A stretch of DNA of 64,000 bases from Sandaracinus amylolyticus (GCF_000737325.1 NZ_CP011125.1:7688001-7752000); one strand, 5' to 3'; shown: positions 1 through 64,000, counted from the first letter of the stretch. The notes: a model not told the origin generated them from the letters alone. Made by a program: numbers and translations.

Positions 1-8
1 TCGGCGGG

Positions 9-212
9 ATGCGAGGGCGGCCCGCGAGCTTCCGGATCCTCGGCGTCTGCACGGGCGCGGGGCTGCTGCTCTCGCTCGTGTCGCGCTGGACCGTCGACAC
101 GACGCTGCTTTTCGCGATCGTGGGGGCCCAGCTCGCCGCGCTCGTGGTGCGCGGCGCGCTGCGCTCCGCCGCGAAGGCGAAGCGGCGCGCCGCGTTCGAT
201 CTCAGCCGGTGA
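9..212 (+). CDS. small membrane protein or C-terminus of a cut gene
   Basis: A 67-residue reading frame with two hydrophobic stretches (about residues 10-25 and 30-47) and a basic tail, so probably an inner-membrane protein. The frame stays open to the left edge of the window, so this may be only the end of a longer polytopic protein whose start lies outside. No family is recognisable. Its stop overlaps by 11 bases the convergent rraA-like gene. Confidence 0.4.
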   Translation: MRGRPASFRILGVCTGAGLLLSLVSRWTVDTTLLFAIVGAQLAALVVRGALRSAAKAKRRAAFDLSR

Positions 213-687
213 CCTCGACGCGACGCTCGGTCACGACGACGCCGTCGTGGTCGACCCACACGTGCTGGCCCGGCACGAACGTCACGCCCGCGAACGTCAC
301 CGGCTCGTTCACCACGCCCACGCCGCGCTTGTCGCTCTTGCGCGGGTGGGTGCCCAGCGCGACGACGCCGAGCTCGATCGTCGCGATGTCCGCGCTGTCG
401 CGGATGCAGCCGTAGACGACGACGCCCGACCACCCGTTCTTCGCGCCGAGCGCCGCGAGCTGATCGCCGACCAGCGCGCGCCGCATCGAGCCTCCGCCGT
501 CGACCACGAGCACGCGCCCCGCGCCCGGCTCCTCGAGCGCTTTGCGGACGAGCGCGTTGTCCTCGTGGAGCTTGAGCGTCGCGATCGGTCCGTCGAACAC
601 GACGCGCGCGCCGTACGAGCGGAAGATCGGATCGCACACGCGCACGAGCTCGGGATGGGCGTCGCAGAGATCGGTGGTCTTCGTCAT
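202..687 (-). CDS. rraA: RraA-family protein
   Basis: 161 residues, the same length as E. coli RraA. The family signature is present: GDQLAALG around residues 74-81 and the GCIRD motif with Arg96-Asp97, the residues that bind metal and substrate in 4-hydroxy-4-methyl-2-oxoglutarate aldolases. Members are either inhibitors of RNase E or metal-dependent HMG/CHA aldolases, and many annotated as RNase regulators have aldolase or oxaloacetate decarboxylase activity. No aromatic ring-cleavage genes lie next to it, so the role is open. Cytosolic, no signal peptide. A TAAGTC box ends nine bases before the ATG and no clear ribosome binding site is seen. Confidence 0.88.
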   Translation of the reverse strand: MTKTTDLCDAHPELVRVCDPIFRSYGARVVFDGPIATLKLHEDNALVRKALEEPGAGRVLVVDGGGSMRRALVGDQLAALGAKNGWSGVVVYGCIRDSADIATIELGVVALGTHPRKSDKRGVGVVNEPVTFAGVTFVPGQHVWVDHDGVVVTERRVEVTG

Positions 688-721
688 GGCCGACGCGACT
701 TACCCGCCGCGCCTGGCACGA

Positions 722-1048
722 TCAACGCGAGCGGGAGCGACGCGCCGCCGCGCGGTGACCGCTGCGCAGCTCGCGCACCAGCTCGTCCTTCTTCTTGCGG
801 CTCGGGGCGGCGATGCCCTTCTCGCGCGCGAGGTTCACGAGCTCCTGCTTCGTGCGGTCCTCGAGCGAGCGACGCGGGTTGCCGGTGCCCTGCGTCGTCT
901 TGTTGGGCGTGCGCCCTTCCTCGCGGCGCTGCTTGTTCACGGTGCGCGCGGCGATCTGCTTGGCGCGCGGGGCGGGCACGCCGCGCTCCTCCTGGCTGTC
1001 CTTGATGTGCTCGTACTTGCGCTCGTCCTTCGGGCTCCAACGCGGCAT
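722..1048 (-). CDS. small basic Rho-N/SAP-like protein
   Basis: 108 residues, very rich in Lys/Arg. The C-terminal part (about residues 62-95) has the helix-extended-helix pattern of Rho termination factor N-terminal domains, seen as KQELVNLAREKGI followed by KKDELVREL. Such domains bind nucleic acid, and free-standing small proteins of this kind are often annotated as plasmid stabilisation or Rho-N proteins. The start at 1048 is chosen because AGGAGG lies six bases upstream; a longer frame to 1147 has no such site and an atypical Arg/Ser-rich extension. Function beyond nucleic-acid binding is not known. Confidence 0.8.
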   Translation of the reverse strand: MPRWSPKDERKYEHIKDSQEERGVPAPRAKQIAARTVNKQRREEGRTPNKTTQGTGNPRRSLEDRTKQELVNLAREKGIAAPSRKKKDELVRELRSGHRAAARRSRSR

Positions 1049-1196
1049 GTCGTGCCTCCTGGCCACGCGCATTCGCATCGCGCGTGCCCATGACGGAGAG
1101 GTACGAGCCGTCGCGCGCGCCGTGGATCGCGAGGCACTCCGCCCCACACGCGTCGCGACGCCCCCTCGGGTGAACGATGGGAACGAGCGCGTCTGC

Positions 1197-1202
1197 TAGC
1201 CT
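1197..1202 (+). promoter_or_regulatory. putative -10 box of rhomboid gene
   Basis: TAGCCT lies 12 bases before the rhomboid ATG and no Shine-Dalgarno sequence is present between them. It fits the short-leader promoter pattern seen at many genes of this window. No convincing -35 element. Confidence 0.4.
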
Positions 1203-1214
1203 GTTCGAGGTCTC

Positions 1215-1829
1215 ATGACCGCCCCGAAGACGAAGCGCGATCGCGAGCCGACGTTCGCCGACCTCGGGCGCGAGCTGAAGCTCCACGGCGTGGTGCTCGC
1301 GATCCTGGTGGCGGTGCTGTGGGTCGAGGAGATCGTCGACGTGTTCCTCGGCGGCGCCCTCGACGCGTTCGGCATCCGTCCGCGCGAGGTCGCGGGGCTG
1401 ATCGGCATCCCGCTCTCGCCGTTCCTCCACGCAGGGTTCCCGCACCTGATCGCGAACACGGTCCCGCTGATCGTGCTCGGCTGGTTCGTGATGCTGCGGG
1501 AGACCTGGCACTTCTTCGCGGTCAGCGCCGCGGTGATCGTGCTCGGCGGGCTCGGCGTGTGGATGTTCGGCCAGACCGGCAGCGTGCACATCGGCGCGAG
1601 CGGGCTCGTGTTCGGGTGGCTCGGGTACCTGCTGCTCGGCGGGTGGTTCGAGCGACGCGTGAGCACGATCCTCGGCTCGCTCGTGGTCGCGGTGCTCTAC
1701 GGCGGGCTCGTCTGGGGCGTGCTCCCGGGGACGCCCGGCGTGTCGTGGGAGGCCCATTTCTTCGGGTTCCTCGCGGGCGCGCTCATGGCGTGGGTGCTCG
1801 CGCGGCGCGAGAAGGCGGCGCGGGCGTGA
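1215..1829 (+). CDS. rhomboid-family intramembrane serine protease
   Basis: 204 residues with about six membrane helices. The catalytic dyad of rhomboids is visible: the GASG motif with Ser129 in one helix and His181 in the last helix (WEAHFFGFLAG). The HxxxN motif of helix 2 is also present (HLIAN, residues 77-81), which helps form the oxyanion hole. Rhomboids cut transmembrane helices of other membrane proteins; the substrate here cannot be told. The length fits a minimal six-helix bacterial rhomboid without an extra domain. Confidence 0.9.
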   Translation: MTAPKTKRDREPTFADLGRELKLHGVVLAILVAVLWVEEIVDVFLGGALDAFGIRPREVAGLIGIPLSPFLHAGFPHLIANTVPLIVLGWFVMLRETWHFFAVSAAVIVLGGLGVWMFGQTGSVHIGASGLVFGWLGYLLLGGWFERRVSTILGSLVVAVLYGGLVWGVLPGTPGVSWEAHFFGFLAGALMAWVLARREKAARA

Positions 1830-1869
1830 AGGCCTTCGAGGAGACGGACATGGAGTCGGAGCCACACGC

Positions 1870-2286
1870 ATGAGCCCACGCCACCGAGTCCTGATCGTGG
1901 AGGACGAGCCGACCTTGCGCTTGGCGTTGCGGCGGATCCTCGAGGAGGCGGGCGCCGAGGTGGTCGCGGTGGAGTGCGTCACCGACGCCTTCGCGCAGCT
2001 GGTGCCCGACGCGGGCATCACGATGGTGCTGAGCGATCTGCACCTGCCCGACGGGCTGGGCACCGCCGTGCTCGAGCGGGCGCGAGGGCTCGGCATCGCG
2101 CGGCGCGCGCTCTCGAGCGGCGATCGGGCGGCCCTGCGCGAGGTCGACGCGGAGCTCGCGACCGACCTGCTGACGAAGCCGGTGTCGCGCACGGTGCTCG
2201 AGGCGCTGGTGGGCGCGATCTCGCGCAGCGGCACCGCGCTGCGGCGGCCCGATCTCGGGAATCGCAGCGGCGACGGCGAGGGCTGA
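1870..2286 (+). CDS. single-domain response regulator
   Basis: 138 residues made almost entirely of a receiver domain: acidic pair Glu11-Asp12, phospho-acceptor Asp56 (LSDLHLPDG), switch Ser82/83, and Lys103 (TKP). No output domain follows, only a short Gly/Arg-rich tail, so it would act as a CheY-like messenger or phosphate sink. No histidine kinase is next to it, hence an orphan. It starts 40 bases after the rhomboid stop and may be co-transcribed with that gene. Confidence 0.88.
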
Positions 2287-2345
2287 GCGCCCTCAGCAGC
2301 CCGCGTCGATCGTACTTGCGTCGCGTGGTATGCCCGCCGCCCATC

Positions 2346-3917
2346 ATGGACCGCTCGCTCGTCCTCATCCTCGACTTCGGCTCGCAGTACACCCAGCTCA
2401 TCGCGCGGCGCGTCCGCGAGCAGCGCGTCTACTGCGAGATCCACCCGTGCACGATCCCGCTCGCGCAGATCCGCGCGATGCAGCCGCGCGCGGTGATCCT
2501 GAGCGGCGGGCCGTCGAGCGTGTTCGAGGAAGGCGCGCCGAGCGTCGATCGCGGCGTGTTCGAGCTCGGCGTGCCGGTGCTCGGCATCTGCTACGGGATG
2601 CAGCTCTTCTGTCACCTGCTCGGCGGCGGCGTGGAGAAGGCGGCCGAGCGCGAGTACGGCCCGGCGCGCATCGAGGTGCGCAAGGCCGAGGGCCTGCTCG
2701 AGGGGTTCCAGCGCGGCGAGCACGTCGACGTGTGGATGAGCCACGGCGATCGCGTGCGCTCGCTTCCGCCCGGCTTCGAGACGCTCGCGAGCACGCCCAA
2801 CGCGCCCTTCGCGGCGGCGGGCAACCTCTCGCGCCGCATCTTCGGCGTGCAGTTCCACCCCGAGGTCGTGCACACGCCGCGCGGCGTGGAGATGCTGCGC
2901 GCGTTCCTGTTCGACGTCGCGCAGCTGCCGCCCGACTGGACGCCGGGCTCGTTCGTCGAGGAGGCGATCGAGAAGATCCGCAACCAGATCGGGCCCGAGG
3001 CGCACGCGATCTGCGGGCTCTCGGGCGGCGTCGACTCGTCGGTCGCGGCGGTCCTCGTGTCACGCGCGATCGGAGATCGCCTGACGTGCATCTTCGTCGA
3101 CAACGGCGTGCTCCGGAAGAACGAGGCCGCCGAGGTCGTGAAGATGTTCAAGGAGCAGGTCGCGATCGGCGATCACGGCGAGGGGCGCCTCAACCTCGTG
3201 CACGTCGACGCGAGCAAGCACTTCATGGACGCGCTGCACGGCGTCGAGGACCCCGAGCAGAAGCGCAAGATCATCGGGCGCGTGTTCATCGAGGTCTTCG
3301 AGCGCGAGGCCGCGAAGGTGAAGAACGCGACGCACCTCGTGCAGGGCACGCTCTATCCCGACGTGATCGAGAGCGTGTCGTTCAAGGGCCCGAGCGCGAC
3401 GATCAAGACGCACCACAACGTCGGTGGTCTGCCCGAGCGCATGAACCTCAAGCTCTGCGAGCCGCTGCGCGAGCTCTTCAAGGACGAGGTGCGCGAGGTC
3501 GGCGCGTCGCTCGGCATGCCGCACCACGTGCTGTGGCGTCATCCGTTCCCCGGGCCCGGCCTCGCGATCCGCTGCCTCGGCGAGATCACGCAGGAGAAGC
3601 TCGACGTGCTGCGCGAAGCGGACGCGATCTTCATCGAGGAGCTGCGCGCGTCGGAGCTCTACGAGCAGGTGTGGCAGGCGTTCAGCGTGATCCTGCCCGT
3701 GCGCAGCGTCGGCGTGATGGGCGACGGGCGCACCTACGAGAACGTGCTCGCGCTGCGCGCCGTGACGTCGAAGGACGGCATGACCGCGGACTGGGCGCGC
3801 TTGCCGTACGAGTTCCTCGCGAAGGTCAGCTCGCGCATCATCAACGAGGTGCGCGGGATCAACCGCGTCGTCTACGACGTGTCGAGCAAGCCGCCGGCGA
3901 CGATCGAGTGGGAGTGA
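2346..3917 (+). CDS. guaA: GMP synthase (glutamine-hydrolysing)
   Basis: 523 residues, the normal size. It converts XMP to GMP with ATP and glutamine, the last step of guanine nucleotide synthesis. Class I glutamine amidotransferase domain at residues 5-190 with nucleophile Cys82 (GICYGMQ) and His171/Glu173 (FHPEV); ATP pyrophosphatase domain with P-loop SGGVDS at 226-231; C-terminal dimerisation domain ending KPPATIEWE. The ATG at 2346 gives the usual N-terminus ([16 protein letters not shown]). A frame extending further upstream is just antisense-like sequence. Its TGA overlaps the GTG of the next gene. Confidence 0.98.
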
Positions 3918-4393
3918 GCGACCGGGCGACGAGGACGAGGCGCGGACGCGTGTCGCGATCGGGTGGCGTGATCGGCGCTGCGATGATGATGATCGCGAGC
4001 GCGTCCGTCTCGGTGGCGGCGCAGTCGCTGCCAGCGGCGTTCGAGTCGCCGTGGAGCGACGTCGCGCCGGCGATCGTGGAGGATCGCGTGGTCGCAGCCG
4101 GGCTCGGGCTGCCCGACGAGCGGCTCGGGCGGCTGAGCGCGCGACGTGCGGCGGCGCGATCGCGCGGAGAAGAGCGCGCGGAGACGGCGATCCACGCGTG
4201 GGCCGATGATGCGCTGGCGCGCGTGTCGGCGGCTCCGACCGTCGCGGCCGACGTGCATCGCGTGATCGATGCGCGCGCCGAGGTCACGCGCGTGCGTGCG
4301 CTCGCCGATGGTGGTGCGGTGGTCGAGATCGCGGTGCCGCTCGCGGCGCTGCGCGAGGTGAGCAGCGAGAGGGGACTGCCGTGGTCGCGATGA
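3914..4393 (+). CDS. exported protein coupled to guaA
   Basis: 159 residues beginning at a GTG that overlaps the guaA stop codon (GTGA). A basic N-terminus is followed by a hydrophobic segment (about residues 18-36) and a likely signal peptidase site after AAQ near residue 37, so the mature part is periplasmic. The rest is Ala/Arg-rich and helical with no family I recognise. Its stop overlaps the start of the following lipoprotein gene (ATGA). An alternative GTG start at 3950 would still keep the signal peptide. Confidence 0.6.
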
Positions 4394-4683
4394 GGACGTT
4401 CGCGCTCGCGCTCGTGATCGGGATCGCGGGCTGTGGTGGCGCGCAGCGCGGCGCCGCGCCGGCGCGCGCGCGCTTCGTGATCACCCCGGACACCGCGCGC
4501 GTCTACACCGACGAGCGCTTTCTCGGCACCGGGCGCGTGCTCGACGCGCGGCCGTTCGAGACGCGCACCGGGACGCGTCGCTTCACCATCACCGCGGACG
4601 GCTACTTCCCGCACGACCTCGAGGTCGAGCTGCCCTCGGGCACGACGACGATCGAGCTCCGGCTGCGTCCGGTTCCGCGGTAG
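4390..4683 (+). CDS. small PEGA-like lipoprotein
   Basis: 97 residues with a lipoprotein signal peptide (lipobox IAGC, Cys15). The mature part resembles a PEGA domain, a small beta-sandwich found on surface proteins: it reads as a series of strands ending with a GYFPHDLEVELPSGTT-like stretch. It overlaps the preceding gene by four bases (ATGA), so it is translationally coupled. A second in-frame start (GTG) lies three codons earlier. Probably anchored to a membrane; partner unknown. Confidence 0.7.
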   Translation: MRTFALALVIGIAGCGGAQRGAAPARARFVITPDTARVYTDERFLGTGRVLDARPFETRTGTRRFTITADGYFPHDLEVELPSGTTTIELRLRPVPR

Positions 4684-4732
4684 CCGGGCAAAGAGCTCGA
4701 TCGTCGACGCGGAGCACGCGAGCGTCGCGTGG

Positions 4733-7700
4733 TCACTCGCAGAAGAAGCGCACGTCGCTGAGGTGCCCCTCGATGATCACGAAGCGCGCGCGATTCGCCG
4801 TGGTGCCCAGCCACGCATCGAGCCCCGGATAGCAGCTCACGCTCGGATCGGGGTGGTGCACCTCGGCCTCGTAGACGCCGTCGGGCATGCTGAACACCAT
4901 CGCACCGCCATACGGAGCGTAGGTGTCCACGCGATCGTTGGTGGGCACTTCCGATCCGCCGAGCAGGATGTTCGTCGACGGCCCGAGATACTTGAGCCCA
5001 TCGGGGATTCCGTCCGGCCCGGCGGGGCCGTTCGGGCGATTCCCGACGACGTCGGGATACGGAATCGAGAACGTGCCCGAGCCGTCGTCGGCATAGATGC
5101 GGAACGTCGCGCCGCCCGTGCCGTTGCCGTCGTAGTCGCCCGCCTCGATCACGCCGTAGCCGCGCGAGCCGACGGGGTCCTGCTCGTTCACCACGGTGAG
5201 CGCAGCATCGCCGAAACCGGGGCGAAGACCGAACCCGCACGTGAACGGGAATCGCGAGTCGACGTTCAGTCCGAGGCTCGACGCCGTGACCGACGCAGTG
5301 CCGCTGTACTCCTGCTCGAAATGGTCTTCGTACGTCGTGGTGAAGACGATCGTCGCCTGGAGGAATCCTTTTCGCGAGATCGTCTGGGCGACATCGACGT
5401 TCCGCGGCAGCCCGAGCATCGTGTAGTACCCGCTCGTGTCGGTGTACGCGCACGCGAGCTCGCGCCCATCGGCGCCGTGGAGCAGCTCGCCGTCGCTGCC
5501 CCGCGGACATACGCGGAATCCCGGCGCGGGCGCGCCCGTGCGGTTGTCGATCACGCGCTGGCGATAGACGATCACACTTCCGTCATCGATCAGGGCGGAG
5601 AGCTGCGGCAGGCTCATCCCGCTCACGGTCGAGAGATCGAGCCCGGCGATCGCGAGGCGATCGATCCAGTAGGCATCTCCGCCCACGCCCGCGACGCGCA
5701 GCATCGTGCGCGAGTCGAGCGCGGTGAAGCGCCAGCGGAGGTTCGACGGATTGCTCCACGGCGAGCAGAAGCCGACGCTGACTGCGTCGCTCCCCGCGAG
5801 ATCGTTCATGCAGCCGCCGCTCGTGTTGTTCATCGCGACCACGCGCCCCACGCCGCTCGCGTCGAGCTCGAGCACGAACTGCTGCGCGGTCGAGCCGTTG
5901 CAGGCGGCGAAGCGATAATCGAGGCCCCAGAGCGAGTCGAGGCACATCGCGTACGGATTGTCCTCGGGGTGGATCGAATAGCGACGATTGCGCTCGAGCG
6001 TCTGGACGAATTTGCCGCTCGCCACGTCACGCACGAAGAAGCGCTGTCGCGGATTGGCGTCCTCGGTCGCGCCCGTGCAGCTGCGCGTCTCGCCGGGGAA
6101 GATCCCGAGGATGCTGCCGTCGAGGAAGAGCCCGGGCTCGCCGATCATCGCGAGACAGCGCCCCGACGACTCGCTCCGGATCGCGAACAGCGAGCCCGTC
6201 TGCGAGTGCGCGGAGGTCGCGACGTCACCCGTCACGTAGACCGACGAGAAGCGCTGTCCGTAGCGCGGCCAGGTGAGGCCGAGGTTCGCGAGATAGTCGT
6301 TCGCGAACACGCCATAAGGGTCCCAGGCATCGACGATCGCCTGGAAGCGTGCCAGTCGCGACGCGGTGTTCGCGCGGTGCGCCGCGTTCGCGAAGAGGGC
6401 AGTCGTGTTCTTCCCGAAGTGGAGCTGCGCGTGCGGATATCGCGCGACGATCCACGCGATCACGTCGGTGTACGGCCGCGCGTAGTCGGCGAGCTGCGCG
6501 TCGGTGAACGAATACGGCCGGAAGAACGGAAGCTCGATGTGCACGAGGCGATCACCGGGCGCGACGCCGGGACGCACCGCGTTGCTGCCGAACAGCGTGT
6601 CGTCGCGCGCCTCGTCGAACCGCACCACCGCGCCTACGAGCGGCATCGCGCGCCCGTCGCGGTCGAAGCGCTCGTCGATGTAGTTGAGGATCGCCGCCGC
6701 TTCCTCCGCGCGCACCGACACCTCGAGGTCGTATTGCGAATAACGAGGCTGCGTGTCGGGAAAGCGATCGATCGTGAGCATTCGATGCCCCGGCCCGACT
6801 GCGTCGTTCACGCGGTCACAGCCACCCGAGCCATCGGGGATGCAGATCGGGCTCGACGCCATGCGCTGGATCGCCTGGCTCTCGAAGAACGGCTCGAGGC
6901 TCGGCGTGCACGCCGAGAGCTGCGCCGAGGTCTGGAAGAAGTCGGACTCGAACGGAGTCACGTCGGGCGAGAAGAGGTGGTTCACCGCGCCCGGATGCGT
7001 CACCGGCGCAGTGGTCTCCTCGCCGCAGAATCGCACCCAACGATCGTTCGCGGGATAGAACATCAAGAACGCGTAGTCGCAGCCCGCGATCAGCGCGTCG
7101 ACGTCCTCCGGGACGATGCTCTGCGTGACCGGGATCTCCTCCGAATATCCACGCAGGTTCGTGATGTCGTCGACCGCGAGACGCACTCGCGCCATCCCGC
7201 CGAGCGCGCCGAGGTTCGCACGCAGCGCACGCCACTCGTCGGGCGTCGTGTTCTGCGCGTTCTTCCGCACGATGGTTCCGTCGGGACGCACCATGTCGAT
7301 CTCGAGGACGCGGCTCGCGATCGCCGACGTGCTCTGCGTGCTCGATCCGTGGATGCCCGTCGCCACGCCACCGACGACGTTGATCGCGCCGTAGCCCACG
7401 ACCGTGTAGCCCAGCCACTTCCCGCGCGCGGCGAGATGATCGGTCAGCTGCGTGAAGCTCACGCCCGCCTCGACCACCACGGTGTCGCGGCCACCCCAGG
7501 GCTCGATCTCCGAAATGCCGTCGAGCGCCTCCGTGACGATCACGCCGCCGTCGGAGCAGAAGTTCCCGGCCGTCGAGTGACCGGTGCCCATGAACTTGAT
7601 CCGCCGGTTCTGCGCGACCAATTCGCGCACTGCCATCTGCATCTCCGCGATCGTGCGAGGGCGGTAGATCAGGCTCTCCGGACAGCTCGAGTACTCGGAG

Positions 7701-7891
7701 TAGTAGCCGACTGCGCGTGTGTTCCGATCGACGCAGTCGGTCACGCAGCTCGTCGTGGACTCACCGACGTCGCACGTGCCGTTTCCACACGTGAGCGTCA
7801 GTGGCGTCACCGCGGGACAGAGCTGAGCGCGTGCTGGAAACGCGCTTCCGAGGAGGACGACCAGCGAGACACCGAACAGCCACGGGCGCAT
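4733..7891 (-). CDS. secreted FAD-linked oxidase with extra C-terminal domains
   Basis: 1052 residues. Signal peptide (residues 1-22), then a short Cys motif (CGNGTCDVGE, 35-44) typical of myxobacterial exported proteins. Residues about 75-550 form a PCMH-type FAD domain plus sugar-lactone-oxidase-like C-domain: GTGHST at 102-107, GGVATGIHG at 174-182, and a final DPYGVFANDYL motif as in D-arabinono-1,4-lactone oxidases. Residues about 575-735 look like a beta-trefoil (ricin-B-like) carbohydrate module, followed by a carboxypeptidase-regulatory-like fold and a unique C-terminal domain to the end. The start is fixed by GGAGG five bases upstream. Likely an extracellular oxidase of a sugar or polyol; no substrate can be named. 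Confidence 0.85.
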   Translation of the reverse strand: MRPWLFGVSLVVLLGSAFPARAQLCPAVTPLTLTCGNGTCDVGESTTSCVTDCVDRNTRAVGYYSEYSSCPESLIYRPRTIAEMQMAVRELVAQNRRIKFMGTGHSTAGNFCSDGGVIVTEALDGISEIEPWGGRDTVVVEAGVSFTQLTDHLAARGKWLGYTVVGYGAINVVGGVATGIHGSSTQSTSAIASRVLEIDMVRPDGTIVRKNAQNTTPDEWRALRANLGALGGMARVRLAVDDITNLRGYSEEIPVTQSIVPEDVDALIAGCDYAFLMFYPANDRWVRFCGEETTAPVTHPGAVNHLFSPDVTPFESDFFQTSAQLSACTPSLEPFFESQAIQRMASSPICIPDGSGGCDRVNDAVGPGHRMLTIDRFPDTQPRYSQYDLEVSVRAEEAAAILNYIDERFDRDGRAMPLVGAVVRFDEARDDTLFGSNAVRPGVAPGDRLVHIELPFFRPYSFTDAQLADYARPYTDVIAWIVARYPHAQLHFGKNTTALFANAAHRANTASRLARFQAIVDAWDPYGVFANDYLANLGLTWPRYGQRFSSVYVTGDVATSAHSQTGSLFAIRSESSGRCLAMIGEPGLFLDGSILGIFPGETRSCTGATEDANPRQRFFVRDVASGKFVQTLERNRRYSIHPEDNPYAMCLDSLWGLDYRFAACNGSTAQQFVLELDASGVGRVVAMNNTSGGCMNDLAGSDAVSVGFCSPWSNPSNLRWRFTALDSRTMLRVAGVGGDAYWIDRLAIAGLDLSTVSGMSLPQLSALIDDGSVIVYRQRVIDNRTGAPAPGFRVCPRGSDGELLHGADGRELACAYTDTSGYYTMLGLPRNVDVAQTISRKGFLQATIVFTTTYEDHFEQEYSGTASVTASSLGLNVDSRFPFTCGFGLRPGFGDAALTVVNEQDPVGSRGYGVIEAGDYDGNGTGGATFRIYADDGSGTFSIPYPDVVGNRPNGPAGPDGIPDGLKYLGPSTNILLGGSEVPTNDRVDTYAPYGGAMVFSMPDGVYEAEVHHPDPSVSCYPGLDAWLGTTANRARFVIIEGHLSDVRFFCE

Positions 7892-7917
7892 CGCACCTCC
7901 GCTATTTGCGAGATTGA

Positions 7918-8451
7918 CTATCTGACTGGCACTCGGGCGGGCTTCGCCGCCAGCATCTCGATGCGTCGCTGGACCTCGGCGACGCGAGGCCCCAACGGGC
8001 TCTCCGCGTTCTTCGAGGCGATCCACTCGACGGCTTCGCGGACGCTCGCGAAGACGCGCTGCGGGACCGGCCTCCGCGAGGCCAGTTGGATCCCGGTGAG
8101 GATGCTGCGCACGAGCGCACCGTGGAGGCCCGACTCGGTCAGCACGATCGCCGACGCGTACGCCATCGAGTCGAACTCGTGACTGACGGTCTCGCCGTAT
8201 TGGCGCACCGACGCGTCGGGGCGCGAGAACGACTCGGTCGAGAGCAGCAGGGTCAGGCCGGCGATCTGCCCGTGCGCTTCGTGGAGCCGCTTCTGGCTCG
8301 ACGAGACGGCCTTCAGCACGTCGATGGTGATGCGACCGCGGTAGATCGCGACCATCAGCTCGTGGAACTCGAAGATCCCAACGTCCCCTCGATCGACGAG
8401 GGGTCGTCCGAGCTCTGGCTCGAGTGTCGCCACGCTGCGACGACGGTACAC
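7918..8451 (-). CDS. STAS/SpoIIAA-like hypothetical protein
   Basis: 177 residues, cytosolic. The order of strands and helices, and the C-terminal motif RVFASVREAVEWI, resemble STAS/SpoIIAA-like proteins common in myxobacteria, some of which act in signalling. This is a fold-level guess, not a sequence-level assignment. It starts at GTG (8451); a GTG at 8433 is an alternative. It lies 26 bases upstream of the FAD oxidase and 49 bases downstream of the TonB receptor fusion, so it is probably co-transcribed with them. Confidence 0.65.
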   Translation of the reverse strand: MYRRRSVATLEPELGRPLVDRGDVGIFEFHELMVAIYRGRITIDVLKAVSSSQKRLHEAHGQIAGLTLLLSTESFSRPDASVRQYGETVSHEFDSMAYASAIVLTESGLHGALVRSILTGIQLASRRPVPQRVFASVREAVEWIASKNAESPLGPRVAEVQRRIEMLAAKPARVPVR

Positions 8452-8500
8452 ACTCTGGGACTCCGACTCCAGAGGCTGCGCGCGGATTCGTTCGCCGTCG

Positions 8501-11464
8501 TCAGAACGTGATCGTCGTCTGCACGAAGAGCTCGCGGCCGCTCTGGGGCACGAACAGCTGGCGGAGGTCGTCGCCGCCGGGGTAGCCGTAGCGCCAGTCG
8601 AAAAGGTTCCGCACGCCCGCGGCCCACGTCAGGTGGATCGCCGCGATCTCGCCGCTGAGGATCAGATCCGCGATCACCGGCACGTCGCCCTCGACGAGGA
8701 TCGCGCTGCCGTCGGTCTCGATGCGACGACCGAGACGCGGGCCCTCGATGCGCAGGCGCGCGGCGAGCGAGAGCAGCTCGGGCACCAGCGGCGCGACGCC
8801 GCGCAGACCGACGAGGTGCTCGGGCGAGTTCGTGAGCCGTGCCTCGTCCGAGTCGCTCAGCAGATCGCCGATGCGCGTGCGCTGGAACGAGTACGTCGCG
8901 GCGACCATCCAGCCCTGCCGGAAGTCGCGCCGCACCTCGGCCTCCGCGCCGACCGTCTGCGCGATGTCCGCGCTGTTCGCGTACTGCAGCACGACATCGC
9001 CGCTGCTCGGGTCGACGACCTGATCGAGCGTCACGAGGTGATCGATGCGGTTGTAGAACGCGTTCGCGATCAGCGTGACCTCGTCGATACGCTGCGAGAT
9101 CTCGAGCTCACCGCTCCAGATGCGCTCGGCGACGAGCGACTCGGGGCTGATCTGCGTCTCCCCGGCGTCGTTGTACCGGAGCTCGTAGACGCTCGGCGCG
9201 CGGAACGCGCCACCGCCGAGCAGCTTGATCGTGCCGCCGTCCCAGGGCCGGAAGATCAGCGCGGCGCGCGGCGAGACCGCGCCGTCGGCGAACGTCGACA
9301 CGTAGTCGAACCGACCTCCGACGTCGATCGTGATCTCGCGGATGGGCTCGATCTGCGCGACCGCGTATCCGCCCGCGACCCAGAATCCTTCGGACCCCGA
9401 AGGATTCAGGAAGGGGTCCTCTCCGCGCACCCGTCCTTCGAGCTCCGCGAGCGCCGAGCCGCGCGCCTCCGCGCCCGCCGTGAGCCTCAGCCACTCGAGC
9501 GGCGACCACGTCGCGCGCGCCTCGCCGCCGACCCACACGCCGCGCCAGCGATCCTCGCTGACGTAGCTGGGATCGCCGGGCGCATCGCCTTCGTACGCGT
9601 AGTCGCCCTCGAACAGATAGAGGTCCGAGAACGCGCGAACGAAGAGCGAGAGCTCGCGGCCGAAGCGCGGCTCCCAGCGCAGCTCGAGGAAGCCGCGCGT
9701 GTCGACGCCGCGCGTGCGCGGATCGCCGAGGATCGTGTCGAACGCGCCCGTCGGGATGCGCTTGTCGCGGCGGTTGAACGCGAGCTCGAGCGTGAGATCG
9801 CCGACCCAGCCGCGCGCCGCGGCGTACGCGGTGTTGAGCTCGTCGGCGCGCTGCACGTCGCCGTCGGGCGCGTACTCGGCGAACGAGTAGTCGTGGCCCT
9901 GCGAGTAGATGCCCGCGGCCGACGCCCAGAAGCCCGCGTCGCGCGAGAAGCGCGTCCCGCCGCCGACGCGCGCGCGCACCATGCGCTGCGCGTCGGTCGC
10001 GATCGACGCGTGCGGCCCGAGCAGCGAGTCGCGATCGCGCGTGACCACGTTGATGACGCCGAAGAACGCGTTGGTGCCGTAGAGCGCGGAGCCCGCGCCG
10101 CGCACGAGCTCGATGCGCTCGACGTCGATCAGATCGGCGCGCGAGTCGTACCCGACGTACGAGCTGCCGAGCAGGTCGTCGTTCATCGAGTGACCGCTCG
10201 TGAGCACGAGCACGCGGTTGCCGTAGTCGCTGGGCTGCGAGAAGCCGCGGATGCCGAGCGACGAGTACGTCAGATCGTTCGTCTGGTACACGCCGCGCTG
10301 ACCTGCGACCGCGTCCCAGATCGTCTGGTACCCGAACGCGCGCAGCTCCTCCTGCGGGATCAGCGACACGCTCGCGGGCGCGTCCTCGATCGACTCGGCC
10401 TCGCGCGATGCCGCGGTGATCTCCTGCAGGAGCCGCAAGCGCGCGTCGATGCGCGTCTGCTCGCGCGGGCGCACCTCGATCTCGTCCTCGTAGGGACGGA
10501 ACCCCGGGCGCACCACGCGCACGGTGTGGCGACCGCTCGGGACCTCGCTCAGCACCGCGGGCGTGAAGCCCGCCGCCTCGCCGTCGATCTCGATCAGCGC
10601 GCCGCGCTCTTCCGCGTCGACGACCAGCGAGCCGGTCTCGAGCGGCAGATCGACCGACACGCGCGTCGTCTCGCGCGCGGCGACGCTCACCGGCACGCGC
10701 GTCGTCTGACGGCCCGGCGCGCTCACGACGAGCGTGTGCGCGCCCGGCGAAAGCTCGATCGTCGCGGGCACCACGCCCACCGAGGGCGACTCCTCGTCGT
10801 CGATGCGGATCTCCGCGCCCTGCGGCTCGCCGACGACGCGCGCGCTCCCGAGGATGCGCACCAGCGGCACGCTCACGACGACCTCGCCGCCGATGCTCGC
10901 GCGCACCTCCTCGGACTCCGCGGGGTCGTAGCCCTCGGCCTGCACGATCACGCGATGCGCGCCCGGCTCGACCGCGAGCGTGCGCGGCGTGCGACCGCGC
11001 GAGCCGAGATCGCGCCGATCGAGATAGACGAGCGCGCCCGGCGGATCGGTCTCGACGCGCAACAGCGCGACCCGCGGCCGGACGCGCTGCACCGCGGCCT
11101 CGGCGACGCGCCGCTCGGATTCGTCGAGCTCGCTCTCGAGGTAGTCCGCGTAGTAGCGGAACGCCTCGGGATAGCGCTCGAGCTCCTCGAAGCAGCGCGC
11201 GATGTTGAAGACGACGTTCTTGTTCGGGACGAGGCGCTGCGACTGCAGGTAGTGCTGCAGCGCGCCGCGGAAGTCGCCCCGTCGCTGCGCGTCGACGCCG
11301 AGCTCGAAGCGCACGTCGGCCTCGGTCGCGAGATCGATCTGCGTCTCGCCGCTCGACTGCGCGTGCGCGCGCGATGGGACGCACGCGAGCGCGAGCACGA
11401 GGAGCGTCGAGGAGAGCCAGGAGCCGAGAGCGAGGGATCGCGCCGAGCGCGGCGTCTTCGTCAT
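8501..11464 (-). CDS. TonB-dependent receptor with N-terminal TPR and PEGA domains
   Basis: 987 residues. Signal peptide to about residue 36 (AHAQ). A TPR-like helical region follows (about 40-110), then three PEGA domains (about 115-185, 205-270, 275-345), then a TonB-receptor plug (about 350-490, with SLGIRGFSQPSDYGNR and IELVRGAGSALYGTNAFFG) and a 22-strand-type barrel ending in the aromatic C-terminus TTITF. Such receptors import siderophores, vitamin B12 or glycans across the outer membrane. The TPR-PEGA front half is not usual for the family. AAGGA lies five bases before the ATG. 29 bases separate it from the upstream kinase gene. Confidence 0.9.
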   Translation of the reverse strand: MTKTPRSARSLALGSWLSSTLLVLALACVPSRAHAQSSGETQIDLATEADVRFELGVDAQRRGDFRGALQHYLQSQRLVPNKNVVFNIARCFEELERYPEAFRYYADYLESELDESERRVAEAAVQRVRPRVALLRVETDPPGALVYLDRRDLGSRGRTPRTLAVEPGAHRVIVQAEGYDPAESEEVRASIGGEVVVSVPLVRILGSARVVGEPQGAEIRIDDEESPSVGVVPATIELSPGAHTLVVSAPGRQTTRVPVSVAARETTRVSVDLPLETGSLVVDAEERGALIEIDGEAAGFTPAVLSEVPSGRHTVRVVRPGFRPYEDEIEVRPREQTRIDARLRLLQEITAASREAESIEDAPASVSLIPQEELRAFGYQTIWDAVAGQRGVYQTNDLTYSSLGIRGFSQPSDYGNRVLVLTSGHSMNDDLLGSSYVGYDSRADLIDVERIELVRGAGSALYGTNAFFGVINVVTRDRDSLLGPHASIATDAQRMVRARVGGGTRFSRDAGFWASAAGIYSQGHDYSFAEYAPDGDVQRADELNTAYAAARGWVGDLTLELAFNRRDKRIPTGAFDTILGDPRTRGVDTRGFLELRWEPRFGRELSLFVRAFSDLYLFEGDYAYEGDAPGDPSYVSEDRWRGVWVGGEARATWSPLEWLRLTAGAEARGSALAELEGRVRGEDPFLNPSGSEGFWVAGGYAVAQIEPIREITIDVGGRFDYVSTFADGAVSPRAALIFRPWDGGTIKLLGGGAFRAPSVYELRYNDAGETQISPESLVAERIWSGELEISQRIDEVTLIANAFYNRIDHLVTLDQVVDPSSGDVVLQYANSADIAQTVGAEAEVRRDFRQGWMVAATYSFQRTRIGDLLSDSDEARLTNSPEHLVGLRGVAPLVPELLSLAARLRIEGPRLGRRIETDGSAILVEGDVPVIADLILSGEIAAIHLTWAAGVRNLFDWRYGYPGGDDLRQLFVPQSGRELFVQTTITF

Positions 11465-11493
11465 GCGTCCTTACTGCCTTGGTGCAGGAACGA

Positions 11494-13092
11494 TCAGCGG
11501 CGCGTCTTGATCGCGAAGTCGTCGCCGCTCGGTGCGCTGGTCGTCGCGCGATCACGATCGCGACGGCGTCGCTCCACGCGCGGCTCGGGCGTCGGCTCGA
11601 CCGGAGGCGGTGCGACCACCGCGGGCGGCGGCAGCGCGGCGAGCGCCGCCGAGACGTGCACGTCCTCGGTCGACGGCCCCTGCGTCCACACGTACGGCGC
11701 GTGCCCGTCGAGCTCCACGCGGAACGTGACCGGCGCGGTCTCGAGCGCGGCGCGATCGAGCTCCACGAACGTCGGCGTGCTGCCGATCACCTCGTCGCCG
11801 CGTCGCAGCGTCGCGCCGGGCGGCGTGCTCGCGACGAAGAGCGTGAAGCGCGGCGCCGCCGGCGGATCGATCGGCGCGGGCGGCGGCGCCTCCGACGCCG
11901 CGCTCGCGGCCGGTGTCGTCGCCTCGGGCTCGCTTCCGCCGCTGCTCGCGATCGCCGCGAGGCCCGCCGCGATCGCGACGCCCGCCACGATCGCGATGCG
12001 CGCACCGCGCTGCGCGCGCGCGGGCGGAGACACCGTCTCGGGCGGCGGCGGCGCCGTCGCACCGAGCGAGAGCGAGAACGACGACGAGCCCATCGTCGCG
12101 ACCTCGCCCGAGACCGTCATCGCGTGGCGCGCCTGCGCCGACCAGCCCGGGACCATCGGCGCGACCTCGTCGATCGCGCGGATGAGCTCCTCCGCGCTCG
12201 CGAAGCGCATCGCCGGGTCCTTCTGCAGGCATCGCAGCACGAGCTGCTGCACCGCGTGCGGCACCTCGATCGCGCTCGTGATCGGCGGCACCGGCTCGCT
12301 CAGGTGCGCCATGAGCGTCTGCACCGGATCGTCGCCCTCGAAGGGCACGCGACCCGAGATCATCTGGTAGAGCAGCACGCCGAGCGCGTAGAGATCGGCG
12401 CGACCATCGACCGGTCCACGGCGGATCTGCTCGGGCGCCATGTACTTCGGCGAGCCGAGGAAGTGCCCTTCCTTCGTGAGCTCCTCCGAGTCGTCGCGCA
12501 TGACCTTGACGAGGCCGAAGTCGAGCACCTTCACCTGCTCGCCCTCGCCCGTCGTCACGAGCATCACGTTCGACGGCTTGAGGTCGCGGTGGACCATCTC
12601 CTGCCGGTGCGCCTCGCGGAGCGCGCGCGCGACCTCGCGCGTGATGCGCAGCGCGCGCGCGATCGCGAGCGGTCCTTCGTCGCGCAGCACCTGACCGAGG
12701 GTGGGCCCCTCGATCAGCTCCATCGCCATGAAGTACGCCTCGCGCGACGACTCCTCGAGCCGGCCGTAGTCGTACACGACGACGATGTTCGGGTGCCGCA
12801 GGCGCGCGCAGCTCGCGGCCTCGAGCAGGAAGCGCTTCTGGAACCCGGGATCGCCGCCGGTCTCGTCGAGCTCACCGGCGTCGTGGAGCGCAGAGTGCAG
12901 CACCTTGAGCGCGACGGGCCGGCCGAGCGGCACCTGCTCCGCGCGATAGATGCGGCCCATCCCGCCGCGCGCGATCACGCCGGTCACCCGATATTTCCCG
13001 CCGAGCGTCTGGCCGATCAGCCGCTCGGGATCGCGCAGCGCCGGCTCGCCTTCACGCTTGGGCGCGGCCGCGGACTCCTTCTGGTGCGCCAT
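11494..13092 (-). CDS. membrane Ser/Thr protein kinase (PknB-type) with PEGA domain
   Basis: 532 residues. Complete Hanks-type kinase domain: Gly loop ARGGMGRIY, Lys63, HRD at 168-170 with Lys172 and Asn175, DFG at 191-193, APE at 219-221. After a low-complexity linker comes one membrane helix (about 364-383), then a Pro-rich stretch, a PEGA-like extracytoplasmic domain (415-485) and a basic tail. So an outside PEGA sensor is linked to an inside kinase. The ATG at 13092 is used because it fits the promoter at 13103-13108; an upstream ATG at 13146 gives only an Arg/Val-rich extension. It heads a possible operon with the PEGA-TonB fusion. Confidence 0.93.
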   Translation of the reverse strand: MAHQKESAAAPKREGEPALRDPERLIGQTLGGKYRVTGVIARGGMGRIYRAEQVPLGRPVALKVLHSALHDAGELDETGGDPGFQKRFLLEAASCARLRHPNIVVVYDYGRLEESSREAYFMAMELIEGPTLGQVLRDEGPLAIARALRITREVARALREAHRQEMVHRDLKPSNVMLVTTGEGEQVKVLDFGLVKVMRDDSEELTKEGHFLGSPKYMAPEQIRRGPVDGRADLYALGVLLYQMISGRVPFEGDDPVQTLMAHLSEPVPPITSAIEVPHAVQQLVLRCLQKDPAMRFASAEELIRAIDEVAPMVPGWSAQARHAMTVSGEVATMGSSSFSLSLGATAPPPPETVSPPARAQRGARIAIVAGVAIAAGLAAIASSGGSEPEATTPAASAASEAPPPAPIDPPAAPRFTLFVASTPPGATLRRGDEVIGSTPTFVELDRAALETAPVTFRVELDGHAPYVWTQGPSTEDVHVSAALAALPPPAVVAPPPVEPTPEPRVERRRRDRDRATTSAPSGDDFAIKTRR

Positions 13093-13102
13093 CGAGCGAA
13101 CG

Positions 13103-13108
13103 ACTCTA
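13103..13108 (-). promoter_or_regulatory. putative -10 box of Ser/Thr kinase gene
   Basis: On the minus strand TAGAGT ends ten bases before the kinase ATG, with no Shine-Dalgarno sequence between. It would drive the kinase and perhaps the three genes after it. Confidence 0.4.
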
Positions 13109-13311
13109 ACGCGGACCCTGAGTACGGAGCGACTGAGATTTCTCATCGATCACGGCGTCGCTGGCCCCGGCGTCCAGGAGCTGGACGCGATCCGCGCGGC
13201 GATCGCGATCCGCGTCACCGCTTCGTCGCGCGAGTGCCGCCTCGATGCCGCATCCGAGCCGTGGTGAGGCCCTCCGCGCGGGGCACGAGCCTTGCGCAGG
13301 AGCGCACGCCG

Positions 13312-14670
13312 ATGCGCACGCTCACCGCTCTCGCCGCGCTCGCAATGCTCACCGCTTGCCAGGCCGAGCTCGCCGGCGCGGGCCCGCGCGGCGACGCCGG
13401 TCTGCCACCGGGCGACGGCGGCAGCGAGCACGAGATGCCCGAGCCCGAGCCCGAGGTCTGCTTCGTGCCCGACGATCTCGGCACGTCGAGCGAGCGCCTC
13501 ACGATCGGCGAGGCGGTGGGCAGCGCGTGCAGCACGAGCGTCGTGCGCGCGCTGAGCGAGCAGCTCGTGCAGGAGATCCAGTGCCTGCGCCCGGGCTCGA
13601 TGGCGCGCATCGACGACATCCCGAACGTGCGCCTCGGCAGCGCGACGTTCCCGTGGATGCAGCGCCCCGCGGCCGACGCGCTGCGCGCCGCGACCTCGGG
13701 CGGAGGCACGCTCTCGCTCAACTCGACGCTGCGCACGCTGCCGCAGCAGTACCTGCTCTACCGCTGGTACCGCGCGGGCCGCTGCGGGATCTCGCTCGCG
13801 GCGGCGCCGGGTCGCAGCAACCACGAGTCCGGCCTCGCGCTCGACACGAGCGACCACGCGGCGTGGCGGAGCCGCCTCGAGGCGCGCTCGTTCCGGTGGC
13901 TCGGCGGCAGCGACCCGGTGCACTTCGAGTACGTCGGCGGCGGCACCGTCGATCTGAGCGGGCTCTCGGTGCTCGCGTTCCAGAAGCTGTGGAACCGCAA
14001 TCACCCCGAGGATCTCATCGACGAGGACGGGCTCTACGGACCCCAGACCGAGGCGCGCCTCGCGCGCGCGCCGTCCGAGGGCTTCCCGATCGGCGCGCGC
14101 TGCGACGAGCCGGAGCCGGAGCCCGAGCCCGAGCCGATGCCGATGCCGATGGCGGCGCGCCTCGTGATCGACTGGCGCCTCGAGAGCGGCACGTACGTGC
14201 TCACCGCGAGCACGCCCGAGGCCACCGAGCGCGTCGAGTACACGATCGACGGCCGCGTGATCGGCACCGCGATCCGCGCGTGGGGCGCGGACTTCGCGAT
14301 GGTCGCGGGCACGTGCGAGGACCACGAGACGCACGTCGTCGAGGCGATCGCGCGCGACGCGGCGAGCGCCGAGCTCGCGCGCGCCGTGGGGCTGCTCGAG
14401 GCGAGCGGCGGCACCGCGATCGCGATCCGCCCGCGCGGCGCGTCGACGTACGAGATCACGCTCGAGCGCGCGGCGTCGGAGGTCGCGGCGCTCGAGGTCG
14501 AGGTCGACGGCTTCGTCCTCACCGACGAGGTGAGCGGCGCGACGCGCAGCGAGCGCCTCGCGGTGCGCTACACGTTCACGACGCTCGGCGCGCGCACGTT
14601 CGTGCTGCGCAGCCTCGACGCGAGCGGCGGCGTGCTCGCCGAGCGCACGCTGACGTTCGAGCTTCGGTGA
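13312..14670 (+). CDS. lipoprotein with M15 peptidase and peptidoglycan-binding domains
   Basis: 452 residues. Lipobox LTAC (Cys16) and an acidic, Pro/Glu-rich linker. Residues about 85-210 match M15 D-Ala-D-Ala carboxypeptidases/endolysins: SNHESGLALD gives zinc ligands His171 and Asp178, and DPVHFEY gives His204. A peptidoglycan-binding-type segment follows (about 218-255, FQKLWNRNHPE and DGLYGPQTEARL). A second Glu/Pro/Met repeat linker leads to a C-terminal beta-sandwich-like region (280-452). Probably trims or binds cell-wall peptides at the envelope. The start is the ATG directly before the signal peptide. Confidence 0.85.
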   Translation: MRTLTALAALAMLTACQAELAGAGPRGDAGLPPGDGGSEHEMPEPEPEVCFVPDDLGTSSERLTIGEAVGSACSTSVVRALSEQLVQEIQCLRPGSMARIDDIPNVRLGSATFPWMQRPAADALRAATSGGGTLSLNSTLRTLPQQYLLYRWYRAGRCGISLAAAPGRSNHESGLALDTSDHAAWRSRLEARSFRWLGGSDPVHFEYVGGGTVDLSGLSVLAFQKLWNRNHPEDLIDEDGLYGPQTEARLARAPSEGFPIGARCDEPEPEPEPEPMPMPMAARLVIDWRLESGTYVLTASTPEATERVEYTIDGRVIGTAIRAWGADFAMVAGTCEDHETHVVEAIARDAASAELARAVGLLEASGGTAIAIRPRGASTYEITLERAASEVAALEVEVDGFVLTDEVSGATRSERLAVRYTFTTLGARTFVLRSLDASGGVLAERTLTFELR

Positions 14671-14675
14671 GCCCG

Positions 14676-14705
14676 TTGTGCCGGAGGGCGCTTCGCGGAT
14701 AGCGT
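14676..14705 (+). promoter_or_regulatory. sigma70-like promoter, leaderless type
   Basis: TTGTGC (14676-14681) and TAGCGT (14700-14705) are 18 bases apart, and the -10 box ends six bases before the ATG at 14712. Transcription would begin at or next to the start codon. No Shine-Dalgarno sequence is present. Confidence 0.55.
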
Positions 14706-14711
14706 CGCGCC

Positions 14712-15521
14712 ATGCCGACTGCATCCGATCTCGTCTACGACCACCGCACCGCCGAGCGCGCGTTCGAGCAGACACGCAGCGCACGCTCGGCCTACCTGCC
14801 CGCCGCGTTGCCGCCCCTCGACGTCGCGCTCGGCGCCTCGTTCCTGCTCGATCACGCGCGCCGCCTCCGCGAGCCCGAGCTCGCGCGCACGCTCGCGCGG
14901 ATCCCCGCCGAGCTCCTCGAAGCGGATCCCGCCGCCCGGATCGAAGCCGCCGCGTGGGCGCTCTGGTTCGCGCACACGAGCTGGCTGGCCGAGCGCTCGG
15001 GCAAGACCGACGCGCGGGTCCGCGCCAGCACGCTCGAGGCCGCCACCGAGGTCAAGCGCCGCATGATGAAGGTCGCGACCTTCGCGCTCGACGATCACGC
15101 CGCCGCGACGGCCGAGCTCGCGTCGATCGCGAGCGGCAGCGGCCACGGCGATCTCGCGAGCGACCTCGCGCGGCTCGCGCGCGTCTACGACCGCCATCGC
15201 GTCGAGCTCGAGAGCGCCGGACCACGCTATCGCGCTGCCGACGCGCGCCGCGCGCGCGAGCTCTCGGCGACGATCCTGGCGGAGCTCGGCGAGGGCAGCG
15301 CCGATGCCGAGACGACGTGGCGGGAAGAGACGTCGCGTGCGTTCCAGCTCGCGGAGGAGACCTGGGACCGCGCCCGCAAGTTCCTCCACGCGATCGACTT
15401 CGAGCACGGCGAGGAGCGGTATCCGTCGGTGTGGTCGGTGCGTCCGACGCGCGCTGCGAAGCGCGCGGCAGCCGGCCCCGACGACGGCGGCGCCCCGGAC
15501 GACGCGGAAAAGACCGAGTGA
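14712..15521 (+). CDS. hypothetical helical protein
   Basis: 269 residues, Ala/Arg/Glu-rich, predicted almost wholly helical and cytosolic. No signal peptide, membrane helix or motif that I recognise. Codon usage and the neat sigma70-like promoter just before the ATG support a real gene. The acidic Asp/Gly tail ends just before a strong inverted repeat. Function unknown. Confidence 0.75.
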   Translation: MPTASDLVYDHRTAERAFEQTRSARSAYLPAALPPLDVALGASFLLDHARRLREPELARTLARIPAELLEADPAARIEAAAWALWFAHTSWLAERSGKTDARVRASTLEAATEVKRRMMKVATFALDDHAAATAELASIASGSGHGDLASDLARLARVYDRHRVELESAGPRYRAADARRARELSATILAELGEGSADAETTWREETSRAFQLAEETWDRARKFLHAIDFEHGEERYPSVWSVRPTRAAKRAAAGPDDGGAPDDAEKTE

Positions 15522-15534
15522 TCTCGGTCGCGTT

Positions 15535-15588
15535 CATCATCTCGATGGTGCGCACCGGGCGCGCGGCCGGCGCGTCATCGAGATGATG
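15535..15588. terminator. inverted repeat after hypothetical gene
   Basis: CATCATCTCGATG (from 15535) and its reverse complement CATCGAGATGATG (15576-15588) flank a 27-base GC-rich loop, 13 bases after the stop at 15521. It could form a terminator-like stem, but there is no T-run. The right arm is also the first unit of the repeat array that follows. Confidence 0.45.
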
Positions 15589-15750
15589 AGCGCGGGCCCT
15601 GCCGGAGCCTCCGCGCCATCGAGATGATGGAATTCCGGGCCCCCGCGGGCCTCCCCGCCATCGAGATGATGGAATTCCGGCCCCCGCGGGCTTCCCGCCA
15701 TCGAGATGATGGAATTCCGGCCCCCCGCGGGCCTCCCCGCCATCGAGCCG
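15576..15750. repeat. intergenic array of 40-42 bp direct repeats
   Basis: The core CATCGAGATGATGG recurs at 15576 (diverged end), 15617, 15659 and 15699, with a truncated copy at 15741; the last four are 42, 40 and 42 bases apart. Each full unit also holds two small palindromes, GGAATTCC and CCCGCGGG. It lies between convergent genes (stops at 15521 and 15812). The whole unit repeats with no unique spacers and no cas genes, so it is not CRISPR. Role unknown; may be a transcription barrier or a decayed small repeat element. Confidence 0.85.
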
Positions 15751-15811
15751 AAGCATCGCCGGCCGCCGCCGCCCTCCGCGCGTCGGGCGCGATCGGTGGG
15801 AGGCCGCGGGA

Positions 15812-16570
15812 TCACTGAACGACGTGGATCAGCTCGCCGGGCGCGCCCGTCGTGACCTGCAGCGTCCCGAGTGCGGCGCGCGCGCACTGCTCGATCGCGC
15901 TGCCCGCGTGCGGCGCGCCGAGCCCGACGTTCACCGCGCCGTCCGCGCCCCACCGCGTCACCACCGCGACCGGCGCGACACCGCCGCTGCACGCGAGGAT
16001 CGCCGCGCGCTGCGCCTCGATCGCGCCCCGCAGCGCGCTGTCCACCTCGGGCGCGACGCTCGCCGTCGGCTGCGCGACGACGACCACCTGCGCGGCTGCG
16101 GGCTCGGCCCACGCGCCGGCGCGCCCGCTCATCACCCACGCGCAGTCGACCTCGCCGCACACGACCGCGTAGCTCGCGCTGCGACCGCAGCCCGCGACCA
16201 TGCGCTCGGTCTCGACCGGCGCCGCGATCGTCAGCGACTGCGGCGGGCACGCCATCTCCGACGACGCGCGCTCGGCGATCGTCTGCATCGCGACCCAGCG
16301 CGCGCCGCGATAGCGGCCGGCCCCGCGACCGATGATCGCGAACTCGCGGAGGTGTCCGCAGCCGCTCACCTGCCACACGCGATCGGTGAGCTGGCGGGCC
16401 TGCAACGCCGCCGCGGGGCACGCGAGCGCGCGCGACGCGACGTGGTGCAGGTTGCGTAGTCGACGCGCGTCGACCCGTGGGACCTCCGTGTACGGATCCG
16501 AGCGCCGCCGACAGCCGACGCTCGAGAGCGCGAGCACGACCGCGAAGCACGACCAGACGAGAGCGCGCAT
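15812..16570 (-). CDS. lipoprotein with TonB/AgmX-like C-terminus
   Basis: 252 residues. Lipobox SVGC (Cys20). The middle part has paired Cys residues (VSGCGH, AGCGR, VCGEVDC) that could form disulfides. The last 80 residues (LRGAIEAQRAAILAC...TRWGADGAVNVG...CARAAL) resemble the AgmX/PglI or TonB-C-like domain common in myxobacterial envelope proteins, where it is found after long linkers. The ATG is preceded by TAGACT with a six-base gap, fitting a leaderless mRNA. Function unknown. Confidence 0.75.
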   Translation of the reverse strand: MRALVWSCFAVVLALSSVGCRRRSDPYTEVPRVDARRLRNLHHVASRALACPAAALQARQLTDRVWQVSGCGHLREFAIIGRGAGRYRGARWVAMQTIAERASSEMACPPQSLTIAAPVETERMVAGCGRSASYAVVCGEVDCAWVMSGRAGAWAEPAAAQVVVVAQPTASVAPEVDSALRGAIEAQRAAILACSGGVAPVAVVTRWGADGAVNVGLGAPHAGSAIEQCARAALGTLQVTTGAPGELIHVVQ

Positions 16571-16576
16571 CCGTGC

Positions 16577-16582
16577 AGTCTA
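16577..16582 (-). promoter_or_regulatory. putative -10 box inside repeat edge
   Basis: TAGACT on the minus strand ends six bases before the lipoprotein ATG at 16570. The same six bases mark the edge of each 87-bp unit of the adjacent tandem repeat, so the repeat and the promoter share sequence. Confidence 0.5.
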
Positions 16583-16836
16583 TGCGGGAGTGCTCGCCCG
16601 CGCCGAGCCCGCACGGAAGCGTGCGGAAGCACGCGGACGGCAGGGATCGGAGTGGGCGAGCCGAGTCTACGCGGGAGTGCTCGCCCGCGCCGAGCCCGCA
16701 CGGAAGCGTGCGGAAGCACGCGGACGGCAGGGATCGGAGTGGGCGAGCCGAGTCTACGCGGGAGTGCTCGCCCGCGCCGAGCCCGCACGGAAGCGTGCGG
16801 AGCACGCGGACGGCAGGGATCGGAGTGGGCGAGCCG
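16577..16836. repeat. three 87-bp tandem repeats (3'-element family, locus A)
   Basis: Units begin with AGTCTA at 16577, 16664 and 16751, and the same edge reappears at 16837 where it forms the TAG stop of the carotenoid oxygenase gene. Units are nearly identical; the third lacks one base. Each carries a GCACGC/GCGTGC inverted repeat and shorter GCTCGCCC/GGGCGAGC arms. Read in the direction of the upstream gene, blocks CGGCTCGCC, CCGTCCGCGTGC, GCACGCTTCCGTGCGGG and CGAGCACTCC match three other intergenic loci in the window (21049-21182, 25429-25633, 38170-38250). Confidence 0.9.
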
Positions 16837-16839
16837 AGT

Positions 16840-18285
16840 CTAGCGCGTGGCCGAGCCCTCCACCCACACGCCGTGGAACGTCATCGGCGCGTGATCGCGC
16901 ATCCAACACCGCGCGACCGGGCCGTCGGACAGGCGCTGCGCGTCGAAGATCGCGAGGCACGTCGCGTCGCGCGAGGGCTCGTAGACCATGGTGAGCCCCC
17001 AGCCCTCGCCCTCCGCGCACGTCGCGTCGCGCGGCACGTAGACGAGCTCGCTCGGGCACGCGCCGCGCTCGAAGAGGAACACGTCGTCCGCGCCGCGCTC
17101 GAGCGCCACGCGCGCGACGCCGCGCCGGGCGCCCTTCGTCGTCGTCACGAACACGGTGCGATGACGCGCGCCCTCGCGCCGGGGATCGATCTCGGGGAAC
17201 TCGCACGGCGCGTCCCACACCGGCTCGCTCCGGAACGTCTTGCGCGCCGGGTCGATCGCGACGCGATGCAGGTACGCCTTGCCCCCGGTCTGACCGCTCG
17301 CGCGCAGCCCTTCGTAGCTGTCGAAGTCGGGCCACCGCGCGATGTGCAGCACGATCTCGCCGTCCTGCTCCCACGCGCCCGCGAAGTGCCACTGGAAGAA
17401 CGTCTCGACGCGGAAGCGCACGATCGCGCTGGGATCGTCGATCGGCACGACGATCACCTCGACTCCGTCCTCCGGCGTCCACCGGAAGATGTCGCTCGCG
17501 CCGCCGATCCCGAGCAGCGCCTTCACGAGCTGGAAACGCATCGGCGGCACCAGGAAGACGAGGTGCTTCTCGGTCGCCGCGAAGTCGTGCAGCAGCACGC
17601 CGTGCTCGAGCGGGATCTCGCCGAGCATCTTCGGCGCGCCGCGATCGGGCAGCACCGCGAGCTCGATCGCGTTCTTCGGCCCCCAGCGCATCCCGAAGCC
17701 GTAGATCGCCTCGCGCGCGTTCACGCGATGCGGGTGCGCGGTGAAGGAGCTCCCGAGCACGCCGAGATCGGTCTCGCCGATCGTGCTCAGATCGCGCGCG
17801 TCGATCTCGGTGGGCCACGACGACTCGACCAGCGCGAAGAGGCGCGACTGCCAGCGCATCAGCGCGGTGTTGCCGGTGTTCTTGCGGCGCCTCAGCAGCC
17901 CGTTCATCACGCGGCGCCACGGCGTCGCGCGCGACCCGTAGAGCGGCGCGCCGGCGCGCGTCTCCTCGCGATACTCCGCGCTCTCGATCACGCGCTTCGC
18001 CGCGAGCGCGCGCGCCGGCCCCTCGAGGCGCACCGAGCAGAGCGCGCCGTCCGCCTCGAACGAGTGCGCGACCTCGCGCCCGAACGAGTCGTAGAGCCCT
18101 GGCCCGACGCGATGGAGCGTGCCGCGCAGCCCGTCCGGGATGCGCCCCTCGATCTCCATCGGCTCCCAGCCGTGCTCGCGCCGCAAGCTGCGCATGTCGC
18201 CGCGAGGCGGCGGTGACTCGTGGTCGTCGTGCGCCCCCCGCACGACGCGATCGACCTGCGTCTCAGCACCCATGTCTGTGCCCAT
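16840..18285 (-). CDS. carotenoid oxygenase (RPE65/CCD family)
   Basis: 481 residues, usual for the family. The four iron-binding His residues are in place: His184 (FTAHPHRV), His233 (LLHDFAATEKH), His300 (FFQWHF) and His471 (MTFHGVWV). Family members cleave carotenoids, retinoid precursors or stilbene-type alkenes with O2 at a seven-bladed propeller active site. No carotenoid synthesis genes are in view, so the substrate is open. It overlaps by 23 bases the end of the GlcD-like gene (a start at 18273 would leave an 11-base overlap), so the two are translationally coupled. Its stop codon lies in the edge of the tandem repeat. Confidence 0.92.
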   Translation of the reverse strand: MGTDMGAETQVDRVVRGAHDDHESPPPRGDMRSLRREHGWEPMEIEGRIPDGLRGTLHRVGPGLYDSFGREVAHSFEADGALCSVRLEGPARALAAKRVIESAEYREETRAGAPLYGSRATPWRRVMNGLLRRRKNTGNTALMRWQSRLFALVESSWPTEIDARDLSTIGETDLGVLGSSFTAHPHRVNAREAIYGFGMRWGPKNAIELAVLPDRGAPKMLGEIPLEHGVLLHDFAATEKHLVFLVPPMRFQLVKALLGIGGASDIFRWTPEDGVEVIVVPIDDPSAIVRFRVETFFQWHFAGAWEQDGEIVLHIARWPDFDSYEGLRASGQTGGKAYLHRVAIDPARKTFRSEPVWDAPCEFPEIDPRREGARHRTVFVTTTKGARRGVARVALERGADDVFLFERGACPSELVYVPRDATCAEGEGWGLTMVYEPSRDATCLAIFDAQRLSDGPVARCWMRDHAPMTFHGVWVEGSATR

Positions 18286-19669
18286 CCCCCGGGAAGATCT
18301 TGCCAGGATTCAGGACGCCGCGGGGATCGAAGACGTCCTTCACGCGCCGCTGCAGCGCGATCAGGGGCTCGGGCTGCTCGAGCGGCAGGTACGGCGCCTT
18401 GAGCACGCCGATGCCGTGCTCGCCGCTGAGCGTCCCGCCGAGCGCGATCGTCGTCTCGAAGAGCTCGCGGATCGCCTGCTGCACCGCGGGCTCCTGCTCG
18501 GCGTGATCCCAGAGCAGGTTCACGTGCAGGTTGCCGTCGCCGGCATGGCCGTACGCGGGCATGCGGATGCCGCGGCGCGCTGCGATCTCGCGGCACGTCG
18601 TGATCAGCTCGGCGAGGCGACGCCGCGGCACCACGACGTCCTCGCTCAGCTTGAACCCCGCGCTGCGACGCAGCGCGCGCGACATGTCGCGCCGCACGCG
18701 CCAGAAGCGCTCGCGCTCGCTCGTCTCGGTCGCGACCAGCGGATCGAACGGCGACACGCTCACCAGCGCGTCACCGAGCCGCGCGAGCTCGCTCTCCACG
18801 GTCTCGCTCGTGCCCTCGAGCTCGATCACCAGCAGCGCCTTCGCCGCCTCGGGGATCGCGATCGCCGACGCGCCCGCGCGCAGGATCGCGAGCGTCTCCG
18901 CGTCGAGCAGCTCGATGCAGCGCGGCACCACGCGCGCGCTCAGGGCCGCGCTCACCGCGGGCGCGATCGCGTCCTCGCGATCGAGGAACGCGAGCACCGT
19001 GATCACGCGCTCCGCGAGCGGCGCGAGCCGCAGCACCGCGCGCGTGACGAACGCGAGCGTGCCCTCGCTGCCGACGATCAGCGACGTGAGGTCGTAGCCG
19101 GTCACGCCCTTCTTGGTGCGCCGACCGAGCGGCAGGATCGTGCCCTCCGCGGTCACGACCTCGAGCCCGAGCACCCAGTCGCGCGTCGAGCCGTGCTTGA
19201 ACGCGCGCGGCCCCGCCGCGTTCTCCGCGACGTTCCCGCCGATCGTGCACTGCTCCCAGGAGTTCGGATCGGGCCCCCAGAAGAGCCCCTCGCGCTCGAC
19301 CGCCTCGTAGAGCGCGCCGGTCACGAGCCCGGGCTCGACCACCGCGAGCGAGTCCACACGATCGATCTCGACGATGTCGCGCATGCGATCGCACGCGAGC
19401 ACGATCCCGCCGCGCACCGGCACCGCGCCGCCGGTGCGGCCGGTGCCCGCGCCCCGCGGCGTCACCGGCACTCCGTGCGCGCTCGCCTCGCGCATCACCA
19501 CCGCGATCTCCTGCGCACCGCGCGCGCGGATCACCGCGTCGGGGATCGCGCCCACCGCCTCGCTCTCGTCGCGCGCGTGCGCCGCGCACACGTCGGCGTC
19601 GGTGATCACGCGATCGTCGGGCAGCGCGCGCGCGATCGCGGCGAGACAGCGGTCGACGTTCGCGCGCAT
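18263..19669 (-). CDS. FAD-binding 2-hydroxyacid dehydrogenase (GlcD/D-lactate type)
   Basis: 468 residues. FAD-binding PCMH domain with TPRGAGTGRTGG (about 70-81) and GGNVAENAAGP; the FAD-oxidase C-terminal domain shows GHAGDGNLHVNLL and GTLSGEHGIG. This set is typical of the glycolate oxidase GlcD and D-lactate or D-2-hydroxyglutarate dehydrogenase family, which oxidise 2-hydroxyacids to 2-oxoacids. The electron acceptor subunits GlcE/GlcF are not nearby, so a single-subunit enzyme passing electrons to quinone or cytochrome is more likely. The ATG at 19669 fits the family start; longer frames upstream are Ser/Pro-rich and not conserved-looking. Confidence 0.9.
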   Translation of the reverse strand: MRANVDRCLAAIARALPDDRVITDADVCAAHARDESEAVGAIPDAVIRARGAQEIAVVMREASAHGVPVTPRGAGTGRTGGAVPVRGGIVLACDRMRDIVEIDRVDSLAVVEPGLVTGALYEAVEREGLFWGPDPNSWEQCTIGGNVAENAAGPRAFKHGSTRDWVLGLEVVTAEGTILPLGRRTKKGVTGYDLTSLIVGSEGTLAFVTRAVLRLAPLAERVITVLAFLDREDAIAPAVSAALSARVVPRCIELLDAETLAILRAGASAIAIPEAAKALLVIELEGTSETVESELARLGDALVSVSPFDPLVATETSERERFWRVRRDMSRALRRSAGFKLSEDVVVPRRRLAELITTCREIAARRGIRMPAYGHAGDGNLHVNLLWDHAEQEPAVQQAIRELFETTIALGGTLSGEHGIGVLKAPYLPLEQPEPLIALQRRVKDVFDPRGVLNPGKIFPGDGHRHGC

Positions 19670-19731
19670 CGGAGGGCGTTCTGGGCTCCTTCGTGATCCG
19701 CCGCAACCTTCCGCCTCCGAGCGCTCGCGGA

Positions 19732-19737
19732 TAGACT
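19732..19737 (+). promoter_or_regulatory. putative -10 box
   Basis: TAGACT ends eight bases before the lipoprotein ATG at 19746, with no Shine-Dalgarno sequence. Leaderless or near-leaderless start suggested. Confidence 0.45.
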
Positions 19738-19745
19738 GGCGCGCG

Positions 19746-21035
19746 ATGCGCTCGCTCCGATCGTCGGTGTCACTCCTCGTCGCGTTGGTGCTCGCCGGGG
19801 GGTGCGGCGACGACGACGTCCCGTCGGTCCCGACCGACGCAGGCCCTCGCGACGCGCAGGTGCGAGACGCGGCCGGCGAGGACGGCGGCGGCGACGCCGG
19901 CGACGAGGACGGCGGCGTGCTCGAGGACGGTGCGATGCCGCTCGACGGCGGCGACGCCGATGCCGGCGTCCTGCCGTGCACCGGCGACGAGCTCACGCTC
20001 GCGGACCTCTCGGAGGAGCGCAACGAGCGCGTCGCGCTGGCGGCCGGCGCGAGCACGTGGCTCGCGGCGTGGGTCGGTCGCGTCGACACGTTCACGGAGC
20101 TCCAGTGGACGATCGTGCCCGCCACCGGCGATGCGCCCGAGCCGCGATCGACGATGCTCCGCTCGCTGCTCGGAGGCGCGGCGGCCGCGCGGCGCGGAGA
20201 CGGGTTCGTCGCGGGCTACCAGGCGAACCCCGACGCGGGCTACGAGGTGTACGCGCTGCCGCTCGCGGCCGACGGCACGCCCACCGGCGCCGCGTGGCGC
20301 CTCACGACGCAGGCAGGCCGCGACGACCGCGTCGCGCTCGTCGCCAGCGACGGCGGGCTCGTCGCGTCGTGGACCGAGACCGCGCCCGGCGGTGCGTCGC
20401 GCGCGTTCCGCACGCGATGGTTCGACGCGACGGGCACGCCCCAGGGCGACGCGCGCACGCTGGCGAGCGGCGACGAGGTCCCGCTCGCGAGCGTGCTCGT
20501 GCCCGCCGAGAGCGGTCCGTACGCCGTGTGGCACCGCGAGCAGGGCACCGCGAGCCAGGTGGTCGCGGCCGCCCTCGACGCGCGCGGCGTCCCGCCCGCG
20601 GGCGGCGAGCGCGTGGTGAACGTCGAGCCGACCGCGAACGGCACGCTCGACGCGGTCACCGAGGAGGACGCCGCGGTCCTCGTGTTCGGCATCGTCGCGG
20701 GCGGCGGCGCGCCGCAGGTCCGCGTGCGCTCGATCGATCGCCTCGGGACGCTGGGGACCGAGCGCATCGTCGGCGCCGGCACCGAGCCCTCGATCGCGCG
20801 CTACGGCGGGACGTTCGCCGTCGCCTACCGCGCGCCCGGCGCCGGCGGCGCGACGCTGACGCTCGCCTTCCTCGACACCAGCCTTCAGCCGCGCGCGACC
20901 GTTCCGCTCGGCCCCGCGACCGCCGAGGGCTCGCTCGTGATGCGCGCGACCGACGACGGCCGGCTCGCCATCGCGCGCGTCGACGTGAGCGGCGGGCGCA
21001 CCCGCGTGCTCCTCACGCGCGTCCAGTGCGACTGA
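19746..21035 (+). CDS. surface lipoprotein, beta-propeller-like
   Basis: 429 residues. Lipobox LAGGC (Cys20), then an Asp/Gly/Ala-rich linker to about residue 75. The rest consists of repeated blocks of about 45-55 residues with Ala-Trp or Ser-Trp near the end of a strand (WLAAWVG, LVASWTE, YAVWHRE), the pattern of a beta-propeller. Many such proteins are found on myxobacterial surfaces; no catalytic motif is visible. Followed by a repeat element 14 bases after the stop. Confidence 0.75.
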   Translation: MRSLRSSVSLLVALVLAGGCGDDDVPSVPTDAGPRDAQVRDAAGEDGGGDAGDEDGGVLEDGAMPLDGGDADAGVLPCTGDELTLADLSEERNERVALAAGASTWLAAWVGRVDTFTELQWTIVPATGDAPEPRSTMLRSLLGGAAAARRGDGFVAGYQANPDAGYEVYALPLAADGTPTGAAWRLTTQAGRDDRVALVASDGGLVASWTETAPGGASRAFRTRWFDATGTPQGDARTLASGDEVPLASVLVPAESGPYAVWHREQGTASQVVAAALDARGVPPAGGERVVNVEPTANGTLDAVTEEDAAVLVFGIVAGGGAPQVRVRSIDRLGTLGTERIVGAGTEPSIARYGGTFAVAYRAPGAGGATLTLAFLDTSLQPRATVPLGPATAEGSLVMRATDDGRLAIARVDVSGGRTRVLLTRVQCD

Positions 21036-21048
21036 AGGCGCAGACCAC

Positions 21049-21182
21049 GGGCTCGCCCGCCGGGACGAGCACTCCGTAGGGAGTGAAAGATCGGCTCGCC
21101 CGCAGGTCCCTACCGTGCGCGCGCGTCGCGCGCTCCCGTCCGGGACCTGCGGGACGAGCACTCCGTGGGGGAGTGAAAAAAG
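21049..21182. repeat. 3'-element family, locus B (short plus full copy)
   Basis: A short copy (21049-21074: GGCTCGCC joined almost directly to CGAGCACTCC) is followed by a full copy (21092-21164). In the full copy the arms CGCAGGTCCC and GGGACCTGCG form a long stem around a GC-rich core. It starts 14 bases after the stop at 21035 and has the same orientation relative to the upstream gene as the other three loci. A run of five A bases follows the last GGGGGAGTG. Acts perhaps as a terminator. Confidence 0.8.
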
Positions 21183-21295
21183 TGCAGACTCTGCAACTTG
21201 GTGCGGGTGCGACCGCCACCACGCGCTCGGGATCGCGCGCGATCTCGGGATCCTCCATCGCCGGAACGTTCCTTGCTGAGCGGCATCGCCCGACC

Positions 21296-22330
21296 ATGCG
21301 TCAGCTGCTCGCGCTCGCCCTCGTGGGCACGCTCGCGTCCTCCCTGAGCGCCTGCGGCGACGATCGCCCGCCGGTCGTGCCGCAGGACGGAGGAGCGCGC
21401 GACGCGTCGCGCGGCGACGGCGGCGGCTCCGACCTCGACGCCGCGATCCCCGACGGCGGCGGCATGGACGGCGCGCTGCCCGACGGGGCGCTGCCCGACG
21501 ACGCGGGCACCCCCACCGACGCGCCGCCCGGCGACGCGATGAAGATGGACGCCGGTCCCGCCGAGCCCGACGCCGCCACCGACGGTGGCACGTGTACCGA
21601 TCTGTGCCCCTGCCCGCGTCCCGCGCCCGCCTGCACCGGCGACGCGACCTGCGCCGCTGGCGAGCGCTGCATCGAGGACGTCTGCGGCACCGCGCGATGT
21701 CACCCCGCCGGCGCGCCCTGCGGCGCGCTCGCCGACTGCCCGGCCGGCTCCGCGTGCGTCGGCGGCACGTGCCAGCGTCCCGTCGCGGGATGCGTCGACA
21801 GCCGCGAGTGTCCGGCCGGATTCGAGTGCGAGGGCGGCACCTGCGTCGATCGCCGCGTCCCGTGCGTCGAGGTCGAGGACTGCCCGCGCGGCTACGTCTG
21901 CCGCATCCCGACCAGCACGCTCGGCGGCGGCTTCTGCGCGCGCGTCCATCGCCCGTGCGCGAGCGACGCCGGGTGCGCCGACTTCCCGGGCGGGCGCTGC
22001 GTCGACGTCGACCTCGACGGCTCGCTCGAGTGCTCGATCCCGAGCGCCGCGTGCGCGACCAACGCCGACTGCGATCCCGGCACCGTCTGCACCGTGTTCC
22101 CGGTGAGCCGCGCCAGCGAGTGCACGCGCTACGGCGGGCTCTGCCGCACCGCCGCCGAGTGCTCCGACGAGACGCCCGCCGAGTGCGTCGACCTCTCGGG
22201 CCAGGGCCAGCCCGAGTGCGCGCGCCCCGCCGGCACCTGCGACTCGCCCTCCGACTGCCCGCCCCGCCAGGTCTGCGCGACGTTCGATCGCGAGTCGCCG
22301 CCGCGCTGCATCGCCGGCTCTGCCATGTGA
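21296..22330 (+). CDS. Cys-rich surface lipoprotein
   Basis: 344 residues. Lipobox LSAC (Cys20) and an 80-residue Asp/Gly/Pro linker (repeats of DGALPDG-type). The rest has about eight Cys-rich modules of the form C-x-x-x-x-x-C-P-x-G-x-x-C-x-x-G-x-C (for example DCPAGSACVGGTC and ECPAGFECEGGTC), an EGF-like disulfide pattern very common in myxobacterial secreted proteins. Probably surface exposed, possibly adhesive. The ATG at 21296 directly precedes the signal peptide. Only 14 bases separate it from the next gene, so they are likely co-transcribed. Confidence 0.8.
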   Translation: MRQLLALALVGTLASSLSACGDDRPPVVPQDGGARDASRGDGGGSDLDAAIPDGGGMDGALPDGALPDDAGTPTDAPPGDAMKMDAGPAEPDAATDGGTCTDLCPCPRPAPACTGDATCAAGERCIEDVCGTARCHPAGAPCGALADCPAGSACVGGTCQRPVAGCVDSRECPAGFECEGGTCVDRRVPCVEVEDCPRGYVCRIPTSTLGGGFCARVHRPCASDAGCADFPGGRCVDVDLDGSLECSIPSAACATNADCDPGTVCTVFPVSRASECTRYGGLCRTAAECSDETPAECVDLSGQGQPECARPAGTCDSPSDCPPRQVCATFDRESPPRCIAGSAM

Positions 22331-22344
22331 CCGAGGAGTCTCGC

Positions 22345-25300
22345 ATGCGCCTCCGCCGAACCCGCTTCGTCTCGTCCGCGCCAGCGCTCCCGCGCGCGTG
22401 GCTCGTCCTCGCCGCGCTCGCGGCCGTCGCGTGCGAGGCAGCCGATGGCGCGCCGACGCCGCCGCCCGGACCGGGGGGCGGAGGCGAGGTCGACGGCGGC
22501 CCGTCCAGCTGCGTGCGTCCCGACGAAGGCTGCCCGTGCGAGCCCGGCACCGAGCCCGTCGAGTGCTACCCCGAGCCGGTCGTCGTCGACGGCGAGCGCG
22601 TGTGCCTCGGCGCAGGCGAGCGCTACTGCCGCGACGGCGCGTGGACCGCGTGCGAGGTCGCGCCCTACGAGCGCACCCCCGGCGTCGTCACCGCGCCGCT
22701 GATCACCGGCCCCACGCAGTGCAACGCGTGCGACCCGCGCTGCTTCGAGTACGTCGATCAGCCCACGACGCCGGGCGACGTCACGTCGGGCAACTCGTCG
22801 GGCGTCGTGCTCCGCCCCGGCGGCACCGGCGTCGAGCTCCCCCCGAGCGGCACGTACATGGGCAGCGGCGATCGCGACGGCGACGGCGTGCCCGACGACT
22901 TCGACGCGTTCCCGACCGACCCCACGCGCGACGGCTTCACCGAGGAAGGCGGCATCTTCCACCTCCTGCCCGAGGGCGCGACCGAGGGCCCCGATCCGAT
23001 CTCGATCAGCACCACGATCAACGCCGCCGACGTCTACGTCCTGATGGACGCCACCGCGTCGATGGCGGGCGAGATCTCGACGCTCCGCAACGCGCTCACG
23101 AGCGGCAACTACCTCGGCGGCACGCTCTATCCGTCGCGCGCGGTCAGCGGCAACGAGGCGATGGGCAGCGCGTACGACTTCGGCACCGATCCGCTGCCCG
23201 GCGTGTATCCCGTCACCGGAACCACCGCGGGCATGGCGAACGATCACGCCGCCGGGTGCTCGGGCGGCGGCACCGCCGCCGACGCGGTGTTCCGCTTCAC
23301 GCTCACGTCCGAGCAGACGGTGATGATCGAGACGCTCGAGCCGCTCGGCTACGACACCGTCCTCTCGCTGCGCAATTCGACGTTCGGCGAGGTCCAGTGC
23401 GTCGACGACGTCGGCGGCAGCCGTCGCTCGCAGATCACGCGCACGCTCGCCGCGGGCACCTACTACATCCTGCTCGAGGGCTGGAACGGCGGCGCCGGCA
23501 CCTACGCGATGAACGTGCAGTTCCAGGGCTCGTCGGCGTGCCGCGGCATCCTGGGCGCGATCAACTGCATCATCCCGAACGCGCAATTCGGCGTCGGCTA
23601 CTTCCGCGAGTACCCGCTCACGCCGTACGGCTCGAGCGAGAACCCGGTCTACGTGCACGTGCAGGACGTCACGTCGGACTTCACCGCGGTGCAGAACGCG
23701 GTCAACGGCCTCGTCACCCAGGGCAACGTCGACTGGCCCGAGTCCATGGCGCAGGGCCTCTACTCGACGGTCACGGGCAACGGCCTCGGCACGTACTATC
23801 CCGCGCGCGGGTCGAACCCGTCGTTCTCGGCGTGCCCCGCGGGGCGCTGGGGCTACGGCTGCTTCCGCACCGGCGCGATCCCGATCGTGATCGGCTTCAG
23901 CGACGCGCCGATGCACGAGGGACCCGATCGCCAGTTCGACTACGCGTTCGATCAGCGCTGGCCCGCCGCGACCACGGTGTCGCTCGAGCAGGGCGGCTCG
24001 GCCTCGATGCGCTACCGCAACGACACCCAGGCGACGGCCTGGGACATGGGCGACATCACGGCGACGGTCGGCTCGAACCAGCAGGTCGTGTACGCGGGCC
24101 GCACCCGCTGGACCCAGGGCAGCTCGACCTACCGCCTCGGCAACGACTACGACACCGCCGTCGTCGGCTGCAACGGCTCGGGCGAGGACGCGGTGTTCCG
24201 CTTCACGCTGACCCAGCGCCGCCGCGTGCAGCTCACCACGTACAGCCAGTTCAGCAGCTACGACACGGTGCTCTCGTTGTTCCGCAGCTCGGTCACCGCC
24301 GCGAACCGCGTCACCTGCAGCGACGACATCTACTTCAGCGGCACCGCGTCGATGATCACGACGGTGCTCGACCCCGGCACCTACTACGTCGTCGTCGACG
24401 GCTGGGACGGCGCGGACGGCAGCTACTACCTCTCGGTCAACGGCCGCGTGCCGACCGACGGCTCGCCGCCCTACCCGAGCGCCCAGGCGCCGGCGTACTG
24501 GGAGCACACCTCGCACGCGCTGCGCGCGCGCAACGTGAAGTTCATCGGCATCCGCTCGTGCAGCGACGGCGCGAGCGGCGACGAGGGCACGTTCTGCCCC
24601 GACCTGCTGCAGGACCTGCGCGACGTCGGCATCGCGACCGGCAGCGTCGACGACTCCGGCGAGCCCTTCGTCTACACGATCTCGAACAGCGGCTCCGGCC
24701 TCGACAGCACGGTCGTGCAGGCCGTGCAGCGCCTCGCGAACTACTCGCGCATGGACGTGAGCGCGCGCGCCACCGACGACCCCGCGACGGCGTTCGACGA
24801 GCGCAATTTCGTGCAGTCGATCACCATCAACAACTGCCCCGCGTCGCGCTGCACCGGCCCGCGCACCGGCTCGATGTGCGGGCAGTGCCTGCCCGGTAGC
24901 GACGTCGGGTTCGACGTCGTCTTCCACAACACCGGCGTCGCGCCGACCGGCGTGCCGCGCACCGCGGTCGCGCAGGTGTTCGACTTCACGCTCGAGCTCG
25001 TCGGCGACGGCACGTACGTGCTCGACAGCGTCCCGGTGCGCATCGTCGTCCCGCCGGTGCGCGCCGAGTACCCGGCGAGCGGCACCTACTGGCGCGACTA
25101 CGACTCGACCGCGCGCTGCGCCGACAACGAGCGCCCCGACTGGGGCTCGCTCGCCTGGACCGCGACGACGCCGGCGGGCACGAGCATCGAGTTCCAGCTG
25201 CAGGCGGCAGACGATCCGGCCGGCATCCCCGGCGCGCCCCGCGCGAGCATCCTGGTGCCGGGCTCGACGTCGCCCCGCCCGATCCTGCCGGCGCTGCGCG

Positions 25301-25428
25301 CGCGCGGATACGCCGACGGCCTGCGCCACCTGCGCGTGACCGCCGTGCTCTCGTCGGACGCGCTGCGCTCCTCGACGCCCAACCTCGAGCGGATGGCCGT
25401 CGACTACACGTGCGTGCCCGCGGAGTGA
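22345..25428 (+). CDS. large lipoprotein with VWA domain split by PPC-like domains
   Basis: 1027 residues. Lipobox VAC (Cys30), a Cys-rich segment (55-135), then a calcium-binding thrombospondin-3-like stretch (DRDGDGVPDDFDAF, 177-190). A VWA domain begins at about 228 with a variant MIDAS (YVLMDATASM, 232-241). Two PPC-like domains interrupt it: about 280-395 and 575-690, each with AVFRFTL, DTVLSL and GTYY(I/V) motifs. Further VWA pieces lie at 396-540 and after 715 (NVKFIGIRSC). A Cys-rich beta region ends the protein. GAGGAG lies upstream of the ATG. Probably a surface adhesin; its TGA lies in the edge of the following repeat. Confidence 0.85.
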   Translation: MRLRRTRFVSSAPALPRAWLVLAALAAVACEAADGAPTPPPGPGGGGEVDGGPSSCVRPDEGCPCEPGTEPVECYPEPVVVDGERVCLGAGERYCRDGAWTACEVAPYERTPGVVTAPLITGPTQCNACDPRCFEYVDQPTTPGDVTSGNSSGVVLRPGGTGVELPPSGTYMGSGDRDGDGVPDDFDAFPTDPTRDGFTEEGGIFHLLPEGATEGPDPISISTTINAADVYVLMDATASMAGEISTLRNALTSGNYLGGTLYPSRAVSGNEAMGSAYDFGTDPLPGVYPVTGTTAGMANDHAAGCSGGGTAADAVFRFTLTSEQTVMIETLEPLGYDTVLSLRNSTFGEVQCVDDVGGSRRSQITRTLAAGTYYILLEGWNGGAGTYAMNVQFQGSSACRGILGAINCIIPNAQFGVGYFREYPLTPYGSSENPVYVHVQDVTSDFTAVQNAVNGLVTQGNVDWPESMAQGLYSTVTGNGLGTYYPARGSNPSFSACPAGRWGYGCFRTGAIPIVIGFSDAPMHEGPDRQFDYAFDQRWPAATTVSLEQGGSASMRYRNDTQATAWDMGDITATVGSNQQVVYAGRTRWTQGSSTYRLGNDYDTAVVGCNGSGEDAVFRFTLTQRRRVQLTTYSQFSSYDTVLSLFRSSVTAANRVTCSDDIYFSGTASMITTVLDPGTYYVVVDGWDGADGSYYLSVNGRVPTDGSPPYPSAQAPAYWEHTSHALRARNVKFIGIRSCSDGASGDEGTFCPDLLQDLRDVGIATGSVDDSGEPFVYTISNSGSGLDSTVVQAVQRLANYSRMDVSARATDDPATAFDERNFVQSITINNCPASRCTGPRTGSMCGQCLPGSDVGFDVVFHNTGVAPTGVPRTAVAQVFDFTLELVGDGTYVLDSVPVRIVVPPVRAEYPASGTYWRDYDSTARCADNERPDWGSLAWTATTPAGTSIEFQLQAADDPAGIPGAPRASILVPGSTSPRPILPALRARGYADGLRHLRVTAVLSSDALRSSTPNLERMAVDYTCVPAE

Positions 25429-25633
25429 GCGGCACTCCGAATCGGCTCGCCGGCGCAGCGCCCTCCCGTCCGCGTGCGACGCACGCTCCCGTGCGGGCCC
25501 TTCGCCACCGAGCACTCCAGCTGGAGTGAGCGACACTCCGAATCGGCTCGCCGGCGCAGCGCCCTCCCGTCCGCGTGCGACGCACGCTCCCGTGCGGGCC
25601 CTTCGCCACCGAGCACTCCAGCTGGAGTGAGCT
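25429..25633. repeat. 3'-element family, locus C (two 101-bp copies)
   Basis: Two near-identical copies 101 bases apart (CACTCCGAATCGG at 25433 and 25534). Each contains CGGCTCGCC, CCGTCCGCGTGC, GCACGCTCCCGTGCGGG and CGAGCACTCC in order and ends with the 16-base palindrome CACTCCAGCTGGAGTG (25513-25528 and 25614-25629). The copy edge GGAGTGAGCG also includes the TGA of the preceding gene. The rest of the gap to 25740 has a TAGGAT box at 25692 as a possible promoter for the next gene. Confidence 0.9.
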
Positions 25634-25740
25634 GATCGACACACCGGGCGCGGCGGCCTCGCCCGACGATCGACACGAGTGGTCTTCGGGCTAGGATTCG
25701 GCCCCGCCAACGCGCCGAGGGCGCGATCCTGCGGCTCCCC

Positions 25741-26745
25741 GTGACCTCGCGCCCCCTGCCCGATCCTCCGCCCGCCGCGCCCCCGCCGCGCGCTCCGACG
25801 CAGCGTCCGCGCGCGAGCCGCGCCTGGCTCGTCCTGCTCGCGCTCGCGGTGATCGAGGTCGTCGCGCACGTCGTCACCCAGTCGCGCGTCGTGCCCTGGT
25901 CGGACTGGCAGGGCGCCGCGGCGCGGGTGCGCGCCGACTGGCGCGACGGCGACGTCGTCACGGTCGCGCCGCACTGGGCCGATCCGCTGATGCGCGCCGC
26001 GGTCGGCGACCTGCTCGATCTGCGCAGCGCGGGGCGCGCCGATCTCACGCCCTACGCGCGCCTCTGGCAGCTCTCGATCCGCGGCCACCGCAGCGCCGAG
26101 GCGCCGGCGCGCGCGCCCGATCACGTCGAGACCTTCGGGCGCGTGCGCATCGAGCGCTGGGATCTCGCGCCCGAGCCGATCCTCTACGACCTGGTCGAGC
26201 ACGTGATGGACGCCGAGGTCGCGCTCCTCGAGGGCGGCGAGGCGCGTCTCTGTCGCCCGCAGCGCAGCGCTCGTCCCTCGGGCGGCGGGCTCGGCGCGGG
26301 CCCGATGACGCCCGCCGAGCGCCACGTGTGCGATCCGCGCCGCCCGTGGCTCTGGGTCGGCGCGACGGTCGAGGAGGATCTCGCGATGCTGCCGCGTCGC
26401 TGCGTGTGGCAGCACCCGCAGGGCGAAGAGCCGGTGCGCGCGACCTATCGCGACGTGCCGCTCGGCGAGCGCGTGGTGCTGCACGCGGGCCTCTGGTGGG
26501 AGCACGAGCGCACGATGAGCGGCGGTGAGGTCGACGTCGTCCTGCGCGTCGACGGGCGCGAGATCGGTCGCCTCGTGCACCGCGACGGCGACGGCTGGAA
26601 GCGCATCGAGGCCGCCATCCCCGAGGCGCTGCGCGGCCAGCGCGGCACCATCGACGTCGAGGTGAGCGCGCCCAACCCGCACCTGCGCACCCTCTGCTGG
26701 GCCGCGAGCACGCGCTCCGTCTCCGGCGAGGAGGCCGCGCGATGA
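25741..26745 (+). CDS. membrane-anchored partner of GT39 glycosyltransferase
   Basis: 334 residues from a GTG start. A Pro/Arg-rich N-terminus precedes one membrane helix (about 29-48), so the rest faces the periplasm. A region near residues 55-100 (WQGAAARVRADW, VVTVAPHWADPL) resembles soluble loops of GT39-like proteins, and the C-terminal 110 residues look like a beta-sandwich. No known catalytic motif. It overlaps the downstream GT39 gene by four bases (ATGA), so the two probably act together in glycosylating a lipid or protein at the envelope. Confidence 0.65.
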   Translation: MTSRPLPDPPPAAPPPRAPTQRPRASRAWLVLLALAVIEVVAHVVTQSRVVPWSDWQGAAARVRADWRDGDVVTVAPHWADPLMRAAVGDLLDLRSAGRADLTPYARLWQLSIRGHRSAEAPARAPDHVETFGRVRIERWDLAPEPILYDLVEHVMDAEVALLEGGEARLCRPQRSARPSGGGLGAGPMTPAERHVCDPRRPWLWVGATVEEDLAMLPRRCVWQHPQGEEPVRATYRDVPLGERVVLHAGLWWEHERTMSGGEVDVVLRVDGREIGRLVHRDGDGWKRIEAAIPEALRGQRGTIDVEVSAPNPHLRTLCWAASTRSVSGEEAAR

Positions 26746-28421
26746 TCACCGGTCGTCCGTTCGGGTGGCGCGATCACCTCGTCGGCCTCGTGCTGACGGT
26801 GAGCTACTGCGCGCTCCTGCTCGCGACCTCGCGCGACCTCGGCATGGCGCGCGACGAGGGCTTCTACGTCGACGCCGCCGAGCGCTACGCGCAGTGGTTC
26901 GAGCTGCTCGCCGAGGATCGCGACGCCGCGCTCGAGCAGGCGAGCATCGATCGGTTCTGGGAGAACAACCACGAGCACCCCTCGCTCCCGAAGTCGCTCT
27001 TCGCGCTCTCGTGGCTCGCGCACCGCACGTGGGATCTCTTCCCCGAGGACTCGATGGCGTTCCGGTTCCCCGGGATGCTGATGAGCGCGCTCGTGCTGTG
27101 GCTCATCTGGGCGTTCGGCGCGCGCGCCTACGGGCGCGCGGTGGGCGCGTTCGCCGCGGTCGCGTGGGCGCTGATGCCCAACGTCTTCTACCACTCGCAC
27201 CTCGACTGCTTCGACGTGCCGATCGTGACGATGCTGACGCTCGTCACGTACTGCTACTGGCGCTCGCTCGCCGAGCCGCGCTGGGCGATCGTCGCCGGCA
27301 TCGCGTACGGCCTCGCGCTCGAGACGAAGCACAACGCGTGGATCCTCCCGCTCGTGCTGATGGTGCACTGGCTCTTCTTCGTGATGCCCGGCGAGCTCGC
27401 CGCGCGCCGCGCCGGCAAGGGCAAGGTCACGACGCTGGTGCCGTGGTGGCTGCTCGCGTTCGCGGTGCTGGGGCCGCCGATCTTCGTCGGGCTCTGGCCG
27501 TGGATGTGGCACGACACGGCCGCGCGCTTCTCGGAGTACGCGTCGTTCCACCTGCACCACGTGCACTACAACACCGCGTTCCTCGGGCGGACGTACTTCG
27601 GCCCGCCGGGGCCGATCGTGTTCCCGTTCGTGATGACGCTGATGACGATGTCGGTCGTCGTCGTGATCCTCGCGATCGCCGGCGTCGCGCTGCGGGCGCG
27701 CGCGCTGGTGCCGCCGTGGCTCGTGAAGCGCGTGTGGCCGCACGGCCGCGTCGAGGGCGATCGCCAGTGCACGGACGTGCTCGTGTTCGGCTCGATGCTC
27801 GCACCGATGGTCGTCATCGCGATGCCGTGGACGCCGATCTTCGGCGGCACGAAGCACTTCATCGCGGGCTGGGTGTTCATGGCGATCTTCGCGGGCCTCG
27901 CGTTCGTGCGCGTCGCGCGCGCGGTGCGCGAGTGGGCGGGTGATCACGCCCCGAAGCTCAAGGACGCGACGCCCGCGCTCACGGCGGCGGTGCTGCTCGC
28001 GCCGAGCGCGGTCGACACCGTGCACAGCCACCCGTTCGGGCTCTCGTTCTACGGCGCGGCGGCGGGCGGTGTCCCGGGCGCGGCGGACCTCGGGATGATG
28101 CGGCAGTTCTGGGGCTTCACGACGGGCAGCCTCGTGCCGTGGCTGAACGAGCACGTGCCCGAGCGCGGCAGCGTGTGGATCTGCGACACGCTTCCGAGCG
28201 CGTGGCGGATGCTGCAGCGCGACGGGCGGCTGCGGGACGACATCCGCGCGAGCTGGGATCTCACGGGCGCGGACTACGCGATCGTCCACCACGAGGATCA
28301 CTTCGTGGAGGTCGACTATCAGATCTGGATGGCGTTCGGGCGCGTCGATCCGGTGTACGTGCTGACGTACGACGGAGTGCCGATCATCAGCGTGTACGAG
28401 AACCCGCGGCGCGCGCGCTGA
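26742..28421 (+). CDS. GT39-family membrane glycosyltransferase
   Basis: 559 residues with about 11 membrane helices. The first periplasmic loop has the acidic DEG motif (Asp38-Glu39) and NHEHPSLPK (76-84), the pattern of GT39/ArnT/PMT enzymes that move a sugar from a polyprenyl-phosphate donor to protein, lipid A or another acceptor. A soluble periplasmic C-terminal domain (about 450-559) follows the last helix. The acceptor cannot be told. Coupled to the preceding membrane protein gene. Confidence 0.85.
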   Translation: MITGRPFGWRDHLVGLVLTVSYCALLLATSRDLGMARDEGFYVDAAERYAQWFELLAEDRDAALEQASIDRFWENNHEHPSLPKSLFALSWLAHRTWDLFPEDSMAFRFPGMLMSALVLWLIWAFGARAYGRAVGAFAAVAWALMPNVFYHSHLDCFDVPIVTMLTLVTYCYWRSLAEPRWAIVAGIAYGLALETKHNAWILPLVLMVHWLFFVMPGELAARRAGKGKVTTLVPWWLLAFAVLGPPIFVGLWPWMWHDTAARFSEYASFHLHHVHYNTAFLGRTYFGPPGPIVFPFVMTLMTMSVVVVILAIAGVALRARALVPPWLVKRVWPHGRVEGDRQCTDVLVFGSMLAPMVVIAMPWTPIFGGTKHFIAGWVFMAIFAGLAFVRVARAVREWAGDHAPKLKDATPALTAAVLLAPSAVDTVHSHPFGLSFYGAAAGGVPGAADLGMMRQFWGFTTGSLVPWLNEHVPERGSVWICDTLPSAWRMLQRDGRLRDDIRASWDLTGADYAIVHHEDHFVEVDYQIWMAFGRVDPVYVLTYDGVPIISVYENPRRAR

Positions 28422-28465
28422 GCACGAGCTCGGTGGCCGCGCTGAGGACGATCGCGAGCGGCGTC

Positions 28466-28837
28466 ACAGCCGTGCACGAGCACGTGGCACGTGCACGTGT
28501 ACGAGTCACGACGTGGTTCGACCGCGCGCGGGCGCCGCGCTCCGCATCACTCGACGCGTGACGTGGCTCGGTGATCGCGGCCATGCGCGATGCGATCCTG
28601 GCGGCGCGGACGACGCGCGGCGCTCGCGTCGCGAGGCGCCGCGTCATGAATCGTGCGCGTCACGACGTCGTCGACCGCGCGAGCGCGGGCTCCGCATCAC
28701 TCGGGTCGCGTCGTCGCTCGATGATCGCCACGCCGCGCTCCGCGATCCAGGCCGCAGACAGCGCGCGGCGCTCGCGTCGCGAGGCGCCGCGTCGTGAATC
28801 GTACACGTGCACGTGCCACGTGCTCGTGCACGGCTGT
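28466..28837. repeat. long inverted repeat in gene-free region
   Basis: 28466-28513 is the reverse complement of 28790-28837 with one mismatch over 48 bases; the core reads CGTGCACGAGCACGTGGCAC on the left. The arms are about 275 bases apart, and a further right arm lies at 29195-29242 because that stretch is duplicated. The loop contains direct repeats of a CCGCATCACTCG-ending motif (about 28515-28556 and 28670-28704). No gene is visible in 28422-28722. Confidence 0.85.
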
Positions 28838-29531
28838 TCCAGCGCAGCCGACCTCGAGCCTCCTCCACGGCGACCGAAACCGATGTCCCCAGCTCGCGTC
28901 GCTCGCCGAGCCGTGATCCGCGTCGCGCGCGCTGAGCACGCGCTGGTCGCTCGCGAGAGCGCGATCTCGAGGACGACCTGGGTGCTGACCGTGAGGCTTC
29001 GGTGCGCACGCTCGCGCAGGGCGCGCTGACGCGCGCTCGCGCTCGCAGCCGTTTCGAGCTGGGTCTCGTCGAGCGGGCCGCTCGTGGTGGGGTTGCTTCG
29101 CGGTCGGCGCGATCTCGAGTCCCCGCAGATCGCCACGCCGCGCTCCGCGATCCAGGCCGCAGACAGCGCGCGGCGCTCGCGTCGCGAGGCGCCGCGTCGT
29201 GAATCGTACACGTGCACGTGCCACGTGCTCGTGCACGGCTGTTCCAGCGCAGCCGACCTCGAGCCTCCTCCACGGCGACCGAAACCGATGTCCCCAGCTC
29301 GCGTCGCTCGCCGAGCCGTGATCCGCGTCGCGCGCGCTGAGCACGCGCTGGTCGCTCGCGAGAGCGCGATCTCGAGGACGACCTGGGTGCTGACCGTGAG
29401 GCTTCGGTGTGCACGCTCGCGCAGGGCGCGCTGACGCGCGCTCGCGCTCGCAGCCGTTTCGAGCTGGGTCTCGTCGAGCGGGCCGCTCGTGGTGGGGTTG
29501 CTTCGCGGTCGGCGCGATCTCGAGTCCCCGC
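28723..29531. repeat. 405-bp tandem duplication
   Basis: Two copies, 28723-29127 and 29128-29531, differ at only one base that I could find (GGTGCGCAC against GGTGTGCAC). 405 is a multiple of three, so all frames stay in phase, but no frame gives a protein with recognisable features, start signal or family. Near identity means a recent duplication or active homogenisation. Possible roles are a non-coding RNA or a recombination hot spot. Confidence 0.92.
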
Positions 29532-29983
29532 GGATCGTGCTCGCGTCGGACGTACGCGCCGGTCGCGCGCGACGTCGAACCGTCTGCAGCCCGCGGCGCG
29601 CGCGAACCTCCGGCGCGCCTACACCGCCGACGCGGCGCGCGCCGGGTCCGTGGCGACGTGGACCGTTCGCGGGACGGTCGGCGCTTCGTGCCGCGCCACG
29701 CGAACCGGATTCGGGGCAGCTCTCGCTCGGAGTGGAGTGATTTCCACCGACGAGAAGCCGGCCCGAGCCGGGCTGCGGATGGTTCGGTCGCCGACGCGGA
29801 AGCTCTCGCCGCAGCGCGCCTGGTTCGCGCACGTCGGCGCGCGGCTCGCGCCGGGCCGTCCGCGACGCGACACGCGCAGGCGCGGCTCGCGCCGGCGCGG
29901 ATCGGGTTCGCGCGACTGCGCGTGCGGCTCTTGATCGACGCCGCTCGGTTCCGCTACCACGTCGGCAGCCAACGGGGGGAACG
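29532..29983. other. gene-free stretch
   Basis: 452 bases between the tandem duplication and the next gene. GC-rich throughout with short GC-skewed repeats (GGCTCGCGCCGG occurs twice near 29850 and 29885). I see no convincing gene, tRNA or hairpin terminator. The promoter of the gene at 29984 should lie at its right end. Confidence 0.5.
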
Positions 29984-30733
29984 ATGGCGCTCAAGAGTCT
30001 GACGAATGCCCAGATCGTGGAGCTGACCGCGGAGCTGCTCGCGCCAGGGGGCAAACGACGCAAGGCGCTCGAAGCCGTGCGCGGCGCCGAGGGTCCGCTC
30101 GGACAGCTGGAGCGCGCGTACGACGGAATGATCGCCGCGCAGCCTCCGCCGAACACCGCGCTCGCGAAGCTCGTGACCGAGATGACGTCGCTCGACGCGC
30201 GACACGACGCGTGCGTGCGCGCGCTGCTTTATCGCCTCGACGGCGAGATCGTGATCGCCGAGACCGACGAGGCCCGCGTCTCGCTCGGGCTGCTGCGCGA
30301 CGCGCTCTTCCCGACCGGCGCCGCGATCGTGCAGCGCAGCTATGTGGAAGAGGCCGGCGAGGGCAAGCTGCGCGAGGCACGCGTCACGCCGGCGATGCGC
30401 CGCACGCTCGCGAAGCTGAAGTTCCTCGACGGACGCACCGGCGAGGAGCTCTTCGCGCTGCTGCAGTCGAGCGCGCGTGCGCTCGGCGAGGGCGAGGTGA
30501 AGCGCGCGGCGCTCGGCGCCGAGGGCCAGCTCGTCCTCAAGAGCGGCGCGGCGCGCAACCAGTGGATCCGCGTGGTCAACTCGGTCGCCGCCTACCTCGC
30601 TGCCGAGGGCATCGACGAAGAGCCGATCCTCGGCGCGATCCGCGCGGCCGAGGCCGCCGCGGAGCGCGGCGCGAGCAGCGACACCGATCCCGGTGTCACG
30701 CCCGCGCCGGGCGGCGACACGCCCGCGAGCTGA
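29984..30733 (+). CDS. hypothetical cytosolic protein
   Basis: 249 residues, mainly helical, no signal peptide or membrane helix. A purine-rich GGGGGAA site lies just before the ATG. The last 30 residues are a Gly/Pro/Thr tail. Charged amphipathic helices suggest a soluble, perhaps oligomeric protein. No family recognised. It ends before a short GC hairpin facing a convergent lipoprotein gene. Confidence 0.75.
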   Translation: MALKSLTNAQIVELTAELLAPGGKRRKALEAVRGAEGPLGQLERAYDGMIAAQPPPNTALAKLVTEMTSLDARHDACVRALLYRLDGEIVIAETDEARVSLGLLRDALFPTGAAIVQRSYVEEAGEGKLREARVTPAMRRTLAKLKFLDGRTGEELFALLQSSARALGEGEVKRAALGAEGQLVLKSGAARNQWIRVVNSVAAYLAAEGIDEEPILGAIRAAEAAAERGASSDTDPGVTPAPGGDTPAS

Positions 30734-30735
30734 TC

Positions 30736-30750
30736 CGCGCGCTTCGCGCG
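30736..30750. terminator. short GC hairpin between convergent genes
   Basis: CGCGCG, loop CTT, CGCGCG, placed three bases after the stop at 30733 and before the convergent stop at 30767. No T-run on the plus strand beyond TCCTCTC. Confidence 0.4.
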
Positions 30751-30766
30751 CGTCCTCTCGATCACG

Positions 30767-31096
30767 TCACTCGCGCGGGCAGCCGGTGCAGCACGCCTCG
30801 AGGCAGGCGACGACCTCGCCTTCGCGGGTCGCTTCGCAGATCGGGGTCGCGGCCGCCACCGGGTCACCGGTCTCGCGGATCGTGCAGCCGGTGCAGTCGG
30901 TGGCCGCGAGCTCCTGCGAGCAGCGGTGCTCCGACTCTCCGGGCGTGTGCTGTGTGGTCGTCGTGTCGTCCGACGCGGCCTGCTCGCTGCCGGTGGTGTC
31001 GGATGTCGATGCGGGCTCGCTCGAGGACGATCCGCCGCACGCGGAGAGAACGACGACCGAGAGCGCGAGGAGCGACGAGACGAAGGAACGCGACAT
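30767..31096 (-). CDS. small Cys-rich lipoprotein
   Basis: 109 residues. Lipobox LSAC (Cys20), a Ser/Thr/Asp linker of about 40 residues, then eight Cys residues in the last 50 (including CTGCTIRE and CLEACCTGC), suggesting a compact disulfide-bonded domain. AGGAGG lies nine bases before the ATG at 31096, which decides the start. Unknown function; located next to a sensor kinase gene transcribed in the same direction upstream. Confidence 0.75.
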   Translation of the reverse strand: MSRSFVSSLLALSVVVLSACGGSSSSEPASTSDTTGSEQAASDDTTTTQHTPGESEHRCSQELAATDCTGCTIRETGDPVAAATPICEATREGEVVACLEACCTGCPRE

Positions 31097-31170
31097 GGAT
31101 GGAGCCTCCTGTGCTCGCCATCGACGCGCGAGCACGCGGGATGTTCTCTCATGTCGCGACGATCGCGCGC

Positions 31171-33114
31171 TCACGCGCTCGCGAGCGGCAGCGTGAACGT
31201 GAACGTGGTGCCGACGCCGAGCTCGCTCTCCGCGTGGATCGTGCCGCCGTGGGCGTCGACGATGCCCTTCGTGATGAACAGCCCGAGGCCCGTGCCGCGG
31301 CGCGCGTGGCGGCGCGCGGACCAGTACGGATCGAACACGTGGGGCAGCTCCGCGGGCGCGATGCCGGGGCCGGTGTCGGCCACCACGATCTCGAGCGCGC
31401 CTTCGGTCAGCGCCGCGCCCACCGTGATCGTCTCGCCGCGGCGGCAGAACTTGATCGAGTTGCCGACGAGGTTCGAGAAGACCTGCAGCACGCGCTCGCG
31501 ATCGCAGCGCACGACGACGCCGGCCGGCAGCGCGACTTCGGCGACGAGGTGCAGCTCCTTCTCGCGCGCGAGCGGCTCCTGCAGCTCGACCGCCTCGGCG
31601 ACGATCTCGCGAGGGTCTTCGTCCTTCTGCACGATCGTCAGCCGTCCCGCCTGGATCGCGGCGAGGTCGAGCAGGTCGCGGATCAGGCGCTCCATGCGGC
31701 CCGACGCGCGCTGGATCGTCTCGATCAGCCGTCCCGCCGCGTGCTCGTCGCCGGTGCGCCCGAGCAGCGACGCGCTGGTGCGGATCGCGGAGAGCGGGTT
31801 GCGGAGATCGTGCGAGACGATCGCGAGCACGTCCTCGCGCGCGACCACCGCGCGCTGCGCCGACTGGTAGAGGCTCGAGTTGTCGATCGCGAGCGCGGCG
31901 CGCACGGCGAGCTCGCGCGCGAAGTCGAGATCGTCGTGCGCGTAGCGCCAGCTCGCGCTCGCGAGCGTGAGCGCGCCGAGGACGCGGCCCCGCGCCGCGA
32001 GCGGGACGCGGATCACCGAGCGCGCGCCGATCGCGTGGAGCGCCGCGAGATCGACGTCGCTCGCCAAGCGCTCGCGCTCGAGGCCTGGATGGAGCTCGGC
32101 CTCGCCGGTGCGGAGGACGCGCGGGGGCTCGCGCGACGACGCCCGGAGCTGCGCGTGCGCGCGCTCGCGCTGGGAGGGGTCCGCGTGGTGCACCAGCAGC
32201 GTCCCCTCACGCCCGCTCTCGCCGGGGATCTCGACGACGCAGCAGTCGGCGATCGCGGGCACCGCGAGCTCGACGAGCGAGCCGAGCGTCGTGTGCAGCT
32301 CGAGCGACGACGCGAGCAGCTCGGACGCGCGCAGCAGGACGCGCTGCCGGTCCTCGGCGCGCTTCACCGCGGTGATGTCGCGCAGGTAGCCGGTGAACCA
32401 CGGCGCGCCGCCGCTCGGCACGCTGGTGATCGTGAGCTCGACCGTGAGCGCCGAGCCGTCGCGACGGATCGCCGGCATCTCGAGGCGTCGATCGAGGATG
32501 CGGCTCTCGCGCGTCGCGTTGTAGCGCGCGACGCCGCGCGTGTGCGCATCGCGCAGGTGCGGAGGGATCACGAGCTCGGCGAGCGAGCGCCCGAGCGCCT
32601 CGTCGAGCGTGTACCCGAACATGCGCGCCGCGGCGCGGTTCCACGCGACGACGCGACCGTCGGCGTCCATCGAGACGATCGCGTCGAGCGCGACGTCGAG
32701 GATCGCGGCGGTCTGCGCCTCGGCGAGCTCGGCGCGCGCGCCGACGAACGACGCGACCCCGGCCGCGACGCGCTCGGCGAGGAACGCGAGCGCGATCCGC
32801 AGCTCGGCGAGCGCGACGAGCGACGTGTGCGCCGCGACGAGATCGAGGAGGCACTCGCGGAGCGCGTCGTGCTCGCGCACGAAGGCCTCGAGGTTCGCGA
32901 TCGGACCGACCGACTCGCGCGCACCCTCGCTCGACCCCGCGCGGAGGCTCGTGATCAGCGCATCGACCACCGCGTCGAGCGCGCCGTCGGCCCTCGCGGA
33001 GGGCGCCCCGCACGCGAGGAGCGCGTGGCGATGCGCCGCGATCAGGTCGGCGAGCGGAGAGACACGAGCGGGGACACCCGCGGCGAGCGAGCCTTCGGGG
33101 AGCGGGCCGGCCAC
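31171..33114 (-). CDS. PAS-GAF sensor histidine kinase
   Basis: About 647 residues, soluble. N-terminal helical region (1-130), PAS domain (about 140-265, with SMDADGRVVAWNRAAARMFGY), GAF domain (about 275-420), HisKA with phospho-acceptor His (AIVSHDLRNPLSA) and HATPase with N-box (NLVGNSIKF), DTGPGI and GTGLGL motifs. No partner response regulator is adjacent. The GTG at 33114 is preferred because TAGTTG ends six bases upstream; a TTG at 33123 would add three residues and overlap that box. Divergent from ttcA. Confidence 0.9.
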   Translation of the reverse strand: MAGPLPEGSLAAGVPARVSPLADLIAAHRHALLACGAPSARADGALDAVVDALITSLRAGSSEGARESVGPIANLEAFVREHDALRECLLDLVAAHTSLVALAELRIALAFLAERVAAGVASFVGARAELAEAQTAAILDVALDAIVSMDADGRVVAWNRAAARMFGYTLDEALGRSLAELVIPPHLRDAHTRGVARYNATRESRILDRRLEMPAIRRDGSALTVELTITSVPSGGAPWFTGYLRDITAVKRAEDRQRVLLRASELLASSLELHTTLGSLVELAVPAIADCCVVEIPGESGREGTLLVHHADPSQRERAHAQLRASSREPPRVLRTGEAELHPGLERERLASDVDLAALHAIGARSVIRVPLAARGRVLGALTLASASWRYAHDDLDFARELAVRAALAIDNSSLYQSAQRAVVAREDVLAIVSHDLRNPLSAIRTSASLLGRTGDEHAAGRLIETIQRASGRMERLIRDLLDLAAIQAGRLTIVQKDEDPREIVAEAVELQEPLAREKELHLVAEVALPAGVVVRCDRERVLQVFSNLVGNSIKFCRRGETITVGAALTEGALEIVVADTGPGIAPAELPHVFDPYWSARRHARRGTGLGLFITKGIVDAHGGTIHAESELGVGTTFTFTLPLASA

Positions 33115-33120
33115 ACGACG

Positions 33121-33126
33121 CAACTA
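33121..33126 (-). promoter_or_regulatory. putative -10 box of histidine kinase gene
   Basis: TAGTTG on the minus strand, six bases before GTG 33114. It shares a 65-base divergent region with the ttcA promoter. Confidence 0.4.
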
Positions 33127-33176
33127 GGCACGGCGGGAGCCGTCCACCGCCCGTCGACGCCGAGGGCGCGCGGTGT

Positions 33177-33182
33177 TAGTCC
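33177..33182 (+). promoter_or_regulatory. putative -10 box of ttcA
   Basis: TAGTCC ends eight bases before the ATG at 33191. No Shine-Dalgarno sequence lies between them. An ATG-like frame start at 33173 would lie upstream of this box and is therefore not used. Confidence 0.4.
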
Positions 33183-33190
33183 GACGCGTC

Positions 33191-34048
33191 ATGGAAGAGC
33201 GACGGCGCGTCCTCGAGAAGCACCTCTATCGCACGCTGAAGACGACGTGCGAGCGCTGGGAGCTGCTGCGTCCGGGCGAGCGCGTGATGGTCGCGATCAG
33301 CGGCGGCAAGGACAGCTACACGCTGCTCACGCTGCTCGACAAGCTGGTGCCGCGCCTGCCGTTCTCGGTCGAGCTCGTCGCGGTGCACCTCGATCAGGCG
33401 CAGCCGGGCTACGACGGCGCGCCGCTCGAGGCGTGGCTCGCGCAGCGGGGCAAGGCGTACGAGATCCTGCGCGAGGACACGTACTCGGAGGTGCTCGCGC
33501 GGACGGCGCCGGGCGGCACGTACTGCACGGTGTGCTCGCGCCTGCGCCGTGGGATCCTCTACAGCGCGGCGGAGCGTCTCGGGTGCAGCGCGATCGCGCT
33601 CGGGCACCACCGCGACGACGCGCTCGAGACGTTCCTGATGAACCTGTTCTTCGCGGGGAAGATGCAGGCGATGCCCGCGAGCTACGTGACCGACGACGGG
33701 CGCTTCCGGGTGATCCGCCCGCTGATCGAGTGCGACGAGGCGCGCATCGCGGAGTACGCGGCGCTCGAGGCGTTCCCGATCCTGCCGTGCAACCTGTGCG
33801 GCTCGCAGGAGGGCCTGCAGCGCGAGAAGATGAGCGCGCTGCTGGCGCAGCTCGAGGCGCAGCACCCCGACGTGCGCAGCGTGATGATGCGCGCGCTGGG
33901 CAACGTGCGTCCCACGCACCTGCTCGATCCCGAGGTGCTCGAGGCGTGGCGCGCGCGCCCCGAGCACGTGCGCCCGGAGCGCGCGACCGAGACGCGCGAG
34001 GCGCGCTACGAAGCGCGCGCGGTGCGGAAGCTGCCGGTCGTCGAGTAG
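33191..34048 (+). CDS. ttcA: tRNA 2-thiocytidine synthetase TtcA
   Basis: 285 residues. It thiolates cytidine 32 of some tRNAs using ATP and a [4Fe-4S] cluster. P-loop SGGKDS at 37-42; the cluster cysteines CTVC (Cys112, Cys115) and the third conserved Cys in CNLC (Cys200, Cys203); GHHRDDALETFLMN is the family's central motif. The C-terminal 30 residues are Arg/Glu-rich and variable. Its last 43 bases overlap, in the opposite direction, the end of the MFS gene. Confidence 0.93.
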   Translation: MEERRRVLEKHLYRTLKTTCERWELLRPGERVMVAISGGKDSYTLLTLLDKLVPRLPFSVELVAVHLDQAQPGYDGAPLEAWLAQRGKAYEILREDTYSEVLARTAPGGTYCTVCSRLRRGILYSAAERLGCSAIALGHHRDDALETFLMNLFFAGKMQAMPASYVTDDGRFRVIRPLIECDEARIAEYAALEAFPILPCNLCGSQEGLQREKMSALLAQLEAQHPDVRSVMMRALGNVRPTHLLDPEVLEAWRARPEHVRPERATETREARYEARAVRKLPVVE

Positions 34049-35379
34049 AGCGCGAGGCACGCCGCGGGCGCGAGCGAGAACGTCGCGAAGAGCGCGAGCG
34101 CGGCGCGGGAGACGCCGTCGGGCGTGGCGAGCCCGGCGCCGTTCGCGATCACGCCCGCGAGCGCGGCGCCGAGCGCGGTCGCGAAGAGCTGCACGGTGGT
34201 GATCGACGCCGACGCGAGCTCGGGCTCGTCGGCGGGCGCGACCTGGAGCACGCGGGTGAGCACGTGCGGCCACGCGATGCCGACGCCGACTCCGAGCGTC
34301 GCCAGCGCGGCGGCGATCGGCAGGACGAGCGCGCCGTCGTCGGCGCGCGCGGGCACGAGCCAAGCGCACGCGAGGGTGGCGACGAGCACGATCCCCGGCG
34401 CGACCCGCAGCGCGCGCTCGATGGTCCGCGGATCGCGCGCGCTCGAGCCGACGAGCGAGCCGAGCGTCCACCCGCCCGCCATCAGCGCGGCGAGCGCGCC
34501 CGCGACGAGCGGCGAGCGCCCGTGCAGCACCTGGAGGAAGAGCGGCGCGAAGATCTCGGTGCTGGTGACGGTGATCGCGAGGAGCGAGAGCACCGCGTAG
34601 AGCTTCACCAGCGGCGCGACGAGCCGCGGGAAGACGCGCGACGAGGCACGCCGCTCGACGACGAAGAGCGCGATCACGAGCGCCACCGCGAGCGCGACGA
34701 GCGGTGCGCTCGAGCGCGCGACGCTCGCCCCGGACAGCGCGAGCACCGACGCCGCGAGCAGCGCGAGCTGGGCCCACGCGATCGGCGGCGCGACGCTCGT
34801 CTCGTTGCGCCCCGGGAGCGCGCGCAGCGCGAGCACGACGAAGAGCGCCGTCGCCGGGACGAGCGATCCGAACGCGGCGCGCCACGCACCGAGCTCGGCG
34901 AGCACCCCGCCGATCGCCGGGCCCACGAGCGTCGCGACGCCCCACATCCCCGAGACGAGCGCCATCGCGCGCGGCCAGAGACGCTCGTCGTAGAGGGTGC
35001 GGATCATCCCGTAGGGCAGCGCGACGAGGAGCCCGCCGCCGAGCCCCTGCACCACGCGGCCCGCGAGCATCGCGTCCATCGACGTCGCGCTCGCGGAGAT
35101 CCACGCGCCGGCACCGAACACGATGGACGCCGCGACGTAGGCGCGACGCGCGCCGAGCCGCGCGAGCAAGCGCGCCGAGAGCGCCGACGCGACGATCGAC
35201 GCGACCACGAAGAGCGTGGTGCTCCACGCGTAGCGCTCGAGCCCGCCGATCTCCGCGACGACCGAGGGCAGGATCGTGGTCGCGACGTAGAGGTCGATCG
35301 CGTGCAGCGCGACCCCACCGACGAGCACGAGCGCGCGCAGCGCGCCCGCGCCCGCGAAGAGCTCCCTCCAGCCCGCCAC
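34006..35379 (-). CDS. MFS drug-type transporter
   Basis: 457 residues with about 12-14 membrane helices. Motif GRVVQGLGGG and the helix pattern fit the DHA2-type multidrug exporters of the major facilitator superfamily. The start is a GTG at 35379 with GAGG five bases upstream, eight bases after the sigma factor stop, so it is the third gene of the AhpD-sigma-MFS operon. This suggests export of a compound linked to the stress sensed by that sigma factor. The end overlaps the ttcA end by 43 bases. Confidence 0.88.
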   Translation of the reverse strand: MAGWRELFAGAGALRALVLVGGVALHAIDLYVATTILPSVVAEIGGLERYAWSTTLFVVASIVASALSARLLARLGARRAYVAASIVFGAGAWISASATSMDAMLAGRVVQGLGGGLLVALPYGMIRTLYDERLWPRAMALVSGMWGVATLVGPAIGGVLAELGAWRAAFGSLVPATALFVVLALRALPGRNETSVAPPIAWAQLALLAASVLALSGASVARSSAPLVALAVALVIALFVVERRASSRVFPRLVAPLVKLYAVLSLLAITVTSTEIFAPLFLQVLHGRSPLVAGALAALMAGGWTLGSLVGSSARDPRTIERALRVAPGIVLVATLACAWLVPARADDGALVLPIAAALATLGVGVGIAWPHVLTRVLQVAPADEPELASASITTVQLFATALGAALAGVIANGAGLATPDGVSRAALALFATFSLAPAACLALYSTTGSFRTARAS

Positions 35380-35386
35380 GTCGGCC

Positions 35387-36235
35387 TCAGGACACGAGCG
35401 CGGCGAGCTTGTCGGGGTTGCGCACGATGAACACCTGCGTGACCGCGCCCGCCTCGTCGTAGGCGAACGTGAGCGAGGTGGTGATCGTGCCGTTCGCGCG
35501 CAGGACCACGCCGCGCCCACCGTTGAGCTCGGTCGCGATCCACTCGTAGTCGCGCCACCACGCGGCCAGCTGGCGGACGAACGCGAGCACGTCCTGCTTG
35601 CCGTGGAGCGGCTCGCGGATCGCGGAGACCTTGCCGCCGCCGTCGGCGCGCAGCTCGACGTCGTCGGCGAGCAGCGCGGAGAGGCGATCGAGCTCGCCCG
35701 AGGTGATCGCGACCTCGAACGCGGCGAGCAGCTCGTCCTGCCGCTCGCGCGGCGTCACGTGGCGCACCTTCGCCTGCTCGACGTGGGTGCGCGCGCGCGA
35801 GACGAGCTTGCGGCACGCGGTCTCGTTGATCTCGAGGGTGCGCGCGGTCTCGGCGTAGGAGACGTCGAACACCTCGTGCAGGAGGTACGCGGCGCGCTCC
35901 TTCGGCGTGAGCCGCTCGAGCACGAGCAGGAACGCGGTGCCGAGCGACGACGCGAGCGACGCGTCGGTGGGCTCGTCCGCGGGCGTGTGGAGCGGCTCGG
36001 GCAGCCACGGTCCGACGTAGTCCACGCGCGAGCGGTGCGCGGAGCGCAGCATGTCGATGCAGCGCCGGGTGCACGTCGCGGTGAGCCACGCCGCGGGGCT
36101 CTCGACGTCGTGCGCGCCGAGCCACTTCACGTACGTGTCCTGCACCGCGTCCTCGGCGTCGGCGCGCGAGCCGAGGATGCGGTACGCGAGCCCGAGCAGC
36201 ATCGGGCGCGCCTGGGTGAACGGATCGTCGGTCAT
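35387..36235 (-). CDS. ECF41-type RNA polymerase sigma factor
   Basis: 282 residues. Sigma region 2 (LGLAYRILGSRADAEDAVQDTYVKW), region 4 (LTPKERAAYLLHEVFDVSYAETA) and a C-terminal SnoaL-like domain. Three hallmarks of group ECF41 are visible: WLPEP in the linker, DGGGK in the SnoaL-like domain and NPDKL near the C-terminus. In that group the fused domain controls sigma activity in place of an anti-sigma factor, and a carboxymuconolactone decarboxylase-like gene is the usual target. The upstream gene is exactly that, with TGATG overlap. Confidence 0.93.
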   Translation of the reverse strand: MTDDPFTQARPMLLGLAYRILGSRADAEDAVQDTYVKWLGAHDVESPAAWLTATCTRRCIDMLRSAHRSRVDYVGPWLPEPLHTPADEPTDASLASSLGTAFLLVLERLTPKERAAYLLHEVFDVSYAETARTLEINETACRKLVSRARTHVEQAKVRHVTPRERQDELLAAFEVAITSGELDRLSALLADDVELRADGGGKVSAIREPLHGKQDVLAFVRQLAAWWRDYEWIATELNGGRGVVLRANGTITTSLTFAYDEAGAVTQVFIVRNPDKLAALVS

Positions 36236-36657
36236 CAGTGCCTCGCGACCTGGAATCGGTTCCAGAGGTTGATCATGGCGACGGTCGCGGTGAGCGCCGC
36301 GATCTCGGGCTCGGTGAAGCACGCGCGCAGCTGCGCGCGCAGCGCGGCGTAGTCGGTGTCGGGGTGCAGGTGGGTGAGCGCCTCGGTCCACGCCAGCGCG
36401 GCGCGCTCCCGCTCGCCGAAGTCGGTGGAGTGGCGCCACACCACGAGGCGATCGAGGCGCTCGTTCGTCTCGCCGTCCTCGCGCGCCTCGCGGGTGTGCA
36501 TGCGGACGCAGAACGCGCACCCGTTGATCTGCGATGCGCGGAGCGTCACGAGGTGGTGCAGCTTGCGCTCGAGCGGGCGCTCGTCGATCGCGTGGTGCAC
36601 CGCGCCGAGCGCCGAGAGGACGGCCGGGATCTGCTGTTCGTAACGGATGTCGCTCAT
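36235..36657 (-). CDS. AhpD-like carboxymuconolactone decarboxylase family protein
   Basis: 140 residues. Alkylhydroperoxidase AhpD core with the CxxC-x3-H motif (Cys47, Cys50, His54 in CAFCVRMH). Single-domain proteins of this type can reduce peroxides through the Cys pair; the true substrate is usually unknown. First gene of an operon with the ECF41 sigma factor, whose regulon typically includes such a protein. GGAG lies nine bases before the ATG. Confidence 0.92.
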   Translation of the reverse strand: MSDIRYEQQIPAVLSALGAVHHAIDERPLERKLHHLVTLRASQINGCAFCVRMHTREAREDGETNERLDRLVVWRHSTDFGERERAALAWTEALTHLHPDTDYAALRAQLRACFTEPEIAALTATVAMINLWNRFQVARH

Positions 36658-36681
36658 GTCGTGTCTCTCCTTCGAGGAGAT

Positions 36682-36707
36682 GACGATCGACGTGGCGCGT
36701 TGTGACG
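36682..36707 (-). promoter_or_regulatory. ECF41-type promoter of ahpD-like operon
   Basis: On the minus strand CGTCACA (36707-36701) and CGTC (36685-36682) lie 15 bases apart, 24 bases before the ATG at 36657. The published ECF41 consensus, as I recall it, is TGTCACA and CGTC, so only the first base differs. It implies that the sigma factor drives its own operon. Confidence 0.65.
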
Positions 36708-36719
36708 CGGGCTGCTCGA

Positions 36720-37232
36720 TCAGATGTCGAACCGCGTCCCGGTCGGGTACGTCAGCTCGAACGGGTCGCCCTGACAGCCCGCGAGCACCGGCACGAAGCG
36801 CAGCGTGATGTCGCTGCGCTCCGGGATCTCGCGGCCGAACGGGTTGCCGACGGTCTGGTCGATGACGCCGTCGTTGCCGACCTCGTCGCCGTTGGTCCCG
36901 TCGTCGCGCAGGGTCAGGCCGAGGTCGACGACGCGCACCTCGTCGGCGCCCGCGTCGGCGGGCGCGATCAGCGCGAAGAGCTGCACGCTCGCCGCGCCCG
37001 GGCGCATGTCGCACGCCTCGAGCTCGACGTGCACCGTCGCGCGCGCGGCGGGATCGAGCGGCCCGATGCGCTCGGGCGTCACCATCGCGCTCGCGATCCC
37101 CGTGTACTCGTAGGGATCGCACTCGAGCACACGCTCGCCGGCGCAGCTCGCGGCGAGGTCGTCCGGCGCGCCGTCACCGTCGCACGCCGCCAGGGCGAGG
37201 CCCGCGCACAGCAGGAGACACGTTCGCATCAT
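36720..37232 (-). CDS. lipoprotein, unknown function
   Basis: 170 residues. Lipobox LAAC (Cys17). The mature part has four Cys residues and looks like an immunoglobulin-like beta-sandwich; no known domain. The start overlaps the pssA stop by one base (TGATG), so it is coupled to pssA. It could be an envelope protein made together with phospholipid synthesis, but no direct link is visible. Confidence 0.75.
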   Translation of the reverse strand: MMRTCLLLCAGLALAACDGDGAPDDLAASCAGERVLECDPYEYTGIASAMVTPERIGPLDPAARATVHVELEACDMRPGAASVQLFALIAPADAGADEVRVVDLGLTLRDDGTNGDEVGNDGVIDQTVGNPFGREIPERSDITLRFVPVLAGCQGDPFELTYPTGTRFDI

Positions 37233-38071
37233 CACGGAACGCTGGGGCGCTGCTTCTCTTCGGCGGGCTCGACCGTCGCCGCGGGCGAGCCGCGACGTCC
37301 CGCCAGGCGCGCGGCCTTGCGCGAGATCTCGAGCACCGCCTCGAGCACCGCGATCGCGACGTAGCCCACGATGAGCCACACCAGCGCGAACGACGGGTGG
37401 TAGGTCACCGCGATCACCGCGCTCGACGCGATCGTGAGGCCGACGAAGATCACGCTGCGCCAGCCGAGCTTGATGTCCTTGAACGAGCGGAACGGGACCG
37501 TGCTCACCATGAAGAACGAGAGCGCGATCACGACGCCGAGCATCACCTCGGGCGCGCTCTGGAGCGAGCCGGTGACCGCGAAGTTCGCGACGATGATCGA
37601 GACCAGCGCGCCGGCCGCGCCGGGGATCGGCAGGCCCATGATGTACTTGCCCGGCTTCTTCGGCGCGCCGCTCGGGCTGGTCGCCATCACGTTGAAGCGC
37701 GCGAGGCGGATGGCGCCGCACGCGACGTACGCGAAGCTGGCGATGAGGCCGCCGACGCCGAGCGTGTGGAGCGACCAGCGGTAGACGAGGATCGCGGGCG
37801 CGATGCCGAACGAGACGACGTCGGCGAGCGAGTCGATCTGCACGCCGAACGCGCTCTGCGTCTTGGTCAGGCGCGCGACGCGGCCGTCGATCACGTCGAA
37901 GAACATCGCGAACACGATGAGGAGCGCCGCGCGGTAGAAGTCCTCCGCGCTGGTCTCGCCCGAGCCGTTCGCGGTGGTGCACGCGACGATCGCGTAGAAG
38001 CCGCAGAAGATGCTGGAGAGCGTGAAGAGGTTCGGGAGGATGAAGAGCGTCTTCCTCAGATCGAAACGCAT
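37232..38071 (-). CDS. pssA: CDP-diacylglycerol-serine O-phosphatidyltransferase
   Basis: 279 residues with about eight membrane helices. It joins serine to CDP-diacylglycerol, giving phosphatidylserine, the precursor of phosphatidylethanolamine. The CDP-alcohol phosphotransferase signature is complete: Asp59, Asp62, Gly63, Ala66, Arg67, Gly76, Asp80, Asp84. The ATG at 38071 has GGGGAGG just upstream, better than one nine codons earlier. A phosphatidylserine decarboxylase gene is not adjacent here. Related phosphatidylglycerophosphate synthases share the motif, but the N-terminal LPNLFTLSSIFCGFYAI favours PssA. Confidence 0.92.
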   Translation of the reverse strand: MRFDLRKTLFILPNLFTLSSIFCGFYAIVACTTANGSGETSAEDFYRAALLIVFAMFFDVIDGRVARLTKTQSAFGVQIDSLADVVSFGIAPAILVYRWSLHTLGVGGLIASFAYVACGAIRLARFNVMATSPSGAPKKPGKYIMGLPIPGAAGALVSIIVANFAVTGSLQSAPEVMLGVVIALSFFMVSTVPFRSFKDIKLGWRSVIFVGLTIASSAVIAVTYHPSFALVWLIVGYVAIAVLEAVLEISRKAARLAGRRGSPAATVEPAEEKQRPSVP

Positions 38072-38169
38072 GGCCCTCCCCTGCTTCCCGTCACGCACGA
38101 AACGCGGCCCAGTCTACGCGCAAAGCGCGAAGAATGTCCCGAGGGTGACGACGCGCAAGGCGGCTCGGT

Positions 38170-38250
38170 CCAGCTGGAGTCTCGCTGGCGGAGGGGCCGC
38201 ACGGGAGCGTGTCGCGCACGCGGACGGGAGCGCCCTGTGCCGGCGAGCCG
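38170..38250. repeat. 3'-element family, locus D
   Basis: One copy, read on the minus strand: CGGCTCGCC (38250-38242), CCCGTCCGCGTGC, ACGCTCCCGTGCGG, CGAGACTCC, and a final CCAGCTGG. It begins 13 bases after the stop of the gene at 38264, the same spacing as at loci B and C, and has the same orientation relative to that gene. It lies between that gene and pssA. Confidence 0.85.
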
Positions 38251-38263
38251 TTTCGACGCTCGC

Positions 38264-39106
38264 TCAGGGCTCGCCCGGCCCGGCGGCGCGCATGGCGGCG
38301 GCGAGGGCGTGGTTGCGGAGGCGGAGATCGCCGGTCCGCTCGTGGCCGTGGGTGAACGCGAGCGCTGCGCCCTCGGCGTCGCCGGCGCGCCACGCGAGCA
38401 CGCCGCGCGCTTCGTCGGCGTGCGCGCCGCCGGCTCGTTCGTACGCGTCGAGCGCCGCGAGCCGCAGCCGCTCGTCCGCGGCGTCGCCGTGGAGCGCGAG
38501 CCAGCCGTGGTAGGCGCGCAGCCGCGCGTCGTCGAGGCCATCGGTGAGCGGGCGTCCGTGCACCGCGTTCCATCGCGCGGCGTAGAGCGCGCGCACGACG
38601 AGATCGGGCGCGACGCGGCGCCCGTCGGCGATCGCGCCCCATCGCTCGAGCGCTTCGGGGAAGTCGCCGAGCGTCGCGGCGCGCGCGGTGTCGTCGCCCT
38701 CGCCGGCGAGCGCCGGGATCATGCGCTCCACGTCCTCGGCGCGGAGCACGTCGACGACCGCGTCGCCGTGCGCGTCGATCATCCGATCGAGCACGTCGCG
38801 CAGCTCGGCGCGGCGCGCCTCTCCGCGCTCGGCGGGCTCGCCGTGGATCGAGGCGACGTTCTGCTCCTCGTAGAGCGCGCGCCGGCGTCGCGCGTCGTCG
38901 TCGGTCGGCGGACGCGCGGCGAGGCGATGCTCGTGCTCGATCGACGCGCGCGCGTCGGCGACGTCGATCGCGAGCGGCGGGATTTCCGCGGGGATCGCGG
39001 CGCGCGGCGAGAGCCAGATCGCGGCGAGCAGTGAGGACGGAACGACGACGAGCATCGCTGCGAGGAGATCCGGCCCGACGCGGAGACGATGCTTGACTTC
39101 ACTCAT
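38264..39106 (-). CDS. membrane-anchored hypothetical protein
   Basis: 280 residues. One N-terminal membrane helix (about 12-32), the rest an Ala/Arg/Asp-rich helical domain, with pairs of helices of about 35 residues after position 170 that look like TPR-type repeats. No catalytic motif. Divergent from the PilZ gene with a 26-base gap. Confidence 0.7.
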   Translation of the reverse strand: MSEVKHRLRVGPDLLAAMLVVVPSSLLAAIWLSPRAAIPAEIPPLAIDVADARASIEHEHRLAARPPTDDDARRRRALYEEQNVASIHGEPAERGEARRAELRDVLDRMIDAHGDAVVDVLRAEDVERMIPALAGEGDDTARAATLGDFPEALERWGAIADGRRVAPDLVVRALYAARWNAVHGRPLTDGLDDARLRAYHGWLALHGDAADERLRLAALDAYERAGGAHADEARGVLAWRAGDAEGAALAFTHGHERTGDLRLRNHALAAAMRAAGPGEP

Positions 39107-39132
39107 CGCGAAGGGTCAGTGTCGACCTGCCC

Positions 39133-39447
39133 ATGAGCAGCGGACGCAGAGTCCACGAGCGATATGCGCTCACGCTGGATGTGATCCTCAAGCACCCCGA
39201 CGGTGAGTCGGCGGGCGTGACGCAGAACGTCAGCCTCGGCGGTGCGCTGATCGAGATCAAGGATCGCGTCACGTTCGGTGCCGAGGTCAGGCTACGCCTG
39301 CGCCTCGCGCCGCTCAAGGAAGACGCCGAGATCCCCGCGACCGTGCGGTGGATCAAGGACGGCCTGGTCGGCGTGCAGTTCGGCAGCCTCCGCGCGAAGG
39401 AAGTCTGGGCGTTCAACCAGATGTTCAAGGACGCGCCGAAGGTCTGA
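39133..39447 (+). CDS. PilZ-domain protein
   Basis: 104 residues, only a PilZ domain. The c-di-GMP-binding motifs are present: R-x3-R (Arg6, Arg10 in RVHER) and N-x-S-x2-G (NVSLGG, 32-37). Small free PilZ proteins act as c-di-GMP receptors for motility, pili or exopolysaccharide. The C-terminal FNQMF is typical of the myxobacterial TIGR02266-like PilZ group. No GGDEF or EAL gene is nearby. Confidence 0.92.
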   Translation: MSSGRRVHERYALTLDVILKHPDGESAGVTQNVSLGGALIEIKDRVTFGAEVRLRLRLAPLKEDAEIPATVRWIKDGLVGVQFGSLRAKEVWAFNQMFKDAPKV

Positions 39448-39487
39448 TCGCCCTGCGGCGATCTGGTCGCGGGGCGCACGCGACGTC

Positions 39488-40423
39488 ATGTTGGGCGCGT
39501 CGATGAGCGCGCACGGCACATCGCCCTCGGGCGCGAGCTGGGACGACCTCCGCATCGTGTTGGCGATCGCGGAGCGCGGGACGCTCTCCGCTGCCGCGAC
39601 GACGCTCGGGATCAGCCATCCGACGCTCTCGCGGCGACTGCGTGGCATCGAGGAGAGGCTCGGCACGCGGCTCTTCGATCGGACTCCCTCGAGCCTCCGG
39701 CCGACCGCCGCGGGCGAGGAGATGCGCGCGCTCGCGGTGCGGCTGCGCGACGAGATCGCCGCGCTCGAGCGCCGCATCGAAGGTCGCGACAGCGGCGTCG
39801 ACGGAACGGTGCGTCTGACGGCGCCCGACGCGGTCTCCGAGTACCTGCTCCCGAACGTCATCGCCGCGCTCTGCGCCGAGGAGCGCGGGCTGCGGCTCGA
39901 GCTGATCGTGTCGAACCAGGCGCTCTCGCTCGCGCAGCGTGCGGCGGACGTCGCGCTTCGTGTCACCGCGAGCCCGGACCCGTCGCTGCGTGGTCGCCGC
40001 GTCGGGCACGTCTGCATGGCGGTGTACGGCGCGCGCGAGGTGGTGCGTGGTGCGCGCGAGCCCGGCGAGCTCGGCGGCGTGCCGTGGATCGGCTTCGACG
40101 CGGCGCTCGCGTGCAGCGGGCCCGGCGAGTGGGTCGCGCGCCACGTGCCGGAGCGTGATCTGCGCTTCCGCGCGAACACGCTCCTCGGCGCGGCGCGCGC
40201 GGCGCGCGCGGGCATCGGGTGCGCGCTCCTGCCGTGCTTCGTCGGCGGCTCGATCCCCGAGCTCGTGCGCGTCGGCGCGCCGATCGACGCGCTGGAGCTC
40301 CCGCTGTGGCTGCTGGTGCACCCCGACGTCGCGCGCGTCCCGAAGATCCGGCGCGCCGCCGACGCGCTGGCAGCGAAGCTGCGCGACACGGTGCCGCTCC
40401 TGCGCGGCGACGCGGCGGCCTGA
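39488..40423 (+). CDS. LysR-family transcription regulator
   Basis: 311 residues. N-terminal winged helix-turn-helix (about 18-75: TLSAAATTLGISHPTLSRRLRGIE) followed by a LysR substrate-binding domain. An alternative ATG at 39503 is equally possible. LysR regulators often control a divergent neighbour, but the neighbour here (PilZ) runs in the same direction and the GST gene converges, so the target is not evident. Confidence 0.9.
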   Translation: MLGASMSAHGTSPSGASWDDLRIVLAIAERGTLSAAATTLGISHPTLSRRLRGIEERLGTRLFDRTPSSLRPTAAGEEMRALAVRLRDEIAALERRIEGRDSGVDGTVRLTAPDAVSEYLLPNVIAALCAEERGLRLELIVSNQALSLAQRAADVALRVTASPDPSLRGRRVGHVCMAVYGAREVVRGAREPGELGGVPWIGFDAALACSGPGEWVARHVPERDLRFRANTLLGAARAARAGIGCALLPCFVGGSIPELVRVGAPIDALELPLWLLVHPDVARVPKIRRAADALAAKLRDTVPLLRGDAAA

Positions 40424-40437
40424 GCCGGCGCGCTGGG

Positions 40438-41103
40438 TCAGCTCGCCATCAGCCGCGAGAGGTGCGACCCGCGCTCCGCGAGATAGACGTGGAAGATGCG
40501 CGCATAGTCGGGCACGACCGCCTGCGCGACGCTCGGGCGCGCGGCGAGGGAGGCGCGATACGCGGGCACCTTCGAGAGCGTGTCGAAGATGCGGAAGTCG
40601 CCGATCCGATCGAACGTGTCGAAGAGCCGGAACACCGGCGCGAACGCGGCATCGACCAGACCGAAGTCGGCACCGTCGAAGTAGGGGCCGTCGGCGAGGT
40701 GCTGGTCGAGCCAGCACATCTTCGCGCGCAGGTCGCCGCACTTGCGATCGAAGCTGGTCGCGTCGGGCGCGGTGTAGAACGCGTAGACGTCGGCGAGGAT
40801 CGCGGAGGCGAGCTCGGCCCACGCGCGGTGGTGAGCGCGGCGCAGGGGATCGGCGGGGAGCCGAGGCGCGTCCGGCGTGACCTCTTCGATGTACTGACAG
40901 ATCACCGAGGTCTCGAAGAGCGCGGCGTCGCCGACGCGGAGCAACGGGACCTTGCCGAGCGGCGAGATGCGGAGGAACCACGCCGGCTTGTCGGCGAGGT
41001 CCACGTAGGTTCGCTCGAAGGGCACGCCCTTCTCGGCGAGGAGGATCGCAGCGCGCTGGGTGTACGGGCACAGGTGGTTGCTGACGAGCTCGAAGCTGGG
41101 CAC
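40438..41103 (-). CDS. glutathione S-transferase family protein
   Basis: 221 residues. Thioredoxin-like N-domain with the CPYTQ motif (Cys12-Pro13), cis-Pro in KVPLL and the SNAIL-type motif FETSVICQYIEE, then the helical C-domain. The N-terminal Cys-Pro suggests an omega or beta-like class, which favours thiol transfer or reduction over classical conjugation. Converges with the LysR gene, 14 bases apart. Followed by a 105-base gap. Confidence 0.9.
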   Translation of the reverse strand: MPSFELVSNHLCPYTQRAAILLAEKGVPFERTYVDLADKPAWFLRISPLGKVPLLRVGDAALFETSVICQYIEEVTPDAPRLPADPLRRAHHRAWAELASAILADVYAFYTAPDATSFDRKCGDLRAKMCWLDQHLADGPYFDGADFGLVDAAFAPVFRLFDTFDRIGDFRIFDTLSKVPAYRASLAARPSVAQAVVPDYARIFHVYLAERGSHLSRLMAS

Positions 41104-41208
41104 ACGCGACTCCGTTCGTGAGGCGCCGAGGACGCCGACGAGCCGGTTATGGCCGCGCGGTCGTCGCTCGAGGATCGAAGAGTTTTTCAGGCCGCCGTGC
41201 AGATTCGA

Positions 41209-41829
41209 TCAGAGCGGGACGAGCACGAGCACGATCACATCCCAGAGCGCGTGCGTGATCAGCGGGACCACGATCCCGCCGCTGAGCTGTCGCTGCCACG
41301 TCCAGAGCGCGCCGCACGCGATCGCGAGCGCGATCAGCACGAGCGAGCCGCCCGCGATCTGCGGCACCGTGTAGAGCGCGGTCGCCGCGACGAGCACGGC
41401 GCTGCGCTTCACGCCCCAGCGCTCGAGCAGCGCGACGAGCAGGCCGCGGAACACGAGCTCTTCCGCGAGCACGACGAGCAGGAGGAGCGGCACCGCCGCG
41501 CGCGGTCCGGGCGGTGCACGCAGCTCGTCGTAGAGGGCGGCGACCTCGCGCTCGAGACCGGGCACGATCGCGACGCCGATCGGGTACAGCACGTGCGTCG
41601 CGATCGCCATCGCGAGCCCCGACGCCGCGCCGATCACGATCCAGCGCGGCGACACGCGCACCTCGATGCGCGTGGTGACGAGCGTCGCGGCGATCCCGAT
41701 CGCGCCGGCCGCCGCGGTGCTCACCCACACGCTCACCTCGCTGCGGATCGCGAGCGACGCCGAGAGCGCGACGAGCGAGATGGCGAACGCGAGCCACGCG
41801 ACGCGCGGCGAGGCCCGGAGCGCCGTCAT
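41209..41829 (-). CDS. CPBP-family intramembrane metalloprotease-like protein
   Basis: 206 residues, about six to seven membrane helices. Motif 1 EExxxR is present (Glu123, Glu124, Arg128) and motif 3 has His193 (THALWD). The second motif of the family (FxxxH) is not seen: the corresponding helix reads TALYTVPQIAGG, without His. Overlaps the upstream SDR gene by four bases (ATGA), so the pair is coupled. Possibly a protein processing or prenyl-protein protease, or an inactive relative. Confidence 0.8.
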   Translation of the reverse strand: MTALRASPRVAWLAFAISLVALSASLAIRSEVSVWVSTAAAGAIGIAATLVTTRIEVRVSPRWIVIGAASGLAMAIATHVLYPIGVAIVPGLEREVAALYDELRAPPGPRAAVPLLLLVVLAEELVFRGLLVALLERWGVKRSAVLVAATALYTVPQIAGGSLVLIALAIACGALWTWQRQLSGGIVVPLITHALWDVIVLVLVPL

Positions 41830-42788
41830 CCCCGCGCCGCGCTCGCGCTGCGGAGCCGAGCGCGATCGACGAGCGTCGCGACGAGCCCGCGCTCCGGTCC
41901 ACGTCGCGCGCGCATCGCCCGATCGACCGCGAGCTCGAGCGTGATCGGCGCGTGATCGGCGATTCGATCCCAGATCGAGTCGCCGCTGGGCACGAGATCG
42001 CTCTGCAGTCCCTGCACGAGCTCGCGCGCCATCGCGAGGCCGACGTCGGTCACGAGCGCGACCCACCAGCTCGAGAGCGACGGAGTGAGCACCGGCACGG
42101 GAACCATCGCAGGGCGATGACCGAGCTTCGCCGAGACGCGACGCAGCAGCTCCTCGTGCGTCATCAGCTCGGGCCCCGGCACGTCGAGCCAGCACGATCC
42201 GGGCACGTCGAGCTCGAGCGCGCGCGAGAGCGCGATCAGCACGTCGTCGATCGCGACCGGCGCGCTGCGGAACTGGGTCCACTGCGGCAGCACCATCGCG
42301 GGCAGGCGCGCGGAGAGATCACGCACCATCGCCCAGCTCGCGCTGCCCTCGCCGATGATCATCGCGGCGCGCAGCTCGACGCAGCACGGCGCGCCGGTGC
42401 GCAGCAGCTCGCCGGTGCGCAGCCGCGAGCGCAGGTGGCGCGACGCGCGGCCGCTCGGCGCGACGCCGCCGAGGTACACGACGCGCCGGAGACCGTGCGC
42501 GCGCGCTTCGATCGCGAAGCGGTCCGCCTCGCGCGCCTCGCGCTCCGGGTAGTCGTGCTTCGTCGAGATCGCGTGCACGAGGTAGTACGCGGCGTCGCAT
42601 CCCTCCATCGCGCGCGCGATCGACGCGCGATCATCGAGATCGAGGTGCGTCCACGCGCGCTCCGGCCAGCGCGCACGCGCGCGATCCGGGTCACGACTGC
42701 CACACACCACGTCGTGCCCCGAGGCGCGGAGCACCGGCTCGAGCAAGTGGCCCACGAAGCCCGTCGCGCCCGAGAGCAACACGCGCAC
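41826..42788 (-). CDS. NAD(P)-binding SDR-like protein (NmrA/complex I 39 kDa type)
   Basis: 320 residues. Atypical short-chain dehydrogenase with GATGFVG (7-13) at the N-terminus and no canonical YxxxK in the expected place, as in NmrA-like and DUF2867-type proteins. The middle contains a VVYLGGVAPSG motif of that group. The C-terminal 80 residues are helical. Probably binds NAD(P)H; the substrate is unknown. Coupled to the CPBP gene downstream; divergent from the acyl-CoA dehydrogenase genes. Confidence 0.85.
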   Translation of the reverse strand: MRVLLSGATGFVGHLLEPVLRASGHDVVCGSRDPDRARARWPERAWTHLDLDDRASIARAMEGCDAAYYLVHAISTKHDYPEREAREADRFAIEARAHGLRRVVYLGGVAPSGRASRHLRSRLRTGELLRTGAPCCVELRAAMIIGEGSASWAMVRDLSARLPAMVLPQWTQFRSAPVAIDDVLIALSRALELDVPGSCWLDVPGPELMTHEELLRRVSAKLGHRPAMVPVPVLTPSLSSWWVALVTDVGLAMARELVQGLQSDLVPSGDSIWDRIADHAPITLELAVDRAMRARRGPERGLVATLVDRARLRSASAARG

Positions 42789-42910
42789 GAGGAGCGACCT
42801 AGGTCCGGGTGGCGCACGGCGCCAGCACTGAACCGCGCTTCATTTTCGGGCACCTCGCACCTATCCTCCAAGGTCCGTGCGCGCGCACGCGCGCCAGACG
42901 AGGAGCAGCG

Positions 42911-44083
42911 ATGGATCTCTCGTTCACGCCCGATCAAGAAGCTTTCCGCGAGGAGGTGCGCGAGTTCATCCGCACCCAGATGCCGCCGCACCTCGCTGCG
43001 AAGGCCGCGGTCGACGGGCACTTCGAGCACGAAGAAGTGATGGAGTGGCACAAGATCCTCTACCGCAAGGGGTGGGTCGCGCCGCACTGGCCGAAGGAGG
43101 TCGGCGGCACCGGATGGGACGCCGCGCGTCGCTTCATCTTCTCCGAGGAGCTGGAGAAGGCAGGCGCGCCGACGCTCTCGCCGTTCGGGCTCGCGATGGT
43201 CGGACCGCTGATCATCCAGTTCGGATCCGACGCGCAGAAGCAGCGCTTCCTGCCGAAGATCCTCAGCGGTGAAGAGGCGTGGTGCCAGGGCTACTCGGAG
43301 CCCGAGGCGGGCAGCGATCTCGCGTCGCTGCGCACCACCGCGGTCGACGACGGCAAGGGCAACTTCGTGGTCAACGGGCAGAAGACGTGGACCACGTACG
43401 GGCAGTACGCGGACTGGATCTTCTGCCTCGTGCGCACGAACCAGACGGGCAAGAAGCAGACGGGCATCTCGTTCCTGCTGATCGACATGAAGACGCCCGG
43501 CGTGAAGGCGGTGCCGATGCTGACGACCGGGCACACGCCGGCGTTCTGCGACACGTACTTCGACAACGCGGTGGTGCCGAAGGAGAACGTCGTCGGGCCG
43601 GTCGACGGCGGATGGACGATGGCGAAGGCGCTGCTCGGGCACGAGCGAACGCTGATCGCCGCGGTGGGCACGTCGACGCGCGCGCTGATCCGGGTGAAGC
43701 GCATCGCGCAGGAGCACGGGCTGCTCGCCGATCCCGCGTGGCGCGGTCGCATCGCGCGGCTCGAGGTCGAGCTCGAGGCGCTGCGCATGCAGAACTATCG
43801 AGCGCTCGCGGGCGCGCAGCTCGGCCACGCGCCGGGGCCCGAGTCGAGCGTGCTGAAGATCCGCGGCTCCGAGATCCTGCAGCAGGCGATGGAGCTCGCG
43901 ATGGACGTGATGGGACCGAGCTGCATGGCGTGGTTCACGCCGCCCGGCGTGCTCTCGCCGAGCGAGCAGTGGATCCCGTCGGCCTTCAACTACACGCGCG
44001 CGACGACGATCTACGGCGGGTCCAACGAGATCCAGCGCAACGTCATCGCGAAGTGGATCCTCGGGCTCCCTGCCCAGGCGTGA
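42911..44083 (+). CDS. acyl-CoA dehydrogenase, subunit 1 of a pair
   Basis: 390 residues. All three acyl-CoA dehydrogenase domains are present: helical N-domain, middle beta-domain (GYSEPEAGSDLASLRT, about 132-147) and C-domain ending with IYGGSNEIQRNVI. The position of the usual catalytic YEG Glu is Gly, as in several mycobacterial FadE heteromers. It precedes a second, diverged dehydrogenase by 17 bases. AGGAG lies six bases before the ATG; TATCCT at 42862 may be its -10 box. Probably half of a heterotetramer with its neighbour, oxidising acyl-CoA with FAD and electron-transferring flavoprotein. Confidence 0.93.
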   Translation: MDLSFTPDQEAFREEVREFIRTQMPPHLAAKAAVDGHFEHEEVMEWHKILYRKGWVAPHWPKEVGGTGWDAARRFIFSEELEKAGAPTLSPFGLAMVGPLIIQFGSDAQKQRFLPKILSGEEAWCQGYSEPEAGSDLASLRTTAVDDGKGNFVVNGQKTWTTYGQYADWIFCLVRTNQTGKKQTGISFLLIDMKTPGVKAVPMLTTGHTPAFCDTYFDNAVVPKENVVGPVDGGWTMAKALLGHERTLIAAVGTSTRALIRVKRIAQEHGLLADPAWRGRIARLEVELEALRMQNYRALAGAQLGHAPGPESSVLKIRGSEILQQAMELAMDVMGPSCMAWFTPPGVLSPSEQWIPSAFNYTRATTIYGGSNEIQRNVIAKWILGLPAQA

Positions 44084-44100
44084 GAGAGGAGTAGACGAGA

Positions 44101-45276
44101 ATGGACTTCGAGCTCACGCAGGAGCAGAAGATGCTCGCCGAGTCGGCGGCGAGCTTCGCGAAGAAGACGTCGCCGGTGGAGCGGCTCCGCAAGATCCGCT
44201 CGATGCCGCACGTCGAGGGCGTCGAGCAGCGTCACGCCGCCAAGGCGGATCCGCGCAACTGGGAGCCCGCGGTGTGGAAGCAGATGGCGGAGCTGGGATG
44301 GCTCGGCCTGTTCTACCCGGAGAGCGTCGGCGGCCTGGGGCTTCGCTTCTTCGACGCGTCGCTGGTGATCGAGAAGCTCGGCACGACGCTGGTGCCCGAG
44401 CCGTACGTCGCGAGCGTGGTGCTCGCGGGCTGGGCGCTGCTCAAGGCGGGCAGCGCGGAGCAGCACGCGAAGTACCTCACGCCGATGATCGAGGGCGACA
44501 CGAGCCTCGCGCTCGCGTGGCAGGAGCGGCACTCGCGCTACGACGTGACGAAGGTGAAGACCGTCGCGAAGAAGTCGGGCGGCGGTCACGCGCTCACCGG
44601 TGAGAAGGTGCTCGTGCTCAACGGGCACGCGGCGGATCACGTCGTGGTGTCGGCGCGCACCGAGGACGGCGCGCTCGCGCTCTTCGTCGTCGATGCGAAG
44701 AGCAAGGGCGTCGCGATCGAGAGCATCACGACGATGGACTCGGGCCGCGCGGCGCAGATCCGGCTCGAGGGCGCAGAGGGCGTGCTGCTCACGGGCGGCG
44801 ACGCGCAGGTCGCGCTCGAGTGGGCCCTCGATCTCGCGGCCGCGGCGGCGTGCGCGGAGGGCCTCGGCATCGCGCGCACCGTGCTCGACATGACGAACGC
44901 GTACCTCAAGGTGCGCAAGCAGTTCGGCGTGCCGATCGGGACGTTCCAGGTGCTGCAGCATCGCGCGGTCGACATGTTCGTGCAGACGCAGCTGCTCGAG
45001 AGCACGGCGATCCTCGCGGCGGTGCGCGCCGACGACGAAGACGCCGACGAGCGTCGTCGCGCGGTGTCGATCGCCAAAGCGCGGCTCACGGCGGGCGGCA
45101 AGTACGTGACGCAGCAGAGCGTCCAGCTGCACGGCGGCATCGGGATCACCGACGAGCACGACGTGGGGCTCTACTTCAAGCGCATGCAGGTGCTCTGCAC
45201 GCTGTTCGGCGACGACGAGTTCCACCTCACGCGCTTCGCGTCGCGCGACGCGTTCGCGTCGACCGTCGGCGAGTGA
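44101..45276 (+). CDS. acyl-CoA dehydrogenase, subunit 2 of a pair
   Basis: 391 residues. Diverged acyl-CoA dehydrogenase with the C-terminal LHGGIGITDEHDVGLYFKR-type motif typical of the partner subunits in alpha2-beta2 enzymes acting on steroid or branched side chains. The middle domain is degenerate and the C-domain complete. GAGAGGAG lies before the ATG. Ends at a strong hairpin. With the upstream gene and the benzoate-CoA-ligase-like gene 1.6 kb on, it hints at breakdown of ring or branched acids, but hydratase and thiolase genes are absent. Confidence 0.9.
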   Translation: MDFELTQEQKMLAESAASFAKKTSPVERLRKIRSMPHVEGVEQRHAAKADPRNWEPAVWKQMAELGWLGLFYPESVGGLGLRFFDASLVIEKLGTTLVPEPYVASVVLAGWALLKAGSAEQHAKYLTPMIEGDTSLALAWQERHSRYDVTKVKTVAKKSGGGHALTGEKVLVLNGHAADHVVVSARTEDGALALFVVDAKSKGVAIESITTMDSGRAAQIRLEGAEGVLLTGGDAQVALEWALDLAAAAACAEGLGIARTVLDMTNAYLKVRKQFGVPIGTFQVLQHRAVDMFVQTQLLESTAILAAVRADDEDADERRRAVSIAKARLTAGGKYVTQQSVQLHGGIGITDEHDVGLYFKRMQVLCTLFGDDEFHLTRFASRDAFASTVGE

Positions 45277-45282
45277 TCCCGA

Positions 45283-45321
45283 GCGCACGAGCACGAGCCA
45301 TCACCGCTCGTGCTCGTGCGC
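45283..45321. terminator. perfect hairpin between convergent genes
   Basis: GCGCACGAGCACGAGC (45283-45298) and GCTCGTGCTCGTGCGC (45306-45321) form a perfect 16-bp stem with a seven-base loop. It sits seven bases after the plus-strand stop and before the minus-strand stop at 45324, so it can serve both genes. There is no T-run. Confidence 0.7.
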
Positions 45322-45323
45322 GA

Positions 45324-45743
45324 TCACGGCGCTGCCGCGTCCACGCCCGCGTCGGCCTGCGGGACGGGGTCTTCCTCGACCGGCCCCGTCGCGCTCCGCA
45401 CGTCCCAGTCGCACGTCGTCGCGCCTTCCGCGAACGCGCGATGGATCACGGTGACGCGCCCGCTGTCCGGGCACGCGACGCGCACCATCGGGCACACCGA
45501 GCCGCACGCGTCGTCGTTCTCGCGCAGCACCGCGTCCGCCTCGGCGCACGCGCGCACGTCGGCCTCCGCCGCGTCGCAGACGCGCAGCACCGCGTCACCG
45601 CTGCACGAGCCGAGGCCGCACGCGCTCGCGCACCCGATGTCGATCGCCTCGCCGGGCGTGCACGCGATCGACCCGGGATCGCGCCCGTAGCCGCACCCGA
45701 CGAGCGCGATCGCGACCAGCAGCGCAGCTCGTCTCGCGATCAC
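45324..45743 (-). CDS. Cys-module lipoprotein, one module
   Basis: 139 residues from a GTG that overlaps the stop of the upstream gene (GTGA). Lipobox LVGC (Cys17). The mature part is one copy of a Cys-rich module: CTPGEAIDIGCA, CGLGSC, LRVCD, RVACPDSG and a closing CDW. The upstream gene contains three copies of the same module. It ends in a short Asp/Ala tail. Function unknown. Confidence 0.8.
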   Translation of the reverse strand: MIARRAALLVAIALVGCGYGRDPGSIACTPGEAIDIGCASACGLGSCSGDAVLRVCDAAEADVRACAEADAVLRENDDACGSVCPMVRVACPDSGRVTVIHRAFAEGATTCDWDVRSATGPVEEDPVPQADAGVDAAAP

Positions 45744-46741
45744 TCTCCGATCCCTGCCGGGCGAACGGACCAGTCGCACGCGAAGGGATCGTCCTCGCCC
45801 CAGCCGCGGGAGGTCACCGTGATCGCGCCGCTGCCGGGGCACGTGACCGCGACCTCGGGGCACACGCCGTCGCACCCGTCGTCGTCCTCCGCGAGGTAGC
45901 TCGCGCCGTCCGCGCGGCACTGCTCCGGGGTCGAATTGCCATCGCAGATGCGGAGGAACGTCTCGGCCTCGCACGCGCCGAGGCCGCACTCCGACGCGCA
46001 TCCCACCACGACGCGCTGGCCCGGGCTGCACACCTCGGTGCCGTCGGCGCGGTGCGGCGCCTCGCGCGCCTCCCACTCGCAGATCTGGCCCTCCACGGTG
46101 CGCGGCGCGATCGTCATGCGGCCCGACTCCGGACAGCGCACGACGCGCTGCGGGCAGCCGCCGCAGCTCCGGAAGCTCGTGCCCGAGTCGAGCGTCGCGC
46201 TCGTCTCGCTCATGCAGTCCGCGACCGACAGCGTCCCGTCGCACACGCGCAGCGTGGGGCTGCCCTCGCACTCGCCGACGCCGCAGAGCTGCGCGCACCC
46301 GACGACGTAGATCGCGCCGGGATTGCACGTGATCGTCTCGCCGTCGCGCCCGCCGGGCGGGAGGATGCCGCGGTGCTCCACCTCCCACTCGCAGCTCCAG
46401 TCCCCGAAGCTCTGGAACGGCGCGACGATCACCGAGCCCGAGGGCGGGCACGCGACGCGACCGCGCGGGCACGACGTCGAGCCGCCGCACGAGTTGCCGT
46501 CGATCTGCACGAACATCGTGTCGGTCGCGTCGGCGCATCCGTCGCGGCCGAGCGCTCCGTCGCACACGCGGATGTTCGGGAAGCCCTCGCACGAGCCGAT
46601 GCCGCACTCCGCGGCGCACCCGATGATCAACGTCTCACCGGGCACACACGTCTCTTCGCCGACGCCCGTGCCCGGGCGGGTGTTCTTGCAGCCCGCGAGC
46701 GCGAGCACGGAGAGCGGGATCACGAGCCACGTCGATCGCAT
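45740..46741 (-). CDS. Cys-module lipoprotein, three modules
   Basis: 333 residues. Lipobox LAGC (Cys18). Three repeats of about 100 residues follow (about 30-130, 137-230, 237-333), each with C-x-PG, GCA-x2-CG-x-G-x-CE, (L/I)R(V/I)CDG, a C(P)xR/V-V-x-CP-x-SG and a final C-x-W. Eight or more Cys per module indicate disulfides, so surface or periplasm. TACGAT ends nine bases before the ATG at 46741; a GTG one codon earlier is possible. Coupled to the one-module gene downstream. No function assigned. Confidence 0.8.
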   Translation of the reverse strand: MRSTWLVIPLSVLALAGCKNTRPGTGVGEETCVPGETLIIGCAAECGIGSCEGFPNIRVCDGALGRDGCADATDTMFVQIDGNSCGGSTSCPRGRVACPPSGSVIVAPFQSFGDWSCEWEVEHRGILPPGGRDGETITCNPGAIYVVGCAQLCGVGECEGSPTLRVCDGTLSVADCMSETSATLDSGTSFRSCGGCPQRVVRCPESGRMTIAPRTVEGQICEWEAREAPHRADGTEVCSPGQRVVVGCASECGLGACEAETFLRICDGNSTPEQCRADGASYLAEDDDGCDGVCPEVAVTCPGSGAITVTSRGWGEDDPFACDWSVRPAGIGE

Positions 46742-46832
46742 CACGGCGCGATCGTACGCGATCCGCGCGGGATTCTCCCGATGGAGTGCGGGCGATCACG
46801 CGCGACGGAGCTGGACGCGAGAGCGAATCGAG

Positions 46833-46838
46833 TAGGCT
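46833..46838 (+). promoter_or_regulatory. putative -10 box of CoA ligase gene
   Basis: TAGGCT ends eight bases before the ATG at 46847, with no Shine-Dalgarno sequence. A weak CTGGAC lies 16 bases upstream as a possible -35. Confidence 0.45.
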
Positions 46839-46846
46839 GGCGGCGC

Positions 46847-48412
46847 ATGGACGCTCCGCACTTCCCCGAGCGCTTCAACCTCGCCGACTACTTCCTCGAT
46901 GATCGCATCCGCGAGGGCCGCGGCGCGCGCACCGCGGTGAAGGTCGGCGATCGATCGTGGACCTACGCCGAGGTGCAGTCGCTCGCGAACCGCGCGTCGC
47001 ACGCGCTGCGAGATCGCGGGATCGATCTCGAGGATCGCGTGCTGATCCTGCTCTTCGACGGGATCGAGTTCGCCGCGACGTGGTTCGGGATCCTCAAGGC
47101 GGGCGCGGTGTTCTGCATGGGCAACCCGCTCGCGACCGAGGCCGACCTCGACTACCTGCTCGGCTACACACGCGCGCGCGCCGTGGTCGCCGACGCGAGC
47201 ACGCTCGATCGCCTCGCGCCCGCGCTCGCGAGGCACCCGCGCTGTCGCGTGCGGTTGATCGCCGGCGACGTGAGCGAAGAGATGCAGCGCGCGGGGTTCG
47301 AGCCGCTCGATCGCGCGATGGCGAGCGCGAGCGATCGCACCGAGAACGCCGACACCTCGCGCGACGACGTCGCGGGCTGGCTCTTCACCAGCGGCACGAC
47401 GGGCAAGCCGAAGGGCGCGGTGCACTTCCACCACGACTTCGCGTTCAACACCGAGCTCTATCCGAAACAGGTCCTGCAGCTGCGCGAGGACGACGTGTTC
47501 CTCAGCGTCTCGCGGCTCTTCTTCGGGTACGCGACGGGCACGAACCTGATGTTCCCGTTCCGCTTCGGCGCCACGGCGGTGTTCTTCCCCGACAAGCCGA
47601 CGCCCGAGAAGCTCTTCGCGGAGATCGCGAAGCACCGCGTCACCGTGCTGTCGAACGTGCCCGCGATGATCCGCCAGATGGTCGATCACCCCGAGAGCGA
47701 GAGCGCGGATCTCTCGTCGCTGCGCATGTGCCTCTCGGCGGGCGAGGCGCTCCCGGCGCCGCTCTACGAGCGATGGCGCGGCCGCGGGTGGTGCGAGATC
47801 CTCGACGGCATCGGCAGCGCCGAGCTCTTCCACATCTACATCTCGAACTACCCCGGCGACGTGAAGCTCGGCTCGCTCGGGAAGCTCGTGCCGGGCTACG
47901 AGGCGCGCATCGTCGGCGCGGACGGACAGGACGTCGCGCCGGGTGAGATCGGGCGCCTCTGGGTGCGCGGTGACAGCGCGGCACTCTGCTACTGGGGCGA
48001 CCAGGAGAAGACGAAGAGCACGTTCGTCGGCGGGGACTGGGTGGTCAGCGCGGATCTCTTCACGCGCGATGCCGACGGCTACTTCTACTACTCGGGCCGC
48101 GGCGACGACATCCTCAAGGTGCGCGGCATGTTCGTGTCGCCGCTGGAGATCGAGGACTGCCTCGCGACCCACGCGTGCGTGAAGGAGTGCGCGGTGATCG
48201 GCGCGCTCGACGAGGACGGCATGACGGTGCCGAAGGCGGTCGTCGTGCTGCGCGATGGTTGGTCACCCAACCAAGAAACGATCGCCGCGCTGCAGGAGCA
48301 CGCGAAGACGCAGCTCGCGCGGTACAAGTTCCCGCGGATCGTGCGCTTCGTGGATGCGCTCCCGCGCAACGATCGCGGCAAGGTGCTGCGCCGGGAGCTG
48401 ACGGATGCGTGA
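46847..48412 (+). CDS. benzoate-CoA ligase family enzyme
   Basis: 521 residues. AMP-forming ligase: P-loop TSGTTGKPKG (181-190), the A5 region (GIGSAELFHIYISN), YYSGRGDDILKVRG hinge and catalytic Lys512 (NDRGKVLRRE). Overall pattern matches benzoate- or hydroxybenzoate-CoA ligases (RLFFGYATG then FPFRFGATAVFF), which make aryl-CoA thioesters from aromatic acids, ATP and CoA. The next gene overlaps it by eight bases. Aromatic ring-attack genes are not in view, so the acid may be a different one, perhaps a precursor for a secondary metabolite. Confidence 0.9.
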   Translation: MDAPHFPERFNLADYFLDDRIREGRGARTAVKVGDRSWTYAEVQSLANRASHALRDRGIDLEDRVLILLFDGIEFAATWFGILKAGAVFCMGNPLATEADLDYLLGYTRARAVVADASTLDRLAPALARHPRCRVRLIAGDVSEEMQRAGFEPLDRAMASASDRTENADTSRDDVAGWLFTSGTTGKPKGAVHFHHDFAFNTELYPKQVLQLREDDVFLSVSRLFFGYATGTNLMFPFRFGATAVFFPDKPTPEKLFAEIAKHRVTVLSNVPAMIRQMVDHPESESADLSSLRMCLSAGEALPAPLYERWRGRGWCEILDGIGSAELFHIYISNYPGDVKLGSLGKLVPGYEARIVGADGQDVAPGEIGRLWVRGDSAALCYWGDQEKTKSTFVGGDWVVSADLFTRDADGYFYYSGRGDDILKVRGMFVSPLEIEDCLATHACVKECAVIGALDEDGMTVPKAVVVLRDGWSPNQETIAALQEHAKTQLARYKFPRIVRFVDALPRNDRGKVLRRELTDA

Positions 48413-49163
48413 GACGCCGATCGAGCTCGCGGAGATGACCTTCGAGGAGGCGCGCGAGCGCATCGCCGCGGGCGCGATCGCGCTGCTGCCGACGGGCGCG
48501 ACCGAGGCGCACGGGCCGCACCTGCCGCTCGCGACCGACGTCGTGATCTCGCGCGAAGCGGCGCGGCGCGCGTTCCGACTGCTCGCGCGCGAGGGTGTGC
48601 CCGCGGTCGTCCTGCCGCCGCTCGCGTACGCGGTGACGGAGTACGCGAGCGAGTTCGCGGGGACGATCTCGCTGCCCTTCGAGACCGCGAAGATGCTCGC
48701 GCGCGACGTGATCCTCGGCGCGACGCGCACGGGGCTGCGCGGCGTCGTGATCTGCAACGCGCACCTCGAGCCCGAGAACCTGCGCGCGCTGCGCGAGGCG
48801 TGCGACGAGGCGCGCGCGAACGGCGCGCGCGTCGCGTTCCCCGACGTCACGCGCAAGCCGCACGCGCTGCGCCTCGGCGAGGAGTTCAAGAGCGGCGCGT
48901 GCCACGCGGGCAGCTACGAGACGAGCCTGGTGCTCGCCGCGGATCCGTTCCTCGTGCGCACCGCGCGCGCCGAGGCGCTCGCGCCGAACCCGACGTCGCT
49001 GAGCCGCGCGATCCGCGACGGCAAGAAGACGTTCATCGAGGCGGGCGGGCCGAGCGCGTACTTCGGCGATCCCGCGGCGGCGAGCGCGGTCGAGGGCGAG
49101 CAGCTCTACGCCGAGCTCGCGGACGTCTTCGCGACCGCCGCGCGCGAGCTCGCCTCGACCTGA
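48405..49163 (+). CDS. creatininase-family amidohydrolase
   Basis: 252 residues. Metal site motif TGATEAHGPHLPLATD-type gives Glu34, His36, Asp45; HAGSYET gives Glu172. The third motif, usually NGHGGN, reads NAHLEPEN (118-125), keeping His120 but losing the Gly pair. Family members hydrolyse cyclic or C-N bonds (creatininase, FAPy deformylase, MftE). Here the overlap with the CoA ligase (8 bases) suggests a joint pathway. It converges with a small lipoprotein gene one base after its stop. Confidence 0.88.
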   Translation: MRETPIELAEMTFEEARERIAAGAIALLPTGATEAHGPHLPLATDVVISREAARRAFRLLAREGVPAVVLPPLAYAVTEYASEFAGTISLPFETAKMLARDVILGATRTGLRGVVICNAHLEPENLRALREACDEARANGARVAFPDVTRKPHALRLGEEFKSGACHAGSYETSLVLAADPFLVRTARAEALAPNPTSLSRAIRDGKKTFIEAGGPSAYFGDPAAASAVEGEQLYAELADVFATAARELAST

Positions 49164-49164
49164 C

Positions 49165-49449
49165 TCACTCGACGAGCAGCTGTCCGAGGCAGCTCTCGGG
49201 CACCGGGCCCTCGCCGCAGGGCAGCGCCTCGATCGCGGGGATGCACTCTTCGTAGAGCTCCTCGCGATCGCGGATGTCGACGACGTCGCGACACTCCTCC
49301 TCCGCGAGCGACTCGTCGAACGGCATGTCGCAGCGCGCTGCGAGCGCTCGCTCGACGTCCATGCACGCCTCGCGCGCTTCGCCCTCGTCGGTCCCGCACG
49401 CGACGAGGAGCAGCACCGCGAGGACCCCGAATGGAACTCGTGCGCTCAT
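49165..49449 (-). CDS. small Cys-rich lipoprotein
   Basis: 94 residues. Lipobox LVAC (Cys18). Six Cys in the 75-residue mature part, which is acidic and probably helical. AGGAGG lies five bases before the ATG at 49449, which decides the start against a longer frame to 49566. Unknown function. The 197-base gap to the next gene (49450-49646) must hold the promoters of both divergent genes; no clear element seen. Confidence 0.72.
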   Translation of the reverse strand: MSARVPFGVLAVLLLVACGTDEGEAREACMDVERALAARCDMPFDESLAEEECRDVVDIRDREELYEECIPAIEALPCGEGPVPESCLGQLLVE

Positions 49450-49646
49450 CGAGCCTCCTGCCGTTCCATGTGCACCACGCGCGAGCATTCCACGCGCGGC
49501 ACGAAGCCTCCATCGCGCTCCGGTGGCGTCGCAGGGTGCGACGTCGATCGTGTGGCGACGCGCCACTCACGATCGCAGCGCTCGCGGTGTGGACGCGTTG
49601 GCGTCGTCGTTGCTGGATGCGCTCGCGGAATTCGCAGGAGGCGAGC

Positions 49647-50018
49647 ATGCAGACGAGAGGAGCCTTGGTCGTGCCCGCGCTGGGCGCGATCCTGATCACG
49701 GCAGCAGCGGGCTGCGGAGGCGCACCTCCGCCGACGCGCGCACAAGCGGAAGCGGTTGCAGCGGTGCGCTCGGCGGAGGCGGTCGGCGCGCAGGAAGAGC
49801 CGCAGGCGGCGTATCACCTCGAGCTCGCGCGTGAGCAGGTGCGCTCCGCGGAGCAGCTGATCGATCGCGGGCGGACGCAGGAGGCGGGCGGCGCGCTGAT
49901 GCGCGCGAAGGCCGACGCCGACCTCGCGCTCGCGCTCTCGCACGAGGCGGACACGCGCGAGCAGGCCGCGACGGTGCGCGAGCAGGTCGAGTCCCTCCAG
50001 CGCGAGCACCAGCCCTGA
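49647..50018 (+). CDS. DUF4398-type lipoprotein
   Basis: 123 residues. Lipobox AAGC (Cys23). The mature part is a helical, Ala/Glu/Arg-rich DUF4398-like domain (AAYHLELAREQVRSAEQLIDRG), typical of small envelope lipoproteins that accompany OmpA-like proteins. AGGAGG lies six bases before the ATG. The next gene, 14 bases downstream, has the same domain fused to OmpA, so the two very likely work together at the cell wall. Confidence 0.85.
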   Translation: MQTRGALVVPALGAILITAAAGCGGAPPPTRAQAEAVAAVRSAEAVGAQEEPQAAYHLELAREQVRSAEQLIDRGRTQEAGGALMRAKADADLALALSHEADTREQAATVREQVESLQREHQP

Positions 50019-50032
50019 GCGGAGAAGAAGCG

Positions 50033-50968
50033 ATGGACCAGATCAACCGGAAGACGATGACGGGCGCGGTCCTCGGCGGCGCGCTGCTCACGGGCGCGGC
50101 GATCGCGGGCTGCGGTGCGGCCGCGCCGACGCCGCAGCTCCAGGACGCGCGCGCGACGATGCTCGAGGCTCGAGAGAGCTCGGCCGCGCGCCTCAAGCCC
50201 GACGGTCTGCTGATCGCGCAGCGCACGCTCGAAGCGGCAGAGGCCTCGGAGGACGGCTCGCGCGCGGAGGCGCACTACGCGTACATCGCGGAGCGCCAGA
50301 CGCGCGTCGCGATGGCGGAGGCGCGACAGATCGAGCTCGAGCAGCAGATGGCCGCCGATCGCGCGCGCTACGGCGCCGAGCTCGAGGAGATCGCGCGCAG
50401 CCGCGGCGCGACGCTGCAGGAGCGCGAGCGCGCGCTCGCGGAGCAGCGCGGCCTCGTCGCGCAGCAGCAGCAGCAGCTCGAGCAGAGCCAGCAGGCGCTC
50501 GCGGCGGAGCAGCAGGCGCGCATGCAGGCGGAGCAGCGCGCGCAGGAGTCGATGGATCGGCTGCGCGAGCTCGCGGCGGTGCGTCAGGAGCGCGAGGAGA
50601 CGATCATCACGCTGAGCGGCGAGGTGATCTTCGAGACCGACAGCGCGAACCTGCGCGGCACCGCGCGGGAGCGCCTGCTCGCGGTGGCCGATGCGTTGCG
50701 CGCCGCGCCGGATCGCCTCGCCGTCGTCGAAGGTCACACCGACTCGCGAGGCTCGGACTCCTACAACCAGCAGCTCTCGCAGCGGCGCGCCGAGGCGGTT
50801 CGCGACTACCTGATCGCGGAAGGCGTCCCCGCGGCGCGCCTCCAGGCCGTGGGCCGCGGCGAGGCCGAGCCCGTCGACAGCAACGACAGCGCGGAGGGAC
50901 GCGCGAACAACCGTCGCGTCGAGATCCACCTCCAGGCGATGCCCGGCGGCGCGCAGCAGCAGCGCTGA
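50033..50968 (+). CDS. OmpA-family lipoprotein with DUF4398 domain
   Basis: 311 residues. Lipobox IAGC (Cys27), DUF4398-like helices (about 35-110), a Gln/Glu/Ala coiled-coil (about 105-195) and a C-terminal OmpA domain (about 200-305) with VIFETDSANL, VVEGHTDSRGSDSYNQQLSQ and NRRVEI motifs. The OmpA domain binds peptidoglycan, so the protein links outer membrane and cell wall. Purine-rich GGAGAAG lies before the ATG. Ends at a hairpin that also abuts the kbl promoter. Confidence 0.92.
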   Translation: MDQINRKTMTGAVLGGALLTGAAIAGCGAAAPTPQLQDARATMLEARESSAARLKPDGLLIAQRTLEAAEASEDGSRAEAHYAYIAERQTRVAMAEARQIELEQQMAADRARYGAELEEIARSRGATLQERERALAEQRGLVAQQQQQLEQSQQALAAEQQARMQAEQRAQESMDRLRELAAVRQEREETIITLSGEVIFETDSANLRGTARERLLAVADALRAAPDRLAVVEGHTDSRGSDSYNQQLSQRRAEAVRDYLIAEGVPAARLQAVGRGEAEPVDSNDSAEGRANNRRVEIHLQAMPGGAQQQR

Positions 50969-50985
50969 CGCAGCGCAGCGCGAGA

Positions 50986-51036
50986 CCACGCACGCGGCGC
51001 GGCCCTCGATCCGGGGTCCGCGCCGCGTGTGCGTGG
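50986..51036 (+). terminator. large hairpin after OmpA gene
   Basis: CCACGCACGCGGCGCGG (50986-51002) pairs with CCGCGCCGCGTGTGCGTGG (51018-51036) apart from a two-base bulge, with a 15-base loop. It starts 17 bases after the stop. Its right arm touches the TAGGGT box of kbl. No T-run. Confidence 0.6.
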
Positions 51037-51042
51037 TAGGGT
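51037..51042 (+). promoter_or_regulatory. putative -10 box of kbl
   Basis: TAGGGT ends nine bases before the kbl ATG at 51052 and directly follows the hairpin arm. The -35 region would lie within the hairpin, so terminator and promoter may interact. Confidence 0.45.
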
Positions 51043-51051
51043 GCGCGCCGC

Positions 51052-52251
<1,200 letters not shown>

Positions 52252-52289
52252 GCGTCGGCGCGACCCGCGCGTGCTAGAGCCGAGCGTTC

Positions 52290-53429
52290 GTGCAGGACGA
52301 CGTGGCACCGGCAGCGCGGCCCCGCTTCGTGGGCGCGGGCACGATCATCGCGACCGTCGTGGTGGTCGTGCTCGCGGGCGTGTCGGGCGCGCTCGCGTCG
52401 AGCACGGCGTGGCTCCCGCTGGTCGCGGTGAGCGCCGCGTACCTCGCGATCGCGACCGCGGGCATGGCGTGGGCCGAGCGCAGCGCGCCGCAGCGCCCGG
52501 CGCAGATGCTCGCGCTGCAGGTCCCGCTCGTCGTCGCGACGATCGCGCTGAGCGAAGGACGCGCGTACCTCGTCGCGATGCCGCTCGTGAGCATGGCCGT
52601 GCTCTTCCTGCGGCTGCGCCACGCGATCGCGCTGGTGGTCGCGCTCGTCGCGGTGTTCGCGGTGATCATCACGCGATCGCTCTCGCTCTCGGGCGCGGCC
52701 CAGGCGACGGTCGGGTTCGCATCGGCGTCGGGCTTCGTCGTCGTGTTCTCGCAGCTGGTGCGGCGCGAGCGGGAGGCGCGCGCCGAGGTCGAGCGCCTCC
52801 ACGATCGGCTCGCCGACTACGTCACGCAGGTCGAGGAGCTCGCGACGACGAAGGAGCGCAACCGCATCGCGCGCGAGGTGCACGACGGTCTCGGGCACAC
52901 GCTCACCGTCGCGAGCGTGCAGCTCCAGGCCGCGCGCACGCGCATCGAGGATCGCGAGGTCGACGAGCGGCTCGAGCGCGTGCAGCACATCCTGCGCGAC
53001 GGGCTCGGCGAGCTGAGGCGATCGGTGTCGATGCTGCGCGTGTCGCCGTCGAGCCCGCAGGCGTTCGCGCGCGCGATCGCCGAGCTCGTCGAGGGCTCGG
53101 GCGCGCCCGATCTCGCGGTGGAGCTGGTGACCGAGGGCGCACCGCGCACGCTGCCGGGCGCGATCGGGTTCACGCTGTATCGCGCCGCGCAGGAGGCGCT
53201 CACGAACGTGCGCCGCCATGCGCGCGCGCACCGCGCGACGGTGCGCCTCGTGTACGAGCCCGAGCGCGTGGTGCTGAGCATCGCGGACGACGGAGTGGGC
53301 GCCGATGCGCTCTCGCTCGGGCACGGCCTCACCGGTCTGCGAGAGCGCGTCGCGATCAGTGGCGGGACCGTCGAATTCGAGACCGCCGCGGGCCGCGGCC
53401 TCACCGTGCGCGTGGAGGTGCCGGCGTGA
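52290..53429 (+). CDS. NarL-type sensor histidine kinase
   Basis: 379 residues from a GTG. About five to six membrane helices (residues 14-160) with little loop, then a coiled linker and HisKA_3 dimerisation domain with phospho-acceptor His (RIAREVHDGLGHT), then HATPase with N-box (AAQEALTNVRRHA) and DDGVGAD. This layout is that of DesK/LiaS-like kinases that sense membrane state. TAGAGC ends nine bases before the GTG. The response regulator gene overlaps the end (GTGA). Confidence 0.92.
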   Translation: MQDDVAPAARPRFVGAGTIIATVVVVVLAGVSGALASSTAWLPLVAVSAAYLAIATAGMAWAERSAPQRPAQMLALQVPLVVATIALSEGRAYLVAMPLVSMAVLFLRLRHAIALVVALVAVFAVIITRSLSLSGAAQATVGFASASGFVVVFSQLVRREREARAEVERLHDRLADYVTQVEELATTKERNRIAREVHDGLGHTLTVASVQLQAARTRIEDREVDERLERVQHILRDGLGELRRSVSMLRVSPSSPQAFARAIAELVEGSGAPDLAVELVTEGAPRTLPGAIGFTLYRAAQEALTNVRRHARAHRATVRLVYEPERVVLSIADDGVGADALSLGHGLTGLRERVAISGGTVEFETAAGRGLTVRVEVPA

Positions 53430-54067
53430 CGCGCATCCGTGTGCTCGTGGTCGACGATCAGTCGCTCTTCCGTGAAGGGCTGCGCGCCGTGCTCTCGGTC
53501 GATCCCGAGCTCGAGGTCGTCGGCGAGGCGTCGAACGGCGAGGAGGCGCTGCGTGCGTGCGAGCGCCTGCGCCCCGACGTCGTGCTGATGGACATGAAGA
53601 TGCCGGTGCTCGACGGCGTGGCCGCGACGCGCCGCCTCCAGGTCCAGCAGCCGCGCTGCAAGGTCGTCGTGCTCACGACGTTCGACGACGACGAGGTGAT
53701 CTTCGAGGGCCTGCGCGCGGGCGCGGTCGGCTATCTGCTGAAGGACGCGTCCACCGCGCAGCTCGGCGAGGCCATCCGCGCCGCCTCGCGCGGCGAGTCG
53801 TTCCTCGAGCCCTCGGTCGCGTCGAAGGTGATCGCCGAGCTCTCGCGCCTGCGCGCGCGCCCCGCCGCGGCGAGCACGCTCGTGACCGCGCGCGAGCTCG
53901 ACGTGCTGCGCTACCTCGGGCGTGGCGCGTCGAACAAGGAGATCGCGGCGGCGCTCTTCGTCACCGAGGGCACGGTGAAGAACCACGTCACGAGCATCTT
54001 CGAGAAGCTCGGCGTCACGAGCCGCACCGAGGCCGCGATGCGCGCGAAGGAGCTCGGTCTGATTTGA
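53426..54067 (+). CDS. NarL/FixJ-family response regulator
   Basis: 213 residues from a GTG overlapping the kinase stop. Receiver domain with Asp10-Asp11, phospho-acceptor Asp56 (VVLMDMKMP) and the LLKD Lys; LuxR-type helix-turn-helix at the C-terminus (NKEIAAALFVTEGTVKNHV). Cognate partner of the upstream kinase. Target genes are not known; the following lipoprotein gene is behind a terminator-like hairpin. Confidence 0.95.
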   Translation: MTRIRVLVVDDQSLFREGLRAVLSVDPELEVVGEASNGEEALRACERLRPDVVLMDMKMPVLDGVAATRRLQVQQPRCKVVVLTTFDDDEVIFEGLRAGAVGYLLKDASTAQLGEAIRAASRGESFLEPSVASKVIAELSRLRARPAAASTLVTARELDVLRYLGRGASNKEIAAALFVTEGTVKNHVTSIFEKLGVTSRTEAAMRAKELGLI

Positions 54068-54068
54068 G

Positions 54069-54091
54069 AGGTCATGGGTCACCCATGACCT
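54069..54091 (+). terminator. hairpin after response regulator gene
   Basis: AGGTCATGGG and CCCATGACCT form a perfect 10-bp stem with loop TCA, one base after the stop. A T-rich stretch (TCGTTCGTGACCTT) follows. An operator role is also possible because GTGACC repeats further on. Confidence 0.65.
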
Positions 54092-54135
54092 TCGTTCGTG
54101 ACCTTCGATGCATGGAGGCGAACCCCGCGGATCAC

Positions 54136-54141
54136 TAGCTT
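54136..54141 (+). promoter_or_regulatory. putative -10 box
   Basis: TAGCTT ends six bases before the ATG at 54148. No Shine-Dalgarno sequence. Suggests a leaderless mRNA. Confidence 0.45.
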
Positions 54142-54147
54142 CCGTGG

Positions 54148-55500
54148 ATGAGATTCGCTGCTTCGTGGCCCGCGCTGATGATCGCGCTCGCGGGCTGTGT
54201 GTCGTCCACGCAGGTCGCGCCTCCTCCGAGCTGGATCGAGCCCGAGACGCCGCCAGCGCGCCCCGTCGATCCCGCGGACCCGATGAGCGCCGTGATGTGG
54301 ACGATGGGCTACGACCTTGGCGCGTTCGACGACGTCTGGCAGTGGCTGCACGACGACGTGCCCGCGGGCCCGGAGCGCGCGCGCGCGATCGGCGCCGCCG
54401 CGATGCTCGGCCTCTCCGAGCTCGATCGCACCGAGCTCGCCGACGAAGGTCTCGCGGCGTTCGAGGAAGCGATCGCCGCGTTCCCCGACGACGATCGCCT
54501 GCCGATGTGGCACGCGTTCATCCGCTTCGCGGTCGCGCGCAACGCGCACGACGAAGCGGGCATCGAGAGCGCGCTCGAGGCGCTGCGCGTCGCAGCCGAG
54601 CGCTACCCCGAGTTCAATCTGTTCGGCTTCACGCTCTCGGTCGGCAGCTACGAGGGCGCGTCGCCCGAGCTCGTCGACGAAGCGCGCCGCGCATTCGACG
54701 AGGTGAACGTCGCGACCGCGGCGCTCCAGGTGCGCACCGATCGCCGCTCGATCACGCGCTCGCGTCGCATCTTCGACTCGCCGATCGCGCCCTTCGGCAT
54801 CCCCGCGATGATGGCGATGATCGGCGACATGGCCGTGCGCGCCGGCGACCTCGACGCCGCGCGTCGCTCGTACTTCACCGCGCTGCACGCGAATTCCGCG
54901 CACCGCTGGCCGTGGCGCGACGAGGTCGATCGCCGCATGCGCGAGATCGAGGAGGTCGAAGCAGGCTTCGCCGCGCGTCCCGCGACCGAGCACTCGCTCG
55001 GCTCACAGGCGCTCGGCTCGATGGGCGTGCGCAGCGCGACGATCGATCCGCGCTTCGGCGGCCGCGTCGGCAACGGCTCGTGCACGGTGTGCCACACGCA
55101 CGTCTCGTCGCTCGACGCGCCCGGCAGCGAGCCCGCGGAGATCGGCTGGATCCGCGGTCGCTACGCCGCGCTCCCGGGCGTGCCCAATCCGCTCCCGATG
55201 GGCTTCGCGCTCTCGAGCGATCCCGCTGCGCCGCCCGGAGGCTTCGCGATCGGTCCTCCGGTCGAGGTCGACGCGGGGCGCGACTACGACACACGCGACG
55301 AGCTCTTCGATCGCTCGTTCGTCGTCGCGGTTCCGCCCGGCGAGTACTTCGTCGCGCTGCAGGTCGACTCCGAAGGCACGCTCTACCAGGGCTACTCGGC
55401 GCGCGAGCTCGGCATGCAGTGGTTCGTGCGCGTCGAGCCCGGGCTCGTCACCGACATGAGCGCGTACCCCATCGTGCTCACCGAGCAGGAGGCGCGGTGA
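54148..55500 (+). CDS. lipoprotein with one c-type heme motif
   Basis: 450 residues. Lipobox LAGC (Cys17). Residues about 45-290 are helical and TPR-like (pairs of helices around WHAFIRFAVARNAHDEAGIE). At 312-316 is a single CTVCH heme-binding motif, followed by a His (CTVCHTH) and a beta-rich C-terminal domain (about 330-450). It could be a small surface cytochrome or only a fortuitous CxxCH. The next gene starts on the stop (TGATG) and encodes an outer-membrane protein, so the two may form one complex. Confidence 0.75.
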   Translation: MRFAASWPALMIALAGCVSSTQVAPPPSWIEPETPPARPVDPADPMSAVMWTMGYDLGAFDDVWQWLHDDVPAGPERARAIGAAAMLGLSELDRTELADEGLAAFEEAIAAFPDDDRLPMWHAFIRFAVARNAHDEAGIESALEALRVAAERYPEFNLFGFTLSVGSYEGASPELVDEARRAFDEVNVATAALQVRTDRRSITRSRRIFDSPIAPFGIPAMMAMIGDMAVRAGDLDAARRSYFTALHANSAHRWPWRDEVDRRMREIEEVEAGFAARPATEHSLGSQALGSMGVRSATIDPRFGGRVGNGSCTVCHTHVSSLDAPGSEPAEIGWIRGRYAALPGVPNPLPMGFALSSDPAAPPGGFAIGPPVEVDAGRDYDTRDELFDRSFVVAVPPGEYFVALQVDSEGTLYQGYSARELGMQWFVRVEPGLVTDMSAYPIVLTEQEAR

Positions 55501-56054
55501 TGCGCGCGCTCGTCCTCGTCGCGTCGCTGCTCGTCGCGTCGCTGCTCGTCTCGTCGACCGCGCACGCGCAGGAGCGCCCCGGTCGCAGCGCGCTCGAGAT
55601 CGGCTTCGATCACGGTGTCGCGCAGCTGCGCGAGCCCGGCGAGCAGATCGAGTGGACCGGCGCGACCGCTGCCCTCGACGTCCGTCTGCACGCACCGTCG
55701 GGCTTCGGCGGGATGATCCGCGCGGGCACCACGCTCGGGAAGATCATGACCCTCGAGATCGATGCCGGCGCGACCTACCGCGCGTGGATCCATCACCGCG
55801 GCCCACGCGGCCTGCAGCTCGGCGGAGGTCTCGGCGCGTCGATGTTCTGGAACGACCTCGCGCCGATGATCGGCATCGACACGTCGCTCGCGGCCGGAGG
55901 CTTCCTCACCGTGCAGCTCGACTACCGCGAGCACGGCTTCTTCGTCGGCATCGGCTACCAGGCGCGCTGGCTCCCGCTGCGCGAGCACGGCGACGGTCTC
56001 GACACGTTCTCGTTCTCCGCGACGGCGCGCGTCGGCGGCGAGATCACGCTCTGA
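55500..56054 (+). CDS. outer-membrane beta-barrel-like protein
   Basis: 184 residues. Signal peptide to about residue 24 (AHAQ). The rest alternates short amphipathic strands with Gly/Arg turns (GGMIRAGTTLGK, GLQLGGGLGASMFW, GFFVGIGYQARWL), about eight strands, ending in TL. It fits a small outer-membrane beta-barrel. Translationally coupled to the preceding lipoprotein gene (TGATG), and only three bases from a convergent lipoprotein gene. Confidence 0.75.
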   Translation: MRALVLVASLLVASLLVSSTAHAQERPGRSALEIGFDHGVAQLREPGEQIEWTGATAALDVRLHAPSGFGGMIRAGTTLGKIMTLEIDAGATYRAWIHHRGPRGLQLGGGLGASMFWNDLAPMIGIDTSLAAGGFLTVQLDYREHGFFVGIGYQARWLPLREHGDGLDTFSFSATARVGGEITL

Positions 56055-56057
56055 CGA

Positions 56058-57170
56058 TCACGCGTCGGGATCGCACGACCACCCGACCCACACCAGCGCG
56101 CGCAGCGACTCGACGAGCACGAACGCACCGCGGTGGCGACGCGACGCGTGCGCCATCACCGCGCGAATCTCGAGCCCCTCGATCGAGCGGGACGCGAGCG
56201 GGCCCTCGTCGTCGAGGAACTCGACCGTTCCCATCTGCGTCCCGGTCGCGTGCCAGATCGCGGCGCCGTGCACGGCGCCCGACGGATCGATCGAGACCTC
56301 GGGCCCGCCCGAGAGCCCGCGCTCGATGCGCTCGACGGCGCGGCCGGGACGCCGCACGAGGAGCGCCCGCTCGTCGAGCGCGAACGCCGTCGACTCGTCC
56401 CACGTCACGTCGATCATGCGCGCGCCGATCGCGCCGGCGTCGATGACGCCCGCGTCGTCGAGGCCCCACAAGCGGCTCTCCCCGACGCGCGGCGTCGCGA
56501 CGATCGCGAACGACGATCGACCCAGGCCGACGCCCGCGTGCTCGGATCCGTCGAGCTCCACGCGCACGAGGTCGAGCGCGCTGCTCGCGTCGAGCACCCA
56601 CGCGGTCGCGCTCGTGTCGGGCCCGCGCTCGAGCACCACGCCGATGCGCCGCTCGCGCAGCGCCATCGTGACGCGCGTTCCGAGCGGCTCGTGCAGCCCG
56701 CGCGCGAGCGGCTCACCGTCGGCGTCGAGCACGTGGATCTGCAAGTCGCTTCGCCCCGCGAGCGCGAGCGCGATCCGCGCGTCGTCGCGCGCGCCCGCGA
56801 TCGGCCGCAGCAGCTCACCGTCGACCGCGATGACGCGCTCGAGCACCGGCGCGCCGCGCTCGCCGTCGACGAGCTGCAGCACCTCGGTCCCGTGGCTCGG
56901 CGCGTGCGCAGCGACCCACGTCGTCTCGCCGAATCGAATGCGCGTCGCCGCGCGCGCGTACTCGCCCGGATAGACCGCGAACGTCTCCGGCCACTCGCGC
57001 ACCGGCGCGTCGCATCCCACGACGCGTGATGCATCGCGTGACGCGTCACGCGTGATTGGCGCGTCGGTGACGCTTCCGTCACGCGCGCTCACGACGTCGT
57101 GCGACAAGTAGCAACCCGCACACACGATCGACGCAGCGCATCCGACGAGCACGAAGGTGATCGCTCTCAC
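56058..57170 (-). CDS. lipoprotein, propeller-like
   Basis: 370 residues from a GTG. Lipobox CAGC (Cys20) and an Asp/Ser/Arg linker. The remainder is a series of about 45-residue beta blocks (for example [35 protein letters not shown]), suggesting a six-bladed propeller. No enzyme motif. TACGGT ends seven bases before the GTG, so leaderless. Divergent from tdh. Confidence 0.75.
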
Positions 57171-57177
57171 GCGCAGC

Positions 57178-57183
57178 ACCGTA
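57178..57183 (-). promoter_or_regulatory. putative -10 box of lipoprotein gene
   Basis: TACGGT on the minus strand, seven bases before the GTG at 57170. Faces the tdh promoter 20 bases away. Confidence 0.35.
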
Positions 57184-57201
57184 CTCGTGCGCTCTCGCGC
57201 G

Positions 57202-57231
57202 TTGCCACTCTTCGGAGGCACCTCATAGACT
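57202..57231 (+). promoter_or_regulatory. sigma70-like promoter of tdh
   Basis: TTGCCA (57202-57207) and TAGACT (57226-57231) are 18 bases apart; the -10 box ends 11 bases before the ATG. No Shine-Dalgarno sequence, so a very short leader. Confidence 0.6.
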
Positions 57232-57242
57232 GCGCGACCCCT

Positions 57243-58295
57243 ATGAAGATGAAAGCGTTGATCAAGGCCCGTCGCGAGCCCGGCATCTGGATGGGCGAGG
57301 CCGAGATCCCCGAGGTCGGCCCGAACGACGTGAAGATCCAGATCACGAAGACCGCGATCTGCGGGACCGACATCCACATCTACAACTGGGACGAGTGGGC
57401 CCAGAAGACGATCCCGGTCCCGATGCACGTGGGCCACGAGTACGTCGGCAAGGTCGTCGAGATCGGCTCGCACGTGCGCGGCTTCGAGGTCGGTGATCGC
57501 GTCAGCGGCGAGGGCCACATCACGTGCGGCTACTGCCGCAACTGCCGCGCGGGCAAGCGTCACCTCTGCCGCAACACCGTCGGCGTCGGCGTGAACCGCG
57601 CGGGCGCGTTCGCCGAGTACCTCGTCATCCCCGCGGTCAACGCGTTCAAGCTCCCCGATGCCGAGTCTTCCGGGGGCGGCATCGGTGACGACGTCGCCGC
57701 GTTCCTCGATCCGCTCGGCAACGCGGCGCACACCGCGCTCTCGTTCGACCTCGTCGGCGAGGACGTGCTGATCACCGGCGCGGGCCCGATCGGGTGCATG
57801 GCAGTCGCGATCGCGAAGCACGTCGGCGCGCGCCACGTCGTGATCAGCGACGTCAACGAGTACCGCCTCGACCTCGCGCGCAAGATGGGCGCGACGCGCG
57901 CGGTCGACGTGCGCAAGGAGAAGCTCGTCGACGTGATGCGCGACCTGCGCATGACCGAGGGCTTCGACGTCGGCCTCGAGATGAGCGGCAACGGGCAGGC
58001 GTTCCGCGACATGCTCACCGTGATGAACCACGGCGGTCGCGTGGCGATCCTCGGCATCCCGCCGGGCGACACCTCGATCGACTGGAACCAGGTGATCTTC
58101 AAGGGCCTGGTGATGAAGGGCATCTACGGCCGCGAGATGTTCGAGACCTGGTACAAGATGATCGCGATGCTCCAGAGCGGGCTCGACGTCACGCCGGTGC
58201 TCACGCATCGCTATCGCGTCGACGAGTACCAGGAGGCGTTCGAGATCATGCGCTCCGGTCGGTCGGGCAAGATCGTGCTCGACTGGGTCGCCTGA
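57243..58295 (+). CDS. tdh: L-threonine 3-dehydrogenase
   Basis: 350 residues. Zinc alcohol-dehydrogenase family. Catalytic Cys40 (CGTDIHIY), His65/Glu66 (GHEYVG), structural zinc Cys95, Cys98, Cys101 and Cys109, and NAD site GAGPIG (179-184). The [13 protein letters not shown] motif and NAD fold are characteristic for Tdh. It oxidises threonine to 2-amino-3-ketobutyrate, the substrate of Kbl. Ends with a GC hairpin followed by a T-rich stretch. It lies separate from kbl but on the same strand. Confidence 0.95.
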
Positions 58296-58316
58296 TCGAT
58301 CCCAGCGCGCGAGCAT

Positions 58317-58348
58317 CGAGGGCGGCGCCTGCACGGGTGCCGCCCTCG
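58317..58348 (+). terminator. intrinsic terminator of tdh
   Basis: CGAGGGCGGC (58317-58326) pairs with GCCGCCCTCG (58339-58348), with a further GCC/GGT pair inside; TTCGTTCC follows. It begins 21 bases after the tdh stop. Confidence 0.75.
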
Positions 58349-58445
58349 TTCGTTCCGTCGCTCTCGCACGGACGCGCGCGCGATGCGCAGTCCAGGCGGC
58401 GCGGCGAGTAGCGCACGCACGGCGCGCGAGTACCATCCGCGCGCC

Positions 58446-58640
58446 GTGCGCCCTGCCCTCCTCGCGTTCCTCTCGCTCGTCGCGCTCACGACCGCGTGCG
58501 CGCACAACCACGCGCGCAACCAGTGCCTCGCTCATTGCGAGCGCGTGAACCAGGCGTGCGTGATCGACGCGACGACGTCGGCGGCGCTCGGGCAGTGCAG
58601 TCAGGAGGCCTCGTGGTGCGTCCAGTCCTGTCCGCGTTGA
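58446..58640 (+). CDS. very small Cys-rich lipoprotein
   Basis: 64 residues from a GTG. Lipobox TTAC (Cys18) and six further Cys in 46 residues (CLAHCERVNQAC, CSQEASWC, C), paired by two CxxxC-like spacings, which suggests a helical hairpin held by disulfides. TACCAT ends nine bases before the GTG. Overlaps the next gene by 25 bases. Confidence 0.65.
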   Translation: MRPALLAFLSLVALTTACAHNHARNQCLAHCERVNQACVIDATTSAALGQCSQEASWCVQSCPR

Positions 58641-59281
58641 TCGCGTTGCTCGCCCTCTCCGCGTGCGTGCGTCGGTTCGAGGAGCCGCGCCTCGACGAGC
58701 CCCACGCGATCGTGAAGGTGCGCGTCGTCCACCACGACAGCCCGGGCCCGCAGCTCTCGGAAGACGTGCGCTGGAACGAGTACGCGGTGGCCGTCCCCGA
58801 GCCGATGAGCGGACAGCCGCGCGAGTCGCTGCGCGCGGTCCGCGTGCGCCCCGAGCTCGCGCACTGGGCGTTCGCGACGACGTACTTCCACACGGTCACG
58901 CGCATGGAGATGCGCATCGAGTACCGCACCGAGCAGTACGCGTGCGGCACCGAGACCACGGGCTTCGGCGCGACTTCGTCGACGCGCACGCGCTACTGCA
59001 CGCGGCAAGTGCCCGAGCAGCGCTGGGTGCAGGTCACCGACCGCATCGTCGACGGCGCATGCCGCGCCGGCGTCGCGCACCAGCCGATCGCGGGCGCGAT
59101 GTACGTCGTCCAGTACGACTACTTCGGGAGCGATCGCTGCACGGTGCAGTGCCTTCGTCAGCTCGGCGCGGGCGACGGCAGCTTCCGCTTCGTGCCGTGC
59201 GGCGCGGGCGAGCCGCCCGCCGAGACGACGGTCGCGGGCGCCGGCGGCGCGCTGCCTCCAGTGCCGCCCGCGTATCGCTGA
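58616..59281 (+). CDS. lipoprotein, unknown
   Basis: 221 residues from a GTG. Lipobox LSAC (Cys17). AGGAGG lies seven bases before this start (within the previous gene), which decides it over a GTG one codon earlier. The mature part is beta-rich with Cys pairs (YACGTET, RYCTRQ, CTVQCLRQ, FVPCG) and many Tyr/Arg. No family. Coupled by overlap to the previous gene. Confidence 0.72.
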   Translation: MRPVLSALIALLALSACVRRFEEPRLDEPHAIVKVRVVHHDSPGPQLSEDVRWNEYAVAVPEPMSGQPRESLRAVRVRPELAHWAFATTYFHTVTRMEMRIEYRTEQYACGTETTGFGATSSTRTRYCTRQVPEQRWVQVTDRIVDGACRAGVAHQPIAGAMYVVQYDYFGSDRCTVQCLRQLGAGDGSFRFVPCGAGEPPAETTVAGAGGALPPVPPAYR

Positions 59282-59317
59282 GGATCGTGATCGGCGCATG
59301 ATGGCGGCGGGGGAGTC

Positions 59318-60280
59318 ATGGGGGCTGCGCTCGCTCGGTTCGTGGGTCCGTTCTCGCTCGTGATCGCGCTCGGTGCATGCGATCCCGGCGTCACGCTGGG
59401 TGTCGTGTGCACGCGCAGCAGCGAGTGCCCGGCGCCGCTCGTGTGCGCGGAGTCGCGCTGCCGCGAGGAGTGCGCGGATCATCGCGACTGTCCGCTCATG
59501 GCGCGGTGCGTGAGAGGCAACGACGGCCTCGGCGCGTGCACGCTGCCCGACGACGAGTGCAGCGCGACGTCGTGCGAGGACGATCTCGTGTGCGCGGGCG
59601 GCGCGTGCGTCGATCCGTGTCGTGACGGGAGCTGCCCCGCGGGCGGCGTGTGCGACGAGGGCGTGTGCGCGCGACCCGACGCCGTCATGTCGCGCGACGC
59701 GGGCACCGACGCGACGTCCGAGCTCGACGCGAGCACGCCCGCATGGGTCACGCGTCGCGCGTGCACGTCGCGCGACGACTGCGACGAGGGCGAGCTCTGC
59801 TCTCGGATCGGCGCGAGCGCGAACGCGTGCCGCATGCCCTGCGCCGAGTCCGGCGGCACCTGCGCGCCCTCGGGCACCACGCCGTCGTCGTGCGTGCGCG
59901 TGCGCCACCCCGACGTGATGGACGGCTATGGCTGCACCATCGCGTGCGACCCGCGCACGAACGAGGGCTGTCTGCCGGGCGACGCGTGCGATCTCGTGAG
60001 CGTGCCCGACTCGTTCAGCGTGCCGATCGTCGCGCTCGAGTGCCGGCCGCTCGCGGGGGCCCGCGCGCACGGCGAGTCGTGCGCAGGCCCCGAGCCGCTC
60101 GTGTGCGCGGCGGGCACGAGCTGCACGGCATCGAGCGACGGAGCCACGTGGACGTGCATCCAGCTCTGCGCGCTCGACGGCAGCGGGCCTCCGTGCCCGA
60201 GCGGGACGGAGTGCCGCAGCGATCCCGAGCGCATCGTCCGCTTCGGCTCGACCGTGATCGGCCGGTGTCTGCCCGAGTGA
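59318..60280 (+). CDS. Cys-rich surface lipoprotein
   Basis: 320 residues. Lipobox LGAC (Cys21). At least seven disulfide-rich modules of the type C-x5-C-x-x-x-x-x-C (for example SECPAPLVCAESRC, DCDEGELCSR, GTSCTASSDG), interrupted by an Asp/Ser/Thr linker around 125-140. Similar in style to the lipoprotein at 21296-22330. Convergent with the DUF998 gene with no gap between stop codons. Confidence 0.78.
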   Translation: MGAALARFVGPFSLVIALGACDPGVTLGVVCTRSSECPAPLVCAESRCREECADHRDCPLMARCVRGNDGLGACTLPDDECSATSCEDDLVCAGGACVDPCRDGSCPAGGVCDEGVCARPDAVMSRDAGTDATSELDASTPAWVTRRACTSRDDCDEGELCSRIGASANACRMPCAESGGTCAPSGTTPSSCVRVRHPDVMDGYGCTIACDPRTNEGCLPGDACDLVSVPDSFSVPIVALECRPLAGARAHGESCAGPEPLVCAAGTSCTASSDGATWTCIQLCALDGSGPPCPSGTECRSDPERIVRFGSTVIGRCLPE

Positions 60281-60994
60281 TCACACCGCGAGCGCGCGCG
60301 CTGCGATCGACGGCATCGACGCGCGCGCGAGCGTCTCGTTCACGAGCGCGAACCACACGAGCGCCGGCGCGACGACGGCCTTCTGCGTGAGCCCGACCCA
60401 GAGCGGCGCCTCGGGAAGCGCCACGCGCAGGTACACCTCGGCGGCGATCAGCAGCACGAGCGCGATCGCGCCGCAGACGCGCCCGGCCTGCACCGCGGGC
60501 GCCCACTCGGGCGCGCGCGAGCGACGGAGCTCCCACCACGTCAGCCCGATCAGCGCGAAGAGCACGTTCGGCAGGACGTCGTGCGCGCGACCGACCCAGG
60601 TGCACGGCTCGATGCGCGAAGGATCTCTGCACGTGCTCGCGTTGATCGCGCCACGGAAGTCCCGGAGGTCGGTCGGCAGCAGCGCGAGCAGCACGAACAG
60701 GATCGCGATGCCCGCGACGGCACGCGCCGCTCGCGCGCGCTCGGTGCGATGCATGGCGCGCGCGCTGAGCGCGCAGGCGAGACCGAGCATCAGGAACACG
60801 CTCGTCATCGCCGGGCCGAAGTCGGTGCGCGCGAGCTCGCTGAGGAAGTTGAGCCGACCGTCGTACGCGAGCGTCGCGCCGGTCGAGGCGATCAGCGTCG
60901 CGTCCGCGAGGTGCAGCGCGACGACGGTGACGAACGAAGCGACGATCAGCGCCTGGCTCGTGCGCGCGAGCGTCGAGGTCGAGAGTGTGCTCAT
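60281..60994 (-). CDS. DUF998-family membrane protein
   Basis: 237 residues with about six membrane helices. It shows the DUF998 marks: an N-terminal helix followed by LNFLSELART, then a PTD motif after helix 4 and AHDVLPN before helix 5. DUF998 proteins are poorly studied integral membrane proteins. The start at 60994 follows the usual short hydrophilic N-terminus. A 40-base palindrome lies 80 bases upstream. Confidence 0.82.
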   Translation of the reverse strand: MSTLSTSTLARTSQALIVASFVTVVALHLADATLIASTGATLAYDGRLNFLSELARTDFGPAMTSVFLMLGLACALSARAMHRTERARAARAVAGIAILFVLLALLPTDLRDFRGAINASTCRDPSRIEPCTWVGRAHDVLPNVLFALIGLTWWELRRSRAPEWAPAVQAGRVCGAIALVLLIAAEVYLRVALPEAPLWVGLTQKAVVAPALVWFALVNETLARASMPSIAARALAV

Positions 60995-61073
60995 GCCGCG
61001 CGGCTCAGCAGCGCTCGTGCCTCGCGCGAAGCGCTGGATTCGCGGCGGCTCCGACGTTCGCGACGCGTCGGCC

Positions 61074-61113
61074 GAGTACATCGGATGTACGTCGACGTAC
61101 ATCCCGTGTACTC
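61074..61113. promoter_or_regulatory. 40-bp near-perfect palindrome
   Basis: The central 20 bases (GATGTACGTC followed by its reverse complement GACGTACATC, 61084-61103) are a perfect palindrome. Outer arms GAGTACA (61074-61080) and TGTACTC (61107-61113) are also perfect complements, with a three-base spacer each side. It lies 21 bases after the protease stop and 80 bases before the DUF998 start on the minus strand. It could be an operator for DUF998 or a stem at the protease mRNA end; no T-run follows. Confidence 0.8.
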
Positions 61114-61134
61114 GACGCGCGCTCCGGCGAGGGC

Positions 61135-62652
61135 TCAGCGCGACATCTGGATCGGGTTCACGTCGATCACGAGCGCGTCGCTCGGACGGATCGTCAGCGT
61201 GAGCGTCGCGGGGCGATATCCGGTGCTCATGCCGGCGCCCGGGTACGACCCACGCGGCACGCCACGCAGCTCGTAGAACCCGTTCGCGTCGGTGCGCGCG
61301 CTCGCGACGAGGCGCGACTGGAACTGCGCGTCGGTGAGGCGCCCCGCGAGGAAGAGCGCGACGTGCTGCTGCAGGTCCACGCCGGGCTGCCCGATCAGCA
61401 CCATGCCCTGCACCGGCATGCCGCTGCGCGCGTCGACCATCCGCCCACGCACCATCACCGAGCCCGGCGGCATCACCTGCGGCTGCGGCGCGCCGTACGG
61501 CTGCGCACCGACGCGCGGCTGCAGCACGCCCGAGTACGGCTGCGCGCCGTACGGCTGCGCGCCCGCGTACGGCTGCGCGACCGGCCGCTCGAGGCGCACG
61601 CGGAGCTGCACCGTCGAGCCGTCGTCGGCGCGCGGCACGAGCACCGCGAGGAGCGACCCCGGCGGATCGGTCGGGAGCACCGCGAGCGCGCCCTCGGCCT
61701 CGCGCAGCGGTCGACCGTTCGGCGCGATCAGCCCGATCGGGAAGCGCGGCGCGACGGTGATCTGGAGCGGGCGATCGGGCGGCAGCGTGTAGTAGTGGAC
61801 CTCGGGCGCGTCGAGCGCGGCGCCGTCGCCCACGCTCTCGTCGGTGTGCTCGAGGCCCGCGGTCAGCGCGAGCAGGCCGCCGATGCGCACGTCTTCGATC
61901 GGTCCGCGCGCGAGCGCCTCGCGCCACTCGCTCGGCACACGCTCGACCGGCCGCGCGACCTCGATCGGCTCGAGCGTGTCGCTGCCGCTCACGACGGCGG
62001 TGGGCACCGCGACGATGCGCCCCGCGCGGTCGACGAGCATCCCGCCCGAGTTGCCCGGGTTGAACTCCGCGTCGCTGCGGATCCACGCGACCTCGCCGCG
62101 CGTGTTCATCTGGAACCCGGTGATGTGCCCGCCCGTGACGTTGATGGTGCGGACGCCGAGCGGGAAGCCGAAGCACCACAGGCTCGCGCCCGGACGCAGA
62201 CCCGTCGTGGGCGCCATCTCCATCGAAGGGAACGTGGTGCCCTCGGGCACCGGCGAGCCGTCCGCCTGCGCGACGATGCGAACGAGCGCGAGGTCGAGCC
62301 GCACGTCGGCGCGCACCACGCGCCCGATCCATCGCGTGCGCGCGGTGTCGCGATCGGAATTGACCGTCGCGATCTGCACGTGCTGCCCGTCGCCGAGGAG
62401 CTGCCCCGGCGCGCCGCCGCTGCCGTGGCGCACGAACCCCACGACGTGGAAGTTCGTGAGCACGTAGCCGCGCGGATCGATGAGCGTGCCCGAGCCGGTC
62501 GACGACCCGCCGGGCAGGTCGACCTGGATGCGCACGGCTGCGCGCACCGCGCGCTCGGTCACTTCGTCCGAGAGGTCCTGAGCGCGCGCTGGGCTCGTCG
62601 AGACGAGCTGGAGGGCGAGGAGCGCGAGAGCGGCGATCGAAGCGCTGCGCAT
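61135..62652 (-). CDS. secreted trypsin-like serine protease
   Basis: 505 residues. Signal peptide to about residue 24 (ARAQ). Trypsin-fold domain (about 28-260) with catalytic His69 (LTNFHVVG), Asp120 (RLDLALVRI) and Ser202 (NPGNSGG), as in HtrA/DegP; no PDZ domain. A Pro/Gln-rich linker with repeats of AQPYG (about 350-395) leads to a C-terminal carboxypeptidase-regulatory-like domain (about 400-505) with a GMPVQGMVLI motif and ANGFYELRGVP. Probably periplasmic or surface; substrate unknown. TAGTCC ends seven bases before the ATG. Confidence 0.9.
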   Translation of the reverse strand: MRSASIAALALLALQLVSTSPARAQDLSDEVTERAVRAAVRIQVDLPGGSSTGSGTLIDPRGYVLTNFHVVGFVRHGSGGAPGQLLGDGQHVQIATVNSDRDTARTRWIGRVVRADVRLDLALVRIVAQADGSPVPEGTTFPSMEMAPTTGLRPGASLWCFGFPLGVRTINVTGGHITGFQMNTRGEVAWIRSDAEFNPGNSGGMLVDRAGRIVAVPTAVVSGSDTLEPIEVARPVERVPSEWREALARGPIEDVRIGGLLALTAGLEHTDESVGDGAALDAPEVHYYTLPPDRPLQITVAPRFPIGLIAPNGRPLREAEGALAVLPTDPPGSLLAVLVPRADDGSTVQLRVRLERPVAQPYAGAQPYGAQPYSGVLQPRVGAQPYGAPQPQVMPPGSVMVRGRMVDARSGMPVQGMVLIGQPGVDLQQHVALFLAGRLTDAQFQSRLVASARTDANGFYELRGVPRGSYPGAGMSTGYRPATLTLTIRPSDALVIDVNPIQMSR

Positions 62653-62659
62653 GCCGTGG

Positions 62660-62665
62660 GGACTA
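62660..62665 (-). promoter_or_regulatory. putative -10 box of protease gene
   Basis: TAGTCC on the minus strand, seven bases before the protease ATG. Short leader. It lies 25 bases downstream of the MMPL gene stop, so the protease has its own promoter. Confidence 0.4.
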
Positions 62666-62689
62666 GACTGGCTCGCCCCCGAGATCGAT

Positions 62690-64000
62690 TCAACCGCGCG
62701 GCGTCTTCGCGGACCACGCGTCGATCGTCGCGAGCACCATCGGGAACCACACCGTCGTCGACAAGTAGGTCGAGGTCACGCCGATGATCGCGAGGTACGC
62801 GACCGAGCGCAGCCCGGCGTGGTGCGTGAGCACGAGCGCCGCGAAGCCGAGCAGGTTCGTCGCGGACGCGAGCAGGTTCGCCATCGTGGTGTGGCGCAGC
62901 ACGATCGGGATCGAGCCGGGCCCACCTTCGCGCCACCGGTGATAGACGTGGATCGCGTTGTCGAGCGAGATGCTCACGCACACCGGGAGGATCGCGGCGT
63001 TCATGAAGTTGAGCTGCACGCCCGCGAGCCAGAGCCCGACCGCCATCGCGACGACGCCGAGCAGCACCGAGCTCAGCACCGCGGCCGCGGCGAAGGGCCG
63101 GCGGAAGTCGAGCAGCAGCACGACGAACACCGCGAGCACGGTGCCGATCACGAGGAAGCGTCCGTCGTGCGCGATGCGCTCGAAGATCTCGCCGGCGATC
63201 CAGTTCTCGCTGAGCATCGGCGCGTCGACGCCCGCACGCACGAACGCCGCCGCGATCTCGCGCGCCTGCGCGGCCCACGCGACGAGCACGCCGGTGTCGG
63301 CGTCGTCGGTCTCCGCGGCGCGCACGTGCACGATCGATCCGTGATCGTCCGACGTGAGCAGGTGACCGACCACCGAGTACGGCATCTCGTCGAGCGAGAA
63401 CGGGCGCGCGCGCTCGACCAGCGCGAGCCCTTCTTCGAGCCGCGCGCGGCCCGCGTCGTCGAGCATCGCGGGGCGGATGCGGCGCAGCTGCGCGCCGAGA
63501 TCCTGCGCGAGCGCCGCGCGCCGCGCCTGCGCCTCGGGCGACGGGAACACGTCGGCGAGCGTCGCGACGTCGACCACGTCGAACGGCTCTCCGCGCGCGG
63601 TGCGCGCCGCGCGCACCGAGTCGATCACCTCTTCGACGCGCGGAAGATCGGCGTCGTCGGGCACCCACAGCACGGCCGCGTTGAAGCGCCCGGAGAGCTG
63701 GTGCCGCAGGTACTCGCCGAAGCGCGTCGCGTCGCTGTCGCCCGCCAGCAAGCGCCAGTTGCCGTCGAAGCGCACGTCGCCGCGCGCGATCAGCGTCGCG
63801 CCCACGATCGCCGCGATCGGGACCGCGATCACCACGATCCACCGCAGCGCGGCGGGCACACGCAGCGGCGGTTTCGTGTCGTCCGGGGCCGCGCGCATCT
63901 TCATCGGCGCGATGCGCTCGAAGAGCACGAGCAGCGCGGGCATGCCGAGCAGCGTCGCGACGAGCGTGAGCAGGAGCCCGATCGACGCGATGAGCCCGAA
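62690..64000 (-). CDS. MMPL/RND-type exporter, N-terminus outside window
   Basis: 436 residues visible; the frame runs to the window edge (residues GLIASIGLLLTLVAT precede the first internal Met), so the N-terminal half lies outside. What is seen is the second half of an RND/MMPL protein: a helix, a large periplasmic loop (about 60-250) and five to six membrane helices, with FMNAAILPVCVSISLDNAIHV as the helix-4-like motif. Such proteins export lipids or hopanoids (HpnN-like) with proton force. The exact substrate is unknown. Confidence 0.88.
   Translation of the reverse strand, partial: FGLIASIGLLLTLVATLLGMPALLVLFERIAPMKMRAAPDDTKPPLRVPAALRWIVVIAVPIAAIVGATLIARGDVRFDGNWRLLAGDSDATRFGEYLRHQLSGRFNAAVLWVPDDADLPRVEEVIDSVRAARTARGEPFDVVDVATLADVFPSPEAQARRAALAQDLGAQLRRIRPAMLDDAGRARLEEGLALVERARPFSLDEMPYSVVGHLLTSDDHGSIVHVRAAETDDADTGVLVAWAAQAREIAAAFVRAGVDAPMLSENWIAGEIFERIAHDGRFLVIGTVLAVFVVLLLDFRRPFAAAAVLSSVLLGVVAMAVGLWLAGVQLNFMNAAILPVCVSISLDNAIHVYHRWREGGPGSIPIVLRHTTMANLLASATNLLGFAALVLTHHAGLRSVAYLAIIGVTSTYLSTTVWFPMVLATIDAWSAKTPRG

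Follow-up and report, generated by a model that had tools for sequence, protein, structure and literature searches.

Hairpin repeats behind stop codons in Sandaracinus amylolyticus are very probably miniature mobile elements inserting at gene ends

Does a hairpin sequence that recurs just behind stop codons serve the host as a signal at the 3' end of its genes, or has it come there as a mobile element? The question is raised by a window of 64,000 nucleotides (7688001-7752000 of the 10,327,335-bp single contig of Sandaracinus amylolyticus, called here the own genome), in which a preliminary description had reported four intergenic loci with common ordered blocks. All four were found in the places reported (Table 1), and each lies behind a called gene, whose reading direction it shares (gene ends at 16840 (-), 21035 (+), 25428 (+) and 38264 (-)). 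The count of eight copies given at that time is reached when the truncated copy at 21049 is included, and not otherwise. All gene ends were computed with a simple codon-bias caller and are not curated. The comparisons with G002 refer to a second Sandaracinus genome, likewise that of a soil bacterium.

Table 1. Repeat copies, target duplications and upstream genes of the four loci, in positions of the window
Feature	Position	Strand	Score, source or counterpart
Locus a, three copies of ~87 bp	16577..16842	-	
Locus a copy 1, subfamily I, immediately after the TAG stop of gene 16840-18285(-)	16753..16840	-	covariance model 86.5 bits
Locus a copy 2, tandem	16666..16754	-	covariance model 81.8 bits
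Locus a copy 3, tandem	16579..16667	-	covariance model 83.4 bits
Locus a TAGACT, gene-side copy of the target duplication, includes the TAG stop	16837..16842	-	G002 empty site ACGCGATAGACTGATCCG
Locus a TAGACT, distal copy of the target duplication	16577..16582	-	
Gene upstream of locus a	16840..18285	-	codon-bias gene caller
Locus b, one truncated and one full copy	21049..21172	+	
Locus b copy 1, remnant with internal deletion (GGCTCGCC..GACGAGCACTCC)	21049..21076	+	
Locus b copy 2, full, subfamily II; site without element in G002	21088..21172	+	covariance model 72.7 bits
Gene upstream of locus b	19767..21035	+	codon-bias gene caller
Locus c, two 101-bp units	25422..25632	+	
Locus c copy 1, subfamily I, ~11 nt past the TGA of gene 22345-25428(+)	25439..25526	+	covariance model 98.5 bits
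Locus c copy 2, tandem	25540..25627	+	covariance model 98.5 bits
Locus c GGAGTGAGC, gene-side copy of the target duplication, includes the TGA stop	25422..25430	+	G002 empty site GCCGAGTGAGCTGACGACAC
Locus c GGAGTGAGC, distal copy of the target duplication	25624..25632	+	
Gene upstream of locus c	22345..25428	+	codon-bias gene caller
Locus d, one copy, subfamily I-like, after the stop of gene 38264-39055(-); common to G002, 87% identity	38168..38254	-	covariance model 86 bits
Gene upstream of locus d	38264..39055	-	codon-bias gene caller

The comparison of one copy with the own genome by blastn gave E-values down to 8e-31 outside the window, and a covariance model built from 25 copies gave at least 150 matches there, so that the copies resemble each other far more than by chance. 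Extrapolation from 19 samples of 20 kb, taken at even spacing, puts the content of the own genome at ~190 loci (95% interval 76-392) and ~350 copies. In G002 at least 116 matches to the model were found, whereas the remaining genome of the genus and another 35 relatives gave no match. A second covariance model, run on 290 genomes of the class, added a single copy from a distant MAG; this copy, in a locus of 1.65 kb, adjoins a predicted TGA stop and may be contamination. Rfam gave no match up to E=1 between positions 15500 and 39500 of the window, the phage records contained no sequence similar to the element, and an exact-pattern scan of a genome contig collection, which may omit close relatives, was without match. 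The earlier view of a lineage-specific and undescribed family is borne out by this distribution, which takes in two of the genus's three genomes and a lone MAG copy, and by the lack of an Rfam match.

The element is ~85-110 bp long and its body is a long imperfect hairpin, in which an outer stem GCTCG(C)/(G)CGAGC is followed by a middle stem whose sequence varies, its arms co-varying, and by an inner 6-bp hairpin (GCGTGC/GCACGC or GCGCGC/GCGCGC) between near-invariant C-rich strands, the 3' edge being constant (ACTCC). Two subfamilies were distinguished: subfamily I is 88 nt long and carries the inner hairpin GCGTGC/GCACGC, and subfamily II is 84 nt long and carries GCGCGC/GCGCGC. When the arms were matched as they occur, the mean duplex energy was -21.4 for subfamily I and -19.9 for subfamily II, against -20.3 and -19.2, respectively, for the best of 2000 permutations. 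The arms thus pair best with their own partner, which indicates that the hairpin is maintained family-wide via paired differences. At about one third of the loci, 2-5 copies stand in direct tandem.

The loci studied, which were mostly picked by their covariance-model score, show a marked dependence on the ends of genes. None of the 102 own loci lies inside a gene, and the spacers between divergent genes are avoided (7/102 loci against 221/647 in the background, p=1e-9). At 80 of 101 loci the first base of the stem and a stop codon are 11-20 nt apart; the usual distance is 13-14 nt where the right edge adjoins the stop (antisense) and 15-18 nt where the left edge does (sense). Of random intergenic points, only 7.6% have a stop at 12 nt or less, and 13.9% at 25 nt or less. 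The placement just after the stop codon, first described for the window, therefore holds genome-wide. The stops beside the element are 107 TGA, 10 TAG and 2 TAA, a mix similar to that of the genome (1473/140/15), and the element keeps its position relative to the stop, be it TGA, TAG or TAA. The uniform orientation had likewise been described for the window, where it stands at all four loci, but it does not extend to the genome: among the own loci with one adjacent stop only, subfamily I lies in the sense of the gene at 20 and antisense at 4, and subfamily II at 5 and 28, respectively. Both orientations are thus found, an outcome that the preliminary description had itself listed as refuting its proposal, although the orientation to the gene depends on the subfamily (p=4e-7).

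Orthologous sites were compared between the own genome and G002, where 7.568-8.032 Mb of the former and 10.30-10.70 Mb of the latter are collinear (inverted) at ~90% identity. G002 is without the element at loci a, b and c, and locus d is common to both genomes. In this comparison of two species, 42 own loci were matched to G002, 24 of them without a detectable element there and 18 with one; the 24 should not be read as so many clean insertions, since at least four of the 'empty' sites (7602483, 7838308, 9658042 and 10309520) are decayed remnants and some others have rearranged spacers. The reciprocal case, an element in G002 and none in the own genome, was also observed. The decayed remnants at sites scored empty indicate that losses occur as well as gains.

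At the cleanest junctions, the filled site reads host-T-element-T-host and the empty one host-T-host, T being a direct duplication of ~5-12 bp, as in GGCGAATGACTGGAAA-element-GACTGGAAATGCG versus GGATGACTGGAAATGCG, or GGGCCTGAGAG-element-GGGCTGAGAGCAAG versus GGGCCTGAGAGCAAG. The duplications recorded at junctions are GACTGGAAA, AAAAAGAA, GGAGTGAGC, CTGAGAG, AAGGACTGAG, GATGCGAAAATC, TAGACT, CGATCA, CAGCT and TGATC. In most cases T spans or overlaps the stop codon, the exceptions being the A-rich spacer sites AAAAAGAA and GATGCGAAAATC, and because the stop codon is usually included, the left copy of the duplication keeps the reading frame closed. Over the loci as a whole, tandem loci included, the direct-repeat score between flanks of the same locus is 6.10, compared with 5.37 +/- 0.10 for shuffled flanks and a maximum of 5.76 in 200 shuffles. 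The length of the duplication varies among the clean sites, and many single subfamily II loci have no duplication, both of which differ from the product of a standard DNA transposase. The same allelic differences would also arise if ancestral elements had been lost differentially by deletion between direct repeats, with little or no recent mobility, and clear deletion remnants at several sites point in this direction. However, the cleanest empty sites have precise single-target junctions, in both directions, and one copy is carried by a 209,732-bp plasmid of G002, in a locus 100% identical to Sandaracinus plasmid records, so that we consider such a history very unlikely.

The presence or absence of the element at orthologous sites, taken together with the junction duplications, leads us to prefer a mobile element over a conserved 3'-end signal: the family very probably represents a non-autonomous miniature mobile hairpin element inserting at gene ends. 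An element of the host, kept by selection at 3' ends as a terminator, an mRNA stabiliser or a modulator of translation termination, appears unlikely, yet several observations are in its favor. The spacing reported above puts the base of the stem just past a terminating ribosome, the arms co-vary across copies, and a fraction of the REPs of E. coli, located less than 15 nt from a stop codon, can stall ribosomes and are reported to lower translation (PMC12306157). Moreover, read in the antisense direction, the stem has CGAT behind it, in many cases with further T; for subfamily II antisense beside a stop, a T-run of at least 3 is present at 15/27 loci and of at least 4 at 8/27, against 3.5% and 0.7% of intergenic 14-mers. 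Since the antisense stem is so often followed by a T-run, subfamily II could end transcription of the gene that it follows, and a terminator effect on the neighbouring gene is possible as judged from its sequence. In contrast, subfamily I lies mostly in the orientation without a T-run (at least 4 at 0/21 loci), and at none of the loci do the 14 nt that follow the stem in the sense direction contain a T-run of at least 4. The host reading is further opposed by the 24 orthologous loci without a detectable element in a ~90% identical species, and reciprocally, by the internal parts that several shared single loci have lost in one species, and by the position of some copies in tight gene junctions (4174687, 7792393). 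The conserved sense element for termination or stability suggested by the preliminary description is not borne out by these data. Between shared copies, 309 base pairs are unchanged, 2 compensatory, 7 one-sided and 0 broken, which is weak evidence either way, the folds having been made from the same two sequences. The distance between stem and stop can be attributed to insertion at the stop plus the short flank of the element itself, and that the stem lies clear of a terminating ribosome may result from this or may act as a selective filter.

For the mobile hairpin element preferred here, the following course can be proposed. An enzyme acting in trans would recognise the folded hairpin, which would be inserted by a staggered break at or near a stop codon; with the stop codon duplicated, the reading frame would stay closed and the gene survive, and selection against gene damage would sharpen the stop-codon pattern. 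The element would then form arrays and later decay by internal deletion. Arrays shared by the two species differ in copy number (3 vs 1, 4 vs 2, 1 vs 4). The hairpin would be transcribed as part of the 3' UTR, and as a by-product it may change how individual mRNAs are terminated or degraded. A selfish sequence can in this manner spread in a compact, gene-dense genome of 72% GC without breaking genes, by duplicating the stop and sitting behind it. It is also a warning that a hairpin which follows a stop codon closely and looks conserved may be no host signal. Between the two genomes there are several clean pairs of empty and filled alleles, on which targeting and the choice of orientation become directly testable, together with the effect of a strong hairpin 13-18 nt behind the stop on translation or transcription termination and on mRNA decay.

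Several movers were considered. Intergenic, hairpin-forming and close to stops, the repeats are REP-like units at 3' ends, as had been suggested, and with REP/BIME they have in common that they are extragenic palindromes at high copy. These traits, the imperfection of the palindrome and the existence of two subfamilies would also be expected of REP/BIME mobilised by a RAYT (TnpA_REP, a Y1 HUH transposase), but no match to PF01797 (Y1, TnpA_REP) was obtained in the genomes G000, G001 and G002 of the genus, the control search being positive in E. coli and four other genomes, which argues against a RAYT as mover. Furthermore, the element is about twice as long as REP, its arrays are direct instead of alternating, and it has target duplications, so that this origin is extremely improbable. 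The IS4-type DDE transposase PF01609 (DDE_Tnp_1), with four near-identical matches in the own genome, is a poor candidate because it is absent from G002, itself full of elements. No split pair of element ends, such as an autonomous partner would have, was noticed in the ~1.6 Mb read.

Retron-type reverse transcriptases (RTs) are encoded in both genomes, a type XIII enzyme among them, and several RTs resembling those of group II introns in the own genome. A hairpin RNA or msDNA could thus be copied by an RT in trans and inserted at gene ends with variable lengths of duplication, in agreement with the variability of both the duplications and the left ends. Dispersed hairpin repeats are known in a myxobacterium, the msDNA-like Ne160 of Nannocystis exedens, for which retrotransposition was proposed (PMC6868368). 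Unlike Ne160, the element has no similarity to the retron regions of the genus that were read, namely the inferred type XIII msr-msd region and the region upstream of the second RT, and neither a tail nor a consistent 5' truncation was seen. A retron origin is made less likely by the two regions read, and for a retro-element in general we see only a very slim probability.

By likeness of kind, and not by homology, the best match to the mobile hairpin element appears to be the YPAL-type miniature insertions, and it also recalls MIRU and REP. MIRUs (mycobacterial interspersed repetitive units) are short direct tandem repeats of variable number, whose insertions, reportedly at TGA stop codons, carry small duplications. 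They occupy operon junctions and carry overlapping ORFs, which is a difference from our element, and the likeness in stop-codon insertion and tandem copies is one of description only. YPAL is often found a short distance downstream of a stop codon, and many of its targets overlap terminators. YPAL/RU-2 of Yersinia is a 168-bp non-coding mobile hairpin with target duplications of 3-26 bp and possible effects on the transcripts upstream of it (De Gregorio et al. 2006, PMC2229807). As in our element, its inverted repeats are internal and not terminal, it is not A+T-rich, it lacks TA termini, and it shows variable-length duplications and empty and filled sites (PMC2229807). The element described here, likened to YPAL by description and not by sequence, differs from it in its length, in the stop codon usually included in the duplication, in the tight stop spacing, in the opposite orientations of the two subfamilies and in the common direct tandem arrays. 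ERIC, NEMIS/Correia, QMITE2 and similar MITEs are also small non-autonomous stem-loop elements, QMITE2 being mainly located in 3' untranslated regions (PMC10969869), but as a rule they are rich in A+T, their inverted repeats are terminal, and their target duplications are TA or IS-like; an IS-derived MITE would be expected to give a fixed-length duplication where ours varies. The repeat family is new, being set apart from YPAL and MIRU by description, not by sequence.

Stop codons may be actively targeted, or a loose CTGAG-like preference may be combined with selection. A pure TGA-motif target was rejected, as TAG and TAA stops are not depleted beside the element. Insertion directed at stop codons as such, via translation termination or the mRNA 3' end and not by a DNA motif, would be in agreement with TAG and TAA at their genome frequency, with the stop usually inside the duplicated target and with the subfamily-dependent orientation; we hold it to be unlikely, and if true it would mean a bacterial mobile element reading gene ends, possibly via an RNA intermediate. 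In element-free spacers, CTGAG is located at true stops in 58% of cases, so that the motif and selection could explain part of the pattern.

At the tip of the element's hairpin, the motif GCGAAGC is read on the bottom strand in approximately half of the subfamily II copies genome-wide, and GNA loops predominate in subfamily I as well. GCGAAGC is a DNA mini-hairpin of unusual stability, and such tips would fit a single-stranded DNA intermediate.

At one gene junction of S. amylolyticus and its orthologue in the second Sandaracinus genome, both species carry elements, the orientations of which are opposite, indicating either an inversion or independent insertion at a single site. The copy found in the distant MAG adjoins with its right edge the TGA stop of a predicted gene and reflects either horizontal transfer or contamination.

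Eight reverse transcriptase (RT) matches of almost equal score are present in S. amylolyticus, and group II intron domains were found by Rfam at the one of these places that was examined; no RT match at that score was obtained in the second Sandaracinus genome. The IS4-like (PF01609) transposase gene, with four equal-score matches in S. amylolyticus, had no match in the second genome. The approximately 300 nt preceding the type XIII retron-like RT, in which a long hairpin is predicted, are identical or almost so in both species, whereas the genomes differ by about 10%. The retron RT gene and an array of four element copies are approximately 2 kb apart, and a second RT lies approximately 5 kb from an element; this closeness is possibly due to chance.

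Locations of the features discussed (positions without a prefix refer to G000:C1, the S. amylolyticus contig)
Feature	Location	Remark
Junction with elements	5056458
Single element copy	L247:69-151 (MAG G139, contig 593)	MAG belongs to another family
RT matches of almost equal score	L257 and seven similar places	e.g. 1463274, 9737454, 10316101
IS4-like transposase	10081, 149447, 609479, 10320671
Type XIII retron-like RT with preceding region	L086:980-1680 and L260	474/468 aa
Retron RT gene	4490277
Four-copy array	4492880-4493236
Second RT	8769110
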